Below are positions 1 to 64,000 of a stretch of DNA of 64,000 nucleotides, in pieces. How positions within the stretch are numbered: the first letter of the stretch is position 1; each line of letters starts with the position of its first letter. This DNA is from Clostridia bacterium (GTDB lineage Bacteria; Bacillota; Clostridia; Oscillospirales; CAG-272). Below the pieces are notes generated by a model. The model did not search any database, was not told where the DNA came from, and saw only the letters and a list, made by a program, of their open reading frames with translations. The stretch covers positions 186,001 to 250,000 of the forward strand of contig JAFQDK010000009.1 in assembly GCA_017399305.1 (NCBI GenBank), read 5' to 3'. A program made the position numbers and the translations under genes.

Positions 1-373
1 AATTTAGATCGATCCAAGGAATATCTAAAAGCTTTTCGACAATTATGTATTGCATTCCAAGCAATGTTTCGTCAATCATTTTTATGCCATGATCCTCAAA
101 AGAGAAAAGAGGCTTTTTACGTTCTTCGGGGTAGAGTTTTTGCAACCCTTCACCGCTAAGCATTTCAAATATTATTGCTTTCTTTTTAAAATGTATGAAA
201 TAACTTCCTCCACATCTGAGGAGTGTGACGGGTAAGCCATCGGGGTCTAAAATATGTTCGCAGATATCCGTTGTTATGTTTTGTAATTGGGGATTTGTGC
301 GCAATACGAGCTCTTTTTTTGGTTTAAGTGTGTTGTTTAAAAAGTTTTTAAGTTTTTCTGAGATGTTGTACAT
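1..373 (-). CDS. Unrecognised protein, 3' end beyond the window
   Basis: An uninterrupted reading frame begins with ATG at 373 and runs off the left edge, giving at least 124 residues that start MYNISEKLKN. It has the same orientation as the next gene upstream (408-854), with about 34 bases between them, so the two may be co-transcribed. No strong Shine-Dalgarno is visible in front of the ATG. The product is mixed in charge, with no membrane segment or motif I recognise. It belongs to the AT-rich accessory block that includes the two XRE regulators. The frame is clear; the function is unknown. Confidence 0.6.
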   Translation of the reverse strand, partial: MYNISEKLKNFLNNTLKPKKELVLRTNPQLQNITTDICEHILDPDGLPVTLLRCGGSYFIHFKKKAIIFEMLSGEGLQKLYPEERKKPLFSFEDHGIKMIDETLLGMQYIIVEKLLDIPWIDLN

Positions 374-407
374 ATCTAAAATTAGACTCCGTTAGTATTT
401 ATGTCAA

Positions 408-854
408 TTACCATTTTTGCAACTTTGGCGGATAGATTTTAATCTGATCATTGTCGTATACAATTTCATAGCCTGATTCTTTGATTTCTTCTACTATGAT
501 TTTTGTTAATTCATCGCTCATTGCATTGCTTTTCAATCGTTGCCAACCAAGTTGTTCAAATTTGATTATCCAAATAGTTTGAAGGTGAAATTCTGCTTGC
601 TTAAACCAAGCGTTAAACCATACGCCATCTTTTGATACTATAAGCCAAATGTAGTTATAATATAATTGCTTATTGTAGAAATATTCATCAAATTCTCGAT
701 TTTTAAAGGTTTGAATTATTGTGTCTACAAGTGCTTGCGTTTTTGCGCTGTTGCGAATGGTTTCTCTGTCTGTTTGTTCTTGCGCTTTTTTTATTTGGCG
801 TTGTTGCTCGCGTTCTTCTTTGCTTCCAAACAAAAGTGAAAAGAATCCGGCCAT
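408..854 (-). CDS. Unrecognised 148-residue protein of the XRE module
   Basis: The product starts MAGFFSLLFGSKEER, followed by a highly charged Gln/Glu/Lys/Arg stretch (about residues 10-40) likely to be helical, then an aromatic-rich section (YYNYIWLIV, WFNAWFK). I chose the ATG at 854 rather than the in-frame ATG at 878: a GGGGTGG ribosome site lies just upstream of 854, while the ATG at 878 overlaps the -10 box of the gene's own promoter and cannot lie in the mRNA. It is divergent from the XRE gene at 972. I do not recognise the family. Such small proteins beside XRE regulators are common in integrated elements, but that is inference. Confidence 0.65.
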   Translation of the reverse strand: MAGFFSLLFGSKEEREQQRQIKKAQEQTDRETIRNSAKTQALVDTIIQTFKNREFDEYFYNKQLYYNYIWLIVSKDGVWFNAWFKQAEFHLQTIWIIKFEQLGWQRLKSNAMSDELTKIIVEEIKESGYEIVYDNDQIKIYPPKLQKW

Positions 855-876
855 TTTTACCACCCCTTCTATTGAC

Positions 877-905
877 ATTATACGTTTCTATTCGTGGATT
901 GTCAA
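877..905 (-). promoter_or_regulatory. SigmaA promoter for the 408-854 gene, with flanking direct repeats
   Basis: On the minus strand, TTGACA (905-900) is separated by exactly 17 bases from TATAAT (882-877), a perfect consensus. TTCGTGGAT occurs as a direct repeat at 891-899 and 911-919, 20 bp apart (about two helical turns). One copy lies in the spacer and the other just beyond the -35 box. Outer bases TTCTAT and ATAGAA add a weak dyad. This is a plausible operator for the divergently encoded XRE regulator at 972. A TATAAT at 947-952 on the plus strand may be that gene's -10 box, with no good -35. Confidence 0.7.
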
Positions 906-971
906 CACATTTCGTGGATAGAAGAGGAATGAACCTCTAATTTTTGTATAATAATGATAAGGGGTGATGCT

Positions 972-1295
972 ATGACTTTCGGGAATATATTGCGAGAACT
1001 TTTAGAGGATAATAATATTACTCAAAAACAATTAGCAGAAGAACTAAACATTGCTGCTACTACCGTTGGCAATTATATTCGCGGAATAAGGGAACCGGAC
1101 TTTGAGATCTTAAAGCTTGTAGCATCATATTTTAATGTGACGACTGACTATCTTTTAGACTATAGATTAGATATAACAAAAACTCATAAAGAGGACGAGC
1201 TTATAAATATATATCGTTGTTTGTCTGATGAAAAGAAAGAGCTTTTGCTTGAACAAGGAAAATTGTTGGTCAATTTTGAAAGGAATAAGCAATAA
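972..1295 (+). CDS. XRE-family helix-turn-helix regulator, 107 residues
   Basis: The N-terminal half is a Cro/CI-type helix-turn-helix: about residues 17-38 contain TQKQLAEEL for helix 2 and TTVGNYIRG around the recognition helix, then the usual FEILKLVASYF and TTDYLLDY segment. The remaining 40 residues are a charged helical tail, probably for dimerisation. I prefer ATG at 972 over 954 because GGGGTGA sits directly upstream of 972. It is divergent from the 408-854 gene and ends in an intrinsic terminator. It resembles repressors of prophages, integrative elements and toxin-antitoxin loci. The DNA-binding role is confident; its target, probably the intergenic repeats at 891-919, is inferred. 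Confidence 0.85.
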   Translation: MTFGNILRELLEDNNITQKQLAEELNIAATTVGNYIRGIREPDFEILKLVASYFNVTTDYLLDYRLDITKTHKEDELINIYRCLSDEKKELLLEQGKLLVNFERNKQ

Positions 1296-1324
1296 AAAAA
1301 GGAACTCATATGAGTTCCTTTTTA
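1294..1324. terminator. Bidirectional intrinsic terminator between the two XRE genes
   Basis: The palindrome GGAACTCATATGAGTTCC (1301-1318) is preceded by seven A and followed by five T, so it can terminate both the plus-strand XRE gene and the convergent minus-strand XRE gene, whose stop codon lies at 1322-1324. The stem is almost the same as the terminator at 1866-1897. Confidence 0.85.
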
Positions 1325-1543
1325 GTTTTTAGATTTTGGGTATGGTGATTTTTCATCAGTCAATCCTGCAAGATAGTCCATGCTTGTTCCAAGTGCTAAT
1401 GCTATTCTCTTGCATTGCTCAAATGTATAGTAACGCAATCCACGTTCGATTTTTGAATAGTCGCTTTGGTCAATTCCTGTTAACATTTGCATTTTCAATT
1501 GTGTATATCCGCGTTCTTTTCTCAAGTTTTTAAGTCTGTCCAT
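1322..1543 (-). CDS. XRE-family regulator, 73 residues (Cro-like)
   Basis: A minimal single-domain helix-turn-helix protein. LKNLRKERGYTQLKMQML carries helices 1-2 (about residues 4-21), SDYSKIERGLR is the recognition-helix region (about 26-38), and ALALGTSMDYLAGL is typical of the final helix of the fold. There is almost nothing beyond the DNA-binding domain, as in Cro-type repressors. The ATG at 1543 follows GAGGTG by six bases. It is divergent from the 1629-1865 gene across overlapping promoters that contain a perfect palindrome (1576-1590), which is the obvious candidate operator. DNA-binding role confident; biological role unknown. Confidence 0.85.
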   Translation of the reverse strand: MDRLKNLRKERGYTQLKMQMLTGIDQSDYSKIERGLRYYTFEQCKRIALALGTSMDYLAGLTDEKSPYPKSKN

Positions 1544-1557
1544 GTCAACACCTCACC

Positions 1558-1586
1558 ATTATTATGGCAAATTGACCTATTGACAA
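1558..1586 (-). promoter_or_regulatory. Promoter of the 73-residue XRE gene
   Basis: On the minus strand, TTGTCA (1586-1581) is 17 bases from AATAAT (1563-1558). Its -35 box overlaps the -35 box of the divergent plus-strand promoter and sits within the 1576-1590 palindrome, so one bound protein could block both. Confidence 0.55.
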
Positions 1587-1590
1587 TAGG
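1576..1590. promoter_or_regulatory. Palindromic operator candidate
   Basis: CCTATTG-A-CAATAGG is a perfect 7+1+7 inverted repeat covering the -35 elements of both divergent promoters. An AATTGACCTAT element also occurs twice nearby (1570-1580 and 1596-1606). Size, symmetry and position are what XRE repressors usually bind; the adjacent 1322-1543 product is the natural candidate. Confidence 0.65.
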
Positions 1591-1608
1591 GTTAAATTGA
1601 CCTATAAT
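1580..1608 (+). promoter_or_regulatory. Consensus sigmaA promoter for the 1629-1865 gene
   Basis: TTGACA (1580-1585), a 17-base spacer, then TATAAT (1603-1608): a perfect consensus. It rules out the TTG at 1608 as a start codon, because that codon lies in the -10 box, and supports the ATG at 1629. Confidence 0.85.
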
Positions 1609-1628
1609 TGAAAAAGGGAGGTATTAAT

Positions 1629-1865
1629 ATGAATATAAAACTAGAATTATTGAAAGAAGAGATATCATATTATGTTACATCGCACTTGGACGAACTTAAT
1701 ATAGATGTGGATGAGATAGTTGATAGTGCAGCAGTTCTTATTTTGGCACAAATAAAGGAAATCTTACAAAACGATGAGTATACTGATTTCGATATTGTAG
1801 AGAAGATTGTAGAATTGTTTGAGCAAAATGGTATAGATTGTGGCGGATGTCATGATTTTGGATAA
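1629..1865 (+). CDS. Small acidic protein of the XRE module, 78 residues
   Basis: The product begins MNIKLELLKEEISYY and is strongly acidic and mostly helical in character (runs such as LDELNIDVDEIVD and DFDIVEKIVELFEQ), ending with a short Cys-Gly-rich tail, DCGGCHDFG, whose two Cys and one His could bind metal. The start is fixed by GGGAGGT seven bases upstream and by the promoter at 1580-1608. It is divergent from the Cro-like gene and followed by an intrinsic terminator. I do not recognise the family. Acidic helical miniproteins in this position may be antitoxin-like or anti-repressors, but nothing here proves it. Confidence 0.65.
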   Translation: MNIKLELLKEEISYYVTSHLDELNIDVDEIVDSAAVLILAQIKEILQNDEYTDFDIVEKIVELFEQNGIDCGGCHDFG

Positions 1866-1897
1866 CAAAAAAGGAACTCTTTTGAGTTCCTTTTTTA
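1866..1897. terminator. Bidirectional terminator, XRE module / rplA operon
   Basis: GGAACTC (1873-1879), a TTTT loop, GAGTTCC (1884-1890) and six T, with A-rich sequence on the other side. It serves the plus-strand 1629-1865 gene and the convergent ribosomal operon ending with rplA at 1907. It differs from the 1294-1324 terminator mainly in the loop. Confidence 0.88.
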
Positions 1898-1906
1898 ATT
1901 GACATA

Positions 1907-2596
1907 TTAGCCAAGCTTTGCAGCGTTAACCTTGATGCCAGGGCCCATGGTTGTTGCTACTACGCAGGACTTGATGTACTGACCCTTTGCAGCAGCGGGC
2001 TTAGCCTTGATGATAGCGCCCATGAGAGCATTGAAGTTCTCACCAAGCTTCTCAGCACCGAAGGATGCCTTGCCGATGGGGCAGTGGATGATGTTGGTCT
2101 TGTCAAGACGATACTCAACTTTACCAGCCTTTGCTTCAGCAACAGCCTTAGCAACGTCCATGGTAACAGTACCAGCCTTGGGGTTAGGCATAAGGCCCTT
2201 AGGACCGAGCACCTTACCGAGACGACCGATAACACCCATCATGTCGGGAGTAGCGATAACAACGTCGAAATCAAACCAGTTCTCAGATGTAATCTTCTGA
2301 ACCATATCTTCAGCACCAACATAGTCAGCGCCTGCCTCCTGAGCAGCGGTAGCCTTGTCACCCTTAGCGAAAACGAGGGTTCTTACGGTCTTACCAGTGC
2401 CGTTGGGGAGAACGATTGCGCCACGAACCTGCTGGTCTGCGTGACGGGAGTCAACGCCAAGGCGAACGTGAAGCTCAACAGTTTCGTCGAACTTTGCCTT
2501 TGCGGTCTGACAAACGAGGCCGATTGCCTCTTCTGCATCATAAAGCTTTGTCTTTTCGATGAGCTTTGCGCTCTCGATATACTTCTTTCCTGTCAT
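1907..2596 (-). CDS. rplA: 50S ribosomal protein L1
   Basis: A full-length L1 of 229 residues, the usual bacterial size. L1 binds 23S rRNA helices 76-78 and forms the L1 stalk, which moves deacylated tRNA out of the E site. In many bacteria it also represses its own operon by binding the mRNA leader. The signature is plain in the middle: [18 protein letters not shown], followed by [11 protein letters not shown], and an N-terminal [16 protein letters not shown]. The ATG at 2596 follows GGAGGG. It is the last gene of rpmG-secE-nusG-rplK-rplA; the usual next genes, rplJ and rplL, are not here. Confidence 0.98.
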
Positions 2597-2610
2597 GTTC
2601 GGTACCCTCC

Positions 2611-3036
2611 TTAGTCTACAACGGTAACGCCCATGCTGCGTGCAGTACCTGCGATCATGCTCATAGCACTCTCTACAGAGCTTGCATTAAGGTCGGGCAT
2701 CTTGGTTTCAGCGATCTTCTTGATCTGCTCCTTAGTGATAGAAGCAACCTTGGTCTTGTTGGGAGTACCAGAAGCGGTCTCGATACCGCAAGCCTTCTTG
2801 ATAAGAACAGCTGCGGGAGGAGTCTTAGTGATGAAAGAGAAAGAACGGTCAGCGTAAACTGTGATTACAACAGGGATGATAAGACCCATGTCGTTCTTTG
2901 TTCTCTCGTTGAATTCCTTAGTGAAGTTAGGAATCGGGATACCATACTGACCGAGTGCAGGACCGATAGGGGGCTGAGGAGTAGCCTTACCTGCGGGAAT
3001 CTGCAATTTAATGTAACCGGTAATCTTCTTTGCCAT
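2611..3036 (-). CDS. rplK: 50S ribosomal protein L11
   Basis: A 141-residue L11, standard length. It binds the GTPase-associated centre of 23S rRNA and helps elongation-factor turnover. The N-terminal domain shows [20 protein letters not shown]; the C-terminal RNA-binding domain ends in [13 protein letters not shown]. The frame is open for 21 more codons upstream, but the ATG at 3036 has GGAGGTG eight bases before it and yields the universal [11 protein letters not shown] start. The 109-base gap after nusG contains an asymmetric two-helix RNA structure that may be the L1 autoregulatory site. rplA follows after 14 bases. Confidence 0.98.
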
Positions 3037-3058
3037 TTTAAATGCACCTCCAAATGTG

Positions 3059-3105
3059 GTTATCTCGAGGAAATTGAAAAGAATTTTTTCCTCTCCCACG
3101 ATAAC
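3059..3105 (-). promoter_or_regulatory. Candidate L1-binding autoregulatory leader of rplK-rplA
   Basis: On the minus-strand RNA, GUUAUC pairs with GAUAAC (3105-3100 with 3064-3059) and GAGGAAA pairs with UUUCCUC (3093-3087 with 3073-3067). The helices are joined by an asymmetric internal loop, six bases (GUGGGA) on one side and two (GA) on the other. Two short helices around an asymmetric loop is the known architecture of ribosomal L1 sites on rRNA and mRNA. It lies 22 bases before the rplK start codon, where L1 repression acts in other bacteria. A second hairpin, ACUCUGC/GCAGAGU, precedes it. Confidence 0.55.
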
Positions 3106-3145
3106 TCTGCTTTTTGCAGAGTGCCCTTTAAAAAAGGGTCAAATG

Positions 3146-3685
3146 TTAATCTGCGAGTTTAATATCGCCAATCTCGACCTTAACGGGCATATCGCGCTTA
3201 CCTGTGTTAACAAGAACTGTAACAGATGCGCCATCCTCGGAAATGTCGTAGATTTTTCCGCTGTAGCCTTCGAAAGTACCGCGAACGATCTTGATCTCTT
3301 CGCCAACCTTGAATGTAGCTTGAACGGTCTCACCCTGCATAATGGCGAGCTCGTCCTCCGTCAGCGGGACGGGTTTTGATCCGGGGCCTACAAAGCCTGT
3401 AACACCACGGATATTGCGGACTACATGCCAGCTTTCGTCATTCATTATCATTTTAACGAATACGTAGCCGGGAAGCAGTTTAGCCTCGGTTTCCTTCTCC
3501 ACACCTGCTGCGTTAGTTTCCATAACTGTTTCAACAGGGATTCTGATATCAAAAATCAGATGTCCGAGATTTCTGTTCTCGATGATTTTTTCGAGATTCG
3601 CTTTTACCTTGTTCTCGTAGCCGGAATAGGTATGAGCTACATACCATCTCGGGCCGAGTCTTTGAAGTTCGTTAATATCGCTCAT
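3146..3685 (-). CDS. nusG: Transcription termination/antitermination factor NusG
   Basis: A 179-residue NusG of typical length. The N-terminal NGN domain shows RWYVAHTYSGYENKVK (about residues 13-28), KLLPGYVFVKM and VRNIRGVTGFVG. The C-terminal KOW domain has VGEEIKIVRGTFEGYSGKI (from about 126). NusG binds the RNA polymerase clamp and influences pausing and Rho-dependent termination, and in many bacteria links polymerase to ribosomal S10. It lies 20 bases after secE, the standard arrangement, and is followed by the structured rplK leader. Confidence 0.97.
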   Translation of the reverse strand: MSDINELQRLGPRWYVAHTYSGYENKVKANLEKIIENRNLGHLIFDIRIPVETVMETNAAGVEKETEAKLLPGYVFVKMIMNDESWHVVRNIRGVTGFVGPGSKPVPLTEDELAIMQGETVQATFKVGEEIKIVRGTFEGYSGKIYDISEDGASVTVLVNTGKRDMPVKVEIGDIKLAD

Positions 3686-3705
3686 ATCTGACCTCCGAGA
3701 GGGAA

Positions 3706-3921
3706 TCAGCCGAAGAGCTTGCCGAACTCGATAATGCCGGTGTTTGCGCTATAGTCAAGCAAACCGATTACGATTGCAAGAACAGCAACAAGACCTACAA
3801 CAAGAGCAGTGTTAGCCTTGACGCTCTTGAAAGGGCACCAGGTAATTTTTTTCATCTCGCTTTTGTAGTCGCGGAAGAATTTTGCGATGCGGCCGGGTTT
3901 CTTTTCCTTATTTTCTGCCAT
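3706..3921 (-). CDS. secE: Preprotein translocase subunit SecE
   Basis: A 71-residue short-form SecE with one membrane segment. The amphipathic cytoplasmic helix (GRIAKFFRDYKSEMKKITW, with the conserved W and following P) is at residues 10-30, followed by one transmembrane helix (TALVVGLVAVLAIVIGLLD, about 38-57). It clamps SecY in the SecYEG channel. Gram-positive SecE usually has this single helix, so it is complete. The start at 3921 has an AGGAAAG-type site. It sits between rpmG and nusG, the canonical context. Confidence 0.96.
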   Translation of the reverse strand: MAENKEKKPGRIAKFFRDYKSEMKKITWCPFKSVKANTALVVGLVAVLAIVIGLLDYSANTGIIEFGKLFG

Positions 3922-3937
3922 CTTTCTTTCCTCCGAA

Positions 3938-4087
3938 TTACTTGGTTTCTCTATGCAGAGTGTGCTTGTTGCAGAAACGGCAGTACTTATTCATCTCAAG
4001 TCTGTCGGGATCATTCTTCTTGTTCTTCTTGGTCTCGTAGTTTCTCTGCTTGCACTCACTGCATGCCAGTGTGATTTTAACTCTCAT
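3938..4087 (-). CDS. rpmG: 50S ribosomal protein L33 (zinc-binding type)
   Basis: A 49-residue L33 starting [20 protein letters not shown]. It keeps both zinc-ribbon pairs, CSEC (residues 9-12) and CRFC (36-39), so it is the zinc-containing C+ form rather than the zinc-independent paralogue some Firmicutes make under zinc limitation. The ATG at 4087 follows GGAGGTG. It is the first gene of the operon, 16 bases before secE, downstream of a strong promoter and a 5'-terminal hairpin. Confidence 0.95.
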
Positions 4088-4180
4088 TTATCGGCACCTC
4101 CTGTTTATATTTGGGCAAAAGCCCTTAAGATTTACCTCCCTCATGCGCAAGGTTTGTATGCGGAAGGAAAAAGGGCACAC

Positions 4181-4204
4181 AAAAAAGACCTCTTGCGCAG
4201 AGGT
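4181..4204 (-). promoter_or_regulatory. Terminator-like hairpin at the 5' end of the rpmG operon transcript
   Basis: Read on the minus strand: ACCTCT (4204-4199), loop GCGCA, AGAGGT (4193-4188), then C and six T (4186-4181). That is a stem followed by a U-tract, starting at about +1 of the promoter at 4239-4211 and about 100 bases before rpmG. It could be an attenuator, a short-transcript terminator or a 5' stabilising hairpin. Six base pairs is modest for a terminator. Confidence 0.5.
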
Positions 4205-4210
4205 AGAATA

Positions 4211-4239
4211 ATTTTAGCATAGTTTTTTCGTGCTGTCAA
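4211..4239 (-). promoter_or_regulatory. SigmaA promoter of rpmG-secE-nusG-rplK-rplA
   Basis: TTGACA (4239-4234), 17-base spacer, TAAAAT (4216-4211) on the minus strand, giving a transcript start near 4204 and a leader of about 115 bases. It is the only strong promoter seen upstream of rpmG. Confidence 0.8.
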
Positions 4240-4270
4240 GGATTTTTTGAAAGTTTTTCTACTATTATAT

Positions 4271-4304
4271 GAAAACAACCAAGTTCGGGTAGAACTTGGT
4301 TGTA
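4271..4304 (-). terminator. Terminator of the FNT channel gene
   Basis: A 12-bp perfect stem, ACAACCAAGTTC (4275-4286) with GAACTTGGTTGT (4292-4303), and a five-base loop, followed on the minus strand by a short T run. It lies 14 bases after the stop codon at 4318 and separates this gene from the rpmG operon promoter. Confidence 0.85.
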
Positions 4305-4317
4305 AAAACTATCATTT

Positions 4318-4980
4318 TCAGCTGTGGTGATGGTGGTGATGATGGTGATGCTTACGGCCATTCTTTTTTAATTCGTAGAGCCAAGAGAAAAGCATTGCGC
4401 CAATGAAGTTTCCAAGAAGGATAAGGCCGAGAAATGCAAAGGATTTGTAGCCGAATGAAAGTCTTGCTGTACAGTAGAATACATCCGCGACAAAGTGCTC
4501 AAATCCGCAGATGCCAAAGGTTGTAACTGATGCAACAACTATCGCACAACCTGAAAATCCGCCACCCTGACGTCTGTATCCGTGACATGCGATGTACATA
4601 AGCATACCGCAGAAAACAGCGCGTACAAATGTTAAGATGAATGGCTCTGCAGTCTTTGCTGCGTATACGGCGGTAGCGGCCTCGTTCATGAAGAATCCGC
4701 ACAGAAGACCGCAACCTATAGCGCCGATGGTATTACCGAGCGCAACGATAAGCAGTGCCAGCACTTCCTGATCGAGTCGGCGAGGCTGTGTAGAAATGAA
4801 CTTGCTGGCTTTGTCTGTAAAGATATCAAGCTCAAAAGTAAGAACTGCCAGCACACCTATGCTGAACATAGCTGAAGCGAGGAAAAAAGAGTCATTATAG
4901 AGACTGAGATATGCTGCGCCGCCAAGGGAAAGAGCGATACCTCCAAGGATCGCAGATAAAAAGGTACGGAAATTTGACAT
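4318..4980 (-). CDS. Formate/nitrite transporter (FNT) family channel with a natural polyhistidine tail
   Basis: A 220-residue integral membrane protein with about six hydrophobic segments. The FNT signature GFEHFVADVFY (around residues 158-168) matches the family's GFEHSxAN motif with its central pore histidine; LGNTIGAIGCGLL and FELDIFTDK fit the other re-entrant regions. FNT proteins are pentameric channels for formate, nitrite, hydrosulfide or lactate. It is shorter than the usual 250-280 residues. The C-terminus is lysine-rich and ends in nine consecutive histidines (211-219) and serine, encoded by a mix of CAT and CAC codons. No formate-lyase or nitrite genes lie nearby, so the substrate is open. 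Confidence 0.85.
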   Translation of the reverse strand: MSNFRTFLSAILGGIALSLGGAAYLSLYNDSFFLASAMFSIGVLAVLTFELDIFTDKASKFISTQPRRLDQEVLALLIVALGNTIGAIGCGLLCGFFMNEAATAVYAAKTAEPFILTFVRAVFCGMLMYIACHGYRRQGGGFSGCAIVVASVTTFGICGFEHFVADVFYCTARLSFGYKSFAFLGLILLGNFIGAMLFSWLYELKKNGRKHHHHHHHHHS

Positions 4981-5012
4981 ATTCTGAAACTCCTATAAAT
5001 GTAATCAACTGT

Positions 5013-5041
5013 ATAATAGCATGTTTTAACAGATTTTGCAA
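5013..5041 (-). promoter_or_regulatory. Promoter of the FNT gene
   Basis: On the minus strand, TTGCAA (5041-5036) is 17 bases from TATTAT (5018-5013). The transcript would start about 25 bases before the ATG at 4980, which has an AGGAG site. Confidence 0.65.
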
Positions 5042-5169
5042 CAGCAAAATTCTGATAAATAACATTATCTTAAACAAATCTTAAAGCGTTTACATATTGG
5101 ATTTTAAAGAGTTTTGTGATATCTTATATATAGACAAAACGCGATCTGTATCAGCTTGGAGGTGTCGCT

Positions 5170-5859
5170 ATGTATAATATTCTTATATGCGATGATGAAA
5201 AAGACATTGTTTCTGCCTTGAAGATTTATCTTGAGGGTGAGGGTTACAACACTTTTGCCGCATACACAGGACGCGAAGCGCTGGATATAATTGAAAAAGA
5301 AGAGATACATCTTGTACTTATGGATATAATGATGCCGGAAATGGACGGTATACAGGCACTTGCGGCGTTGCGCGAGTACAGCAATATTCCTGTTATTCTG
5401 CTGACGGCAAAGGGAGAGGATGCCGACAAGGTTCTTGGACTCAATACGGGTGCTGACGATTATATAACAAAGCCATTCAGCCCTACCGAGGCGCTGGCGA
5501 GAGTGCGTTCGCATCTGCGCAGGTATATGCAGCTTGGAGGCGGTCAGAGCGCCGGTGCACGCAGATATACGGTGGGAGGACTTGAACTTGACGATGTTTC
5601 AAAAGAAGTCTTTGTGGACGGTGAGACAGCCTCGCTTACTCCAACTGAATATGAGATATTGAAATTGCTTATGCAAAATCCGGGAACGGTGTTTTCGCCT
5701 AAAGAGATATATAAAAAGGTATGGAAAGATGCACCTTACGGTGCTGAGGGAACCGTTGCGGTGCATATAAGGCATTTGAGGGAGAAGATTGAGATAAACC
5801 CTGCCGAGCCGCGGTATCTCAAAGTGGTTTGGGCTAAGGGATATAAAATCGAAAAGTAG
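5170..5859 (+). CDS. OmpR/PhoB-family response regulator
   Basis: A 229-residue two-domain regulator. The receiver domain (1-115) has the acidic pair D8-D9, phosphoacceptor D52 in LVLMDIMMPEMDG, T79 and K101 in TKPF. The winged-helix DNA-binding domain (about 130-229) shows LTPTEYEILKLLMQNPG and the recognition segment TVAVHIRHLREKIE, ending VWAKGYKIEK. A GGAGG site precedes the ATG. The partner sensor kinase begins eight bases after the stop codon, so the pair is co-expressed. The inducing signal is not evident; the divergent FNT gene is a possible target only by proximity. Confidence 0.95.
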   Translation: MYNILICDDEKDIVSALKIYLEGEGYNTFAAYTGREALDIIEKEEIHLVLMDIMMPEMDGIQALAALREYSNIPVILLTAKGEDADKVLGLNTGADDYITKPFSPTEALARVRSHLRRYMQLGGGQSAGARRYTVGGLELDDVSKEVFVDGETASLTPTEYEILKLLMQNPGTVFSPKEIYKKVWKDAPYGAEGTVAVHIRHLREKIEINPAEPRYLKVVWAKGYKIEK

Positions 5860-5867
5860 GAGTCGTT

Positions 5868-7802
5868 ATGACAAAATTCAAAGGAATTCTTGCGGTAAAA
5901 GTAGTTGCAATATTTTTATCTGTAGTCATTTTGCTTTGCACAGGCTTCTTTGCTTTCTGTGTACTTGTTGCCGGTGTGACGGGTGCATATACCGGCGAGT
6001 TTGGCAAGTTTAAGGATGACGCAATGGGTGCTGTGCTGCGTTCTTATGCATATGATGTAGGCAACTCGTATTTCTACGGCGAGGATATTGAGCGTGCTTA
6101 TGGCGAGTATAATTTTTATTATACAATAGTTTCCGGCGAGCAAGAAATATCAAATTTCAATGAATTGCGTTGCCCATATATGCAAACAGAAACGGTTACG
6201 GTTGAAAGCCATGCTTACAGTGTTGTGGTCAATAGCCTGGGTACAAAGATACAGCAGAGAGGGCTGGCTACAGTTACGCTATATGAAAAAACAGATGCGA
6301 ACAAAACAACGTCTGATATGCTTTCGCTTTTTCGCTTCTGGCTGGATACGATATACAGCTTACGTTATCTTTCTATAATTTTTGCGCTCAGCGGCCTTGT
6401 TTTGTTCATCATTGTAATGATATTTATATTCTGCTCGGCAGGGTATCGCAACGGCTCGGACCGTCCGCTTAAGAATCATTTTGACCGTATACCGTTTGAC
6501 ATTTGCACTGCACTTTGCGCGGGTGTTGTTGTAGGTATAAGCGCGATCGGTCTTATGCTGATTGAAGAGATACTGTTCCTTTCGCGCGGCACGATAACTC
6601 AGGATGCTTCTATTGCTATTGCCTGCGTTGTCGGTGTGGTGGCGGTTTGCACGGTTGACTATCTGGTGCTTTTGGGCTATGCAATGAGCCTTGCCACAAG
6701 GCTTAAGGTTGGCGGAATAATACGCGAAACGGTAATATATAAGGCAGCTTCGTTTGTCGGTCGCGTTATAGCTAAAGTGTTTGGTGCTATTTTCAGCTTG
6801 ATATGCTCGATTCCGTTTGTCTGGAAAACCGTTTTGGCGGTTTCCGTAATATCCGGCGCGGAGCTTGTTCTGTTTGTAATCAATTTTCATGAAGCTGACA
6901 ATCTGATAATACTTTGGATTGCGGAAAAGATGTTGATTATCCCGCTTGTCATATGGATTGCGGTTATGCTTAAAAAGCTCAAAAAAAGCGGTGAGGCTAT
7001 CGCGAGCGGTCGCATGGATGAAAAGGTCGATACCAAGTATATGCCGCTTGAATTCGGTGAATTTGGCGATACGCTCAACAACATAGGCGAAGGTCTTGGA
7101 CATGCACTTGAAGAACGCATGAAAAGCGAGCGGCTTAAGACCGAACTCATTACAAATGTTTCGCATGATATCAAGACTCCGCTGACATCTATAGTTAATT
7201 ATGTTGATCTTATCCAAAAAGAGGAAATAGAAAACGAAAAGATAGGCGAATACGTTGACGTTATTGCCCGTCACTCTGCCAGACTAAAAAAACTTATTGA
7301 GGATCTCGTTGAAGCTTCAAAGGCATCGACGGGTAACATCTCTGTCAATCCCGAAAGGTGCGATGTAGGCGTTTTGCTTGAGCAGTCTCTTGGCGAATAT
7401 GCCGAAAGACTGGAGGCGGCAAAGCTTACCACTGTGATAGAACAGCCCGAAACATCTGTTTTTATAATGGCTGATGGACGCAGACTGTGGAGAGTTTTTG
7501 ACAATCTGCTGACTAATATATGCAAGTATGCAATGCCGGCTACACGTGTTTACATCTCGCTGAAAAGGGAAGACGGAAAGGCGGTAATCACTTTCCGCAA
7601 TATTTCCCGTGAGGAGCTTAAACAGACGGGCGAGGAGCTTACCGAAAGATTTGTCCGCGGCGACAAATCGAGAAATACAGAAGGTAGCGGCCTTGGTCTT
7701 TCGATAGCTCGAAGTCTCACAGAGCTTCAGGGCGGCGTCCTTGCACTTGCTGTTGACGGCGACCTTTTTAAAGCGATAATCACTTTTGATGAAATAGAAT
7801 AA
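5868..7802 (+). CDS. Membrane sensor histidine kinase
   Basis: A 644-residue kinase paired with the upstream regulator. There is an N-terminal transmembrane helix (about 10-35), an extracytoplasmic loop to about residue 160, then a multi-helix membrane region (about 165-375, five or so segments) instead of the usual two helices. The H-box NVSHDIKTPLTSIVNYV carries the phosphorylated His433. The ATP-binding domain has DNLLTNICKYA (N-box-like, near 545) and GSGLGLSIARSL (G-box, near 606). I see no clear HAMP domain. The extended membrane part suggests sensing of a lipid-phase ligand or a partner membrane protein. A strong terminator follows, so the unit has two genes. Confidence 0.93.
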   Translation: MTKFKGILAVKVVAIFLSVVILLCTGFFAFCVLVAGVTGAYTGEFGKFKDDAMGAVLRSYAYDVGNSYFYGEDIERAYGEYNFYYTIVSGEQEISNFNELRCPYMQTETVTVESHAYSVVVNSLGTKIQQRGLATVTLYEKTDANKTTSDMLSLFRFWLDTIYSLRYLSIIFALSGLVLFIIVMIFIFCSAGYRNGSDRPLKNHFDRIPFDICTALCAGVVVGISAIGLMLIEEILFLSRGTITQDASIAIACVVGVVAVCTVDYLVLLGYAMSLATRLKVGGIIRETVIYKAASFVGRVIAKVFGAIFSLICSIPFVWKTVLAVSVISGAELVLFVINFHEADNLIILWIAEKMLIIPLVIWIAVMLKKLKKSGEAIASGRMDEKVDTKYMPLEFGEFGDTLNNIGEGLGHALEERMKSERLKTELITNVSHDIKTPLTSIVNYVDLIQKEEIENEKIGEYVDVIARHSARLKKLIEDLVEASKASTGNISVNPERCDVGVLLEQSLGEYAERLEAAKLTTVIEQPETSVFIMADGRRLWRVFDNLLTNICKYAMPATRVYISLKREDGKAVITFRNISREELKQTGEELTERFVRGDKSRNTEGSGLGLSIARSLTELQGGVLALAVDGDLFKAIITFDEIE

Positions 7803-7803
7803 T

Positions 7804-7830
7804 AAAAAAGGCTCCTTCAGGAGCCTTTTT
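7804..7830 (+). terminator. Terminator of the two-component operon
   Basis: GGCTCC (7810-7815), a TTCA loop, GGAGCC (7820-7825) and five T, starting directly after the kinase stop codon. Confidence 0.9.
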
Positions 7831-7878
7831 GCATAGCACTTGAATTATCGGCAAAACTATCATAAAGAGGTGAATATT

Positions 7879-8865
7879 ATGATAGTAAAAACCAATGCAT
7901 ACATTATGACTTTTGCATCTGCGGTTGGGCAAAAGGAGGGAGAGGGACCTCTCCGGAACCGATTTGATTATATTGATAAGGACGACCGTTTCGGTATGAA
8001 AACATGGGAGATGGCCGAAAGTGAAAGCGCTCGCCTTGCGCTGTCTCTTGCACTTGCCAAGGCACCGATGGCACCTTCGGATGTTGATTATCTCATTGCC
8101 GGAGACCTTGAAAATCAGTGTGTGGCATCCTGTTACGGCTTGCTTTCATATGAGATACCGTATATCGGAATCTACGGGGCTTGTTCAAATCTCACTGAGG
8201 GGATGGCGCTTGCATCGATGCTGATATCCGGAGGATGCGCGCGCCGCATCGCGGTAGTGACATCATCTCATAACTGTGCTGCAGAGCGGCAGTTTCGCGG
8301 ACCTGTAGAATACGGGGGACAACGTTCGCCGACAGCGCAGTGGACTGTGACAGGGGCGGGCGGTTATGTCCTCGGCGAAAAGGGAAAGGTGAAAATTGCG
8401 GATTGCATGATAGGTATTGTGCAGGATAAAGAGCAGCGCGACATCACCGATATGGGCGCCGCCATGGCACCTGCGGCGGCGGATACTTTGATTCGTTATT
8501 TTAATGAGTCGCACACCAATGCGCATGACTATGATCTTATCATTACAGGTGACCTTGGGCGGCATGGCAGTGAACTTTTCAAGCATCTTTGCGAGATGCA
8601 TGGATATGAGGTTGGAAACCATACAGACTGCGGCAAACTGATTTATTCGGAGGAACAGGATTCGCACGCCGGCGGTAGCGGTTGCGGATGTATTGCAACG
8701 GTGTTTGGCGGACATTTCTTGCCGCACCTTGAAGAGGGGAAACTGAAAAATGTTTTGCTCATGGCGACAGGTGCGCTGATGAGCAAGGATTCTGTGACGC
8801 AAGGGCAGAACATTCCGTCTGTTGCGCATCTTGTCCATATAGTATATGAGGGGGATGAAGCATGA
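7879..8865 (+). CDS. spoVAD: Stage V sporulation protein AD
   Basis: A 328-residue thiolase-fold protein of the SpoVAD family, part of the SpoVA channel that moves calcium-dipicolinate into the forespore and out at germination. SpoVAD binds dipicolinic acid. Family features seen: SESARLALSLAL, LENQCVASCYGL, the IYGACSNLTEG motif around the thiolase-like cysteine, and the C-terminal DSHAGGSGCGCIATVF. The frame extends 13 codons upstream, but AGAGGTG in front of 7879 fixes the start. It overlaps spoVAEB by four bases. spoVAC, normally directly upstream, is absent: a terminator and a two-component operon lie there. Confidence 0.93.
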   Translation: MIVKTNAYIMTFASAVGQKEGEGPLRNRFDYIDKDDRFGMKTWEMAESESARLALSLALAKAPMAPSDVDYLIAGDLENQCVASCYGLLSYEIPYIGIYGACSNLTEGMALASMLISGGCARRIAVVTSSHNCAAERQFRGPVEYGGQRSPTAQWTVTGAGGYVLGEKGKVKIADCMIGIVQDKEQRDITDMGAAMAPAAADTLIRYFNESHTNAHDYDLIITGDLGRHGSELFKHLCEMHGYEVGNHTDCGKLIYSEEQDSHAGGSGCGCIATVFGGHFLPHLEEGKLKNVLLMATGALMSKDSVTQGQNIPSVAHLVHIVYEGDEA

Positions 8866-9230
8866 GTCCGATATCGACTTATATTCTTGCGTTTTTAATT
8901 GGTGGCGCGTTTTGCGTTATTGCACAGTTATTGATTGACAAGACTGCGCTTACGCCTGCACGTATACTTGTGATCTACGTGTCGGTCGGGGTGTTGTTGG
9001 GGGCGCTTGGGTGGTATTCACCTTTGCGTGATATCGCAGGATGCGGCGCATCGGTGCCGCTTGTAGGATTTGGCGCAAACATTGCAAGCGGCATCAAAAA
9101 GGCGGTTATGCAAGATGGATTTTTGGGGATATTCAAAGGCGGTTTCACCTCTGCTGCGGTTGGATGCAGTGCCGCACTTGTTTTTGGATATGTTGCCGCA
9201 CTAGTATTCAAAGGGAAGCCAAAGAGGTGA
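8862..9230 (+). CDS. spoVAE: Stage V sporulation protein AE (membrane subunit, SpoVAEB type)
   Basis: A 122-residue membrane protein with about four hydrophobic helices, matching SpoVAE/SpoVAC: GGAFCVIAQLLID near the N-terminus, then VPLVGFGANIASGIKKAV and GGFTSAAVGCSAALVFGYV. These proteins form the membrane channel for dipicolinate in the spore inner membrane. It is translationally coupled to spoVAD (ATGA overlap). SpoVAC and SpoVAEB are homologous and hard to separate by eye; the position after spoVAD points to SpoVAEB. Confidence 0.9.
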   Translation: MSPISTYILAFLIGGAFCVIAQLLIDKTALTPARILVIYVSVGVLLGALGWYSPLRDIAGCGASVPLVGFGANIASGIKKAVMQDGFLGIFKGGFTSAAVGCSAALVFGYVAALVFKGKPKR

Positions 9231-9313
9231 AGAATTTTAATTATCTCATATAGTCACACTTTTTACTTTTGCAGCATATACTTTTAGCAAAGGGCTGTAA
9301 AGGGGGAGTGCAT

Positions 9314-9472
9314 GTGAACAACTTGAAATGTGCGGCAAAGCTTGTCGGGCTTACTATTCTTGCATTTGGTATGGGGTTGCTTTTGTCCTTTTTTCTGCCC
9401 GACGGTTTTTTGGTCGTTATAGAGGCGGTGGTGATCATCGCCATAGGAATACTGTACTTTTCCATGAAATAG
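9314..9472 (+). CDS. Small two-helix membrane protein between spoVAE and spoVM
   Basis: A 52-residue hydrophobic protein. I choose the GTG at 9314 because AGGGGGAG lies six bases upstream; this gives MNNLKCAAKLVGLTILAFG. Two membrane helices follow (about 10-27 and 31-50) separated by a short Pro-Asp-Gly turn (FFLPDGF). Position between spoVAE and spoVM suggests a sporulation or envelope role, but the family is unknown to me. The in-frame extension upstream to 9269 lacks a ribosome site. Confidence 0.65.
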   Translation: MNNLKCAAKLVGLTILAFGMGLLLSFFLPDGFLVVIEAVVIIAIGILYFSMK

Positions 9473-9494
9473 TCAGCCCCGAAAGGCGGCTCAT

Positions 9495-9569
9495 ATGAGA
9501 ATTATAACCGTTAAGTCGCCGCGCTTCTTGCGTGGCATACTTAAAAAACTGTTTAAAAGAAAACAATAA
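9495..9569 (+). CDS. spoVM: Stage V sporulation protein SpoVM
   Basis: A 24-codon gene encoding MRIITVKSPRFLRGILKKLF plus a basic tail. It matches the SpoVM pattern: a short amphipathic helix with the conserved Pro-x-Phe-Leu-x-Gly-Ile core and a cationic C-terminus. SpoVM recognises the convex forespore membrane and anchors the SpoIVA coat ATPase, starting coat assembly. AAAGGCGG precedes the ATG. It is 22 bases after the 52-residue membrane protein and could share its transcript. Because of its size an automatic caller would miss it. Confidence rests on the motif, length and spore-gene context. Confidence 0.82.
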   Translation: MRIITVKSPRFLRGILKKLFKRKQ

Positions 9570-9585
9570 TTTTTAAAAAAAGTTA

Positions 9586-9614
9586 TTGACAAAACCAAAA
9601 TTGCGTGATAACAT
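9586..9614 (+). promoter_or_regulatory. Promoter of tRNA-Arg
   Basis: TTGACA (9586-9591), 17-base spacer, TAACAT (9609-9614). Transcription would start at about the base of the hairpin at 9615-9643. Confidence 0.65.
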
Positions 9615-9643
9615 ATATAGGTCGGTGAGATACCGACCTATAT
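9615..9643 (+). promoter_or_regulatory. Perfect leader hairpin abutting tRNA-Arg
   Basis: ATATAGGTCGGT (9615-9626), a GAGAT loop, and ACCGACCTATAT (9632-9643): 12 perfect base pairs. The 3' arm ends on the base immediately before G1 of the tRNA, so the 5' leader of the pre-tRNA would be a helix stacked on the acceptor stem. Confidence 0.75.
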
Positions 9644-9719
9644 GCGCTTGTAGCTCAGTGGATAGAGTGCCCGGCTACGAACCGGTAGGTCGCAGGTTCG
9701 AATCCTGCCAGGCGCGCCA
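9644..9719 (+). tRNA. tRNA-Arg (anticodon ACG)
   Basis: A 76-base tRNA. The acceptor stem GCGCTTG pairs with CAGGCGC (one G-U pair), followed by discriminator G and an encoded CCA. The D arm is GCTC/GAGT, the anticodon loop CTACGAA gives anticodon ACG (arginine, CGN box, A34 probably edited to inosine), and the T arm is GCAGG-TTCGAAT-CCTGC. It sits between spoVM and tsaE with its own promoter and terminator. Confidence 0.97.
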
Positions 9720-9720
9720 A

Positions 9721-9752
9721 AAAAGCCAAGGACAAAAGTCCTTGGCTTTTTT
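9721..9752 (+). terminator. Terminator of tRNA-Arg
   Basis: GCCAAGGAC (9725-9733), an AAAA loop, GTCCTTGGC (9738-9746) and six T. A weaker structure follows at 9791-9818 (AATCCCT with AGGGATT, then three T). The rest of 9753-9934 holds only the presumed tsaE promoter, with a TATAAT at 9904-9909. Confidence 0.92.
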
Positions 9753-9934
9753 GCTTCAAAGCGGCAGGATTCTGCCAAATGCCACAAAAAAATCCCTTTG
9801 TAAGACGGCCGAGGGATTTTTGCACGAGAATGTCGTTATTTGTGTTCAAATTTTGAACAAAATTATCAAAATGACTTCCATTTTATGTTTTATTATGTTA
9901 TTATATAATAGATAATTTATGGAGATATATAAGT

Positions 9935-10369
9935 ATGGATAGAAAGATACTCTCATCTGCATCGGCAGAGGAGACAGAGGCGTACGGAAAGGCGCTTGCC
10001 AAGGAACTGCTTGATTGCGGAAAGAAAAGTGCATTTGTTGCACTTTTTGGCGATCTTGGCGTTGGCAAGACGGCGTTTACGCGCGGCTTTACCTCGGCGA
10101 TATGCGATGCAAGAGTGAAGAGTCCGACATATACTGTTGTTAATGAGTACCGCGGCGGCGCTGTACCTGTATTCCACTTCGACATGTATCGCATTGACGG
10201 TGACGATGATCTTTATTCAACAGGATTTTATGATTACATTGACAGCGGTTATCTGATAACCGAGTGGAGCGAGAATATCCCGTTTGCTCTGCCTGAAAAG
10301 CGCATCAATGTTACAATAGAAAAGACAGATAACGGTGACGGACGCCGTATCACGATAGAGGAATTATGA
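9935..10369 (+). CDS. tsaE: tRNA threonylcarbamoyladenosine biosynthesis ATPase TsaE
   Basis: A 144-residue P-loop protein. Walker A GDLGVGKTAF lies at about residues 39-48; SPTYTVVNEY, FHFDMYRI and ITEWSENIP are family landmarks. TsaE works with TsaB and TsaD to place the t6A modification at position 37 of tRNAs reading ANN codons, coupling ATP hydrolysis to turnover of the complex. It overlaps tsaB by four bases. tsaD is not in the window. First gene of an apparent tsaE-tsaB-rpiB-transferase-glmM unit. Confidence 0.96.
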   Translation: MDRKILSSASAEETEAYGKALAKELLDCGKKSAFVALFGDLGVGKTAFTRGFTSAICDARVKSPTYTVVNEYRGGAVPVFHFDMYRIDGDDDLYSTGFYDYIDSGYLITEWSENIPFALPEKRINVTIEKTDNGDGRRITIEEL

Positions 10370-11067
10370 TAGTTTTGGCTCTTGATTCTACCGCAAAGGC
10401 GGCGGCGGTCGCGCTGTTGCGTGATGGCGAACTTGTATCAAAGGATATGCACGATGACGGAAATACACATTCATCGACTTTGCTTCCGATGATAGAGCGG
10501 TTGCTTTGTGAAAATTCGCTTTCGGTAGACGATATAGATTTATTTGCCGCAAGCGCTGGCCCCGGCTCGTTTACGGGGGTGCGTATCGGCGCGGCTACAC
10601 TTAAAGGGTTGGCGTTTGGCAGAAACAAGCCCTGTGTTGCGGTCAGTGCGCTTGAGGCTCTCGCGTACAATTTGCGCGATACCGACGGTATAGTATGCGC
10701 TCTTATGGATGCGCGGCGCGGACAGTTTTACACAGCGACATTTAAGGTTGCAGCCGGTGAGGTTGAGCGCATCACTCCTGACGAGGCTAAAAGCGGCGAG
10801 GATATTGCGGCGACGCTTGCACAGTATGAAAAAGTATGGCTTGTCGGCGACGGTGCCGAGGTGGCAAAACCGTTTTTTGGCGACAATGCTGCTTTGGCCG
10901 ATAAAGATAAACTCCTTGCAGACGGCGAGAGCGTTGGCGCTCTTGCATATAAGCTTTACAAAGGCGGCGTCTGTGTAAGCGATACTGAGTTTGCACCGAC
11001 ATATCTGCGACTTCCGCAGGCGGAGCGTGAAAGGCTTGAAAAAATACAGAAAGAGGAAATAAAATGA
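10366..11067 (+). CDS. tsaB: tRNA threonylcarbamoyladenosine biosynthesis protein TsaB
   Basis: A 233-residue member of the ASKHA fold. It starts MIVLALDSTAKAAAVALL and has the characteristic ASAGPGSFTGVRIGAATLKGL segment (about 60-81), then VSALEALAYN and ALMDARRGQFY. TsaB is a non-catalytic paralogue of TsaD that scaffolds the TsaBDE complex. The C-terminal half fits the usual 220-235 residue length. It is coupled to tsaE (ATGA) upstream and overlaps rpiB by four bases downstream. Confidence 0.95.
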   Translation: MIVLALDSTAKAAAVALLRDGELVSKDMHDDGNTHSSTLLPMIERLLCENSLSVDDIDLFAASAGPGSFTGVRIGAATLKGLAFGRNKPCVAVSALEALAYNLRDTDGIVCALMDARRGQFYTATFKVAAGEVERITPDEAKSGEDIAATLAQYEKVWLVGDGAEVAKPFFGDNAALADKDKLLADGESVGALAYKLYKGGVCVSDTEFAPTYLRLPQAERERLEKIQKEEIK

Positions 11068-11525
11068 AAATCTTTGATACAGTAATCATCGGCGCTGACA
11101 GCGCAGGATACGCACTTAAAGAACAGATTAAGGAAAAGCTTGTTGCTGATGGCTATAACGTAGTTGATAAAGGTACCGACTCTGACGCATCCTGTCATTA
11201 TCCGATATATGGCGGCGCAGTTGCAGAGGGCGTTCAGGGCGCTGATGAAAAAACTTGCGGTATCTTGGTTTGCGGCACAGGCATTGGCATGAGTATGGTC
11301 GCAAATAAGTATAAGGGTATCCGTGCGGCGTGTTGTTCCGATACATTCTCGGCTCGTATGACACGTGCACACAATGATGCAAACATTCTTTGCTTTGGCG
11401 CAAGAGTAATTGGTTACGGCCTTGCATGCGATATTGTTGACTCTTTCCTCGGTGCTGAATTTGAGGGGGGCCGTCACAAGGTTCGTGTTGATATGATAAC
11501 AGATATTGAAAACAACCAGAAATAA
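11064..11525 (+). CDS. rpiB: Ribose-5-phosphate isomerase B / LacA-LacB family isomerase
   Basis: A 153-residue RpiB-type sugar-phosphate isomerase. The active-site cysteine C70 lies in GILVCGTGIGMSM and the ring-opening histidine H103 in TRAHNDANILCFGAR. RpiB interconverts ribose-5-phosphate and ribulose-5-phosphate. The N-terminal motif reads GADSAG, where the family usually has an Asp-His pair (GxDHAG); Ser13 replaces His, which may alter substrate choice. The closely related LacA/LacB galactose-6-phosphate isomerases are an alternative, but no tagatose genes are present. It is coupled to tsaB. Confidence 0.87.
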   Translation: MKIFDTVIIGADSAGYALKEQIKEKLVADGYNVVDKGTDSDASCHYPIYGGAVAEGVQGADEKTCGILVCGTGIGMSMVANKYKGIRAACCSDTFSARMTRAHNDANILCFGARVIGYGLACDIVDSFLGAEFEGGRHKVRVDMITDIENNQK

Positions 11526-11536
11526 GGAGAGCTAAA

Positions 11537-12211
11537 ATGCACAATATCCCGACTATTGCAGAACTCTATGACCTCAGTCATTCTATTGCAGGTGAGTATC
11601 TCGCTAAGTTTACATATCCGTGGGAAGCACTCAAAGGGCTTGAAGCATTTATTATAGAGCTTGGAAAGACACTTTCTCCGGATGAGTATGATAACCCCAA
11701 GGAGAATGTGTGGATAGCAAAGGACGCCAAGGTTTTTGAAAGCGCATATATCGGCGCACCTTGCATTATTGACCACGGTGCAGAGGTTCGTCACTGTGCA
11801 TTTATCCGCGGCAGTGCCATTATCGGAAAGAATTCTGTGTTCGGAAACTCCTGTGAGATAAAGAATTCAATAATTTTTGACGATGCGCAGACTCCCCATT
11901 ACAACTATGTCGGCGATTCTATTCTTGGCTGGCATTCACACATGGGCGCAGGTTCTATCACGTCAAATATCAAGAGTGATCGCACAAACATTGTTGTAAA
12001 GTGCGGCAAGGAGCATATTGAAACCGGCAGACATAAGATCGGAGCAATGCTTGGTGACTATGTTGAGGTTGGCTGTAACAGCGTGCTTAATCCCGGCACG
12101 ATCGTCGGCAAGCATACCAATATTTATCCGCTTTCGCGTGTTCGCGGCGTGATAATGGATCACAGCATTTTTAAAGATGAGCACAATATTGTACTTAAAG
12201 AGGTGAGATAA
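11537..12211 (+). CDS. Left-handed beta-helix (hexapeptide) nucleotidyl/acetyltransferase-like protein
   Basis: A 224-residue protein with a short helical N-terminus (ELYDLSHSIAGEYLAKF) and hexapeptide repeats from about residue 55 to 205 (VWIAKDAKV, AYIGAPCIID, AFIRGSAIIG, MGAGSITSNIKSD, YVEVGCNSVLNPGTIVG). It resembles the acetyltransferase half of GlmU and sugar-nucleotide LbH proteins without the pyrophosphorylase domain. The stop codon abuts the glmM ATG (TAAATG), and glmS follows, so it probably acts on glucosamine-1-phosphate or UDP-GlcNAc synthesis. Exact reaction unproven. Confidence 0.8.
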   Translation: MHNIPTIAELYDLSHSIAGEYLAKFTYPWEALKGLEAFIIELGKTLSPDEYDNPKENVWIAKDAKVFESAYIGAPCIIDHGAEVRHCAFIRGSAIIGKNSVFGNSCEIKNSIIFDDAQTPHYNYVGDSILGWHSHMGAGSITSNIKSDRTNIVVKCGKEHIETGRHKIGAMLGDYVEVGCNSVLNPGTIVGKHTNIYPLSRVRGVIMDHSIFKDEHNIVLKEVR

Positions 12212-13576
12212 ATGGGAAGATTATTCGGAACAGACGGTATCCGCGGTGTTGCCAATGAAAAGCTCACTGTTGAGCTGGCAGTTGCAACCGGTCGTGCTGT
12301 AGCGGCGTCACTTGCAAGCGGCGCTAAAGGTACACGTACAAAAAAGATGATTCTTGTTGGTATGGATACCCGTATTTCCTCTGATATGCTTGCAAACGCT
12401 ATTTCTGCAGGTATTCTCTCTGTTGGATATGATGTTATCAATCTCGGCGTTGTCCCCACTCCTGCAGTTGCATATCTTGTCCGTAAATATAAGGCGCGTG
12501 CAGGTATTATGATTTCTGCATCGCATAACCCATATGAGTTTAACGGAATCAAAGTTTTCAACAGCGAGGGCTTTAAACTTGCCGATGCGCTTGAAGAGAA
12601 TGTTGAGTCCATGGTTCTCGGCGAAAAGCCGATGCCAAAGTGTGCAACAGGCGCAGGCATAGGCAAGCTTATTCAGAAGCCTGAAGCACTTAGTGAGTAT
12701 GTTGATTTTGTATGCTCCACAATCGAGGGAGATCTTAGCGGTCTTGAGGTTGCTTTTGACTGTGCAAACGGTTCAAGTGCGGCTACCGCAAAGGCACTTT
12801 TTGAAAAGCTTGGCGTAAAGTGCCACATGCTTTCCGATGCTCCCGACGGTGTAAACATCAATACAAATTGCGGTTCTACGCATCTTGAGAATCTTATCGC
12901 ATATGTCAAAAAGAACAAGCTTGATATCGGTATCGCTTTTGACGGCGATGCTGACCGTGTGCTTTGTGTAGACGGTAAGGGTGAGGTCGTTGACGGCGAT
13001 ATGATAATGGCTATTATGTCACTTGATATGAAGGCGCGCGGTGTTCTCCGTGGCAATGCCGTTGTTGGAACCGTTATGTCAAACTTTGGATTTGTTAAGT
13101 TCTGTGAGCAGAATGACATCCGCTTTGAGGCAACAAAGGTTGGCGACAGATATGTGCTTGAGGAGATGCTTCTTGACAACTATTGTCTCGGCGGTGAACA
13201 GTCGGGTCACATTATTTTCAAGGACTACGCTACCACCGGTGACGGACAGCTTAGCGCAGCGCAGCTGCTTTCTTACATTAAGCGTAGCGGCAAGGCGCTC
13301 AACGAGCTTAAGCAGGTTATGACAAAGTATCCTCAGTGCATTGTCAATATCCGCACCACAGATGCTGCAAAGCTTGCTTTCTACACCGATGACGATATCA
13401 AGGCTATCCTTGAGGACGGTGCTGCAAAGCTCGGGGATACAGGTCGACTTTTGGTTCGTCCTTCGGGCACTGAGCCGCTTATCCGTGTTATGACCGAGGG
13501 TGAGGATGAAGCCTTTACCGAAGCCATTGCACATCAGGTAGCGGAGCTTATCGAAGAAAAGCTGAAGCAATACTAA
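12212..13576 (+). CDS. glmM: Phosphoglucosamine mutase
   Basis: A 454-residue mutase converting glucosamine-6-phosphate to glucosamine-1-phosphate for peptidoglycan. It begins MGRLFGTDGIRGVANEKLT. The catalytic loop GIMISASHNPYEFNGIKVF has phosphoserine S104, the metal-binding loop is FDGDADRVLCVDG, the sugar loop GGEQSGHIIF, and the phosphate loop RPSGTEPLIRVM. Length and motifs are standard. It sits between the hexapeptide transferase and glmS, three steps of one pathway. A ribozyme lies between glmM and glmS. Confidence 0.97.
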   Translation: MGRLFGTDGIRGVANEKLTVELAVATGRAVAASLASGAKGTRTKKMILVGMDTRISSDMLANAISAGILSVGYDVINLGVVPTPAVAYLVRKYKARAGIMISASHNPYEFNGIKVFNSEGFKLADALEENVESMVLGEKPMPKCATGAGIGKLIQKPEALSEYVDFVCSTIEGDLSGLEVAFDCANGSSAATAKALFEKLGVKCHMLSDAPDGVNINTNCGSTHLENLIAYVKKNKLDIGIAFDGDADRVLCVDGKGEVVDGDMIMAIMSLDMKARGVLRGNAVVGTVMSNFGFVKFCEQNDIRFEATKVGDRYVLEEMLLDNYCLGGEQSGHIIFKDYATTGDGQLSAAQLLSYIKRSGKALNELKQVMTKYPQCIVNIRTTDAAKLAFYTDDDIKAILEDGAAKLGDTGRLLVRPSGTEPLIRVMTEGEDEAFTEAIAHQVAELIEEKLKQY

Positions 13577-13613
13577 AATAGCTTTGAAACAGTTGTAAAA
13601 GTTTTTGAAGGGT

Positions 13614-13645
13614 GCAGGGGAACTTTTTGAAAAAAGTTTCCTTGC
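13614..13645 (+). repeat. Palindromic stem-loop after glmM
   Basis: A roughly 13-bp stem with two G-U pairs formed by GCAGGGGAAC... (from 13614) and ...GTTTCCTTGC (to 13645), with A/T-rich inner pairs. There is no T tract after it, so it is a weak terminator at best. The look (short GC ends, AAC-T-run/A-run-GTT core) is that of an interspersed intergenic palindrome, but there is only one copy in this window. Confidence 0.45.
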
Positions 13646-13659
13646 TCCATAATGCTCAT

Positions 13660-13826
13660 TAAAATGCACGCAAGTGCATTAGCGCCAGGCCTTGAAACAG
13701 GCTAACGAGGTTCGGGGAGTATCGAATTTTCGGCGGATGTCCCGACGGTACTACTGCTACCGTATTTTCCAACAAAGCTGCAGAGTAATTTGCAAACAAA
13801 GAGGAAAAATGCAGAATATTTTAATA
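13660..13826 (+). ncRNA. glmS ribozyme-riboswitch
   Basis: The self-cleaving glmS ribozyme, which uses glucosamine-6-phosphate as cofactor and destabilises the glmS mRNA when the sugar is plentiful. Cleavage is expected 5' of G13682 in A-GCGCCAGG. Conserved blocks follow: TAACGAGGTT, CGAATTTTCGGCGGATG (13724-13740), the P3 hairpin ACGGTA/TACCGT, ACAAAG (13796-13801), and CTGCA (13778-13782) pairing with TGCAG (13810-13814) for P4. A 7-bp hairpin with a GCAA loop (13663-13680) ends exactly at the cleavage site. It lies 54 bases before glmS. Confidence 0.95.
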
Positions 13827-13879
13827 ATAAGGAGCGGCCTTTCGGAGATGAGCACCGACAGACCGTAAGGATAAAAACC

Positions 13880-15712
13880 ATGTGTGGAATCACAGGTTAT
13901 GTAGGCGCAAGAGAAGCGTCTGAGGTTGTACTGCAGGGATTGCATACACTTGAGTACCGCGGATATGACTCTGCGGGAGTTGCCGCATTCATTAACGGCA
14001 ACATCAATGTTGTAAAGGCAGTCGGCAAGGTGTCAAATGTAGAGGAGAAAATTGCCGCACTTGGCACACTTAAAGGCGCTCATTGCGGTATCGGTCACAC
14101 CCGCTGGGCTACTCACGGTGCACCGTCTGATACAAACTCACATCCCCACGGAACCGAGAATATCCAGATAGTACATAACGGCATTATCGAGAACTATGCT
14201 CCGCTTCGCGCAATGCTTCAGTCCAACGGATTCACATTTGTGTCCGAGACTGATACCGAGGTTGCCGCAAAGCTTATCGAGTATCACTACAATAACTGTC
14301 ACAGCCGCGAGGATGCACTTGTGTATGCTATGCGTGACATTATCGGCTCGTATGCAATTGCAGTAATGTTCCGCGATTGCCCCGAAACGCTTTACGCTAT
14401 CCGCAAGGACAATCCGCTTATCATCGGCGTTGGCGAGGGTGAAAACTTTGTTGCATCTGATATTGCGGCGGTTCTCCGTTATACAAAGACATATTATCAG
14501 CTTGGCGACCTTGAGCTTGCGATTGTAACCAAGGATTCTATCTGCATGATGGATATGGATAAGAAAGAAGTTTCGCATCCGTTGCTCACCGCTACATGGT
14601 CTATCGAGGCGGCAGAGCGTGGCGGATATGATCACTTTATGATTAAAGAGATCAACGAGGAGCCTGAGGCTGTTGAAAAGACTCTTCATCCGCGTATTCG
14701 CGATATGATGCCTAACTTTGAGGAAGAAAACCTTTCTGACGAGCGCCTTAAGAATGCCAAGAGCGTAACATTTGTTGCTTGCGGTACAGCGATGCATGCT
14801 GGTCTTGTAGGTAAAACCGCTATTGAGCAACTTTGCAGAGTTCCTGTAAAGGTTGAGATCGCTTCTGAGTTCCGTTACAATGATCCCATTCTTTCCGAAG
14901 AAGATCTTGTAGTTATTATTTCTCAGTCCGGCGAAACTGCAGACTCACTTGCGGCGCTTCGCCTTGCTAAGGAAAAGGGTGCATATACTCTCGGAATTGT
15001 AAATGTTATCGGCTCAACGATCGCGCGTGAGGCTGACAACGTAATTTATACATGGGCAGGACCGGAGATTTCGGTTGCGTCCACTAAGGCATATACTGTT
15101 CAGATTTCGCTTATTTATCTTCTTACTATCAAGATGGCATATCTCAAGGGCAAGATAAGCGAGGCCGAGGCAAAGGAATACACACGTATCCTTTATGAAG
15201 ATATGCCTTCACTCATTAAGGACACTATTGCTAAGGAAGAAGAAATCAAGGACGCGGCAAAGTTGTTTGCTAAGTATGAGGATCTCTTCTTTATCGGACG
15301 CGGCATTGACTATCATCTCGCAATGGAGGGATCACTTAAGCTTAAGGAGATTTCTTATATCCACAGTGAGGCATATGCTGCAGGTGAGCTTAAGCATGGT
15401 ACTATCTCTCTTATAACCACAGAAATGCCTGTCATCGCGCTTGCAACTCAGGAAGAGCTTTATGAAAAGATGATAAGCAATATCCGTGAGGTAAAGGCAA
15501 GAGGCGCAAAGGTATTGCTTGTTGCGCGTGAGGGCGCAAAAGATGCGGCGGCAGAGGCAGAAAAGGTAATTTATCTCCCTCGTTGCGAGAAGTTCTTTAC
15601 TTCCATTCCGCTTGCAACCGTACTTCAGATGCTTGCTTATTATGTTGCTCGTGAACGTGGCTGTGATATTGACAAGCCGAGAAACCTCGCAAAGAGTGTA
15701 ACCGTAGAATAA
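13880..15712 (+). CDS. glmS: Glutamine-fructose-6-phosphate aminotransferase (isomerizing)
   Basis: A 610-residue GlmS making glucosamine-6-phosphate, the first step of UDP-GlcNAc synthesis. The start is set by the N-terminal nucleophile: MCGITGYVGAREA, where Cys2 becomes residue 1 after Met removal. An upstream in-frame extension to 13790 would bury it and overlaps the ribozyme. The glutaminase domain shows LEYRGYDSAGVA and GIGHTRWATHG; the two SIS sugar domains contain VACGTAMHAG, ISQSGETADSLAALR and IGRGIDYHLAMEGSLKLKE. It ends in KPRNLAKSVTVE, the usual terminus. Regulated by the preceding ribozyme. Confidence 0.98.
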   Translation: MCGITGYVGAREASEVVLQGLHTLEYRGYDSAGVAAFINGNINVVKAVGKVSNVEEKIAALGTLKGAHCGIGHTRWATHGAPSDTNSHPHGTENIQIVHNGIIENYAPLRAMLQSNGFTFVSETDTEVAAKLIEYHYNNCHSREDALVYAMRDIIGSYAIAVMFRDCPETLYAIRKDNPLIIGVGEGENFVASDIAAVLRYTKTYYQLGDLELAIVTKDSICMMDMDKKEVSHPLLTATWSIEAAERGGYDHFMIKEINEEPEAVEKTLHPRIRDMMPNFEEENLSDERLKNAKSVTFVACGTAMHAGLVGKTAIEQLCRVPVKVEIASEFRYNDPILSEEDLVVIISQSGETADSLAALRLAKEKGAYTLGIVNVIGSTIAREADNVIYTWAGPEISVASTKAYTVQISLIYLLTIKMAYLKGKISEAEAKEYTRILYEDMPSLIKDTIAKEEEIKDAAKLFAKYEDLFFIGRGIDYHLAMEGSLKLKEISYIHSEAYAAGELKHGTISLITTEMPVIALATQEELYEKMISNIREVKARGAKVLLVAREGAKDAAAEAEKVIYLPRCEKFFTSIPLATVLQMLAYYVARERGCDIDKPRNLAKSVTVE

Positions 15713-15714
15713 TT

Positions 15715-15745
15715 AAAAAAGCCGGCATTTCATTGTCGGCTTTTT
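15715..15745 (+). terminator. Terminator of glmS
   Basis: GCCGGCA (15721-15727), loop TTTCAT, TTGTCGGC (15733-15740) with one G-U pair, then five T. It separates the glm genes from the glycan island. Confidence 0.88.
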
Positions 15746-15791
15746 GCTAAATATCTGCGTTATTCTATAAATAAATATGGGGAAGGGCATT

Positions 15792-18700
15792 ATGATTAAG
15801 AAACTGCGTTTTGTTATATCGCTGTTGCTTGTTGCGGCAGTTTTTGCCATTGGCGCATTTGCAGCAACAACCACCGCATATGTAAAAAAGGACGCAACAG
15901 GCACAGGACTCTCATCGTCCTCGCCTATCGGAAGTATTTCTGACGCGTTTGGGCTTTTAGGCGCTGACGGCGGTACAATATATATCATCGGTGAATATCC
16001 TATAACAAGCGGCACCACTATCGGTGAAAAGAAATTTGACTATACGCTTAAAGCGGGTACAGGCGGTTGTATCAGCCTTTCCGCAAACCTTGCACTCGCG
16101 AAAAATACAAATGACAACACTGTTACATTTGACCTTCCGTTCAAGATAGTCGGCAGTGATGCCCGCATTCTTTTCGGCGGCTTCAACAATGTTGTTTTTG
16201 GTAAGAACTTTTCTGTGAGTGCTTTAGACGGTGGATGTCTTAATTTCTACGGCGGTATGCGTAGCGGCACTGTTGAAGCTATAACCGAGCTTCCCTACAG
16301 CATTACTGTAAATGCGGGTACATTCAACGTGTTTGCGGGCGGCAACTTCCGCGACTCTATCTCCGCATATGTAGGCTCTGTTGCGGCCCCTGTCAGCATC
16401 ACCATAAACGGTGGTACATTCGGCAAGAGCGGAACATATCAGACATCCTCAAATAATAAGGATTATGATACGTTCAGCGTTTCTGGTATGTCTATCCTTG
16501 CGGATAAAGCTACTCTTACTATCAAGGGCGGTACATTCTATCATCCGATTTATATTCAGGGCAGGCTTGGTACCGTTGCTGGCGGCGCATCCGCAAAGAG
16601 CAATAAGGTAAGAAAGAACAAGAAGTATTATGTTATCGACGGCGATATTACTGTAAATATAAGCGGCGGCACATTCAAAGGCGGAGCTGTCAGTGCATAC
16701 TACACTCAGGCTGGCTATACCACCGTTATGAGAGGTAACTACACCGTTAAGGTTACAGGCGGTACGTTTGCGAGCGGAACCGTGTTTGATGCAACTCAGG
16801 TAAAGGGCTATGAGGGCAGTACAAAAAAGGCTACTATCACTTATCCTACATCAAAAAGCATCACTCCAAAACGTTTTGACGTTGTAAACGGTACTTCAAA
16901 AACATATACCGATCCTATCCGCGTTGTGTTTATCGGTGACTCTATCACCGAAGGATATGCGGTTACTGATGCGGGCGTTGACCGTATGACTGAGTCATAC
17001 CCTGCAAAATTCTTAAAATATGCAGAAAGCGCGGGCAAGGAGGTTATAATCAGTAACTTCGGTGTTGCCGCCTCAGGACTTCACCCTGCAACAAAGAGAT
17101 TCTATCACAATATGCTCGCATGGCCCATGGCAAGCGAAGCCGCGCCCGATTATGTGTTTGTTGCAATCGGTATCAACGATGCATTGACTATCGGCGGTAC
17201 AAACGGCGCATTTACTACTTTTAAGACCAACTATACAAACCTTTTAAAAACAATGGGCAACCTGCCCGACACCGACAAGGTGTTTGTGACAAATGCAATT
17301 TACTGCAATATCTCTGATGCTACTCAAATGCAACGTGCGGCGGCAGCGCTTCGCCCGACACAGCAGATACTGGCGGAAGACCTTGCCGAGACGGACTCCA
17401 AAAAATATGTATTTGTAGACTTTTACGGACTTACGCTTTCAAAGGGACTTGACGACTCGCTTTTCAAAGCCGACAACGGCACTGTATATGAGCGGTTGCA
17501 CCCTGCAACGGCAGGTCTTGACTTTATGGGCAAAACTCTGTACAATGCGGCATTTGGCGGAGTGACAAAGCCCTCTACTGCAAGAAAAACTACAGTTTAT
17601 GTGTCAGACAGCGGTTCATCACGCGGCGCAGGTACATCGTCAGCACCGATAAGCGACCTTTCGTATGCTTACAGTCTGCTTGACCCGAACAAGGCCTGCA
17701 CAATATACATCAGCGGAACGCTTTCCGTCGGCGGCAACCTTCACACGCCTGTTTCGACACAAACCGTTACATTTGCGGGTGCTGGCTCAGGTGCGGTCTT
17801 AAATATACACGGCAACACACTCAAGGTTGGCTCAAATATTAAGTTTACAAACCTTACACTAAAGGCATCGGGCAATGTACTCAATATTCACGGCTGTTAC
17901 AAGAACGTTGAGATTACAAGCACTGTCAAAACAAGCGGCGTTTGCAGCTTCTATGCCGGTTTCCCTGTATTTTCCGATGTCAGCTCAAGTTCTAATACAA
18001 TTCATGACAGCGTTTCCTCTGCATCCTCAAGCAGAAACTGCACCGTCAAGATAAACGGCGGTACATACCGCAACTTTGCGCTCGGCAACGGACGTTATGC
18101 GGCAGATGCTCCTATCGGCTCCTACAGCGGCACGATGAATGCTACTATTGGCAGCGGAGTTGTTATCGGCGATAGCTCATCCATATGTGTGGGTATAGTC
18201 GGACGCAACTATATCAAGGGCACTATCAACGTAACTGTTAACGGCTGGGGTAGCGGAGATATTCTTGAATACGCAGCAATGGGTTCTGTTTCATCCTCTG
18301 TTGGATTTGATAAAGCAAACAACACAGGCTGTGTTTATATCAAGGCGGCAGATAGCCTCAAATCAAAGATTAAATATCAGGAAGTAACTCCTTCTATCAG
18401 CTATGACGGCGAAGCAGTTACTCTCTCGTGGCTTAAAAAGGGCGCTGCTACAAGATACCGCATCTTCCGCAGAAAAGCGGGCGAAACCGCTTGGGACGGT
18501 GTTTCACGCTATACTACAGCAACCTCGTATAAAGATACCACTATGGCTGCCAACATAAAATACGAATATGCAGTTCAGGCATGGATACCTATAGACGACG
18601 GCTATGATTACAGCGAAAGTTACCTTGTCTCAATAACAACAAAGCTTCTCCCAACTCCCTCGCTTACTGCCAAAAACACCACAACGGGTATAAAGATTAC

Positions 18701-20948
18701 AATTTCTGCAGTGACAGGCGCCGAGGGATATAAGATTTATCGCTCGACAGACAATAAGACCTTTACGCAGATTGCAAAAGTAACAGCAACCTCATACGAG
18801 GATACAACTGCTACTACAAACAAAACATATTATTATCGCGTGCGTGCTTATACTAATGCAGACGGAACAAGATACAGTGCAAATTCCGAAAGTTTTGCCA
18901 CTATCCGTCTGGCTGCAGTTAATCCCACTGTTTACTACAGCGGTATTGACGGAGGAGTTCGTCTTAGCTGGAGTGCGGTGACTAATGCTACAAGATACCG
19001 CATTTTCAGAAGAGTTGCGGGAGAGAGTTCATGGGACAGCGTTACACGCTATGCTACGGCTACAGAATATATTGATACCACCGCAGAGCTTGGTGTTACA
19101 TATGACTATGCAGTTCAGTCCTGGGTTCCACTCGGTGACAAATTCATATACAGCTCAGGCGTAACCGTAACACTGACACCCACTGAGGTTAGTGTTCCTA
19201 CTATTAAGGTTTCCAACTCTATAGACGGTGTTAAGATTACCGCATCCGGTGTCACAGGCGCAGAGGGGTATATATTCTATCGCTCAATCGACGGCAAAAC
19301 ACTGACGCAAATTAAAAAGTCAACCTCTGCTACTTATGTAGATACAGCCGCAAAGGCTGATACCGCATACTATTACTATGCGAGTGCATATATCGGCGCA
19401 AGCCGAAGCAATACCTCTGAGGCGGTGCAGACGATAAGACTTGCGCCTGTAGAAAGCACTGTTTTCTACAGTGGTATTGAGGGAGGCGTGCACCTTAGCT
19501 GGAGTGCTGTAAAGAATGCGGCAAGATACCGCATATTCAGAAGAGTATCCGGTGAGAGCGCATGGGACGGTGCTTCACGTTATTCACTAACCACTGAATA
19601 TGTTGACACCACCGCAGAAATAGGCGTTACATATGAATATGCCGTTCAGTCTTGGGTATTACTCAATGACAAATATGTATACAGCTCCGGCACTACAGAA
19701 ACAATAACTCCCGCTACGGTTGCGATACCCACTGTCACAGTGAAAAATACGGTGGATGGACTCAGCATGACAGCATCGGGAGTTGCGGATGCAGACGGCT
19801 ATATCTTCTACCGTTCAACCGACGGCAAAACGCTGACCAAACTCAGCAAGACAACCTCTGCTACATATGTGGACAAGACTGCAAAGGCTGATACTGCATA
19901 CTATTACTATGCTTGTGCATACATCGGCTCAAATTGCAGTGGATATTCTGACGCAGTTCAGATTATAAGACTTGTTCCCGTAGAGTTTAATGCTTACTAC
20001 AGCGAAAGCGAGAATAGCGTTCATCTTGAATGGAATGCTGTGAAGAATGCGGACAAATACCGCATATTCAGAAGAGTTTCAGGCGAGAGTGCGTGGGACG
20101 GTGTAAATCGTTTCTCCGAAACAACCGAGTATATTGATAAAACGGTTACTTTAGGCGTTACATATGAATATTCTGTACAGTCATGGGTTATTCTCGGTGA
20201 CAAATATGTATACGGCTCGATGACCACTGATATTATAACGCCAACCGTGCATGGCGTTCCATCGCTTAGCGCTAAGAAGACTTCTTCGGGTGTAGTGCTT
20301 ACTTCAACTGCAGTTACAGATGCAGACGGTTACGTATTCTACCGTTCAACCGACGGTACAAGCTTTACAGAGCTTGCATCAACTACAGTTAACACCTATA
20401 CCGATACCACTATAGCTAATAAGGCAGTTTACTACTACAAGGTATGCGCTTATTTTGCAGACGCAGATGCGGCAGGCTACAGTGATTTTTCAGAGATCGC
20501 TACGGTTTACAACTATTCATATGCCGAGGTACATGAAGGAACCAGCTATGATAAAGTAGCCGCAAGGGTAGACGATATAAACTTTGCCTTCTATGAAATG
20601 CAGTATGAATGCGGCAAAAACGCAAGTCTAAATGAAATACCCGATGGCGCGTATGTATATTGTGTATATGGGGACTTTATCCTCGAGGTTGACGAAAGTA
20701 GTATCGGCTCAACCGAGATAACGCTTCCGTATGAAAACGCTGATGCAATAATTTTCGCAAGCGCACCTATCATCACCTACGGCGATGCTGATGCAGACGG
20801 CGAAATTACTTTGCTTGATGTTATAAAAGTTTTGAAGTATACGGTTGATGCTCCCACTGAAATAGATATCGCTGCAGCTAACATTAGCGGCGATATACAG
20901 ATTTCGACACTTGACCTGATTATGATACTGCAGAAAAAGCTTTCTTAA
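15792..20948 (+). CDS. Exported modular SGNH esterase with beta-helix modules, eight FN3 domains and dockerin
   Basis: 1718 residues from the ATG at 15792 (GGGGAAGGG upstream); an earlier ATG at 15777 has no site. Order: signal peptide (1-24); Gly-rich beta-helix-like module with INGGTF-type repeats (25-350); SGNH hydrolase (about 375-590) with FIGDSITEGY (S384), GIND (N462) and ERLHP (H570); a second beta-helix module (600-860); eight FN3 domains (865-1585) as four alternating pairs; dockerin (1664-1717, GDADADGEITLLDV). It probably deacylates a plant polysaccharide outside the cell, docked on a cohesin protein. In the usual D-x-x-H motif the Asp is replaced by Glu. Three other genes here share the beta-helix module. 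Confidence 0.85.
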   Translation: MIKKLRFVISLLLVAAVFAIGAFAATTTAYVKKDATGTGLSSSSPIGSISDAFGLLGADGGTIYIIGEYPITSGTTIGEKKFDYTLKAGTGGCISLSANLALAKNTNDNTVTFDLPFKIVGSDARILFGGFNNVVFGKNFSVSALDGGCLNFYGGMRSGTVEAITELPYSITVNAGTFNVFAGGNFRDSISAYVGSVAAPVSITINGGTFGKSGTYQTSSNNKDYDTFSVSGMSILADKATLTIKGGTFYHPIYIQGRLGTVAGGASAKSNKVRKNKKYYVIDGDITVNISGGTFKGGAVSAYYTQAGYTTVMRGNYTVKVTGGTFASGTVFDATQVKGYEGSTKKATITYPTSKSITPKRFDVVNGTSKTYTDPIRVVFIGDSITEGYAVTDAGVDRMTESYPAKFLKYAESAGKEVIISNFGVAASGLHPATKRFYHNMLAWPMASEAAPDYVFVAIGINDALTIGGTNGAFTTFKTNYTNLLKTMGNLPDTDKVFVTNAIYCNISDATQMQRAAAALRPTQQILAEDLAETDSKKYVFVDFYGLTLSKGLDDSLFKADNGTVYERLHPATAGLDFMGKTLYNAAFGGVTKPSTARKTTVYVSDSGSSRGAGTSSAPISDLSYAYSLLDPNKACTIYISGTLSVGGNLHTPVSTQTVTFAGAGSGAVLNIHGNTLKVGSNIKFTNLTLKASGNVLNIHGCYKNVEITSTVKTSGVCSFYAGFPVFSDVSSSSNTIHDSVSSASSSRNCTVKINGGTYRNFALGNGRYAADAPIGSYSGTMNATIGSGVVIGDSSSICVGIVGRNYIKGTINVTVNGWGSGDILEYAAMGSVSSSVGFDKANNTGCVYIKAADSLKSKIKYQEVTPSISYDGEAVTLSWLKKGAATRYRIFRRKAGETAWDGVSRYTTATSYKDTTMAANIKYEYAVQAWIPIDDGYDYSESYLVSITTKLLPTPSLTAKNTTTGIKITISAVTGAEGYKIYRSTDNKTFTQIAKVTATSYEDTTATTNKTYYYRVRAYTNADGTRYSANSESFATIRLAAVNPTVYYSGIDGGVRLSWSAVTNATRYRIFRRVAGESSWDSVTRYATATEYIDTTAELGVTYDYAVQSWVPLGDKFIYSSGVTVTLTPTEVSVPTIKVSNSIDGVKITASGVTGAEGYIFYRSIDGKTLTQIKKSTSATYVDTAAKADTAYYYYASAYIGASRSNTSEAVQTIRLAPVESTVFYSGIEGGVHLSWSAVKNAARYRIFRRVSGESAWDGASRYSLTTEYVDTTAEIGVTYEYAVQSWVLLNDKYVYSSGTTETITPATVAIPTVTVKNTVDGLSMTASGVADADGYIFYRSTDGKTLTKLSKTTSATYVDKTAKADTAYYYYACAYIGSNCSGYSDAVQIIRLVPVEFNAYYSESENSVHLEWNAVKNADKYRIFRRVSGESAWDGVNRFSETTEYIDKTVTLGVTYEYSVQSWVILGDKYVYGSMTTDIITPTVHGVPSLSAKKTSSGVVLTSTAVTDADGYVFYRSTDGTSFTELASTTVNTYTDTTIANKAVYYYKVCAYFADADAAGYSDFSEIATVYNYSYAEVHEGTSYDKVAARVDDINFAFYEMQYECGKNASLNEIPDGAYVYCVYGDFILEVDESSIGSTEITLPYENADAIIFASAPIITYGDADADGEITLLDVIKVLKYTVDAPTEIDIAAANISGDIQISTLDLIMILQKKLS
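18386..20500 (+). repeat. Tandem two-domain FN3 repeat inside the SGNH gene
   Basis: Four copies of a two-FN3 unit. The same marker stretch (AGATACCGCAT..TTC.G.AGA) starts at 18453, 18993, 19524 and 20055, giving periods of 540, 531 and 531 bases. Each unit has an A domain (RYRIFRR...SAWDG...VQSW) and a B domain (GYIFYRSTDGKT). Later copies are most alike, as expected of expansion by unequal recombination. Confidence 0.85.
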
Positions 20949-20953
20949 ATAAT

Positions 20954-20975
20954 CTGCACCGCTACTGCGGTGCAG
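20954..20975 (+). other. Intergenic hairpin between the two dockerin genes
   Basis: CTGCACCGC (20954-20962), a TACT loop and GCGGTGCAG (20967-20975): nine perfect base pairs, six bases after the stop codon. No T run follows, so it may protect or separate transcript segments rather than terminate; the two genes are only 61 bases apart. Confidence 0.55.
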
Positions 20976-21009
20976 AAGAATACTCTTTGTGAAAGGTATG
21001 TATACTAAA

Positions 21010-23571
21010 ATGAAGAAAATAGCATCACTGTTTGCTCTCGTTTTCACTTTTGCCGTTTTAACACTTGCCATAGGTGCGGATACCTTTAACGGCACAATGG
21101 TACGTTCAAACAACGCGGATCCGAATCTCTTTTTCCATGACGGATATTATTATCTCACACAGACAGGCACCTCGCGTATCGCTGTGTTTGAAACAGAGCA
21201 CGTCGATGAACTTGGTACACTTAAGCTGTCATCGAATATTTCATATTCGGCTTATCTTAACGGAACTGTGTATGACCCCACCGTTACCGAGCTTTTCGGC
21301 GAGGGGGCTTCGATAAGCGGTACGTGGTCGCCCGAAATTCACTATTTCTCCGAGGAGGACTTCCCGGGCAATTCGGGCTGGTACATGTTCCTCGGCCTCA
21401 GAAAGAACACCGGCGACGCCTCGGTAGTGCGTATGGTAGTTCTCAAATCTACCACAGATTCACCTAAAGGTCCTTACGGTCATCCTACAAAGGGCACAAA
21501 GAACTATTCACAGCCCTTGCTTGACAAAAACGGCGACGTATGGGACGAGTGGGGCTGCGGTCAGACCGTACTCAATATCCCCGAAGGTCCATACAAGGGC
21601 ATTTATACCATGTGGGTAGCCGAAGAGGGACGCGGCTCGACATACGGCGGCAAATACGGCGACTTCTATCAGAAGATAATGATTGCAAAGCTTTCCACAC
21701 CGTGGCAGCTTGCGAGCGACCCCGGCATAGTTACAACTCCCACTCAATCGTGGGAATATGCGGGTGCTTCCACCACTCATCCGAGAGTTGTTGAGGGCGC
21801 AACACCTGTATATGGCAAGAATGGCGAGATATTCCTCACCTATTCGGGCAGCGGCTACTGGTCGGACTACGGACTTGGTCAGCTCACATGGAACGGCGGC
21901 GATCCTTTGCTTACCTCATCATGGGTAAAGCTTCCCGTTGCAAACGGCAACCCCATTTTCTCAGCAACCACTGCTAAAAATCTCCGCGGCGCGGGACATG
22001 CGTCATTCCTCACCGACACAAGCGGTAACGGATTCTTCTGCTATCATGCGTATGCATATGATGCAGCGACAGATACAAAGGCTTCCGCACGCGATGCATA
22101 CATCGAGCCTTACTACATCGACTACACAAAGTGGAACGGTGTTTCCTACGGTGTAATCAAGCTTGGTATGAACGGTAACGGCGTCCCCGCAGACACTGCC
22201 TCCACCGTGACCTTTGCAACCGACGGCACATATCTTACCGCGCCGAGTATTACTGCCGAGGGCGGCGAGAGCATTAAACTTACAATCAGTGAAAGCGGTG
22301 CAAATGGCTACATTATTTACAGATCCACAGACGGAAAAACGTTTAATTATCTTACCACAGTTGATGCAACAACTTATACCGACAGTGACGTTGAGATTGA
22401 TAGCACCTACTACTACCGCGCATACGCTTACCGCGAGGAAGAGATAAGCGATGTCAGCGAAACGGTGAGCGCGGCGGCACACATCACACTTAAAAAGCCG
22501 GGGCTTATTGTTTCAAGCGGCAATTCTTTGCTTGCTATTGCCTGGTCTGACTGTGAGGGTATGAAGGTCTACCGCAGCACTGACGGTGAAAGCTACGTCG
22601 AGGTGTTTGATTATGATACGCCGATGACGGCAGGCGAAAGATATTTTTATAAGGATGACAACGTTTCTTTCGGCAATACCTATTACTATTACGTAGTAAA
22701 CTACAGTGGAGACGTGCAAAGTCCGCCCTCGGCTGTTGCCAAGTACACCGTTACAACTCTTGATCCTCCCTCGGTTTTACAGACAAGCGTAAGCTGTACT
22801 GGCATAGAAATACACCTTGACGGTGAGCATACAGAATGTGAGGTATACCGCAGTACTGACGGTGAGAGCTATGAGCTTTACGGCAAATTTGAGGGTAACT
22901 CGTTTGAAGACACCGATTTTGCTGTAAATCAGAGCTACTATTACAAGTTCAAGGGAATAAACGGAGAATACGTCAGCGAATTTTCAGAGGCGGCAGGTCC
23001 CCTTACTCCCGAGCATAAGCCGCTTGTTGAATACAGCGGACTTGACGCTACCTGTACCGAAAAAGGCTATACAGCCTACGTGCAGTGTGACACCTGCGAT
23101 GAAGTGATTTCTGGAAAGGAAGAAATTCCGGCTACAGGTCATGTTGATACCGAGACCGTAACCGTTGACGCAAGTTGCACTGAGCCGGGCTCTGTTACTG
23201 TTACATGCAAGTGCGGCGCGATCGTTTCTGTCGAGGAAATCGCTGCTACCGGTCACTCATATGAGGAAACCGAAGCCGAGGTTCCCGCAACTACCACATC
23301 CGTAGGCAAGACCGCAGTTTATACCTGTGCTTCTTGCGGTGACTCTTACGGCGGCGAGGAGATTCCGATGCTTGAGGACACCGACGAATTCACCATGACA
23401 GGCGACGCAGACAAGGACGGAAAGATAACTCTTATTGACGTTCTCCGCACGCTTAAAGCGGTGGTTGGCGAAGAGGTTAAAATAAGCCGTGCAAATGCCG
23501 ATATTGATGGTGACGGCGAGCTTGAAGCAGCCGACGTGCTTGCAATTATCAAAGTATTCCTTGACGCTTAA
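21010..23571 (+). CDS. Exported GH43-family glycosidase with dockerin
   Basis: 853 residues from the ATG at 21010, whose signal peptide reads MKKIASLFALVFTFAVLTLA; an ATG at 20998 and GTG at 20989 are alternatives. The five-bladed propeller domain (26-410) has the general base D37 in ADPNLFFHDGYYYLT and the probable acid E262 in VVEGATPVYGKNGEIFLTY, with WSPEIHYF and GAGHASFL. GH43 enzymes are arabinanases, arabinofuranosidases and xylosidases. FN3-like repeats (415-680) with YRSTDG motifs follow, then a Cys-rich segment with TCTEKGYT and ATGH repeats (685-790), and a dockerin (798-853, two DxDxDG loops). Probably co-transcribed with the SGNH gene. Confidence 0.87.
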   Translation: MKKIASLFALVFTFAVLTLAIGADTFNGTMVRSNNADPNLFFHDGYYYLTQTGTSRIAVFETEHVDELGTLKLSSNISYSAYLNGTVYDPTVTELFGEGASISGTWSPEIHYFSEEDFPGNSGWYMFLGLRKNTGDASVVRMVVLKSTTDSPKGPYGHPTKGTKNYSQPLLDKNGDVWDEWGCGQTVLNIPEGPYKGIYTMWVAEEGRGSTYGGKYGDFYQKIMIAKLSTPWQLASDPGIVTTPTQSWEYAGASTTHPRVVEGATPVYGKNGEIFLTYSGSGYWSDYGLGQLTWNGGDPLLTSSWVKLPVANGNPIFSATTAKNLRGAGHASFLTDTSGNGFFCYHAYAYDAATDTKASARDAYIEPYYIDYTKWNGVSYGVIKLGMNGNGVPADTASTVTFATDGTYLTAPSITAEGGESIKLTISESGANGYIIYRSTDGKTFNYLTTVDATTYTDSDVEIDSTYYYRAYAYREEEISDVSETVSAAAHITLKKPGLIVSSGNSLLAIAWSDCEGMKVYRSTDGESYVEVFDYDTPMTAGERYFYKDDNVSFGNTYYYYVVNYSGDVQSPPSAVAKYTVTTLDPPSVLQTSVSCTGIEIHLDGEHTECEVYRSTDGESYELYGKFEGNSFEDTDFAVNQSYYYKFKGINGEYVSEFSEAAGPLTPEHKPLVEYSGLDATCTEKGYTAYVQCDTCDEVISGKEEIPATGHVDTETVTVDASCTEPGSVTVTCKCGAIVSVEEIAATGHSYEETEAEVPATTTSVGKTAVYTCASCGDSYGGEEIPMLEDTDEFTMTGDADKDGKITLIDVLRTLKAVVGEEVKISRANADIDGDGELEAADVLAIIKVFLDA

Positions 23572-23667
23572 TGCAAAAAATGATGAGCTTTTCTACATTC
23601 TTTTAATATTGTTAAAGCGCGTTTGCAGTGTTAAAATGGATATATAAATAATAAAAGGAGTAAGATT

Positions 23668-25344
23668 ATGCAACTTAAAAAGATCTCCGAACTCAATACA
23701 CAACATACTACCGATTCTCACGCAGGTGAGTGCGGCGCATCGCGACTTATGCCCGATTTTAGAGAAACGGTTACCCTTGAGGGGCAGTCGCATGAGGCTA
23801 TTTCTTCAAAGGTTTACTACCCCAGAGTAAAGAAACTTGCAAACGGCAAATATATTATGCTTCACATGGATTACCGTCTCGGTGGTAACGTGTTTATCTC
23901 GCTCGGTGATGATATTCATTCCTTTACTGCACGCCAGAAGCTTTTCGGAGCATACTACCTCACACGTGACGATGGCGAAGAGGATAGAATCATGTATGCA
24001 AATGGTGAGGCAGCAGTGCTTCCTAACGGCGACCTTATTGTTGTTGCATCCTTCAGATACAACAAGGGTTACGGTCTTGATGCGAAGTATGGCGGAATTG
24101 TAATGCGCCGTTCAAAGGACAACGGTCTTACTTTTGACGAAGAAAAGGTAATCTACGTAGGCCGTAACTGGGAGCCTTACATCCTCGTTAAAAAGGACGG
24201 CGAGATTCAGATCTACTTCTCGCACACTGCTCCTAAATTTTACCTTGACAAAACTGTCCGCACAGACAGCCCGATAAAGACCTCAAGCGGAACTGCAATC
24301 ATCCGCTCCTACGATAATGGCGAAACATGGGTGCCTGACGTTAAGGAAGCTCCCTATGCCGCATGGAGAGTTTCACAGAGTTATGTTGCTACAATGGAAA
24401 ACGGTACAAAGTGCTTTACAAACCAGATGGCTACTGCTGTTGAACTCGGCGACGGCTCTATTGCGGTTGCAACAGAAAGCGACCTTGCAAATTATACCTT
24501 CCGTCTTACCGTAGGCTATACTCATGACAATTTTGCACATGAGCTTGGCATTGACGAGGAAGGTCCTGAGGATATTATGTTTGCGTTTGAAGAGGGTGCA
24601 GGTCCTTACATGGCTCACTTTGAGAGCGGCGAAACTGTGCTTTCCTACAACTGGACAGGTTTCCAGCATATCCGCATTGGCGATGAGAACGGCAAGAACT
24701 TTGACAAGGAGCATGAGCTTATCGCTTTCGGCGGTCGCTGGGGATATTGGGGTTCTCTCTTTGTTGATGGTCACCACACTCTCATTTCCGCTTATCCCAA
24801 CATTTCCGAGATAAAGGATACTCCCAAAATCCGTATTGACAACGACCTTATGATAGGCAAGCTCCGCCTCAATCACCGTATTGATGCATTGCCTATTACT
24901 GCAGGTTGGACAAAGAATACCGATGCACTCTTTGTCGGTGCACTTTCACAGGCACAGGCTTCTATAAGAGTTGCACATGACAGCGAGCATATCAACATCC
25001 GTGTTGACCGTCTTGACAAGTATCTTACCGAGGCTGACGGCATTGAAATCCGCATCAAGGTTGGTGAGAATGTATACAAGCTCTACCAGAACCTTGCAGG
25101 CAAGACTTATTTTGAGCTTAATAATGTGGTAGAGGGCTTTGGAGCAAGTGCGACATGCCACATTGTCGGTGAAATGAACAAGTGGTGCGGCAGCGACAAC
25201 GGCGCTATTACAGAGTTTGAGGTTCCTCTTGAAATTCTCGGCGGCGCAACTGAATTTGAGATTGACGCAACTCTCAAGAACTCCGACGGTCTTGATCTTG
25301 TCACTGAAAACCTCGGCGGTTATTTCCCTGTAAAGCTTAAATAA
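23668..25344 (+). CDS. Sialidase-fold (Asp-box) protein with CBM9-like C-terminal domain, no signal peptide
   Basis: 558 residues starting MQLKKISELNTQ after GGAG. Two Asp boxes, SKDNGLTF (about 150) and SYDNGETW (about 215), with YPRVKKLANGKYIML, indicate a six-bladed beta-propeller like GH33/GH93 sialidases and exo-arabinanases. Residues 410-558 (IRVAHDSEHINIRVD, EFEVPLEILGG) resemble family-9-type carbohydrate-binding or DOMON-like beta-sandwiches. No signal peptide or membrane helix, unlike its neighbours, so it is probably cytoplasmic and may finish imported oligosaccharides. Catalytic residues cannot be assigned by eye. Likely transcribed alone: 96-base AT-rich gap upstream, terminator downstream. 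Confidence 0.7.
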   Translation: MQLKKISELNTQHTTDSHAGECGASRLMPDFRETVTLEGQSHEAISSKVYYPRVKKLANGKYIMLHMDYRLGGNVFISLGDDIHSFTARQKLFGAYYLTRDDGEEDRIMYANGEAAVLPNGDLIVVASFRYNKGYGLDAKYGGIVMRRSKDNGLTFDEEKVIYVGRNWEPYILVKKDGEIQIYFSHTAPKFYLDKTVRTDSPIKTSSGTAIIRSYDNGETWVPDVKEAPYAAWRVSQSYVATMENGTKCFTNQMATAVELGDGSIAVATESDLANYTFRLTVGYTHDNFAHELGIDEEGPEDIMFAFEEGAGPYMAHFESGETVLSYNWTGFQHIRIGDENGKNFDKEHELIAFGGRWGYWGSLFVDGHHTLISAYPNISEIKDTPKIRIDNDLMIGKLRLNHRIDALPITAGWTKNTDALFVGALSQAQASIRVAHDSEHINIRVDRLDKYLTEADGIEIRIKVGENVYKLYQNLAGKTYFELNNVVEGFGASATCHIVGEMNKWCGSDNGAITEFEVPLEILGGATEFEIDATLKNSDGLDLVTENLGGYFPVKLK

Positions 25345-25349
25345 AATAA

Positions 25350-25376
25350 AAAAGAAGCCGGAAGGCTTCTTTTTTT
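25350..25376. terminator. Bidirectional terminator
   Basis: AGAAGCC (25353-25359), a GGAA loop and GGCTTCT (25364-25370) flanked by A and T runs. It serves the sialidase-fold gene and the convergent glycosyltransferase, whose stop codon begins at 25377 on the minus strand. Confidence 0.9.
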
Positions 25377-26520
25377 ATATTACTGAATCGTAAACAGATT
25401 CTACTGCATCACCAAAATGCTTTTTGTCAAATTTTGACGCGATTTCTTCGCTGTATTTTCCGGCAGAGATAAGCCAGTCGGGATTGCTTAGAATAGTTTC
25501 TATGCTATGGAGAAATTCTTCTTCATTGGTATAGGAATAACCGTTTTCACCTTCAACAAGTACTCCGCGATGGCAGGGGTCCTTGCGGCAGAGCAACGGC
25601 AAGCCGTTTGCCGCAGCTTCGACATATGTAAGCCCCTGTGTTTCGCTTGTAGAAGCGCTGACAAAAATATCTCCGAGCTGATAGTATTCCTGAACTTCTT
25701 TCGGTGAAACCATTCCTGTGAATATCACCTTGTCTGTTATCTTCAGCTTTTTGACAAGCTTTTCAAGATCCTCTTTTGCCGGTCCATCACCGACAAACAA
25801 AAGCATAAGAGAGTTGTTTGTTTTTGCCGCCTTATCAAAGAAGTGTACTATTTCTTCAAGGTTTTTCTCAGTGCCGAGTCTGCCAAGGTTTATGAGTACG
25901 GTTTTGTCATCCGAAATGCCAAGCGATAGTCTTTTTGCGTGGCGTTCCTCTTTTGAGATGCGTTTTTTATGCTGGTCAAGCGAAATGCCGCTTGGCACAA
26001 CGCTTATCGGGTTTTCAAGTCCGTAGCCGCGAAGCGCATCTTCAACTTTTGGTGTGGGAGCTATTACCGCGCTTGCACGCTTAAGTCTTTTTCGCGAGAG
26101 TACACGCACCACACGTTTGCCGAGACGCTTGCTTGGCATGACGTATGTGACATACTGCTCATAGAGTGTGTGATATGTATGCACAATGGGCGCACCAGTA
26201 CGCTTTGAAATGCGGAGTGCAAACTGGTAACTGAAGAATTCGCACTGGCTGTGAATTACATCGGGGTTCCAGCGAATTAGTTCTTTTATCAGCTTATGGC
26301 GATATGACAACGGCATGCGCACATCGGGGTAGACTACACCCAGCGGCATGGACCTGATGTAGTATACATTGCCTTCACGGTGGCTATGCATATTGTCGGA
26401 GAGCGTCAGTATTTTTACTTCGTGTCCTTTTGCCACAAGCTCTTCGCTGAGGTTTCGCACAGAGGTAACAACACCGTTGGTTTCTGTTGTAAATAAATCT
26501 GTGGTGATAAGTATTTTCAT
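25375..26520 (-). CDS. GT4-family glycosyltransferase
   Basis: A 381-residue GT-B fold enzyme. It starts MKILITTDLFTTETNGVVTS (the Gly-rich acceptor loop TNGVVTSV), with HTYHTLYEQYVTYVM, NLGRLGTEKNLEE and the donor-site SETQGLTYVEAAANGLP, which carries the E-x7-E arrangement. This matches alpha-glucosyl-diacylglycerol synthases and other GT4 lipid or sugar transferases of Firmicutes. A likely job is glycolipid synthesis at the cytoplasmic membrane; cell-wall glycan assembly is an alternative. Not obviously linked to the degradative genes around it. Start at 26520 with AGAGAAC-type weak site. Confidence 0.87.
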   Translation of the reverse strand: MKILITTDLFTTETNGVVTSVRNLSEELVAKGHEVKILTLSDNMHSHREGNVYYIRSMPLGVVYPDVRMPLSYRHKLIKELIRWNPDVIHSQCEFFSYQFALRISKRTGAPIVHTYHTLYEQYVTYVMPSKRLGKRVVRVLSRKRLKRASAVIAPTPKVEDALRGYGLENPISVVPSGISLDQHKKRISKEERHAKRLSLGISDDKTVLINLGRLGTEKNLEEIVHFFDKAAKTNNSLMLLFVGDGPAKEDLEKLVKKLKITDKVIFTGMVSPKEVQEYYQLGDIFVSASTSETQGLTYVEAAANGLPLLCRKDPCHRGVLVEGENGYSYTNEEEFLHSIETILSNPDWLISAGKYSEEIASKFDKKHFGDAVESVYDSVI

Positions 26521-26635
26521 ATATGTTCTCTCATATAGATTGCGTTTTTCTTTTAGTATACCACATATATGTTAAAAAAGAAATTAGAATTTATTAAACT
26601 TTGATTAAAAAATTTGTAAAAGAACAAATAACGAT

Positions 26636-26690
26636 AAAAAAATACAGCAAAAGCACCGCGCCACAATAGTCACGGTGCTTTTGCTGTATT
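26636..26690 (-). terminator. Strong terminator of the lacZ-to-dockerin operon
   Basis: An 18-bp perfect stem: AATACAGCAAAAGCACCG (26641-26658) with CGGTGCTTTTGCTGTATT (26673-26690), loop of 14 bases, then five T on the minus strand. It begins right after the stop codon of the 26692 gene. 26521-26635 otherwise holds only AT-rich promoter-like sequence for the glycosyltransferase. Confidence 0.93.
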
Positions 26691-26691
26691 T

Positions 26692-29600
26692 TTAGTTAAA
26701 CACGAGTTTTAGTATAAGAAGAATATCTACTACAGTTATGCAGTTGTCACTGTTCATGTCAACATGTACATAGTCAAATCCGTCTTGCTTGGTTCCGACA
26801 GTAAATTTCATGGTTTTCAGCGTATCAATAAGATTGATTACACCGTCGAAGTTTGCATCGCCAAGAGTGAGATTTGAGAGATATACAGTTTCGCCATACA
26901 TAGGCTCATGGTTGTTTGAAGAAACAGTACCAATGCTACTGCTGCCAGTAATCTTATCTGCAAGTGGCATGGTGTTCTTTTCGAGAGTGAACACGGTACT
27001 TGTCGCTTTAGGCTTGTCTATTGTCGGGAAGTCATTTACAAATGTGATTTCCTGAACATACAGACGACGCATTGTATATGCCGAATAATGATATTCTTTT
27101 GCATGGTATACGCCGAGATACTTAGAGCCACTCGGTGTTGTTGTTACAACCAAGGCGCCGGGGGAGAGTACGTTCTCATCATAGTTTGCAAACTGAAGAG
27201 GCTCGGAGTATTTTGTCCAATAGGAAGCATTTGTGAGCTGAGATGCTGATGTACCTGTGAACTTCATGATACCTGTGCAGTACTCATCATTACGAGTATG
27301 ACCTGCCGCAAAGAGTACATAGAGTGTGCCGCTTGGTGAAATAACAGGGAACGGTCCTTCCATGATTCCGCCTTCATATGAATATTGAGGTGAGGAAATG
27401 AGATTCATCGAACCTTTTAAGGTGAGAGGATCTGTCATTTCGCCGATAAACATACGCTGGATGTGTTTTGTAGCGGTTTTGTCTTCAGCGCGCCAGAAGC
27501 CGCCGCATATCATGAAACGCTTGCCGTCCATCTCAATGAATCTGGGTGAGAGATATGAATAAACGTCTGTATCGAGATTGTTCATAAGACCGTGGTAGTT
27601 ATATTCGCCCACCGGATCCGATGTTTTTGCCACCCAGATAACAGGCATGCGGCGTGCAGAAACATCATATTCAAGTCCGATATCGCAGGTGGTATAAAGA
27701 TACCATGTGCCACCAACGTTATAGAGCTGAGGCGCCCAAAGGCTTACGATTTCTGCACCGTCGGTAGAGAGTGCCTGCGCCCATACGAGTGTAGGCTCAA
27801 CATTGCCGAGGTCGTATATGTTTGCTGCCTTTGCAATCCATACTGCCGGCTTTGAGAGGTAGTCTTTGGCAAAAGAATAGTAGTACCAGCCGTCATGATA
27901 AATAACAGAGGGGTCTGCATATCCTGCAATGGGGTTTGTAAAGTCAGCACTGCCGCTTACAGCCGCGCTGAGGTTTACATCAGGGGATACATTAAGGCTT
28001 ACACCGTCTGCTTTTATCTGGCTTACGCGGTCAAAATCGCCGCTCACAAGATTTAATGTAAAGTTCTGTCCGACAGTGGTATTTTCAACTCTTGTGCGCC
28101 CGATATCGCCGTGATATTCGCCGCCGTCAAGTGTTATATTTACATTGCCGCTTACTGCTTCACCATCATAGGAGCCGTAGATCGAGCAGTCAAAAATGCC
28201 GCCTGTAACGGTGAGATCCATGTTACCGTTTACAACGCTTCTGCCTGCAAGGTAGACACCTTCGGTGAATCTGCCGCCTGTAATGGTGAGGTTTATGTCA
28301 CCGCCGACAGTATATGTTCTGGTGTCTGTGTCGTAGTAGTAATGGCTACCACCTGTAACAGTTCCCCATGTACCACTCTTTACGGTGAGGTTTGGTGAAT
28401 AGCTAAGGCGGAGAGTTTTTGCGTGAGAGCCGCCGACAAGGGAAGGATAAAGCTCGATTCTCTTACCGGGATAAAGCTTACATTCAACACCTTCGCCGAT
28501 AGTAAGCTTGCGTCCCTCTGCACTTATAAATGTGTATCTTTCAAATGAAAGGAAATCTACATTTTCTATCACTGTTTCGCCGGATGCTCGCATACCCTCG
28601 GAGAGTTCAATGCGTGCATCTGCAAAGTCGCGGTAGTCGATGCCCATATACTTGGATGTGAGCACCGTTTTTGCGTCTATGGTTGCAAGATTTGTGGTAG
28701 AGGTGAGGTAGATAGGTCCGCAGATAACTACGGTCTTTCCATTTGCTGCAGTGATGGCTTCGTTAAGGTCGGTCAGGGGAGTTAATGGCGTTGAACCGTC
28801 ACCTGATATCTGATCTTTTGCAAAACCTGTTTCGCCGCTTACAAATATTGCATCGGTGGGTGCGTTGTATTTAACGCAGCCGGTGTAGTCAATTGTTGCA
28901 TCTTCGGGAACTATTGCGCCAAATGAATATACGCATTTGTCTGTGGGGTATTTTGAAACACCTGCTTTGCCGGCAAATGTACCGCCGAGCACGTGGATCG
29001 CGCCTTCATTTCCGGAATACTCAAAAGCGTAGATATTGCCATTAAGTGTACCCGATGTAACAAGGACATAGCCGTTTGCATTTGACTCATTAGCAACGGC
29101 AACGATGTCGCCGCTTACTGTTGCGCCGTCAATGTGAAGCTTTACATCCTTAGCGCGTGCACCTTTTATGTATGCGAAAAGTCCTGAGCGAACAGTGGCG
29201 TCTGTAAAGTTCTTAAGACCTATTCCGTTGCCGGTAACCCCTTCGTCAATAAGGATAGTACCGTCAGCACAGCTCACAACGCCTGTACCGTAACCGTCAA
29301 GAGCTATATTACGGATAACTGTGTTTGAGCTCACATAAAGAACATCGCCAATAGTAATAGCCGCATCCTCGGTAGCACCCTCAATGATAACCTTGCCGTT
29401 ACCCGAAATGCTGAGTGCACTTGAAGGAACAGTGCCGCTTACACGGATAAGCGCATCACCTGTAACGGTTGCGCTTCCACCATTTGAAAGGTTTATCAGC
29501 GGATCAAAACCTGAGGTTTTAAGCCCGAGAGAACTGTCTATGTCTGCAATAGCAAGACCGTTTGTACCTTGTGCGTAAATGGTGCCGAAGTTTGAAAAAG

Positions 29601-30546
29601 TACCGCCCGAAATCTTAAGGATATAGTCGCCGTTTATCTCAGTTGGAACTGTATCCTGTACGGCACGGATATCTCCGCCGTCAAAAGTACCGCCGGAAAT
29701 GTTGATATAAATGTTACCGTTTACGTACTGGTTGTTTGAGATAGTGGAATTATATCCGGGACGGCCGACACCCACGATAGAGCTACCAAAAGAGCCGCCT
29801 GAGATATTGAGAGTTGCATCTCCTCTGAGTGCATCAAATCCAACTAAGGCTGTCAAGTCAGTAACAGATGAGTTTGTACCTTTGGCGGTGAATGTACCTC
29901 CTGTTATATTGATAGCAAAATCGCCTACAGTGCCGACTATCTGTGATTCATCGTTGCGGTATGTGCCGCCATTGATGTAGTGCCATGTGCCGCCATTAAT
30001 GGTTACTGTAAAGTCGAAATATTCAGCCTTTCTTGCGGTTATGTCGCTCTTGGTAGCACATGTACCTGCATAGATTGCAGGAGCTGTGCCGGGATAAATA
30101 TTTTCAACCTCTGCGCCGAAGGTAACATTGTTACCTTCGCAGAAAACCATGGGTGCATCGGTAAGGTAGTTGAGCTTTATCTTATCAAAGGTAATTGGTG
30201 CGTCAAGGTAGATATTGCCTTCGAAATTCAGCTGAGCCTTTGAAATGTTTGCATAGTTTACTCTGTAATAGGTTGTAACTGTGATAGGTCCTGTTGCGGT
30301 GGAAGAAAGTGTGGTTTCTGCCGCAAAGGTGAGTGGAGCACAGACAACTATCATGCCGCCGTCTGTTCCGTCAAAAGAAGCAAGCGCAACTTCAAGTGAT
30401 TTGAATGGTGAGTTTGATGCGCCTGTGTTTGAGTCATTACCTGTGTTGCCGTTGACATAAACGATAGTGTCAGCAGCGAATGTACTTATGCACATGATGC
30501 TTATAAGCAAAAGTGCTGTAAAAAGCATTTTTAAAAACTTTTTCAC
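26692..30546 (-). CDS. Exported beta-helix / GH43-like protein with dockerin
   Basis: 1284 residues from a GTG at 30546 just after GGAGGT. Signal peptide (1-25, ending STFAA). Two beta-helix modules start IVYVNGNTGNDSNTG (27) and AIFVSGETG (about 566); both have many INGGTW, ITGGTF and ISGGTF turns. The GH43-like propeller (about 870-1200) has D878 in GYADPSVIYHDGWYYY, LWAPQLY, SYLSPRFI and E1063 in GIMEGPFPVISPSGTLY. Dockerin (1227-1284) has loops DANFDGVINLID and DMNSDNCITVVD. Last gene of the operon with the SLH paralogue 61 bases upstream. Close paralogue of 44623-48408. Substrate unknown, arabinan or xylan side chains being typical for GH43. Confidence 0.83.
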   Translation of the reverse strand: MKKFLKMLFTALLLISIMCISTFAADTIVYVNGNTGNDSNTGASNSPFKSLEVALASFDGTDGGMIVVCAPLTFAAETTLSSTATGPITVTTYYRVNYANISKAQLNFEGNIYLDAPITFDKIKLNYLTDAPMVFCEGNNVTFGAEVENIYPGTAPAIYAGTCATKSDITARKAEYFDFTVTINGGTWHYINGGTYRNDESQIVGTVGDFAINITGGTFTAKGTNSSVTDLTALVGFDALRGDATLNISGGSFGSSIVGVGRPGYNSTISNNQYVNGNIYINISGGTFDGGDIRAVQDTVPTEINGDYILKISGGTFSNFGTIYAQGTNGLAIADIDSSLGLKTSGFDPLINLSNGGSATVTGDALIRVSGTVPSSALSISGNGKVIIEGATEDAAITIGDVLYVSSNTVIRNIALDGYGTGVVSCADGTILIDEGVTGNGIGLKNFTDATVRSGLFAYIKGARAKDVKLHIDGATVSGDIVAVANESNANGYVLVTSGTLNGNIYAFEYSGNEGAIHVLGGTFAGKAGVSKYPTDKCVYSFGAIVPEDATIDYTGCVKYNAPTDAIFVSGETGFAKDQISGDGSTPLTPLTDLNEAITAANGKTVVICGPIYLTSTTNLATIDAKTVLTSKYMGIDYRDFADARIELSEGMRASGETVIENVDFLSFERYTFISAEGRKLTIGEGVECKLYPGKRIELYPSLVGGSHAKTLRLSYSPNLTVKSGTWGTVTGGSHYYYDTDTRTYTVGGDINLTITGGRFTEGVYLAGRSVVNGNMDLTVTGGIFDCSIYGSYDGEAVSGNVNITLDGGEYHGDIGRTRVENTTVGQNFTLNLVSGDFDRVSQIKADGVSLNVSPDVNLSAAVSGSADFTNPIAGYADPSVIYHDGWYYYSFAKDYLSKPAVWIAKAANIYDLGNVEPTLVWAQALSTDGAEIVSLWAPQLYNVGGTWYLYTTCDIGLEYDVSARRMPVIWVAKTSDPVGEYNYHGLMNNLDTDVYSYLSPRFIEMDGKRFMICGGFWRAEDKTATKHIQRMFIGEMTDPLTLKGSMNLISSPQYSYEGGIMEGPFPVISPSGTLYVLFAAGHTRNDEYCTGIMKFTGTSASQLTNASYWTKYSEPLQFANYDENVLSPGALVVTTTPSGSKYLGVYHAKEYHYSAYTMRRLYVQEITFVNDFPTIDKPKATSTVFTLEKNTMPLADKITGSSSIGTVSSNNHEPMYGETVYLSNLTLGDANFDGVINLIDTLKTMKFTVGTKQDGFDYVHVDMNSDNCITVVDILLILKLVFN

Positions 30547-30607
30547 GTTACCTCCATAGGCACTTCGGCCCCCCGAAAGGGGTGCCGTAATGCTCGTTCA
30601 GTGGTTA

Positions 30608-33600
30608 TTATTTTGCTCTGTATTCTTTTGCCGCAATGCGTGTAAAGATTACGCAAGCTTCGCTTCTTATGATTTCGTCATTAGGACGGAAGTTTCCTGT
30701 ACCTGCGTCACCGCCTACGATACCTGCGTTGTAAAGCTTTTGCACTGCGCTATAGCAAGCCATATCGCTTGTAACGTCGGGGTTTGAGCCGCTGCGTACT
30801 GCCGCATATTCGCTGCTTGGAAGAATGTTTGCAAATACAATTGCCATTTCTCCTCTTGTGATGTTGCGGTCAAAGTTATCAAACTGTGATGCAGTGATGA
30901 TGCCTGCGTTTGTACAGTATTCAATGTAAGGTGTGTACCACTTTTCACCCTGAGCAGCTGCGCGAACGGTTGTTCCGTTATATGCCTTGTGGATATTAAC
31001 TGCCGCGGTGAGTGCCTGTGCCACGGTGAACTTGCCGTTTGGAGAGAATGCTGTGGCGCTTGTACCGTTTGCAAGTGCATATTCGTATGCGGTTTTAACG
31101 TATCCATAGAACCACGCATTTTGCCAAACATCGGTAAAGTTGTTTTCGTATACACGTGTCTTTTCAAACTTGCCGCCTGCCGCATCAAGCTTGCCCGCAG
31201 TTGTGAAGTTTGAAATACGCTTTGCAAGAGGAAGTGAGTTCATTTCCATGGTGAATACAGTGGAAACGGGCTGAGGATCTTCCATATGCGGGAAGCCGTT
31301 TTCGTCAAATGTGATCTCCTGCATGTGCATACGGCGCATGGAGTATGCAGAAAGGTGATATTCCTTTGCGTGATAAACGCCGTAGTATCTTGAACCGTCG
31401 GGAGAAGTTGTAACTACGAGTGCACCGGGGGAGTAAACAAAGTTATTAAGGTTTGCATACTGGAGAGGTTCGGGGAATTTTTCCCACTTGGTTGCATCAA
31501 GCAGGCTATCATTTTCTGTGCCGTTAAAGCGCATGATACCTGTTGAATAGTAGTCGGTACGTGTGTGACCTGCCGCAAAAAACATATAGAGTTCACCGCT
31601 TGGTGTATAGAAGGGATACGGACCTTCCATGATGCCCTTGAGCATTGCTGTATCAGCAGGGTCATACTCATAGTAGTAGCAGGGGGAAGAAATAACTATC
31701 TGCTTTGAAGCCATCTTTGTGGGACTTTCAAGCTCGCAGACACGCATTCTCTGTGTGTGGGGATTTGTGTCCTCTGAACGGTAGAAGCCGCTCATGAACA
31801 TATACCACTTGCCGCCGTGCTTGATTACACGAGGGGAGAGGTAGCTGTGAACCTCGGTGTCGATATTTTCCATACAGCCGAAGTACTCATAAGGACCGGT
31901 GGGATCGTCTTCCTGACCTATCCACACGTAAGGATAGCGGAGGTCAGCGCCGGATGCGGCGTCCTTGGATGTCTGTGCAGCTGCGTAGATGTACCATCTG
32001 CCGTCCATAAAGTAGAGCTGCGGTGCCCATAGAGCGGTCATTTCCTTGCCCTGTCCGGTAAGTTTCTGGCTCCAGATGAGGATAGGTTCAACCTTGCCTA
32101 TATCGCAGAGGTTAACCGCCTTAGCCATCCAGAGACCCTGTCCGCCGTTGTAGCCGTTTGCATAGGTGTAGTAGTAATATCCCTCGTGGTAAACTATCGA
32201 GGGGTCTGCAAAGCCTGCAATGGGGTTCTGGAATGAAATCTCACCTGTAAGCTCTTTTTCAAGGTCGATATTTGCTGCAACATTTATCTCGGATGTGTTT
32301 TCGCCGGGAAGATTTTCAGCACCGATAATAACGCTTGCACGTGTGATATCGGATTCATAAACATTGAATGCAAACTTTCCGTTGAGAGTGGGGAGATCGT
32401 TCTGCGCCGCGCGGATGTCGCCCTCAAAAGCAGCTTTGTAGCCGTTGAGAGTTATGTTGCCGTCAACGGTTAGATTCTGACCTGCAATGCCGAATATCGA
32501 GCAAGCAAATGTACCGCCATACGCGTTGAGTGTTGCGTTGCCCTTTAAGTTGTTGATACCTACGATATAGCAGTCATCAGTAAATTTACCGCCGTAAACA
32601 TCAATTACGATGTTGCCCTCAACGCGTCTCGTTGCACCGGAGTTTGCAACGGTTGAGAATTGAGCGCCTGAGAGTGAGCCCCAAGTACCGCTCTTAACGG
32701 TGATATGGAGGTCTTTTCTAAGAGAAGTGGAGAGTGAGAATGAGCCTGCAATGATGCTGGGATAATCCTCGCAACGGTTGCCCTTGAATATTTCACATTC
32801 AACGCCTTCGCCGATAGTGAACTCATTACCCTCAGCTGAGAGATAACAGTTGTTGCCCTTGGAAACAAATTTGATGTTTTCGATAAGTGTTTCGGAGCGG
32901 AAAGCGATATGTTTTGTAAGCTCGATATGAGCATTGTTGAGAGTAGCATAATCAACTCCGCCATAGGTAGAGGTGAGAGTGATTTTGCCGTTTGTCTGGC
33001 GGAGAGTTTTGCCAAGGTCTATAGAAACCTTGCCGCATACTACGATTGTACCGCCATTCGGAAGCTTTTCGGTAGCTTCAACAATGTCGCCGATAGCCTT
33101 GTCGGGAGTTGAGCCGTCACCTTCGCCACCATCCATGAGGTAGATAACATCGCTCTTTGCAGTAACAGCGGGAAATGTAACTTTTTTGCTTTCTCCATCG
33201 AGAAGTGTAGCAAGCTTTGTTTCAAAATCAGATGTGTTTGTCGCATTTACTGTGCTGTCAAAGTCAACTGCTTTGGGAGCAATGCCACCTGCAAGGAGAA
33301 GGGTGGATGTACCAAGTACGCTTTCTGCGTTAAAGCTTGCCGCACCTGAGAAATCGCCACCGCTTACTGCAAGGGTAAAGTCACCTGTAAGCTCGCCTGC
33401 GATCGTGTCATGAACTGCACCTACAGTAATTCCTTTGCGGAACTTACCGCCGGTAATTGTGATTGTAACATCGCCGTGTGCGTATGCACTGTTTGTAGCG
33501 GTGGAGTTTGTACCGGGGCGACCGAGGCCCATTACTGAGCAGTTGATCTCGCCGCCGTTGATTTCGATTTTTGCATAGCCTTCAAGCGCATCGAAGCCTG

Positions 33601-35281
33601 CAACGGCAACGATACCGTTCATACCCTTGGATGTGGTGGTATTTGTAATTCTACCGCCATTGATGATGATAGAAACGTTACCGATAGTACCTACTGCCTG
33701 TGCTTCACCTGTACGGATAGAGCCGCCACGTACATAGTGCCAGTCGCCGGAGTCGATCTGGATAGTGTAGTCAAAGAATTTTGTATTGTGAATCGTTGTG
33801 CCGCTACGTGCACAGTCTGTACCACCCCAGATTGCCATGGGGTTTTGCGAATAGGTGGTGGTGATTTCCTTGCCGAGGTGCAGGCTGTTACCCTGACAGT
33901 AGAACTCTGCGCCGTTTGTGTTTGAAATATCAATTTTTTCGATGATAGTATCGCCGCCGAGGAAAACGTCAACGTTAAAGGAGAGGGAAGCGCCTGTTTC
34001 ACGGTAATCAACGCCCTCATAAACGCTGGTGATTGTTATAGCGCCGTCATGCTTGGGGAATGCTGCCTCTGTTGCTGTGTCGATAATGGTGTCGCCGCAA
34101 ACAACTATGGTGCCGCCCTTGTCGCCGAGCAGCTTGAATGCATGATTGATTGATTGAACAGGATTGGAGAAAGACTTACCGTTGTTATCGTTTGAGCCGT
34201 TGTCGCTGAGATATACAACGGTCATGCTGGTGTCGGCTTCTTTATAATCGGTAATAGTGTCAAAGTTTTCGATGCAGACATAGCTTTCAAGCCAATCTGT
34301 TGGGATTTTTGCATCTGATGCGATATCAAGTACAGTGTAGCCGTAGTTAGTAGCGGTGCTGTAGAGTGCGCCGCCGTTGAGACCGATGAACGCGTTGTCA
34401 TCTCTCCAACCGGGGGTACCTGCGGTGAAATACTTTGAAACATCCATATTCTTTGTGATATGGACTGTAACATTTACATCGTATGCAACGTCTTCACTAC
34501 CGCAGCCTGTCATAAAGTTTGTTATTTTACCGCCATCAAGCGTAATGTCGACATTACCGCCGGTAACGGTCTTTGAGCCCCAGCGATATGCGCCGAAGAG
34601 CTTGTTTACCGTGCCGTTTTCACCGATAGTGATGTATGCAGTGCCGGTGTAGTTTGCAGCTGCGTATCTTGCAACGTTACGTCCGAGACCTGTGAGCTCG
34701 GCAATAGTACCGTCAAGTACAGTTACGTAAGCATCTTTTGTGTAGTCGTCATCGGGAACGGAAATAACCGAGTTTGTGTGGTCAAGACCGCCGATAACGT
34801 GCACCTCTACTTTTTCCATCTTTGTGCCCTTGCCGAATGTGAGGTGGAAGAAACGACCGGACATAACAAATGTCTTATTGTTGCCGTTGTAGATAGTGAT
34901 GTTTTCAAATGTAGTGTTTGCTGTGCAGACAAAGCGTGAACCGTCTGCGCAGATAAGACGTGCATTATAATCTGTGTCGCCGTCCTTACCTGTAATAACG
35001 ATTGTGCCGTCTGCCGCAGGGGAAATAAATCCGGGCAGAGATCCGTCGTAGTTAACGGAATTCTTTAATGTGTAGTCGCCGGTGACTACGATCGTACCGC
35101 CGTATGGCAGGGCGGTAATTGCATCAGCAATATCGCCGATGGGGGCTGAAGGCGAAGAACCGTTACCGGTACCGCCGTCAGCAAGGTACACAACATCATT
35201 TGCCGCGCTGATGCCAAGTACAGCCATGCCGCAAAGCAGTACTGTGATGAGAAGTGCACCAAAAAGTTTAAAGTTTTTCAT
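30608..35281 (-). CDS. Exported beta-helix / GH43-like protein with three SLH domains
   Basis: 1557 residues from the ATG at 35281 (GGAGAT upstream); the frame's earlier GTG-like start at 35299 lacks a site. Signal peptide 1-32. Three beta-helix modules, each opening VVYLADGGTGNG (33), VVYLSDNG (about 353) or VIYLMDGGEGDGSTP (about 712). GH43-like propeller (about 1020-1350) with D1026 in GFADPSIVYHEGYYYY and E1219 in GIMEGPYPFYTPSGELY. C-terminus (about 1375-1557) has three S-layer homology repeats (FTDVWQNAWFYGYVKTAYEY; ITRGEMAIVFANIL; NFRPNDEIIRSEACVIFTRI) that would bind the pyruvylated cell-wall polymer. So this paralogue is wall-anchored while its relatives carry dockerins. Start 11 bases after the binding-protein gene. 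Confidence 0.85.
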   Translation of the reverse strand: MKNFKLFGALLITVLLCGMAVLGISAANDVVYLADGGTGNGSSPSAPIGDIADAITALPYGGTIVVTGDYTLKNSVNYDGSLPGFISPAADGTIVITGKDGDTDYNARLICADGSRFVCTANTTFENITIYNGNNKTFVMSGRFFHLTFGKGTKMEKVEVHVIGGLDHTNSVISVPDDDYTKDAYVTVLDGTIAELTGLGRNVARYAAANYTGTAYITIGENGTVNKLFGAYRWGSKTVTGGNVDITLDGGKITNFMTGCGSEDVAYDVNVTVHITKNMDVSKYFTAGTPGWRDDNAFIGLNGGALYSTATNYGYTVLDIASDAKIPTDWLESYVCIENFDTITDYKEADTSMTVVYLSDNGSNDNNGKSFSNPVQSINHAFKLLGDKGGTIVVCGDTIIDTATEAAFPKHDGAITITSVYEGVDYRETGASLSFNVDVFLGGDTIIEKIDISNTNGAEFYCQGNSLHLGKEITTTYSQNPMAIWGGTDCARSGTTIHNTKFFDYTIQIDSGDWHYVRGGSIRTGEAQAVGTIGNVSIIINGGRITNTTTSKGMNGIVAVAGFDALEGYAKIEINGGEINCSVMGLGRPGTNSTATNSAYAHGDVTITITGGKFRKGITVGAVHDTIAGELTGDFTLAVSGGDFSGAASFNAESVLGTSTLLLAGGIAPKAVDFDSTVNATNTSDFETKLATLLDGESKKVTFPAVTAKSDVIYLMDGGEGDGSTPDKAIGDIVEATEKLPNGGTIVVCGKVSIDLGKTLRQTNGKITLTSTYGGVDYATLNNAHIELTKHIAFRSETLIENIKFVSKGNNCYLSAEGNEFTIGEGVECEIFKGNRCEDYPSIIAGSFSLSTSLRKDLHITVKSGTWGSLSGAQFSTVANSGATRRVEGNIVIDVYGGKFTDDCYIVGINNLKGNATLNAYGGTFACSIFGIAGQNLTVDGNITLNGYKAAFEGDIRAAQNDLPTLNGKFAFNVYESDITRASVIIGAENLPGENTSEINVAANIDLEKELTGEISFQNPIAGFADPSIVYHEGYYYYTYANGYNGGQGLWMAKAVNLCDIGKVEPILIWSQKLTGQGKEMTALWAPQLYFMDGRWYIYAAAQTSKDAASGADLRYPYVWIGQEDDPTGPYEYFGCMENIDTEVHSYLSPRVIKHGGKWYMFMSGFYRSEDTNPHTQRMRVCELESPTKMASKQIVISSPCYYYEYDPADTAMLKGIMEGPYPFYTPSGELYMFFAAGHTRTDYYSTGIMRFNGTENDSLLDATKWEKFPEPLQYANLNNFVYSPGALVVTTSPDGSRYYGVYHAKEYHLSAYSMRRMHMQEITFDENGFPHMEDPQPVSTVFTMEMNSLPLAKRISNFTTAGKLDAAGGKFEKTRVYENNFTDVWQNAWFYGYVKTAYEYALANGTSATAFSPNGKFTVAQALTAAVNIHKAYNGTTVRAAAQGEKWYTPYIEYCTNAGIITASQFDNFDRNITRGEMAIVFANILPSSEYAAVRSGSNPDVTSDMACYSAVQKLYNAGIVGGDAGTGNFRPNDEIIRSEACVIFTRIAAKEYRAK

Positions 35282-35292
35282 ATTTATCTCCT

Positions 35293-36759
35293 TTACCATT
35301 GTGCAGCTGCTTTAGCATAAGCTTCGCCAATTTCGGTGAGTGATGCTTCTGCCGCGCTCTTTTTTGAATCAAAAGTTGATGCAAAATTCTTTGAACCTTC
35401 TCTGAAGAGGAAGATAAGTTCTTTATTTATATCGCCGGGCTGAACATAAAGGCCAAGGTCATATGCACGCGTTGCGGCCATGAGTTCGAGTGTTTCCATC
35501 GAATCCTCATCGCGGAAATACTGACCGGTGAGAGTCTTTTCGTAGTATGCAGGAGTGGTATATTCTTTGCCGTAGTAGCTGAGCGCTTCAAGCACGTTTC
35601 CTGTCATTTCGGGATTGTCGATGCTTGCCGGTGCACATATAAATGTCATATGATACGGTGAAGCCGCTGTGTGATAGTCTTCTTGAGCTGCATCATACTT
35701 GGGATAAGGAAGGATGCCGTAGTCTGTTTCCATGTCGCGGTAATTGTCAAGAGACTGGAGTCTACCGAGGAAGAAAAGTGCGCGGTTTGTGGAGAACATT
35801 GTTATTGCTTCCTGCGCGGTGTAGCGCTGATAGTTGATTGCATCACCGCCAAAGCAGATGTCGGTGTAGCTTGAAAGCACGTCTACAATGCGTTCACTTC
35901 CGGTCAAGGTGAGATTCATATTGCCGCTTTTGTCAACGGTTACAACCTTTTCGCCACTGCCTCCGAATATTGCATATACCGAGTCGTCCCATGTGATAAT
36001 GCCGAACTTGTCGCTCATGTCCATTGAGCCGTCGGAGTTGAGGTCTTCTGTGGCAAGTTTTGCATAGGATGCAAGTGCTTCATGTGTCCATGCACCGTCA
36101 GCAACGATCTCATAGAAGTCGTCTTCGATGTTGAGGTCTTTTTTGACCTGCTTGTTGAAGCCTATAACATGCTGTTGCATATCATCCCAGAAAGAGATAT
36201 CACCGGTGGTGTAGAAGATGCAACCGCTTATAGCAAGGTCGCTGTTTGCTTTTTGGTCCCACCAAGAGTTATCAAGGTTGATTCCAGGCAGATTTGAAAG
36301 TTCATAGAGCGAATCGGAGGTTGCAAGCGGAACCGCATCATATGCGCCGATTACAGCCGCATCATAGTCTGCAGTACCTGACATGACGGATGTGTAAATC
36401 TTGGTTAGTCCTGTGTTGCTGCCGCCCATATCTTCTACAAGCTCAATGTCTATGCCGTAGAGCTCCTCAACGGCGGCGTTCTTTTTGTATACCGCCTCGT
36501 CAAGTGTCGAGCGCTCTGATGCATCAATGTTTGAAAAATCCTTGAAATCTACATTAGAGTTCGGGTCTTTTCCTGATACAAGCAATACAAATTCATCATT
36601 GTATTTTGCATTTGCCGGGGTGAATTCTTCACTTATTTCAACGGTTGTGACAGCTTCGGTTGCAGTGGTATTGGCTGGTGTTTTTTCACCGCATGCTGAA
36701 AGTGCCGATATACTCATTGTCGCCGCAAGCAACAACGATGCGAATTTTGTTTTATTCAT
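35293..36759 (-). CDS. ABC transporter solute-binding lipoprotein, without adjacent permeases
   Basis: 488 residues. Lipoprotein signal peptide with lipobox LSAC (C23), then a Thr-rich linker and a family-1-type extracellular sugar-binding fold: YDAAVIGAYDAVPLATSD, ISGCIFYTTGDISFWDD, DKFGIITWDDSVYAIFGG, APASIDNPEMTGNVLEALSY. The translation start at 36759 has GGAGAG, lying inside the 3' end of the AraC gene, so the two are coupled. No membrane permease or ATPase gene is in the window; it must share permeases encoded elsewhere or act as a sensor ligand-binder. Expected to capture oligosaccharides released by the surface GH43 enzymes. Confidence 0.87.
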   Translation of the reverse strand: MNKTKFASLLLAATMSISALSACGEKTPANTTATEAVTTVEISEEFTPANAKYNDEFVLLVSGKDPNSNVDFKDFSNIDASERSTLDEAVYKKNAAVEELYGIDIELVEDMGGSNTGLTKIYTSVMSGTADYDAAVIGAYDAVPLATSDSLYELSNLPGINLDNSWWDQKANSDLAISGCIFYTTGDISFWDDMQQHVIGFNKQVKKDLNIEDDFYEIVADGAWTHEALASYAKLATEDLNSDGSMDMSDKFGIITWDDSVYAIFGGSGEKVVTVDKSGNMNLTLTGSERIVDVLSSYTDICFGGDAINYQRYTAQEAITMFSTNRALFFLGRLQSLDNYRDMETDYGILPYPKYDAAQEDYHTAASPYHMTFICAPASIDNPEMTGNVLEALSYYGKEYTTPAYYEKTLTGQYFRDEDSMETLELMAATRAYDLGLYVQPGDINKELIFLFREGSKNFASTFDSKKSAAEASLTEIGEAYAKAAAQW

Positions 36760-36760
36760 A

Positions 36761-40785
<4,025 letters not shown>

Positions 40786-40796
40786 TTATATCCTAC

Positions 40797-40826
40797 TTGA
40801 ATTGTATCAGCAGAATAGAGTATAAT
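40797..40826 (+). promoter_or_regulatory. Promoter of the plus-strand AraC gene
   Basis: TTGAAT (40797-40802), 18-base spacer, TATAAT (40821-40826). Divergent from the lacZ promoter, with about 85 bases between the -35 boxes. Confidence 0.6.
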
Positions 40827-40880
40827 ACAAGAAACGGACTTTTATATATTAGACAAATTTTTGGATATTCGGAGGGAGAC

Positions 40881-41663
40881 ATGTCAATTTTTCATCAGAC
40901 ACTCTGGCAGAATGTTTATGTGTGGAAAAGAAGCACACTCGAGCCTTTTCCGCTTCATTTTCATGGGTATGTTGAGGTTTTATACCTGAAAAGAGGCAGG
41001 GCTTTGTGCAGTGTTGACTTTAAGGAGTATACCATGAAAGCAGGAGACATTTTATTTGTTTTTCCTGACATGGTGCATGATGTTGTGAGTGCCGATGCAA
41101 ACAGTGAAAACTATGTATTGTTTTTGCCGCGTGAAATTTCGGTTTTTGGTGAGTTTTTTAAAAACAAAGTACCGCAACAGCCATTGATCCCGGGCGGAGC
41201 GGACAATGAAGTTGATATGCTTTTTGAAAATGCGCTCAAGGTATATAACGACCGTGAAAATATGTATTTTCGCGGTGAGGCGCTCGGATATATTCTTTTG
41301 ATACTTGCAAGGTTGCTTCCGCGCCTTGACCTGCTTGACGATACAAAGACCGACAAGAGTCTTGAGAGAAGAATTATAGAATACTGCTCCGAGCATTTTG
41401 CCGATCCGATAAAGCTTTCGGATATAGCATGTGAAATGGGATATACACCAGCGTATTTTTCGGACATTTTTTCAAAGAAATTCAGGGGCGGATTTGCAAA
41501 GTTTTTGAATGCGCTCCGTGTCGAGGAGGCGAAAAAACAGTTGTCTGAGGACAAATCGGTCTCCGACGTCGCTTTTTCGTGCGGATTTGGCAGTATAAGA
41601 ACCTTTAACCGTGTGTTCAAGGAGCATACAGGCAAAACACCGAAAGAGTATAGAGAGAAATAA
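40881..41663 (+). CDS. AraC-family regulator divergent from lacZ
   Basis: 260 residues starting MSIFHQTLWQNVYVW; ATG at 40881 follows GGAGGGAG, while the frame's earlier start at 40797 lies in the promoter. Cupin sensor: PFPLHFHGYVEVLYLKRG, DILFVFPDMVHDVV, with metal- or sugar-ligand histidines. DNA-binding part: IKLSDIACEMGYTPAYFSDIFSK and VSDVAFSCGFGSIRTFNRVFKEH, ending GKTPKEYREK. It could control both its own gene and the lacZ operon; the second AraC of the operon gives two regulators for one locus. Confidence 0.93.
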   Translation: MSIFHQTLWQNVYVWKRSTLEPFPLHFHGYVEVLYLKRGRALCSVDFKEYTMKAGDILFVFPDMVHDVVSADANSENYVLFLPREISVFGEFFKNKVPQQPLIPGGADNEVDMLFENALKVYNDRENMYFRGEALGYILLILARLLPRLDLLDDTKTDKSLERRIIEYCSEHFADPIKLSDIACEMGYTPAYFSDIFSKKFRGGFAKFLNALRVEEAKKQLSEDKSVSDVAFSCGFGSIRTFNRVFKEHTGKTPKEYREK

Positions 41664-41758
41664 ACTGATGTTTATGTGTGTAATGGCGACGCACCAACTT
41701 GTGGTTTCCAATTTACAACACATAATCATTAATTTTTCATTCTATCATGAAAACAAAA

Positions 41759-41784
41759 ACAGCACAGGTTTTTACCTGTGCTGT
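41759..41784 (-). terminator. Terminator of pnp
   Basis: ACAGCACAGGT (41759-41769), a TTTT loop, ACCTGTGCTGT (41774-41784): 11 perfect pairs, followed on the minus strand by a T-rich run. It begins ten bases after the pnp stop codon. Confidence 0.88.
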
Positions 41785-41794
41785 CTGTTATTAT

Positions 41795-43912
41795 TTACTC
41801 AGCTTTTTCTGCGGGCTTTTCTTCTGCAGGAAGAGCATCCTTCATAGAGAGGTTCATGCGGTTCTTTTCGTCAGTGCCGAGGAACTTAACGCGTACCTTC
41901 TGGCCAACCTCAACCTTGTCCTCAACCTTTTCGATGCGCTCTTTAGCGATCTTGGAGATGTGAACCATGCCTTCCTTACCGGGAGCGAATTCAACGAAAG
42001 CACCGATCGGGATGATTCTGGTAACAGTACCCTCATAGATTGCACCAACAGCAGGCTCAAATACGATACCTGCGATAATCTCCTGAGCAGCATAAGCCGC
42101 GTCGCGGTTAACTGCGGAGATATATACTGTTCCGTCGTCCTCGATGTCGATCTTAGCGCCGGTGTCAGCAACGATCTTCTGGATAACCTTACCGCCGCTA
42201 CCGATAACCTCACGGATCTTGTCGGGATTGATCTTCATGGTGATCATCTTGGGAGCATACTCGGAAACGTCTGCTCTGGGCTGAGGAATAGCCTTGAGAA
42301 TAATCTCGTCGATGATGTAATCTCTACCCTTGTGGGTAACTGCAAATGCTTCCTTAACGATTTCAGGTGTAAGACCATCGATCTTAAGGTCCATCTGAAT
42401 GGATGTGATACCCTTGTGAGTACCTGCTACCTTAAAGTCCATGTCGCCGTAGAAGTCTTCAAGACCCTGAATGTCGATCATGGTCATCCATCTCTCGCCC
42501 TCGGTGATAAGACCGCATGAGATACCTGCAACAGGAGCCTTGATCGGAACACCTGCATCCATAAGTGCAAGTGTGGAGCCGCAAACGGATGCCTGAGAAG
42601 TAGAACCGTTGGAGGAAACTACCTCGGAAACAAGACGCATTGCATAGGGGAACTCCTCAACGGAGGGAAGTACGGGAACGAGCGAACGCTCAGCAAGTGC
42701 ACCGTGACCGATTTCTCTGCGTCCGGGGCTTCTTGCAGCCTTTGCTTCACCGGTGGAGTAGCCGGGCATGTTGTAGTGGTGCATGTAGCGCTTTGAGGTC
42801 TGCTCATCGATGCCGTCAAGCTCCTGAGCATCGTCCATGGAGCCGAGAGTAGCAATGGTGAGAACCTGTGTCTGACCTCTTGTAAAGAGACCGCTACCGT
42901 GTACACGGTTAATGAGACCTACCTCTGCAGCGAGGGGACGGATCTCATCAAGACGGCGACCGTCAACGCGCTTGCCGTCTTCAAGGAGCCAACGACGAAC
43001 GATCTTTTTCTGAATCTTGTAGATAAGCTCGCCCATGATAGCGCCGATTTCGGGATACTTTTCCTCAAACTCTGCAACGATTGCATCGGTGATCGGAACC
43101 ATACGTGCATCACGTACGTTCTTATCATCGGTGTCAAGCGCGTGCATAACGTCCTTTTCGCAGAAAGCGAAAACTTCGTCAAACATATCGTGGTCAAGCT
43201 CGCAAGAGGGATACTCAAACTTGGGCTTGCCAACTTCTGCAACGATAGTATTGATAAAGCCGATAAGAGCCTTGATCTCCTCGTGAGCCTTCATGATAGC
43301 ATTGAACATGTCATCGTCGGAAATCTCGTTTGCGCCTGCCTCAATCATAACGATCTTTTTCTCGGAAGCAGCAACGGTAAGCTCCATGTCGCTTACTTCA
43401 CGCTGTGCGAGTGTGGGGTTGATAACGGGCTTACCGTCAACCATACCAACGAAAACGCCGCCGATAGGACCGTTCCACGGAATGTCGGAGATAGAGAGCG
43501 CAATAGATGCACCGATCATACCTGCGATTTCATGAGAGCAGTCGGGATCAACAGCCATAACTGTGAGCGAAATTGCTACATCGTTACGAAGGTCCTTGGG
43601 GAAGAGGGGACGGATAGGACGGTCGATAACGCGGGATGTGAGAATAGCCTTCTCACCGGGACGGCCTTCACGCTTAAGGAAGCCGCCGGGGATCTTGCCT
43701 GCCGCGTACATTCTCTCTTCAAAGTCAACAGAGAGGGGCAAAAAGTCAATGCCGTCGCGGGGCTTCTCGGATGCAGTTGCGCAAGCGAGAACTACGGTTT
43801 CGCCGTAGCGGATAAGGCAGGAGCCGTTTGCAAGACCTGCAAGTTTGCCGGTCTCAACTACGAGGGGTCTGCCTGCAAATGTGTAATTAAACACTTTGTA
43901 GTTTTCAAACAT
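41795..43912 (-). CDS. pnp: Polyribonucleotide nucleotidyltransferase (PNPase)
   Basis: 705 residues. PNPase degrades RNA 3' to 5' by phosphorolysis. Two RNase PH-type domains (about 10-215 and 315-540) frame a helical domain; landmarks are GIDFLPLSVDFEERMYAAGK, FTRGQTQVLTIATLGS and MDAGVPIKAPVAGISCGL. C-terminal KH domain (IREVIGSGGKVIQKI, about 550) and S1 domain (GTVTRIIPIGAFVEFAPG, about 620-685), then an acidic tail. ATG at 43912 has GGAGG eight bases upstream; the TTG at 43927 overlaps that site. It follows rpsO, the common rpsO-pnp order, and has a long leader hairpin. Confidence 0.98.
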   Translation of the reverse strand: MFENYKVFNYTFAGRPLVVETGKLAGLANGSCLIRYGETVVLACATASEKPRDGIDFLPLSVDFEERMYAAGKIPGGFLKREGRPGEKAILTSRVIDRPIRPLFPKDLRNDVAISLTVMAVDPDCSHEIAGMIGASIALSISDIPWNGPIGGVFVGMVDGKPVINPTLAQREVSDMELTVAASEKKIVMIEAGANEISDDDMFNAIMKAHEEIKALIGFINTIVAEVGKPKFEYPSCELDHDMFDEVFAFCEKDVMHALDTDDKNVRDARMVPITDAIVAEFEEKYPEIGAIMGELIYKIQKKIVRRWLLEDGKRVDGRRLDEIRPLAAEVGLINRVHGSGLFTRGQTQVLTIATLGSMDDAQELDGIDEQTSKRYMHHYNMPGYSTGEAKAARSPGRREIGHGALAERSLVPVLPSVEEFPYAMRLVSEVVSSNGSTSQASVCGSTLALMDAGVPIKAPVAGISCGLITEGERWMTMIDIQGLEDFYGDMDFKVAGTHKGITSIQMDLKIDGLTPEIVKEAFAVTHKGRDYIIDEIILKAIPQPRADVSEYAPKMITMKINPDKIREVIGSGGKVIQKIVADTGAKIDIEDDGTVYISAVNRDAAYAAQEIIAGIVFEPAVGAIYEGTVTRIIPIGAFVEFAPGKEGMVHISKIAKERIEKVEDKVEVGQKVRVKFLGTDEKNRMNLSMKDALPAEEKPAEKAE

Positions 43913-43940
43913 TTTTCTTTCCTCCAATATTTTTTCTTTT

Positions 43941-44013
43941 GGCGGAACGGTTTAGCAATTAAATACACCTTTTTGCGCTGAAAAAAGCATATTTAATGGC
44001 TAATCCCTCCGCC
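43941..44013 (-). promoter_or_regulatory. Long imperfect hairpin in the pnp leader
   Basis: Arms 43941-43974 and 43982-44013 fold into a stem of about 27 pairs: GGCGGA/TCCGCC at the base, TTAGC/GCTAA, ATTAAATA/TATTTAAT and CTTTTT/AAAAAG near the loop, with a few mismatches. It ends about 15 bases before the pnp Shine-Dalgarno. On the pnp strand no T tract follows, so it is not a terminator. In Escherichia coli a long pnp leader hairpin is cut by RNase III and PNPase then represses its own mRNA; this may be an analogue. Confidence 0.65.
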
Positions 44014-44037
44014 TTTTTTCTTGTCTTTTATAGAGAA

Positions 44038-44067
44038 CAAACCGAAGCCGTATACGACTTCGGTTTG
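44038..44067 (-). terminator. Possible weak terminator of rpsO
   Basis: CAAACCGAAG (44038-44047) pairs with CTTCGGTTTG (44058-44067) around a CGTATACG core. On the rpsO strand the following run is interrupted (TTC), so termination would be partial, allowing read-through into pnp. It starts 16 bases after the rpsO stop codon. Confidence 0.55.
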
Positions 44068-44082
44068 ATTTCTAACAAATAA

Positions 44083-44349
44083 TTACTTACGGAGACCGAG
44101 CTTGTCTACGATTGCACGGTAGCGCTCGATGTCCTTCTTCTGAAGGTAGTTGAGAAGATTTCTTCTGTTACCGATCATCTTGAACATACCGCGGCGGCTG
44201 TGATGGTCCTTGGGGTTGCTCTTGAGATGCTCGGTGAGGTCATTGATTCTCTTGGAGAGAATAGCGATCTGAACTTCAGGAGAACCTGTGTCACCTTCGT
44301 GAGTTGCATAAGTTGTGATAATTTCCTGCTTTACATCCTTCATCAACAT
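44083..44349 (-). CDS. rpsO: 30S ribosomal protein S15
   Basis: 88 residues, the usual length. S15 binds 16S rRNA helices 20-22 early in 30S assembly and often represses its own mRNA. It carries [34 protein letters not shown] and [13 protein letters not shown]. The ATG at 44349 has AAGGA seven bases upstream; the frame's extra eight codons lack a site, and a second ATG at 44343 is possible. It precedes pnp on the same strand. Confidence 0.97.
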
Positions 44350-44472
44350 GATAAAGTCCTTTCTTGAAAGCACACGCTTTCACCTTGTTAATATTTACCG
44401 CAAACTAAGCCGAGGGTTGGTGAAAATGTACCTGTACGTACCTGTGTCCCAAAGCTGAGTTTCGGCATTGCG
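44350..44472 (-). promoter_or_regulatory. Structured rpsO leader, candidate S15 autoregulatory site
   Basis: About 120 bases between promoter and start codon. Visible structure: GCCGA (44466-44462 read on the minus strand) pairing with TCGGC (44413-44409); a direct repeat GTACCTGT (44429-44436, 44439-44446) around a GTACGTAC palindrome; and a GAAAGC-GTGT-GCTTTC hairpin (44366-44381) five bases before the Shine-Dalgarno. S15 leaders differ between bacterial groups, so this is a candidate only. Confidence 0.45.
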
Positions 44473-44478
44473 ACCAAA

Positions 44479-44507
44479 ATTATACCACACATTTTTTTAT
44501 TTGTAAA
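44479..44507 (-). promoter_or_regulatory. SigmaA promoter of rpsO(-pnp)
   Basis: On the minus strand, TTTACA (44507-44502), 17-base spacer, TATAAT (44484-44479). Confidence 0.82.
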
Positions 44508-44565
44508 GAGTTTTTTTCATTTTTCTACAAAAAAGCTTTTTTATATAAAACAATGAAGAAAAACG

Positions 44566-44593
44566 TTGACAGACGTTGTGTTTTTGATATAAT
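44566..44593 (+). promoter_or_regulatory. SigmaA promoter of the 44623 dockerin gene
   Basis: TTGACA (44566-44571), 16-base spacer, TATAAT (44588-44593); start of transcription about 20 bases before the ATG at 44623, which has AGAGGTG. Divergent from the rpsO promoter. Confidence 0.8.
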
Positions 44594-44622
44594 TTTTATG
44601 AAGAAACTATCAGAGGTGCTTT

Positions 44623-47600
44623 ATGATTTTTTTGAAAAAGTTGGTGATGTCATTGCTTATGTCTGCTATTCTTTGCGGTAGTGCTTTTGCGGCTGAAAAT
44701 ATTGTTTATGTAAATGCAGATACAGGAAGCGATGAAAATACAGGCGGTAAGGATGCTCCTTTCGCTACTCTTGAAAAGGCGGTTTCTTTCTTTGACGGAA
44801 CAAATGGCGGCGGTATAGTTGTATGCTCGTCGCTTGATTTTGCCGATGCGGCAGAGATTGCGTGCGATTGCAGCGGGAATATAACTATAACCTCAAATTC
44901 CGGTGTGCAGCTTAATTTTGCAGGTAAATTCTATATCAATGCGCCTGTTGCATTTGAAAATATAAAGCTTAATTTTACTGCCAATGTTCCGATGCTTTTC
45001 TGCGAGGGTAATAACGTTACATTCGGTGAAGGCGTTACAACTTCATATGTAAGCACCGCTCCCATAATTCACGGCGGAACATATGGCGGTAAGAGCGGAA
45101 TGACAAAGGCGAAGATGCACTTTACCGATTATGCATTAAGCGTAAAAAGCGGCACATGGTACTATGTCAAGGGTGGCTCCTACCGCGACAGTGAGGGACA
45201 ACCGGTAGGCACGCTTGAAAATGTTACCGTTAATATTCTGGGCGGAGCTTTTTTGTCAAAGAAAACAGGAGTCTCCGACAATGCGGTGATTTCTCCTATC
45301 GGCTTTGACGCGCTCAGAGGAGATGCAACGCTCAATATTTCCGGAGGCACGTTCAGCGGTTGCTCAATAGTCGGTGTTGCACGTCCCGGATACAATTCCA
45401 CCACTTCAAACAACCAGTATATAAAGGGTAATATCTGCATAAATGTCACAGGTGGTACGTTCAGCGGCGGCGACATCCGCGCGGTTCAGGATCCTGTTGC
45501 AAGTAAGATTGACGGAGACTTTTATGTGACAATAAGCGGCGGAAGCTTTACAAGCTTTTCCGGTGTTGACGGCGAGTGCGTAAACGGACTCGCTATTGCA
45601 GATGTGAAAAGCGGCATTGCAACAAAGAATGTTGATACTCTTGTAACTGTTTCATCGAGTGGCTCTGCAACAGTTACAAACGGTGGTGTTATTCGCATAA
45701 AAGGAACGGTCAACAGTTCAAAACTTAAGGTTTCGGGTGATAAAAAGGTAATTATTGAGGGTGTGGATTCCTCGGCTTCAATAGTGATAGATAAGGTATG
45801 GTATGTCGGCTCAGATACCGAGATACGCAATGTTGCCCTAAACAGTACAACTGCAGGTGTTATAAGTTGCTCAGACGGCAAAATCCTCATAGGTGATGGC
45901 GTTAACGGCAGCGGAGTTGCAATTAAAAACTTTACCGATGGAGTTGTTTGCTCAGGTAATTTTGAATACCTTAAAGGCGCAAGAGAAAAGAGTGTGAAGC
46001 TACATATCGACGGCGCTACGGTAAACGGCGATGTTGTTGCAGTTGCAAATGAGTGTAAGGAAAACGGATATGTGCTTTTTACAAGCGGCAGTGTCGGAGG
46101 TAATATTTACGCATTTGAGTATTCGGGTAACGAAGGTGCAGTGCATGTTTTCGCTGACGGATTTACAGGTAAGGTAGGCGCAGCAAAATATCCTACCGAA
46201 AAATGCGTAGAGGTGTTCGGCGCAGTTGCACCGAGTGGCGCAAGAATTGATTATTCCGGTTGTGTAAAATACGTTGCACCGGCTGATGCAGTGTTTGTAA
46301 GTTATGGTGCACACGGTGACGGCACGTCACCTTTGTCTCCGCTCGGCAGTCTTTCTGAGGCGGTAGAGAATGCAAACGGCAAAACCGTAGTTATATGCAG
46401 TCCGTATTATATCAAATCAACTGCGGTGCTTCCCGCGTCAAACAAAAAAACCGTTATTACGTCAAAGTACATGGGACTTGACTATCGCGATTTTTACGAT
46501 GCGTGCATTGAGCTTTCGCAGGGGCTTCGCATTTCGAGTGAGACAGTATTTGAAAATGTTGATTTCCTTGCGTTTGAGAAGTATACCTTCGTCAGTGCAG
46601 AGGGGCATCCGCTCACGATTGGCGAGGGCGTTGACTGCAGAATTTTTGAGGGCAAGCGAGTTGAGGATTATCCCTCGCTTGTGGGTGCAAGCCATGAAAA
46701 AACCGAGAAGATATCCTCTGTTGACCTCACGGTGCAAAGCGGCAGATGGGGTATTCTTTCTGGCGGAAGCTACCACACCTCCGATACCGATACAAAAAAT
46801 TACACGGTTACGGGCGATATAAATGTAAACATTTTCGGCGGTACGGTCGAGGGCGGTGTGTACCTTTCGGGGCGTGCCAATGTCGGCGGCAATGCTGCAC
46901 TCAATGTTTACGGCGGAACATTCCGCTGCCCGATCTATGCGGCGCACGATACGGATACAACCGTTAGCGGCGATGTGCTTATCAACCTGCAGGGCGGCAT
47001 GTTCTGCGGCGATATTTCGCGCTACGGCGCGGGCAAGAGCTTTACTCTCAACATGGCAGACGGCGACTTTGGCCGCGTGTGCACTGTTGATGTCGGCGGC
47101 GGTGTGCTTAATATCGGTGAGGGTGTTGACCTTGATGCTGAAATTTCTGGTGTAGGACAGTACCAAAATCCCGTGGCAGGCTTTGCAGACCCGTCAGTTG
47201 TTTATCATGACGGCTGGTATTACTATTCTTATGCAAAAACATATCTCGGCAAGGATGCACTCTGGATGGCTAAGGCAGCTAATATCTATGACCTCGGCAA
47301 TGTCCGTCCCAAACTCATCTGGGCAGAGGCACTCAGCGACAGCGAAACCAGAGTAAAATCAATCTGGGCGCCCCAGCTTTACTTTCTTGAGGGTAATTGG
47401 TATCTCTACGCGACTTGCGACGTGGGACTGCCCACCGAGATTGTAAACGGCAGAAGAATGCCGACAATATGGAAGGCGAAAACTGATGACCCGTTCGGTG
47501 ACTACGACTTCCTCGGAGTTATGAAAAATGTAGATATGGATGTTTACAGTTACCTCTCTCCGAGGTTTGTTGAGCATAGCGGAAAGCTGTATATGGTCAA

Positions 47601-48408
47601 CGGCGGATTTTTCAGAAAAGCGGATACCGAGGACAAGCATTTGCAGGGCACAATGGTGTCCGAGCTTTCCGACCCTGTTACAATGAAAGGGGCGGCGGTG
47701 CTGATTTCCTCTGCCGATACGGATTATGAAAAGGGAATTATGGAAGGACCGTTCCCGTTTCACTCGCCAAACGGCACTTTATATATAATTTTCGCGGCGG
47801 GACACACAAGAACTGACGAGTATTGCACGGGCATTATGCGCTTTACAGGCGGGGAAAATGACAGTGTTCAAGATGCAAAAAACTGGGTGAAATACGAGGA
47901 GCCTATCCACAAGGTAAGCTATGAAAACGGAGTGTATTCTCCCGGTGCAATGGTTGTAACCACCACTCCTTGCGGCAGTGAATATTTAGCTGTTTATCAT
48001 GCAAAAGAATATCACTATTCCGCATATACCATGCGTAGGCTGTATGTACAAAAACTATCGTTTGTTGACGATTTTCCTGTAGTAGATGAGCCACAGCCTA
48101 CTGATACGGTGTTTGAACTTGAGCTTAATACAATGCCTATTTCCAAGCGTATTGCAGGCGCATCAGATATCGGAAGCGCTAATGTGTTGGAGGTGACACC
48201 TCCTGCAGGCGAAACAAGATATGTTAATTACTATCTTCTCGGAGACGTTAACTTTGATGAAAAAATAGACTTTCGCGACGTGCTTCGCGCAATGAAACTC
48301 TTTGCAAACGGCAAGGCGACCGATAGTGAAATAGCGCGTGCAGACTTCAACGGCAACGGTGAAATCGATGCGTCTGATGTGCTTAAGTTGCTTCTTAAAA
48401 TATTGTAA
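44623..48408 (+). CDS. Exported beta-helix / GH43-like protein with dockerin (second copy)
   Basis: 1261 residues. Signal peptide MIFLKKLVMSLLMSAILCGS to about residue 23. Two beta-helix modules open IVYVNADTGSDENTG (26) and AVFVSYGAHGDGTSP (about 555). GH43-like propeller with D856 in GFADPSVVYHDGWYYY, IWAPQLYF, SYLSPRFVE and E1041 in GIMEGPFPFHSPNGTLY. Dockerin (about 1206-1261): GDVNFDEKIDFRDV and DFNGNGEIDASDV. It is collinear with the 26692-30546 product, sharing blocks such as GFDALRGDATLNISGG and RPGYNST, so they are a duplicated pair on opposite strands. Own promoter and terminator. Confidence 0.83.
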   Translation: MIFLKKLVMSLLMSAILCGSAFAAENIVYVNADTGSDENTGGKDAPFATLEKAVSFFDGTNGGGIVVCSSLDFADAAEIACDCSGNITITSNSGVQLNFAGKFYINAPVAFENIKLNFTANVPMLFCEGNNVTFGEGVTTSYVSTAPIIHGGTYGGKSGMTKAKMHFTDYALSVKSGTWYYVKGGSYRDSEGQPVGTLENVTVNILGGAFLSKKTGVSDNAVISPIGFDALRGDATLNISGGTFSGCSIVGVARPGYNSTTSNNQYIKGNICINVTGGTFSGGDIRAVQDPVASKIDGDFYVTISGGSFTSFSGVDGECVNGLAIADVKSGIATKNVDTLVTVSSSGSATVTNGGVIRIKGTVNSSKLKVSGDKKVIIEGVDSSASIVIDKVWYVGSDTEIRNVALNSTTAGVISCSDGKILIGDGVNGSGVAIKNFTDGVVCSGNFEYLKGAREKSVKLHIDGATVNGDVVAVANECKENGYVLFTSGSVGGNIYAFEYSGNEGAVHVFADGFTGKVGAAKYPTEKCVEVFGAVAPSGARIDYSGCVKYVAPADAVFVSYGAHGDGTSPLSPLGSLSEAVENANGKTVVICSPYYIKSTAVLPASNKKTVITSKYMGLDYRDFYDACIELSQGLRISSETVFENVDFLAFEKYTFVSAEGHPLTIGEGVDCRIFEGKRVEDYPSLVGASHEKTEKISSVDLTVQSGRWGILSGGSYHTSDTDTKNYTVTGDINVNIFGGTVEGGVYLSGRANVGGNAALNVYGGTFRCPIYAAHDTDTTVSGDVLINLQGGMFCGDISRYGAGKSFTLNMADGDFGRVCTVDVGGGVLNIGEGVDLDAEISGVGQYQNPVAGFADPSVVYHDGWYYYSYAKTYLGKDALWMAKAANIYDLGNVRPKLIWAEALSDSETRVKSIWAPQLYFLEGNWYLYATCDVGLPTEIVNGRRMPTIWKAKTDDPFGDYDFLGVMKNVDMDVYSYLSPRFVEHSGKLYMVNGGFFRKADTEDKHLQGTMVSELSDPVTMKGAAVLISSADTDYEKGIMEGPFPFHSPNGTLYIIFAAGHTRTDEYCTGIMRFTGGENDSVQDAKNWVKYEEPIHKVSYENGVYSPGAMVVTTTPCGSEYLAVYHAKEYHYSAYTMRRLYVQKLSFVDDFPVVDEPQPTDTVFELELNTMPISKRIAGASDIGSANVLEVTPPAGETRYVNYYLLGDVNFDEKIDFRDVLRAMKLFANGKATDSEIARADFNGNGEIDASDVLKLLLKIL

Positions 48409-48415
48409 AAATCAA

Positions 48416-48450
48416 ACTCTCCTGCGGAATTAACGCAGGAGAGTTTTTTC
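48416..48450. terminator. Bidirectional terminator
   Basis: ACTCTCCTGCG (48416-48426), loop of seven, CGCAGGAGAGT (48434-48444) and a T run; the stop codon of the convergent TauE-like gene lies in the loop. Confidence 0.9.
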
Positions 48451-48795
48451 TTTTCTTCCCGAAAGCAGTGAGCTGCTTCCGGTGGCGATAAGAACTGCGG
48501 CAAAAATTTTCCTCAGCAGTTCTCCGCTTAGTGATTGTGCTATGGATGCGCCGAAAATGCATCCTACAGAACCGAAAGCGCATAGAAAGAAAAGCCGCTT
48601 GACAGGAAGCTTTCTTGCTCTTATGTGTATCAGCATTGCCGACGCTGTGGCAAATATGAAAAAGTAAAGGTTAAGTCCCTGCGCTGCAAGCTGATCATAG
48701 CCGGCGAGCATGGTTAGATATACTATAAATATACCGCCGCTGCCAACTCCCATTCCGCATAGCATGGCGGTGAAAAATGTTGCAAATATCATCAT
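48430..48795 (-). CDS. TauE/SafE-family transporter, C-terminal half
   Basis: 121 residues with about four membrane helices. It starts MMIFATFFTAMLCGMGVGSGG; the GMGVGSGGIFIV stretch is the Gly-rich motif that opens each TauE/SafE half, followed by AAQGLNLYFFIFATASAML. A full TauE/SafE protein (about 250 residues, eight helices) exports sulfite, sulfoacetate or related anions. Here the protein is split: this gene's ATG directly follows the stop codon of the preceding half (TAA-ATG). Confidence 0.82.
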   Translation of the reverse strand: MMIFATFFTAMLCGMGVGSGGIFIVYLTMLAGYDQLAAQGLNLYFFIFATASAMLIHIRARKLPVKRLFFLCAFGSVGCIFGASIAQSLSGELLRKIFAAVLIATGSSSLLSGRKEKTLLR

Positions 48796-49170
48796 TTACC
48801 TCACAAGCATTAGTATTCCACTGATGATAATAACTATTGCAAACAGCTTTTTTACTGCGGCGGTAGATATTCTCTTGAGTAGCAGTGCGCCTGTGATTCC
48901 GCCAAGCGCGGCAGGTACACACACTCGCATGATGCTTTCATATGAGAGCGCATTGTTGCCCTTATAGAAAAACAGCGATACAAGGCAAAAGAACATGACC
49001 GCCATTGAAGATACAATAAGGTTTTCTTTTGCACCTCTGCCATATAGAGCGCCAAGCGTGAAGTATAGTATTATTCCGCCGCCTGCACCGAGGAGTCCGT
49101 TTAAAAAGCCTGCACCTATTGCGCCGATACAAAGTAACAGCATTTCTCGCTTTGATGAAACTTTTTGCAT
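48796..49170 (-). CDS. TauE/SafE-family transporter, N-terminal half
   Basis: 124 residues with about four membrane helices. LLCIGAIGAGFLNGLLGAGGGIILYF carries the Gly-rich family motif (GLLGAGGG); AKENLIVSSMAVMFFCLVSL and VPAALGGITGALLLKRI follow as in intact TauE/SafE proteins. The stop codon is one base before the ATG of the second half, so both are made from one message and presumably assemble. The second half has its own start codon and GTGAGG site, which argues for a true two-gene form rather than a nonsense mutation. Substrate unknown. A ribosome site AAGGAG precedes the ATG. Confidence 0.82.
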   Translation of the reverse strand: MQKVSSKREMLLLCIGAIGAGFLNGLLGAGGGIILYFTLGALYGRGAKENLIVSSMAVMFFCLVSLFFYKGNNALSYESIMRVCVPAALGGITGALLLKRISTAAVKKLFAIVIIISGILMLVR

Positions 49171-49220
49171 ATATTCTCCTTTAAGTAAGCTTATTTAATT
49201 TATTTATATATATAATAAAT

Positions 49221-49249
49221 ACTTGAAATCCAAGTAAAAATCTGTTATC
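49221..49249 (+). promoter_or_regulatory. Promoter of the ftsK operon
   Basis: TTGAAA (49221-49226), 17-base spacer, TATCAT (49244-49249), about 60 bases before the ftsK ATG. Confidence 0.6.
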
Positions 49250-49308
49250 ATATATTTTAGGGTAATTTGCCTTTTTAATGACTTAGCTTTCACGAAAGAG
49301 GAATATAC

Positions 49309-51966
49309 ATGGCGGAAAAGAAAAAACAGACAAACAGCCGTAGCTCAAATGCAACTGCAAAGAAGTCTGCAACGAAAAAAGAAACGGGAAAACCTGCAGA
49401 GAAAAAACAGGCAGAACCGCATGAAAATGTAAAATTGCGACGCGATGAAAATTCTATTTTACATCGTATGTTGCCTTGCGTGTTTGTAGTATGTGCAGTT
49501 TTGCTTGCGGTATGCTTTATTTTTCATGATGGCACCGTTGGCGAGGCTATCTACAATACATTTTTCGGATTGTTTGGACTTACCAGCATTCTTATCCCTG
49601 TTTTACTTTGCTATTTTGCATGGAACTGGCGCAAGTGGGTTGCCGAGTATCAGCAGACATTGAAATGCATTTTTGCTTGTATCTGCGTGCTTTTCAGCGG
49701 TGCGCTTGTGCAGATAATACTCATCGCGGCGACAGGTGGCGAAACAAGTGCACACAATGTGGGATTCGTCAAGCTGTTCGGACAGGGCATTGACTTTATC
49801 GGCGGCGGTGCGCTTGGTGGTATTGTCGGTATCGGACTTTACAAGGCATTTGCGGCAGCAGCCGGAATAATTCTCGCTTCTGCGGTGCTCTTTGTATTTG
49901 GAATTTTCCTTTTCGGAATTACGCCGAAAGATATTTGGATAAACATCAAGTATAACATGAAGATGCGCGCAGAGCGCCGCCGTGAGGCAGAGCGTATCGC
50001 TGCTGAGCGTGATCGCGAGTTTGAATACGAAACCGAGGAAAGTGACGGTATCGCTGTCCCTCCCGAGCCGGAACCATTTGATGCAACTCAGCCGTATGAA
50101 ACTGCGGTTCCGAACCCTGATTTTGATATGAACTTTTCTGATGATGAATTCGCTACAAAGGAGTCGCCTGCCGTTAAGGAAAAATCTGTGGCAGAAGCTG
50201 TTGTGGATTCGTATGAGCCTGAAGAAGAACCTGAAAACGGCGCAACTCCTATAGAAAACGCAATTGCTGAGGGCGCGTCTGTTTATACCGAAAATGGCGA
50301 AATAGATCTCCGCGCCATTTTCGTTGACGAAGACCCCGATGAGGATGTAGAGGTCGGCGCAGTCGATATCAGTGACGCACTTGAAGAGGGCGTTGAGGTT
50401 GCAGAATCTCTCCCTGTATCAAAGACGGATATGGGCGAGGAGGGCGAGCTCGTTGAAAAGCCAAAGCCCAAGGTTGAAAAGCCTGTATATCATTTTCCGT
50501 CAATCACATTGCTCTCAAAGCCGGAGCAGAAGAAAAACGAGGATGTCGGATCCGAGCTTCGCGCCAATGCGCAGAAGCTTGTTGAAACTCTCCGTTCTTT
50601 CCGTGTTAATGTAACTATTTCAAGCGTATCGCGCGGACCTACGATAACACGTTATGAGCTTATTCCTGAGGCAGGAACAAGAGTGCGTGCAATCGCAAAT
50701 CTTGTTGACGATATTTCTCTTGCGCTTGCAACCTCGGGTATCAGAATCGAAGCTCCGATCCCCGGTAAAGCTGCAGTTGGCATTGAGGTTCCTAATAGAG
50801 TTGTTTCTACCGTTACACTTCGTGAGCTTATCGAGAACCCTGCTTTTGCCGAGGCGAAAAGCAAGCTTACCGTCTGCCTTGGTAAAGACGTTGGCGGTAC
50901 TCCAATTATGTTTGATATCGCAAAGATGCCCCACTTGCTTATTGCAGGTGCAACAGGTATGGGTAAGTCTGTGTGTATCAACTCTATCATCGCAAGTATT
51001 TTGTATAAAGCGACACCCGATGAGGTAAAGCTTATACTTATAGACCCTAAAAAGGTTGAGTTTAATATTTACAACGGTATTCCGCACTTGCAGATTCCTG
51101 TTGTAAGTGAGCCTAAAAAGGCTGCCGGTGCACTTCACTGGGCGGTGACCGAAATGGAGCGCCGCTATGAGCTTATTGAGGAAGTTGGCGCACGAAAGAT
51201 TGAAACTTACAACGAGATTGCAAGAAAGCGCGGTATGGAAGTTTTGCCTTATACCGTTATTATCATCGACGAGCTTGCCGACCTTATGATGACCGCTCCC
51301 GATGCGGTAGAAGATTCTATTTGCCGACTTGCGCAAAAAGCACGTGCGGCAGGTATGCATATCATCATCGGTACACAGCGTCCTTCTGTCGACGTCATCA
51401 CCGGTCTTATCAAGGCAAACATTCCTTCACGTATCGCATTTACCGTTGCATCCCAGGTTGACTCGCGTACTATTATTGACATTGCCGGTGCAGAAAAGCT
51501 TATCGGCCGCGGTGATATGCTTTATTATCCTGTTGGACTTTCAAAGCCTATGCGTGCGCAGGGCGCATTTATCAGTGAAGACGAGGTTGAAAAGATAACC
51601 GAGTTCGTTAAGCAGAGTGTTGGCGAAACAGAATATGACTCCGATATTATGGAGAGCATTGAGCGTGAGGCACAGGCTATCGGTCAGACCCAGAAGAAGG
51701 GCAGCGGAGAAGCAATGGCAGATGATGGTGCCGGCGATCCCAAGCTTCGTGATGCACTTGAGATAGCAACCGACCTTGGCAAGATTTCAACATCGCTTCT
51801 TCAGCGTAAGCTTTCTATCGGCTATGGTCGCGCCGCAAAGATAATTGATATTATGGAAGCGCGCGGATTTGTAAGCGCACCTGAGGGACAAAAGCCCCGT
51901 GAGGTGCTCATCACAAAGACACAGTTCAGAGAAATGGTCGTTTCCGGCGACGAGAGGATAAACTAA
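49309..51966 (+). CDS. ftsK: FtsK/SpoIIIE-family DNA translocase
   Basis: 885 residues. Lys-rich N-terminus, four membrane helices (about 58-190), an acidic Glu/Pro-rich linker (about 225-420) and the motor domain. Walker A AGATGMGKSVC has K553, Walker B IIIDELADLMM, then GTQRPSVDVITGLIKANIPSR and GRGDMLYYPVG. The C-terminal gamma winged helix (LQRKLSIGYGRAAKIIDIMEARGFV) reads KOPS/SRS-like sequences. It pumps chromosomal DNA through the division or sporulation septum. Spore formers may have more than one paralogue, so ftsK versus spoIIIE is not settled. First gene of an eight-gene unit; stop overlaps the tmk start by one base. Confidence 0.93.
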   Translation: MAEKKKQTNSRSSNATAKKSATKKETGKPAEKKQAEPHENVKLRRDENSILHRMLPCVFVVCAVLLAVCFIFHDGTVGEAIYNTFFGLFGLTSILIPVLLCYFAWNWRKWVAEYQQTLKCIFACICVLFSGALVQIILIAATGGETSAHNVGFVKLFGQGIDFIGGGALGGIVGIGLYKAFAAAAGIILASAVLFVFGIFLFGITPKDIWINIKYNMKMRAERRREAERIAAERDREFEYETEESDGIAVPPEPEPFDATQPYETAVPNPDFDMNFSDDEFATKESPAVKEKSVAEAVVDSYEPEEEPENGATPIENAIAEGASVYTENGEIDLRAIFVDEDPDEDVEVGAVDISDALEEGVEVAESLPVSKTDMGEEGELVEKPKPKVEKPVYHFPSITLLSKPEQKKNEDVGSELRANAQKLVETLRSFRVNVTISSVSRGPTITRYELIPEAGTRVRAIANLVDDISLALATSGIRIEAPIPGKAAVGIEVPNRVVSTVTLRELIENPAFAEAKSKLTVCLGKDVGGTPIMFDIAKMPHLLIAGATGMGKSVCINSIIASILYKATPDEVKLILIDPKKVEFNIYNGIPHLQIPVVSEPKKAAGALHWAVTEMERRYELIEEVGARKIETYNEIARKRGMEVLPYTVIIIDELADLMMTAPDAVEDSICRLAQKARAAGMHIIIGTQRPSVDVITGLIKANIPSRIAFTVASQVDSRTIIDIAGAEKLIGRGDMLYYPVGLSKPMRAQGAFISEDEVEKITEFVKQSVGETEYDSDIMESIEREAQAIGQTQKKGSGEAMADDGAGDPKLRDALEIATDLGKISTSLLQRKLSIGYGRAAKIIDIMEARGFVSAPEGQKPREVLITKTQFREMVVSGDERIN

Positions 51967-52613
51967 TGGCAGTTCTTATTTCAATTGACGGTCTTGACGG
52001 CAGCGGCAAGGGCACACAGAGCGACATTCTGTGCGAACGCTTGAACGCTCTTGGTAAACGTGCCAAGGTGCTGAGCTTTCCTATGTACGAAAAGCCCTCA
52101 TGTTTCGCTGTAGAGATGTATCTCGGAGGCGGACTTGGCGGTAATCCTTCAGATACAAATGCATATGCTGCATCCACATTTTTTGCGGTGGACAGGTATA
52201 TCAGCTACCGCACAGAGTGGAAAAAGGATACCGAGGAATATGACTATATCATTTTCAACAGATATGTAAGTGCTAATGCGGTTCACCAGCTTTCAAAGCT
52301 TCCGAGGGAAGAATGGGAAAGTTTTCTTTCATGGCTCTGGGATTATGAATTTGAAAAGCTTGGTCTTCCGAAGCCTGATATGACGATATATCTGCTTGTG
52401 CCGCCTGAGGTTTCAATGGGACTTGTGGATAAGCGCGGCGCTAAAAAAGACATTCATGAGCTTGACGGCGAGTATATGCAGAAATGCTTTGAGGCTGGCA
52501 AGTATGCCGCAGACCGACTTGGTTTTGTCAAGATAGATTGCTGTGACGGCGGAAGTCTTCGCACGATAGAGTCTATCGCCGATGAAATTCAGGAAAAGGT
52601 AAAGAAGCTTTGA
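51966..52613 (+). CDS. tmk: Thymidylate kinase-like protein
   Basis: 215 residues. P-loop IDGLDGSGKGTQSD (8-21) with GKGT instead of the usual GKST, DRY motif in FFAVDRYISYRTE, FNRYVSANAVHQ, and DKRGAKKDIHE in the lid region. Thymidylate kinase phosphorylates dTMP to dTDP. The divergent P-loop and insertions leave some doubt, but nucleoside-monophosphate kinase of the Tmk family is the best fit. Translationally coupled to ftsK and overlapping the next gene by four bases. Confidence 0.84.
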   Translation: MAVLISIDGLDGSGKGTQSDILCERLNALGKRAKVLSFPMYEKPSCFAVEMYLGGGLGGNPSDTNAYAASTFFAVDRYISYRTEWKKDTEEYDYIIFNRYVSANAVHQLSKLPREEWESFLSWLWDYEFEKLGLPKPDMTIYLLVPPEVSMGLVDKRGAKKDIHELDGEYMQKCFEAGKYAADRLGFVKIDCCDGGSLRTIESIADEIQEKVKKL

Positions 52614-53287
52614 CACGTTTTTTAAAGGTTGGCGTTGACCTCGATGCAGAAAAGGCGTTTCAACTGCACAATACTTGCTTTGGCGATGAAAGAGAGTGGT
52701 TCGATGCTTTCCTTTCGGCGGCAGAAGGGCAGGGGTATCTTGCGTTTTGCGAAAGCGGCGATTATGTCGGTGGAATGTTTTTACTTGATGCGTTTTTTGA
52801 CGGCTACAGGGGAAAATATGTTTATGCACTCGGTGTGCATCCAAATTTTCGCGGGCGCGGTATAGCCAAGGAATTGCTTGAGGCGGCAAAATCACTTTCA
52901 GATGATTTTACGCTTATCTGTGCTGCGGATAAAAAGCTTGCCGCTACTTATGAAAAGTATGGCTTTGACTGCTATGTCGGCGGTACTGTCAGGGCAGGGG
53001 ACGCGCTCGGTGCAGAAATGGATACTTCGCTATACAAAACTACTTGTAGCTATGAGGATATTCGCCACGGATTGCTTTTGAATAAAAAACTCTTTGAGTT
53101 TGCCCTTGGTGGGAGCTGTTGCGCTACTCTTTACACAAACGGCGACAGCATTATCGCAAGCAGTGCGGCGGGTGTCTATGCCGCATATGGCGTTGAACCG
53201 CGAGTTTTGCAAAAAGCCCAGCTTTATTTAAAAAAAGATATTGATTTAAACGGCGCTATCGCCGATTTGATACTTGAAACAGTATAG
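52610..53287 (+). CDS. GNAT-family acetyltransferase
   Basis: 225 residues from a TTG at 52610 (TTGA overlap with the preceding stop, AGGAAAAGG upstream). The acetyl-CoA pyrophosphate loop is VHPNFRGRGIAKELLEAA (about 83-100), and YEKYGF marks the final strand. The C-terminal 90 residues (ATLYTNGDSIIASSAAG) form an extra domain of the kind seen in two-domain GNATs. Substrate unknown. Confidence 0.85.
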   Translation: MTRFLKVGVDLDAEKAFQLHNTCFGDEREWFDAFLSAAEGQGYLAFCESGDYVGGMFLLDAFFDGYRGKYVYALGVHPNFRGRGIAKELLEAAKSLSDDFTLICAADKKLAATYEKYGFDCYVGGTVRAGDALGAEMDTSLYKTTCSYEDIRHGLLLNKKLFEFALGGSCCATLYTNGDSIIASSAAGVYAAYGVEPRVLQKAQLYLKKDIDLNGAIADLILETV

Positions 53288-53298
53288 GAGATAACACC

Positions 53299-53838
53299 AT
53301 GGTATATTTCTTTTTGGCAGACGGATTTGAAGAAATAGAAGCGCTTTGTCCGCTTGACCTTTGCAGACGCGCAGGGATAGAGGCAAAGACTGTCAGCATC
53401 ACAGACAAAAACACTGTGACAGGGTCACATGGTATAACCGTTGTTGCTGACCTAAACGTAAAGGACACACTGCATGATTTTGATATGATGGTGTTGCCGG
53501 GGGGCATGCCCGGCACTACCAACCTTGGCGAGTCTACACTTGTTGAAAAATGCATTCTTACCGCCCTTGAAAAGGACGCATATATTGCGGCTATCTGTGC
53601 CGCACCGATGATTCTCGGCAAGCGCGGACTTCTTCGCGGTAGAGAAGCGATCTGCTTTCCGGGATTTGAGCAGTATCTTGATGGTGCAACCGTATCGGAT
53701 AAAAAGATAGTGCTTGACGGCAAGATGCTTACCGGTGCAGGCATGGGGGTTTCCCATGATTTCGGTTTGAAAATTGTTGAGATCTTCAAAGGAAAGGAAG
53801 TTGCAGACAAGCTCTGCAGCTCGGTATTGTATAGATGA
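53299..53838 (+). CDS. DJ-1/PfpI-family protein (YajL/ThiJ-like)
   Basis: 179 residues. FLADGFEEIEA (with E15-region acid), VLPGGMPGTTNL, and the nucleophile elbow AAICAAPMILGKRGLL with Cys100, then the closing ATVSDKKIVLDGKMLTGAGMG. Members protect against glyoxal damage or act as chaperones or deglycases; which applies is unclear. It overlaps the next gene by four bases. Confidence 0.92.
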   Translation: MVYFFLADGFEEIEALCPLDLCRRAGIEAKTVSITDKNTVTGSHGITVVADLNVKDTLHDFDMMVLPGGMPGTTNLGESTLVEKCILTALEKDAYIAAICAAPMILGKRGLLRGREAICFPGFEQYLDGATVSDKKIVLDGKMLTGAGMGVSHDFGLKIVEIFKGKEVADKLCSSVLYR

Positions 53839-54605
53839 GCGACACCGTGATGCAAAACCCCAAAGCACAGCGCAGGATAGACGCAAAGCTGCTTCGTGAT
53901 GCAATGCCTGCTGAACTTCGTGCAGAAGATTCCAAGTCTATTTGTCAGAAGATAGTTTCGATGGCATCGTTTGGCCTTTGCGATATTATTCTTTGCTATG
54001 CGCCGATAGGCAGTGAGGTTGATGTTATGCCGGTTGCAGAGGCGGCAATCGCACGTGGCAAGACCGTTGCGTTCCCTGTATGTGATAAGGAAAGCGGCGA
54101 TATGGAGTTTTACTCTGTAGCATCGCTCGATGAACTTTGCGATGGAGGCACATTTGGAGAGAAAGTTCCTCCTGTAAGCGATGACAGACTTATCACTCCC
54201 ACCGTTGGCACAATGATAATCATGCCGGGATTGATTTTTGACAAAAGCGGCAGACGCATTGGCTATGGCGGCGGATATTATGACAAATACATAAGACGTC
54301 ATGAAGCTCTTTTTTATTCTTCAATGACAATCGGAGTTGCGTATTCAGCATTCCTGTCAGATATTCCGATTCCTTACAGCGATCACGATATCAGCGCGGC
54401 TATTGTAGTAACCGAAAAGAGAGTAAACTTTGTTCGCAAAATAGAAAAATCTCCAAAGCGTGAGGTGCGCAAGCGTCATTATGTGCCGTTGCTTGATGCC
54501 GACGGTAATCCTGCCACTCAGAAGCGCAGAGATTTTTATAATGCGAATTATATTTCCCCCGATGAGGGAAAATATAAAAAGCCTAAAGCAAAGGATATGA
54601 CCTGA
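53835..54605 (+). CDS. 5-formyltetrahydrofolate cyclo-ligase
   Basis: 256 residues. The family signature MPGLIFDKSGRRIGYGGGYYDKYI region (about 131-155, quoted in parts: GRRIGYGGGYYD) binds ATP and folate; YAPIGSEVDV and VAFPVCDKES precede it. The enzyme turns 5-formyl-THF into 5,10-methenyl-THF. After residue about 200 there is a basic extension of some 55 residues (KREVRKRHY, PKAKDMT) not usual in the family, whose members are about 180-200 residues. One-base overlap with the next gene. Confidence 0.9.
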   Translation: MSDTVMQNPKAQRRIDAKLLRDAMPAELRAEDSKSICQKIVSMASFGLCDIILCYAPIGSEVDVMPVAEAAIARGKTVAFPVCDKESGDMEFYSVASLDELCDGGTFGEKVPPVSDDRLITPTVGTMIIMPGLIFDKSGRRIGYGGGYYDKYIRRHEALFYSSMTIGVAYSAFLSDIPIPYSDHDISAAIVVTEKRVNFVRKIEKSPKREVRKRHYVPLLDADGNPATQKRRDFYNANYISPDEGKYKKPKAKDMT

Positions 54606-55516
54606 TGAAACTTAAGCCATATACCTCGGCGCCGTTTCTTGCAATCTTTGTATATTTGCTCACCCTTTGCGCCGAACATATTTTATCAACGCTTGATATG
54701 GGAGTGAATTCTTATCTGCTTGCTTCGGGCGGAATTCAGCTCTGTACCTATCTGCTCCCACTTTTACTTTATGGATTGCTTTTCGGCGGTATTTCGCCAA
54801 AGCGTATGCGCTTTCAGCCGCCTGTTGCAAAAAGTGTGCCCACTGCGATACTTCTCACAGTGATATTGCTTCTCGGCAGTGCACTTATCTCAATGCTGAC
54901 AATCCGACTTGGAATATCTCCTCCGACAGAGAATACATTTTCGGGTATCGCTGCACCGAATGCGCTTATACTTTTGGTTTTTGCCATTATTCCTGCAGTG
55001 TGCGAGGAGATAGTTTTCCGCGGAGTTATACTTAATTCTTTTGAGCTTTGTGGCACAGCTCCTGCGATAATCGGCACATCGCTGTTGTTTGCTTTTGCAC
55101 ACATGAGCCTTGAAAATCTGCCGTTGTATTTCTTTGCATCGGTAGTGTTGTGCTTTGCAACTTATATCAGTCGTTCTATTTGGTCGGCAATCATTATACA
55201 CTCATTGTATAATGTTTTGGCCATTGGACTTGGCGGCTATATCAGCGGTGTTGCGGCACATCTTGAAAGCTTTTCGCTGCTCTTTATCGTGATGCTTTTC
55301 TTGCTCTGGATATTTGTTATAGTGGCGCTTACAGAGAGTTCGCGAGTGTATCGCACATACGCCGAAAAGAATTATGACAGCGGTTATACGCCGCAAAAAC
55401 TTTCAAGCGCAGGTCGCTTGAAAGCCAGTGCATCTGTATATTTTTCACTGCCGTTTTTGCTTGCAGTGCTGATATATATTGCTATTATCGTGTTCTCAAT
55501 GCAGAATATAGCGTGA
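54605..55516 (+). CDS. CPBP-family intramembrane protease
   Basis: 303 residues, eight or so membrane helices. The Abi/CAAX-protease motifs are present: EEIVFRG (motif 1), FAFAHM (motif 2) and HSLYN (motif 3, IIIHSLYNVLA), the Glu and His residues of which form the metalloprotease active site. Bacterial CPBP proteins act in bacteriocin immunity, maturation or envelope stress; no peptide gene is nearby. The ATG overlaps the preceding stop by one base. Confidence 0.92.
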   Translation: MKLKPYTSAPFLAIFVYLLTLCAEHILSTLDMGVNSYLLASGGIQLCTYLLPLLLYGLLFGGISPKRMRFQPPVAKSVPTAILLTVILLLGSALISMLTIRLGISPPTENTFSGIAAPNALILLVFAIIPAVCEEIVFRGVILNSFELCGTAPAIIGTSLLFAFAHMSLENLPLYFFASVVLCFATYISRSIWSAIIIHSLYNVLAIGLGGYISGVAAHLESFSLLFIVMLFLLWIFVIVALTESSRVYRTYAEKNYDSGYTPQKLSSAGRLKASASVYFSLPFLLAVLIYIAIIVFSMQNIA

Positions 55517-55536
55517 GACAGAAAGGACCCTTTGAG

Positions 55537-56880
55537 ATGGAAGAAAATAAGAATAGAAGACCGCATGCGCGCAGAAATGTAGAAAAGTCTGCAAGCAACG
55601 ATGCGGTCGCAAAGAAAGCTGCAGATAGTTCCGATGCAGGGGCAAAGCCGGCTGAAACTGTGTTCGAGGTCGTTGATTTTTCCAATGACAATGCAAAGAC
55701 CAGACTTACAGAGGCACAGCCTAAAGCTGAACTTAAGACCCCTGTAAGACAGAAAAAAGAGAAAGAGAATAAATCCTCAGGCGCTCTCGGCGGCATTATC
55801 AAGGCACTGTTATACATGACTCTTGTGCTTGTACTTTCGATTGGTATTGCTTATACGATAATTGAAGTAGCAAATGATGTTTTTGCTTTTGTCAAGTCGG
55901 ACGAGGCCGTTCAGGTAGAGATTCCGGAAAAAGCAGACGTTAATGATATCGCAGATATTCTCGGCGATGCAGATGTTATTAAGTACCCCGGTCTGTTTAA
56001 GCTGTACGCTAAGATAAGTAACGAGGACAGTGTAGACGATGAGGGAAACAGCGTGTTTATCCCCGGTACTTATATGGTTTCTCCGATGCTCAATTACATG
56101 CAGCTTCTTTCTGCATTTAAAAAGCAATATACAAGAGAGGTTGTATGGGTTACATTCCCTGAGGGAACAACTGTCGACGATATGATAACCATTCTTACAG
56201 AAGAGTACGGTATTTCTACTCGCGAAGATTTTGTAAAGACTATCAACGAGTATGATTTCGATTTTGATTTTCTTGAGGGGCTTGATGAACTTGATGGACG
56301 TTATTACCGTCTTGAGGGATACCTTTTCCCCGACACTTATCAGTTCTATACCGATTCTTCTGCTGTAACAGTTGTTTACAGAATGCTTCAGAACTTTGAA
56401 ACAAAGCTCAAGTATGTCGGTGGCGGTAAGCTTGACGAAAGACTCAATGAGCTTGGCATGACACTTGACGAGGTTGTAACTCTTGCGTCTATAATTGAAA
56501 AAGAAGTAAAGTATCCTGTTGACTACGATCAGGTTTCTTCTGTATTCTATAACCGTCTTGCAGACAAGGCAAACTTCCCAAGACTTGAGAGTGATGCTAC
56601 AACTGTCTATGCTATCCAGATGGAGACTGGTGTACGCCCTGCAGAGCTGGGAGCGGCTGAACTTGCTTTTGACAGCCCGTATAATACCAGAAGTTCACGC
56701 GGACTTCCTCCCGGCGCTATTACCAATCCCGGATATGAGGCGCTTTACTGTGCTTTCTATCCTGCAAAGACTGATTATTATTATTTTGTTGCAGATAAAA
56801 CAGGTTACAATCTGTATGCAACTACACTTGCTGCACACAATAGAAATAAAGCTCAGGTACAAAGCGAGGCAGGAAATTGA
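55537..56880 (+). CDS. mltG: Endolytic transglycosylase MltG (YceG-like)
   Basis: 447 residues from the ATG at 55537 (AAGGA nine bases upstream); a GTG at 55513 is the alternative and would overlap the preceding stop. Basic/acidic cytoplasmic tail (to about 90), one membrane helix (about 95-118), a LysM-like region and the catalytic domain with LEGYLFPDTYQF, ASIIEKEVK (E321/E323 region), LESDATTVYAIQ and the closing SRGLPPGAITNPG. MltG cuts nascent peptidoglycan strands and sets chain length. The next gene starts inside its stop codon. Confidence 0.96.
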   Translation: MEENKNRRPHARRNVEKSASNDAVAKKAADSSDAGAKPAETVFEVVDFSNDNAKTRLTEAQPKAELKTPVRQKKEKENKSSGALGGIIKALLYMTLVLVLSIGIAYTIIEVANDVFAFVKSDEAVQVEIPEKADVNDIADILGDADVIKYPGLFKLYAKISNEDSVDDEGNSVFIPGTYMVSPMLNYMQLLSAFKKQYTREVVWVTFPEGTTVDDMITILTEEYGISTREDFVKTINEYDFDFDFLEGLDELDGRYYRLEGYLFPDTYQFYTDSSAVTVVYRMLQNFETKLKYVGGGKLDERLNELGMTLDEVVTLASIIEKEVKYPVDYDQVSSVFYNRLADKANFPRLESDATTVYAIQMETGVRPAELGAAELAFDSPYNTRSSRGLPPGAITNPGYEALYCAFYPAKTDYYYFVADKTGYNLYATTLAAHNRNKAQVQSEAGN

Positions 56881-57518
56881 TAGTTAAACCTAATGAGACC
56901 ACAGTCGCTTACCGCTGCCCAGATTGCGGTTGCGGCATAAAAAGCATAGTCGGCATTTTCTCACTTTCTGCGGAGATGCTTAAGTTGAAATGCCCATGCG
57001 GCGGCAGTTCAATGACAATTAAACGCACAAATGATGACAAAATACGTCTTAGTGTGCCGTGTATGGTTTGCAGACGCGATCATGATTTTGTCATCAGCAA
57101 GGATCTGTTTTTCAAGAATGAGCTTTTTGAATTGCCATGCTCACTCTCAGGATTTTCGCTTGCGTTTATAGGAAATAGTGATGACGTGTCTGCCGCTATT
57201 GATAGGGCGGATGAGGAACTCAGAAAAGTTCTCACTGAAGCAGGTGCGGCAAACATTGATATTTTCAAAGAGCAGAAAAAACAGATCGAGGAGATTCCTG
57301 ACGCTCAGGTATATGATATAGTCAGGTTTATTGTCAAGGAGCTTGAGGACGAAAATGCTATTCGTTGCAATTGCAGTGAAGGCGATTATGATATTGAGCT
57401 TTTTGATGACAGCGTGTGTGTATATTGTAAAAACTGCGGCGCAAAGCAGTATATTTCTACGTCATCGCTGTCTGAGGCGCAGGCATTTCTTGAAATTGAC
57501 GAACTCAAACTAAAATAA
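56877..57518 (+). CDS. Zinc-ribbon protein coupled to mltG, unknown function
   Basis: 213 residues from a TTG at 56877 (TTGA overlap, GAGG upstream). Three Cys clusters: CPDCGCG (about 14-20), CPCGG (39-43) with CMVC (62-65), and a C-terminal CNC...CKNCGAKQY (about 165-190). The middle (EELRKVLTEAGAANIDIF, KQIEEIPDAQ) looks helical. I do not recognise the family. The tight link to mltG suggests an envelope or division role, but the protein has no membrane segment. Confidence 0.72.
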   Translation: MIVKPNETTVAYRCPDCGCGIKSIVGIFSLSAEMLKLKCPCGGSSMTIKRTNDDKIRLSVPCMVCRRDHDFVISKDLFFKNELFELPCSLSGFSLAFIGNSDDVSAAIDRADEELRKVLTEAGAANIDIFKEQKKQIEEIPDAQVYDIVRFIVKELEDENAIRCNCSEGDYDIELFDDSVCVYCKNCGAKQYISTSSLSEAQAFLEIDELKLK

Positions 57519-57542
57519 AAAAGAGCCATTCGGCTCTTTTTT
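57516..57542. terminator. Bidirectional terminator of the ftsK-mltG operon
   Basis: AAGAGCC (57521-57527), loop ATTC, GGCTCTT (57532-57538) flanked by A and T runs; also faces the minus-strand DUF4830 gene whose stop codon is at 57546. Confidence 0.9.
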
Positions 57543-57545
57543 ATT

Positions 57546-58028
57546 TTACGCTTTTGTAAATCCGTGGGCAAAGCCGCTTGGGTCAGCAGAGCAGATATCT
57601 CCGCCGACGACCTTGTTTTTATAGATAAGCAGATTTGCATATACTGTGTCTGCATATCCCTCATAGTTTGTCACTTTGTATGTATAACGCATCACGGTTT
57701 TTCCCTTGTATCTGCCAAGGTCAAGACCTTCGCCTTTTTGTATTTCGTTATAAGCGGCAAAAACTTTGTCAAACTCCTTGGGTATTGTTACCTCGACACT
57801 CTCCACAGGCTCATTTTCAATGGTATAGCCGAACTGGGAGAGAAAGTTTGCGCGGTCCTCGGCGGTCTTGACCTTGTCAAAGTGCTTTTCGTTTGTCACA
57901 ACCTCGCCGGTTGGTGCAGAGCTTTCGTTTGACGGGATAAAGATAAACAGTGCTGCAATCGCTATAACTGCAAGCGCCGCGATTGACACAAGCTTTATCG
58001 TGTTCATTTTGATTGAACGTATAAACAT
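57546..58028 (-). CDS. DUF4830-type membrane-anchored protein
   Basis: 160 residues. One N-terminal membrane helix (KLVSIAALAVIAIAALFIFI, about 12-31), then an extracytoplasmic DUF4830-like domain: RANFLSQFGYTIE, TIPKEFDKVFAAYNEIQ, DLGRYKGKTVMRYTY, ending VVGGDICSADPSGFAHGF. These proteins are common in Clostridia, often with unknown function. The Shine-Dalgarno AAGGAGG lies in the 3' arm of a 15-bp hairpin (58033-58075). The only other start, ATG at 58007, lacks a site. Confidence 0.82.
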   Translation of the reverse strand: MFIRSIKMNTIKLVSIAALAVIAIAALFIFIPSNESSAPTGEVVTNEKHFDKVKTAEDRANFLSQFGYTIENEPVESVEVTIPKEFDKVFAAYNEIQKGEGLDLGRYKGKTVMRYTYKVTNYEGYADTVYANLLIYKNKVVGGDICSADPSGFAHGFTKA

Positions 58029-58032
58029 AGAA

Positions 58033-58075
58033 AATCCTCCTTAGCCATTTGCTAAATAATATGGCAAGGAGGATT
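58033..58075 (-). promoter_or_regulatory. Hairpin sequestering the DUF4830 Shine-Dalgarno
   Basis: AATCCTCCTT (58033-58042) pairs with AAGGAGGATT (58066-58075) and GCCAT (58044-58048) with ATGGC (58061-58065), with one bulged A: 15 pairs. On the mRNA the AAGGAGG in the 3' arm is the ribosome site of the ATG at 58028, and the 5' arm starts four bases after the stop codon of the upstream DUF2156 gene. Only a short UUCU follows, so it is a poor terminator. Confidence 0.7.
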
Positions 58076-58078
58076 ATT

Positions 58079-58975
58079 TTATTCTATAATACCAAGGTAT
58101 TTTTGCTTTAGCATGATTGGATTATATGATTCCTTTGAGCGGCGAAGCCCCTCGTTTGCGTCATCTTCCTCGCGGTTGATGTATTCAACATCGGGGTATG
58201 CATTTGCTTCAAGGTGCACAAGCATCGGATAGATGCCGCGAAATTCGGGAAGCCCTTTTTCAATGTGTATCATCAGCGTATTTCCGATTCTTTCCATCAC
58301 TACAAAGCCTGCTATATTTCCGTCAATTCGCATTACCCTTGAATCGACAGGTAGGCTTGGCAGCATCGGTATAAGCCGCTTGCAGGCGAGCGATTCTTTT
58401 TTTGCAGAATCTGTCATGTCTTTTACGGCGTTTTCGTATTTGTCAAAGAATGAAAGAAGCTCGGTTTCTTCTTCCTTCTTATAAGGCCTAAAAGTATAGT
58501 TTGCAAATTGCTTTAAAAAGGCATTCATATGGTTCTTTTGTGAGTGGAATTTCTTGCCTTTGTACTGCCTTAATGTTTCGGCATCGTAAATATAATCGGC
58601 TGCACCGTCCTCACCGTCGTATGAAAATCTGTCGCCGAAGGCTTCTTTAAGCGCGTGGATTTCGGTATCGGTCATGGAGCAGAGATATAGCGGAGTGCCA
58701 AATTCGTCTATAAGCTTATTGATGCGGTCGATATAGTCTTCGCCTTTGTTGTTATCCCAGCGGCGCAGGGCAAAGTATGTTTTTCCCTCATAGTGTTCGG
58801 CGATGCAGAAACTTTCGTCATCTGTAATTTCAGTGTCTAGAGTGTCTTTCCACATATAGATATTACCGACACTGTTGTCACATATTTCAGCTTCCACGAC
58901 AGCATTTTCAAGCATCTCTTTGATGCGTGTTGCATCTTCAAGATCTATTCTTTTAAACTTCGTTTTTGTTATCAT
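58079..58975 (-). CDS. DUF2156 protein (lysyl-phosphatidylglycerol synthase C-terminal-like)
   Basis: 298 residues, soluble. Tandem GNAT-like fold of the DUF2156/MprF C-terminal type: [41 protein letters not shown], and the closing [27 protein letters not shown]. MprF-like proteins transfer an amino acid from aminoacyl-tRNA to a lipid, but without the membrane half the acceptor is unknown. It overlaps rnhA by four bases (ATGA). Confidence 0.88.
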
Positions 58976-59412
58976 AAAATGAATTTTTCAGCTTCCTTTA
59001 CGGCGAGCGTATCGCAACGCTCATTATATGGGTGACCTGCGTGTCCCTTTATCCAGTTGAATGTAACCTTGTGAATATCAAGAAGCGTGAGCAATTCCTC
59101 CCACAGGTCAATGTTAAGCGCCATCTTCCCGTCGGATTTTTTCCAACCTTTTTCGCGCCAGCCGTATACCCACTTTTTTGTAACAGCATCGACAAGGTAT
59201 TTTGAATCCGAGGTCAGTGTGACCTCACAAGGCTCTTTCAGCGCGGAGAGCGCAACTATAGCGGCAAGCAGCTCCATGCGATTGTTGGTGGTATTTGCTT
59301 CTCCGCCTGAGAATTCTTTTTCGTGCCCGCCATATACCAGAACAGCACCGTATCCGCCAGGACCCGGATTGCCCTTGCATGCACCGTCGGTATAAATATC
59401 AACTTTCTTCAT
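58972..59412 (-). CDS. rnhA: Ribonuclease HI
   Basis: 146 residues. The catalytic carboxylates are all visible: D7-region in [17 protein letters not shown] in [11 protein letters not shown] in TSDSKYLVD and D in NERCDTLAV, with [11 protein letters not shown] supplying the mobile His. RNase HI removes RNA from RNA-DNA hybrids. The ATG follows GAGGGAG. It heads a small unit with the DUF2156 and DUF4830 genes. Confidence 0.97.
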
Positions 59413-59435
59413 CTCGCTCCCTCACTTTCCGATAT

Positions 59436-59464
59436 ATTGTAACACTTTGTTAATAGGAAAGCAA
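59436..59464 (-). promoter_or_regulatory. Promoter of rnhA
   Basis: On the minus strand, TTGCTT (59464-59459), 17-base spacer, TACAAT (59441-59436), about 25 bases before the rnhA ATG. The rest of 59465-59595 has no gene and no clear motif. Confidence 0.6.
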
Positions 59465-59595
59465 GAAAATAGTATAAATTAAGTTTGTATGACTTAGAGC
59501 CTATATTCTATCATCTGCTTTTTTCTTTTAATTATGCAGTAATATCATGCGAGATTTGGATATTGGCAATGCGCTTTATACTGTCAGGATAAAAT

Positions 59596-59630
59596 AAAAA
59601 GAGCTGTTCATTTTAGCTTGAACAGCTCCT
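59596..59630 (-). terminator. Terminator of the serine-hydrolase gene
   Basis: GAGCTGTTCA (59601-59610), loop of eight, TGAACAGCTC (59619-59628): ten perfect pairs with A/T runs on both sides, just after the stop codon at 59634. Confidence 0.9.
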
Positions 59631-59633
59631 TTT

Positions 59634-60719
59634 TTATTTCAATACGGCATTTTCAAATGCAACTGTACTGCGTGATGTAACAGACATATCAAAAAATGAG
59701 TTTTTGAGAAATACTGCAACAAGATTTCTTTCTCTGTGTAAGATAATATGTGTACCGTATGCTCCATGGCTGAATACAGTGCCCTTGGGTAAGCGGTGCT
59801 GACCGCTTATCATAAAGCAACCAATGCCGTTGTTTTCACCCCGTGCAAGCCCGTCAAGTCCGTCTGTAAGCCTTGGTGTAAGCATAAGTTCAACTGCATC
59901 TTTTGTCAGGATATTTTCGCCACCGCTTATCAGCATTTTGCAAAAACGAAGGATGTCAGGCATCGAGCTTATAAGCGAAGCGCCTGCCGCTTCGTATGAG
60001 CGCGGCATACCTCGGTAAATGTTGCCTCTGAAATTAACCTCTCTGTCCTCACCGCTGATGCGTTGATGCATGGGTACAAGTCGGGAATACTGACCATCGT
60101 CAGGCTGAAATGTGGTGTCCTTCATTCCAAGCGGAGCGAAAATCTCACTTTGCAAATAATCATTAAAGGTTTTGCCGCTGAGTATCTCAACTATCCTTGC
60201 AAGCACGTCATATCCTGCAAAGCCGCTGTATGCCGCGCGGCTTCCCGGCTCAAATGCAAGGTGAAAAGCTTTGGCATAATACTGTGTCACTTTTTCAAGC
60301 GAAACCTTTTCTTCTGTAGGCATTACCGCATATTCACGGTTGCCAAGCTCGTCTGCGCCAAGTCCTGCCGTATGTGTAAGCAGGTCAAGCAGTGTTACTT
60401 CTCGCTTAGGTATGGAAATGGGATATATCATCCCATTTGGCGCGATGCTTCCGATAGAAAGACGTGCAAAATCCGGCAGATATTTTGAAACCTTGTCGTT
60501 TATATCAAGCTTTCCTTCACAGTGAAGTTTCATTACAGCGGTGGCGGTAAATATCTTTGTCACTGATGCAAGGCGATATAAACTGTTTTCGTTAAAACGC
60601 TCATCTCCAAAACTTTCGTTAAAGATGACTTCACCGTTTACAACTACAGCCGCCGCTCCGCCAAAACATTCGCGGCTTTCTATCTGGTCACGAAACAGCT
60701 CGTGCAGTTTTTCTTGCAT
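59634..60719 (-). CDS. Serine hydrolase of the class C beta-lactamase / esterase family
   Basis: 361 residues from the ATG at 60719 (AGGAG ten bases upstream). The SxxK motif is SVTK in LYRLASVTKIFTATAVMKL, and the YxN-type second motif is YSGFAGYD (Y-S-G variant). The third KTG-like motif is HGAYGTH. No signal peptide. Cytoplasmic serine hydrolases of this family are esterases or D-aminopeptidases rather than antibiotic-destroying enzymes. The gene overlaps the 3' end of the membrane acyltransferase by 32 bases, so the two are expressed together. Confidence 0.9.
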   Translation of the reverse strand: MQEKLHELFRDQIESRECFGGAAAVVVNGEVIFNESFGDERFNENSLYRLASVTKIFTATAVMKLHCEGKLDINDKVSKYLPDFARLSIGSIAPNGMIYPISIPKREVTLLDLLTHTAGLGADELGNREYAVMPTEEKVSLEKVTQYYAKAFHLAFEPGSRAAYSGFAGYDVLARIVEILSGKTFNDYLQSEIFAPLGMKDTTFQPDDGQYSRLVPMHQRISGEDREVNFRGNIYRGMPRSYEAAGASLISSMPDILRFCKMLISGGENILTKDAVELMLTPRLTDGLDGLARGENNGIGCFMISGQHRLPKGTVFSHGAYGTHIILHRERNLVAVFLKNSFFDMSVTSRSTVAFENAVLK

Positions 60720-61713
60720 TTTGAATCTTCTCCTTGATGAAGGTGTATCCCATACAGGTGACAAAAGTCAATGTATAAGTAAAGACAAATCGGAACGCAT
60801 AGGCACAAAACAAATCGGTTATGCCTGTTTTCGCGATGATATCATTTGCAATGTAGATATAAAGAATGTGTGACAGATACATTCCAAACGATGCTCTGTC
60901 CATAAGCGCGATAAAGCCCCACAGCTTTTTGCCCTCTGCGACAAGGAGAAATAAGCCAAGCAGAAAGAATATTATGGAGAGGCTGTAGCAAAGGTGAAGT
61001 GTTTCAAGCCATTTAAAGGCTATGCCATACACAACGGCACGGTGCGTCAAATAGAAATTTGCGTATCCTGTGACCGCTGTAAGCAGGGCGAAAAGCCATA
61101 CGAATTTTTTTACAAATGAGCATACCTTTTCATAGTTTTTACCGACAATGGCACCGATGACAAAATAGCATAAGTACGCCGGAAATACGCGGTCATCATA
61201 CTGAAAATGCACAAACTGTTTGAACAGTATGGTCAAAATCACCGAGCATACCGATAGTAGCCACGGGTTTATCTTTGAAACAAGCCATTTGAAAAACGGC
61301 ATATTAAAATAGAACTGCATTATGGTAACTATGAAATAAAAATGAGAACAGATAGTACCAAAAGCAACATATTCGCCAAACTTGCTAAATGAGAAGACAT
61401 AGCCGAAGTGGCGGATGAAATATATGTAGTAAACAATTATCCACAGTATATATGGGATGACGATTTTTTTGTATCTGCCGGACAGAAACTTTTCGTAGTC
61501 CATAGGCTTTTGCGAAGAAAAGAGCTTTACTGCGGACAGAAAGATAAATCCCTGAACAACAAACTGGCTAAGCTTCCATACAGCAAACATGACAGTATAT
61601 TGTACGGTGTTTTTATCAAGGCTGTTTATAGTCCATGAACACGTGTGTACCAAAATGACCAGCATGCACATGAGTATATTCATAAGTGAAAGTTCACTTT
61701 TTCGTTTTGTCAC
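60688..61713 (-). CDS. Acyltransferase-3-family membrane protein
   Basis: 341 residues, about ten membrane helices, from a GTG at 61713 preceded by AAGGAAG. Family marks: the first-helix LVILVHTCSW with the conserved His, and RYKKIVIPYILWIIVYYIYF, then FGMYLSHILYIYI. Acyltransferase-3 proteins O-acylate surface polysaccharides or lipids. The overlapping serine hydrolase could remove or transfer the same group. Confidence 0.9.
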   Translation of the reverse strand: MTKRKSELSLMNILMCMLVILVHTCSWTINSLDKNTVQYTVMFAVWKLSQFVVQGFIFLSAVKLFSSQKPMDYEKFLSGRYKKIVIPYILWIIVYYIYFIRHFGYVFSFSKFGEYVAFGTICSHFYFIVTIMQFYFNMPFFKWLVSKINPWLLSVCSVILTILFKQFVHFQYDDRVFPAYLCYFVIGAIVGKNYEKVCSFVKKFVWLFALLTAVTGYANFYLTHRAVVYGIAFKWLETLHLCYSLSIIFFLLGLFLLVAEGKKLWGFIALMDRASFGMYLSHILYIYIANDIIAKTGITDLFCAYAFRFVFTYTLTFVTCMGYTFIKEKIQNARKTARAVS

Positions 61714-61807
61714 AAAATCACTTCCTTTGCAGATATTGTAACATATCTTTGCAAAATTTGCTATAGAAAGATTAATTAAAGGGTTAAGTGGAGGATTTAT
61801 ATTTTTC

Positions 61808-61836
61808 TTGACATTTTATTTTAAATATGATAGAAT
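61808..61836 (+). promoter_or_regulatory. SigmaA promoter of the valS T-box transcript
   Basis: TTGACA (61808-61813), 17-base spacer, TAGAAT (61831-61836); the transcript starts near 61843, where the T-box leader begins. Confidence 0.82.
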
Positions 61837-61842
61837 TTTTTA

Positions 61843-62061
61843 TGCATTGATCGGGAGGAGTAGTTTTCTTCCTTGCATTAAGAGAGCGTGCGGTTGGTGA
61901 AAGCACGTTGCAAGCGGAAACGAAGGTAGCCCGGGAGCATCGGGAAGAAAGGCGCATGCCAAGTAGAACCCGACGGTTTTCCCCGTTACAGGATTCAAGA
62001 GTTAAAATTTCAGGTGGTACCGTGCTTACAAGCACCCTGACTTACTGTCAGGGTGCTTTTT
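61843..62061 (+). ncRNA. T-box riboswitch (tRNA-Val) of valS
   Basis: Stem I has the AGTA bulge near 61859, the distal AG bulge/GGTTGGTG loop, and a GTA specifier codon at 61926-61928 (valine). The T-box AGGTGGTACCGTG lies at 62012-62024, able to pair with uncharged tRNA CCA. The terminator follows: AGCACCCTGAC (62031-62041), GTCAGGGTGCT (62047-62057) and T run to 62061. Uncharged tRNA-Val would form the antiterminator and allow valS transcription. Confidence 0.93.
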
Positions 62062-62104
62062 ATTTTAAAAATAAAAATATTATCATAAATCAAGGAGAAT
62101 TCTA

Positions 62105-64000
62105 ATGAACAAAGAGTTATCCAAAACCTATGCCCCGAAAGAATTCGAGGATAGAATTTATCAGAACTGGTGTGACAAAGGATATTTCACACCCGACGTA
62201 AACGATGGAAAGCCTGCTTTCTCTATCGTTATTCCCCCTCCGAACGTAACAGGCCATCTCCATATGGGACACGCCCTTGACGAGACTCTTCAGGACATTC
62301 TTGTCCGCTATAAGAGAATGCAGGGCTACAGCACCCTTTGGGTGCCCGGCACCGACCATGCGGGTATTGCAACTCAGATAAAGGTTGAGGAAATGCTCCG
62401 CAAGGAAGAGGGTCTTACACGTTACGACCTCGGACGTGAAAAGTTCCTTGAGCGAGTTTGGGACTGGAAGCATCAGTACGGCAGCCGCATTATCAACCAG
62501 CTTAAAAAGCTCGGTACCTCCTGCGACTGGACAAGAGAGCGTTTCACTATGGACGAGGGCTGCTCAAAAGCAGTTAAAGAGGTTTTTGTAAACCTCTACG
62601 AAAAGGGTCTTATCTACCGCGGCAACCGCATTATCAACTGGTGTCCCCACTGTATCACCGCACTCTCCGATGCAGAGGTAGAATACAGCGAGCAGGACGG
62701 AAGCTTCTGGCATATCAAGTACCCGATAAAGGGCGAGGACGGCTACGTTGAGGTAGCAACCACACGTCCCGAAACCATGTTCGGCGATACCGCTGTTGCA
62801 GTAAACCCGAATGACGATACCACAAAGCACCTCATCGGCAAGACTCTCATTCTCCCCGGTACAGGCAGAGAGATTCCCGTTATCGCTGACGACTACGTTG
62901 AGATTGGCTTTGGTACAGGTTGCGTAAAGATTACACCTGCGCATGACCCCAACGACTTCCTTGTCGGCGAACGTCACGGGCTCGAGCAGATCAAGGTTAT
63001 GAACGACGATGCTACCATGAACAAGTGGGCAGGCAAATACGAGGGCATGGACCGCTATGAGTGCCGCAAGGCTCTTATCGCTGACCTCGATGCCGAAGGT
63101 CTCCTTATAAAGGTAGTTCCCCACAAGCACAACGTTGGCACCTGCTACCGCTGCGGCACTACCGTTGAGCCTATCACATCAAACCAGTGGTTTGTAAAGA
63201 TGAAGCCTTTGGCTGAGCCTGCTCTCGAAGTAGTTTACAACGGCACAGTTAAGTTTGAGCCTGAACGCTTTACAAAGACGTACACAAACTGGATGGAGAA
63301 CGTACACGACTGGTGTATCTCCCGCCAGCTCTGGTGGGGTCACAGAATCCCTGCTTACTACTGCGCTGATTGCGGCGAAATGGTAGTTTCAAAAGAAGAC
63401 GTTCATACCTGTCCTAAGTGCTCGGGTAAGATGACTCAGGAAAGCGACGTGCTTGACACGTGGTTCTCCTCGGCTCTCTGGCCTTTCTCCACTCTCGGCT
63501 GGCCCGAAAATACTCCCGAGCTTGAGAAGTACTATCCTACAAGCGTACTTGTAACAGGTTATGACATCATCTTCTTCTGGGTTTCAAGAATGATTTTCTC
63601 CGGCCTTGAGCATATGGGCAAGGAGCCTTTCTCCACCGTATTCATCCACGGTCTTGTACGTGATGCAAAGGGCAGAAAGATGTCGAAGTCTCTCGGCAAC
63701 GGCATTGACCCGCTTGAGGTTATCGATCAGTTCGGCGCAGACGCGCTCCGCTTTGCGCTTGCTACAGGTAATGCGCCCGGTAACGATATGCGCTTCTCTG
63801 ATGAAAAGATCGAGTCTGCGCGTAACTTTGCTAATAAACTTTGGAATGCTGCTCGTTTCGTTATGATGAACCTTGACATCGAAGAAGTGAAACTTCCAGA
63901 GATAAGCGAGCTTAAGACAGAAGACAAGTGGATCCTTTCAAAGCTCAATACTCTTGCTGAGACCGTTACACAGAACCTCGACAGCTACGAGGTTGGTGTT
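62105..64000 (+). CDS. valS: Valyl-tRNA synthetase, cut by the window edge
   Basis: 632 codons are in frame to the right edge with no stop. AAGGAG is eight bases before the ATG. Class I signature [14 protein letters not shown] (about 44-57) is the HIGH motif, and [13 protein letters not shown] (about residue 525) the KMSKS loop. The editing domain inserted in the Rossmann fold ([16 protein letters not shown]) hydrolyses mischarged threonine, and two CxxC zinc pairs (CYRCG, CADCG/CPKC) are present. The C-terminal tRNA-binding and coiled-coil parts lie beyond the window. Controlled by the T-box leader. Confidence 0.97.

Follow-up and report, generated by a model that had tools for sequence, protein, structure and literature searches.

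A module family with solenoid-like turn spacing joined to different catalytic and anchoring domains in giant, putatively exported proteins of a Clostridia bacterium

Two described kinds of glycan-binding beta-helix are closest to the proteins analyzed here. CBM89, the large N-terminal beta-helix domain of the capybara gut enzyme CapGH10 (PDB 7JVI), binds xylan (PMC8810776, in excerpt), and clostridial beta-helix proteins of the Cthe_2159 / PF14262 kind bind cellulose and polygalacturonic acid (PMC6712302, in excerpt). The module repeated in the window (the whole stretch of 64,000 nucleotides that was analyzed) resembles CBM89 in that a putative beta-helix of high molecular weight is placed N-terminally on an enzyme of the plant-polysaccharide type (PMC8810776, in excerpt). 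However, 7JVI is not among the PDB matches of the module at E ≤ 10, and the module occurs here as tandem copies and is spread over 64 proteins, where its partners and surface anchors are numerous. The difference from Cthe_2159 is that PF14262 was absent among the Pfam matches of both the nine window copies (E ≤ 10) and the module consensus (E ≤ 1). By analogy, CBM89 and Cthe_2159 may be taken as precedents for beta-helix glycan binding by the module.

Cellulosomal proteins are anchored to the cell by a single cohesin combined either with SLH (ScaF, SdbA) or with PF07833 (OlpC, ScaG) (PMC3413522, in excerpt). Among the genomes analyzed, two loci (L115 and L116) encode a single cohesin with SLH, as in OlpA and SdbA, and two others (L021 and L120) a single cohesin with, by reading, PF07833, as in OlpC and ScaG. 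OlpA, too, carries SLH. There was no multi-cohesin scaffoldin among the 8 cohesin matches of the six incomplete genus genomes (53–84% complete), each of which has 1–3 cohesins and 7–55 dockerins. As to the catalytic domain, AtAbf43C and SaAraf43A represent the GH43_26 kind (PMC12493170, in excerpt). The window GH43 domains share PF04616, the base Asp and the acid Glu with these enzymes and differ from them in that the modulator Asp is replaced and the module adjoins the propeller. Their best PDB matches are 3k1u, 5m8e, 9nxj, 9nxg, 5m8b and 3akf, and CBM42 was not found in the Pfam scan of the window GH43 proteins.

The four carriers of the module in the window, their parts and their neighbors are as follows.

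15777..20948, + strand: SGNH carrier P0001, 1723 aa (from a first module through SGNH, a second module and repeats read as FN3-like to a dockerin)
15864..16892, + strand: module copy M1a (leave-one-out profile, 110.3 bits)
16911..17564, + strand: SGNH/GDSL domain of P0001 (PF13472, 3.4e-14; motifs GDSI, aa 387, GIND, aa 465, and HP, aa 575)
17586..18380, + strand: module copy M1b (leave-one-out profile, 31.7 bits)
20778..20927, + strand: dockerin-like end of P0001 (PF00404, E = 0.0013)
20989..23571, + strand: neighbor P0006, GH43 without module, plus dockerin (Pfam)
26692..30546, − strand: GH43 carrier P0002, 1284 aa
28867..30474, − strand: module copy M2a, with an extension of about 200 aa (leave-one-out profile)
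27943..28863, − strand: module copy M2b, adjoining GH43 (leave-one-out profile)
27031..27942, − strand: GH43 of P0002 (base Asp878 and acid Glu1063; the modulator site is Ser1000)
26710..26865, − strand: dockerin-like end of P0002 (below the Pfam cut-off)
30608..35299, − strand: GH43-SLH carrier P0003, 1563 aa
34244..35203, − strand: module copy M3a (leave-one-out profile, 67.8 bits)
33164..34228, − strand: module copy M3b (leave-one-out profile)
32234..33157, − strand: module copy M3c, adjoining GH43 (leave-one-out profile)
31289..32233, − strand: GH43 of P0003 (PF04616, 3.2e-32; base Asp1032 and acid Glu1225; the modulator site is Ser1155)
30653..31141, − strand: three SLH repeats of P0003 (PF00395; the middle repeat exceeds the cut-off only together with its neighbors)
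35293-36759: solute-binding-like neighbor (under Pfam's cut-off)
36761-37561 (by eye) and 40797-41663 (Pfam): AraC-type regulator neighbors
37552-40755: GH2-like neighbor (by eye)
44623..48408, + strand: GH43-dockerin carrier P0004, 1261 aa
44692..46272, + strand: module copy M4a, with an extension of about 200 aa (leave-one-out profile)
46276..47160, + strand: module copy M4b, adjoining GH43 (leave-one-out profile)
47161..48072, + strand: GH43 of P0004 (PF04616, 3.4e-29; base Asp856 and acid Glu1041; the modulator site is Ser979)
48238..48390, + strand: dockerin of P0004 (PF00404, 1.6e-08; 41.8 bits in the other scan)

The preliminary description had assigned GH43 to three of these proteins, SLH to one and GDSL/SGNH to one, and Pfam confirms these assignments (PF04616 at 93.0, 112.5 and 102.5 bits vs. 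a cut-off of 32.2; SLH of P0003 at 64.6 bits vs. 20.8; in P0001, PF13472 together with the GDS, GxND and HP motifs). Six extra residues lie between the usual Asp and His of the SGNH domain. Of the three dockerins, that of P0004 exceeds the cut-off (35.0 bits) and that of P0002 falls below it (19.4 bits, with no match at E ≤ 0.01 in the window Pfam scan), whereas that of P0001 is below or above it depending on the scan (19.4 or 25.5 bits). The FN3 repeats claimed for P0001 are FN3-like by reading of the sequence, with no Pfam FN3 match at E ≤ 0.01.

The nine segments form a single family, as had been proposed, and the numbers of copies agree (two in P0001, P0002 and P0004, three in P0003). Profiles built from the other eight copies recovered all nine (31.7–255.6 bits), the best shuffled sequence scoring at most 8.5 bits (188–200 scored shuffles per copy); these tests rule out chance or low-complexity GGT-repeat likeness. 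The weakest member is M1b, the second copy of P0001 (31.7 bits vs. 4.7 for its best shuffle); pairwise phmmer comparison joined only part of the nine-copy pairs, and M1b paired with none. The dense GGT-type turns are likewise borne out: the pattern GG[TSKRE][FWY] occurs 132 times in the 128 copies of the genome (4.47 per 1000 aa) vs. 22 times outside the modules of the same carriers (0.54 per 1000 aa).

Turn pairs spaced 24–27 residues apart were in excess (157 observed vs. a random expectation of 66.9 ± 7.4, with 88 as the highest of 300 values). This period gives indirect support to a putative beta-solenoid fold, most likely a right-handed beta-helix. Speaking against it, the 46–53 band was not elevated (134 vs. 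122.0 ± 10.6), although distance 51 by itself was (36 vs. 15.1), and the 8–9 band was in excess as well (77 vs. 36.6 ± 5.9). The module could not be assigned to any family of Pfam or NCBIfam or to any PDB sequence, with nothing significant for the nine copies in Pfam (best, Fervidolysin_SD2, E = 0.012), for the nine-row profile among PDB sequences (best, an antibody chain, E = 0.055) or for the consensus (no Pfam or NCBIfam match at E ≤ 1; best PDB match, E = 0.39). No copy scored above the cut-off for pectate-lyase-like Pfam families (best, Pectate_lyase_5, E = 0.14, in one of the nine). Whole carriers gave isolated weak matches, for example to Glug (5.2e-5) or DUF1565 (0.002), each in one of 33 carriers and not placed within the protein.

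Profile searches for the lineages and enzyme families that carry the module located it in 64 ORFs (128 copies) of the window's own genome (assembly 64% complete) and in sister genera. The 64 carriers, which were drawn from stretches around module matches and are in some cases cut by contig or stretch ends, comprise 70,150 aa of stop-to-stop frames, i.e. 210 kb of 2,134 kb, or about 10% of the bases. The source bacterium is uncultured, and it has rumen relatives. In two of the genome searches, at most 5 candidates per genome were scored, and in another at most 34; for the 28 sister-genus carriers, 16 regions in 13 genomes were selected because the module matched strongly there, and contig ends truncate several of these carriers. 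As to the supposed rarity of the combination, with a combined module and GH43 query, both search patterns of which lay in GH43, the module was present in 2 of 48 loci.

The proposal that catalytic and anchoring partners are swapped around one module family is supported across the 64 proteins and the sister genera. At E ≤ 0.01, Pfam partners of the 64 carriers include GH43 (20), GDSL (14), dockerin (17), SLH (12), PF07833 (8) and M14 (6), the family list for one part of the survey showing 25 of 28 families. With somewhat better than even confidence, we favor the view that the module is a lineage-specific glycan-binding solenoid, facing outward and rigidly joined to surface-tethered enzymes. Under this account, the module would be an extracellular binder of plant-type polysaccharide, with which a secreted protein is tipped at its outer end, usually in one to three copies and in six at most; it would be joined to the GH43 propeller with almost no linker, or modules would flank the SGNH esterase on both sides, and a bound chain would thereby be presented to the enzyme. 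The opposite end would be held on the cell directly, via SLH or a PF07833 stalk, or indirectly, through a dockerin caught by a single-cohesin wall protein, or, in sister genera, by a membrane tail. Most GH43 units have an altered active site, which retains the base Asp and acid Glu but lacks the pKa-modulating Asp. Fusions of the module with M14 and VanY peptidase domains, present in some carriers among the Pfam matches listed, are left unexplained by a plant-glycan role and count against this account.

The preliminary description had also entertained a spacing solenoid, and the sequence is indeed repetitive and solenoid-like, with some anchored carriers containing neither GH43 nor SGNH. Nevertheless, a module that is only a spacer or stalk, keeping enzymes off the cell, appears improbable in view of the domain order. 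In 16 of the 20 GH43 carriers, the module ends 1–33 aa before GH43, and 15 of these 16 have a recognized anchor, in each case after GH43 (the remaining one has none), so that the module is outermost there rather than between the cell and the enzyme. Moreover, the place expected for a spacer in P0001, from the second module to the dockerin, is occupied by the FN3-like repeats. The order is not invariant: the module follows GH43 in L080 and L108 and lies about 300 residues before it in two proteins of L075, and a dockerin or SLH match away from the C-terminus occurs in L075 (two), L079, L085 (two), L103 and L110. In SGNH carriers, a module starts 10–14 aa after SGNH in 14 of 14 cases, and another ends 7–27 aa before it in 11. 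Beta-helix enzymes of the module's size are common, and conserved polar positions, such as a D-Y-R loop, could likewise point to a module with enzyme activity of its own, as a beta-helix lyase, glycosidase or esterase. We consider this highly improbable, given zero significant Pfam or NCBIfam matches to enzyme families and the patchy loop, the D-Y-R columns of which are filled in 62–70 of 113 copies (in the window, D-Y-R is found in three copies, a partial form or DY alone in three, and a gap in three).

The claim of GH43 catalysis stands with respect to the PF04616 domain, the base Asp and the acid Glu but is doubtful as stated because the second catalytic Asp is replaced by Ser in all three window copies. 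This Ser aligns with Asp283 of 9nxg (AtAbf43C by its numbering), and the Asp283Ala mutant of AtAbf43C was inactive (PMC12493170, in excerpt). The pKa-modulating Asp is missing in 29 of 34 module-linked GH43s (kept in 5) vs. 1 of 72 unlinked ones (kept in 71); the Fisher value of 8.8 × 10−20 is not a true probability because the rows are related. The linked set takes in two L022 rows and one L023 row in which modules were seen, the unlinked set combines a pattern search with neighbors in the same loci, and for the GG group, the modulator column comes from MAFFT alone, phmmer showing a gap there. These losses are what would be expected if the GH43 units were pseudoenzymes, with the protein as a whole serving for surface adhesion or as a fiber that captures glycans. 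However, the base Asp and acid Glu are retained in every one of the 106 rows, the 34 linked ones among them, whereas a relaxed, dead enzyme would be expected to lose both. Furthermore, in the YLSPR group (n = 13), Asn128, Asp130 and His164 are invariant and Arg140 and Asp160 nearly so, each in at most 3% of unlinked rows; this polar set resembles a rebuilt site, although common descent could explain part of it. Pseudoenzymes appear rather unlikely. Returning to the glycan-binding solenoid, we tentatively suggest, at clearly less than even confidence, a broader scenario in which a family absent from Pfam and NCBIfam fills about a tenth of the genome and serves to array giant enzymes, each docked singly, on the cell surface. 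Largely along with module fusion, GH43 would have lost the modulator Asp and gained Asn-x-Asp, Arg, Asp and His (in the window's group), so that catalysis is arranged differently or the substrate is a new one, with the solenoid, in register, extending the binding groove.

If this is the case, a single module absent from Pfam and NCBIfam takes up roughly 10% of the coding DNA in a lineage that is uncultured, in proteins that rule-based annotation would label merely 'GH43' or 'hypothetical'. The loss of the modulator Asp advises caution in calling GH43 matches of this group ordinary arabinofuranosidases and poses a direct biochemical question.

Anchors are dockerin, SLH or PF07833, with none recognized in 12 of the 64 carriers, some of which are cut by contig ends; among sister-genus carriers, a terminal membrane tail was found in 17 of 28, and dockerin, SLH or stalk in 0 of 28 by local profiles. 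The anchors are spread over the GH43 tree as though shuffled: the dockerin label changes 6 times (shuffled mean 6.8; starred branches require at least 5), where labels include five known from the local profile only and two inside the protein, and the SLH label changes 6 times (shuffled mean 5.9; at least 4 forced). The window's genome as a whole has 66 matches to dockerin at E ≤ 0.01. In two relatives, a single-cohesin protein bears an SLH cassette 75% and 70% identical to that of P0003, which argues that the dockerin and SLH routes probably end at the same cell surface. Against this account, the assembly of the window itself yielded no cohesin-SLH gene, and its one cohesin carries a stalk-like part; the absence may be only apparent, because glnS (by eye), which adjoins the cohesin-SLH gene in both relatives, is also missing from that assembly and was found in only 2 of 6 genus genomes. 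The exchange of wall-binding SLH, dockerin, stalk and membrane tail on one enzyme unit offers an accessible natural experiment on the choice between cellulosome-type docking and direct anchoring. The combination of dockerin and module is not quite a one-genus trait: the sister genome G480 has a module (C44:15280-16002) and a dockerin (C44:16189-16368) in open frames that are both 860 aa long.

Four open reading frames of the window encode large secreted proteins (N-terminal signal peptides were read by eye) that carry the module: P0001, an SGNH protein; P0002 and P0004, GH43 proteins, the latter with a dockerin; and P0003, a GH43-SLH protein. The preliminary description treated nine segments of these proteins as one family, and this was borne out: in a leave-one-out analysis, the profile built from any eight copies recovered the ninth at 31.7 to 255.6 bits, compared to at most 8.5 bits for shuffled controls (188–200 scored shuffles per copy). 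The 'YV...P...A' opening and the GG-turns that it had pointed out were likewise confirmed, the motif GG[TSKRE][FWY] being about 8 times denser within modules than in the rest of the same proteins. When turn spacing was analyzed with a broader motif, 157 pairs were found at 24–27 residues vs. 66.9 ± 7.4 (maximum 88) in 300 random placements, which matches the expectation for a solenoid whose coils span some 25 residues. The distance of 51 was also raised (36 vs. 15.1), as were distances 8–9 (77 vs. 36.6 ± 5.9); the 46–53 band as a whole was not (134 vs. 122.0 ± 10.6).

In the window's assembly (2.13 Mb, 64% complete, the window lying on contig 48), the nine-row profile gave 119 matches at E ≤ 1e-3, and stretches taken from this genome contained 128 module copies in 64 distinct open reading frames. 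The stop-to-stop frames of these 64 carriers comprise 70,150 aa, by arithmetic 9.9% of the assembled sequence (about 210 kb). Carriers with many copies include L105 (2776–11004; 2743 aa, five copies with SGNH and a dockerin) and L113 (2927–8215; at least 1763 aa, six copies with SGNH). The search for carrying lineages proposed in the preliminary description found matches (E ≤ 1e-10 throughout) in 6 of 6 genomes of the same genus, 1 of 30 from other genera of the family and, when the family was sampled more broadly, 30 of 395 genomes from 11 of 71 genera; with the nine-row profile, none of the 23 genomes from other families of the order matched, and neither did any of 398 genomes across the phylum besides the window's own. 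The named relatives are two MAGs, L023 from goat rumen and L022 assigned to Oscillospiraceae.

Partner domains were assigned in all 64 carriers with Pfam at E ≤ 0.01 (batches of 33 and 31): GH43 in 20, GDSL in 14, dockerin in 17, SLH in 12, the stalk domain PF07833 in 8 and Peptidase_M14 in 6, with GH31, VanY, esterases, ADP-ribosylglycohydrolase and GH32 in one or two each. Dockerins rose to 20 carriers by genome-wide matches, with 11 more by a local dockerin profile; 12 of the 64 had no recognised anchor. GH43 begins 1–33 residues past the module end in 16 of the 20 GH43 carriers (in the others the module follows GH43, two cases, or precedes it by about 300 residues, two cases), and in 14 of 14 SGNH carriers a module starts 10–14 residues after SGNH. 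Having nearly no linker between them, module and enzyme are suggested to form a rigid unit. An anchor was recognised in 15 of the 16 carriers with abutting GH43 and always follows GH43, which places the module of those 15 beyond the enzyme as seen from the cell. Seven other carriers have a dockerin or SLH match away from the C-terminus.

These partners and the outermost position, together with the precedent of CBM89, a 14-turn beta-helix with demonstrated xylan binding (PMC8810776), and of the cellulose- and polygalacturonic acid-binding Cthe_2159 (PMC6712302), lead us to infer that the module probably binds glycans. Judged by titles and abstracts, no published work on the module was found, the CBM89 paper being nearest; in the one paper found for dockerin, beta-helix, GH43 and SLH together, the sole use of 'beta-helix' was a table note on Cthe_2159. 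The window also encodes:

20989–23571, module-free GH43-dockerin protein immediately downstream of the SGNH carrier (weaker GH43 match, 45.6 bits)
23668–25344, BNR/Asp-box-like protein between dockerin genes (weak, under the cut-off; no signal peptide by reading)

The neighbourhood includes the module-free GH43-dockerin protein, a solute-binding-like protein, a GH2-like protein (by eye) and two AraC-type regulators (one by eye), and is consistent with a plant polysaccharide utilisation island. The M14 (six) and VanY (one) partners in the genome's own carriers hint at targets besides plant glycans.

The top solved relatives of the GH43 units were 3k1u, 5m8e, 9nxj, 9nxg, 5m8b and 3akf. From its numbering, with Asp168, Asp283 and Glu344 counted along the alignment, 9nxg appears to be AtAbf43C, in which Asp283 is one of three residues whose replacement by Ala abolished activity (PMC12493170); the Ser of 'YLSPR' in P0003 aligns with Asp283. 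All 106 GH43 rows have both the base Asp and the acid Glu, and the pKa-modulating Asp is kept in 71 of 72 unlinked vs. 5 of 34 module-linked rows. Because these five (L080 and L108, module after GH43; two of L099 and L129_745, module before) retain it, module fusion and modulator loss coincide in most rows, not all. In the YLSPR group (n = 13; motif variants in L101 and L125), Asn128, Asp130 and His164 (positions in P0003's GH43 fragment) occur in 13 of 13 rows and Arg140 and Asp160 in 12 of 13; none of these residues is present in more than 3% of unlinked rows. With one residue lost and the others conserved, remodelling of the active site would be a better explanation than decay, but shared descent may account for part of the pattern; a binding-only role of the GH43 units is a less likely alternative. 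Not every active GH43 has the complete triad: GH43_24 lacks the base Asp and uses Gln (PMC7939473). No GH43 branch missing the modulator was described in the literature searched, which included PMC7939473 and PMC12493170.

Anchors appear to have been exchanged among carriers. On the GH43 tree of 20 carriers, the dockerin label requires 6 changes (6.8 with shuffled labels) and the SLH label 6 (5.9), with at least 5 and at least 4, respectively, forced by well-supported branches. Anchors differ within two close pairs: L009 has SLH where L083_308 has a dockerin (by local profile only; support 100/99), and L070 has SLH where L093 has a dockerin (100/100). When sister genera were added, in a quick tree with long-branch warnings, the window's GH43s fell in one group of ten with another genus's membrane-tailed proteins (98 SH-aLRT). 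A C-terminal membrane segment with a basic tail occurs in 17 of 28 sister-genera carriers (16 regions), whereas the window's genome has it in 1 of its 64, and local profiles matched no dockerin, SLH or stalk in those 28. Dockerins occur in 13 of 14 sister genomes (the 13 that contain the 16 regions, plus G571), 1–31 each, and in one, G480, module and dockerin seemingly share a frame. The SLH cassettes of P0003, L102 (10384–11940) and L112 (1831–3708) are 71–74% identical, far above the likeness of the modules, as if recently spread.

Genomes of the genus have 7–55 dockerins each (E ≤ 1e-3) vs. 1–3 cohesins. By reading, L115 and L116 consist of a signal, a single cohesin and SLH, the SLH part being 75% and 70% identical, respectively, to that of P0003; in L021, the only cohesin protein in the window's genome, a stalk-like part and, at the N-terminus, a dockerin-like segment were read. 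Since known cellulosome bacteria have similar single-cohesin proteins as surface anchors, among them OlpC and ScaG, which combine cohesin with PF07833 (PMC3413522), dockerin and SLH may be read as two routes to one cell surface, through a putative cohesin-dockerin pairing. Other single-cohesin proteins of the genus (L117, L118 and L121) have, by reading, a different SLH type, about 30–37% identical to the window's (short pieces for L117 and L118). In several dockerins of the SGNH type (C-termini of L071, L074, L090, L098, L099 and L101), the first repeat is Ca-binding-like and the second degenerate by reading. P0001 and L074_2238 have six residues inserted ahead of the SGNH LHP motif (P0001 17469–17504, aa 565–576), and because of this insertion, Glu instead of Asp stands three residues before His.
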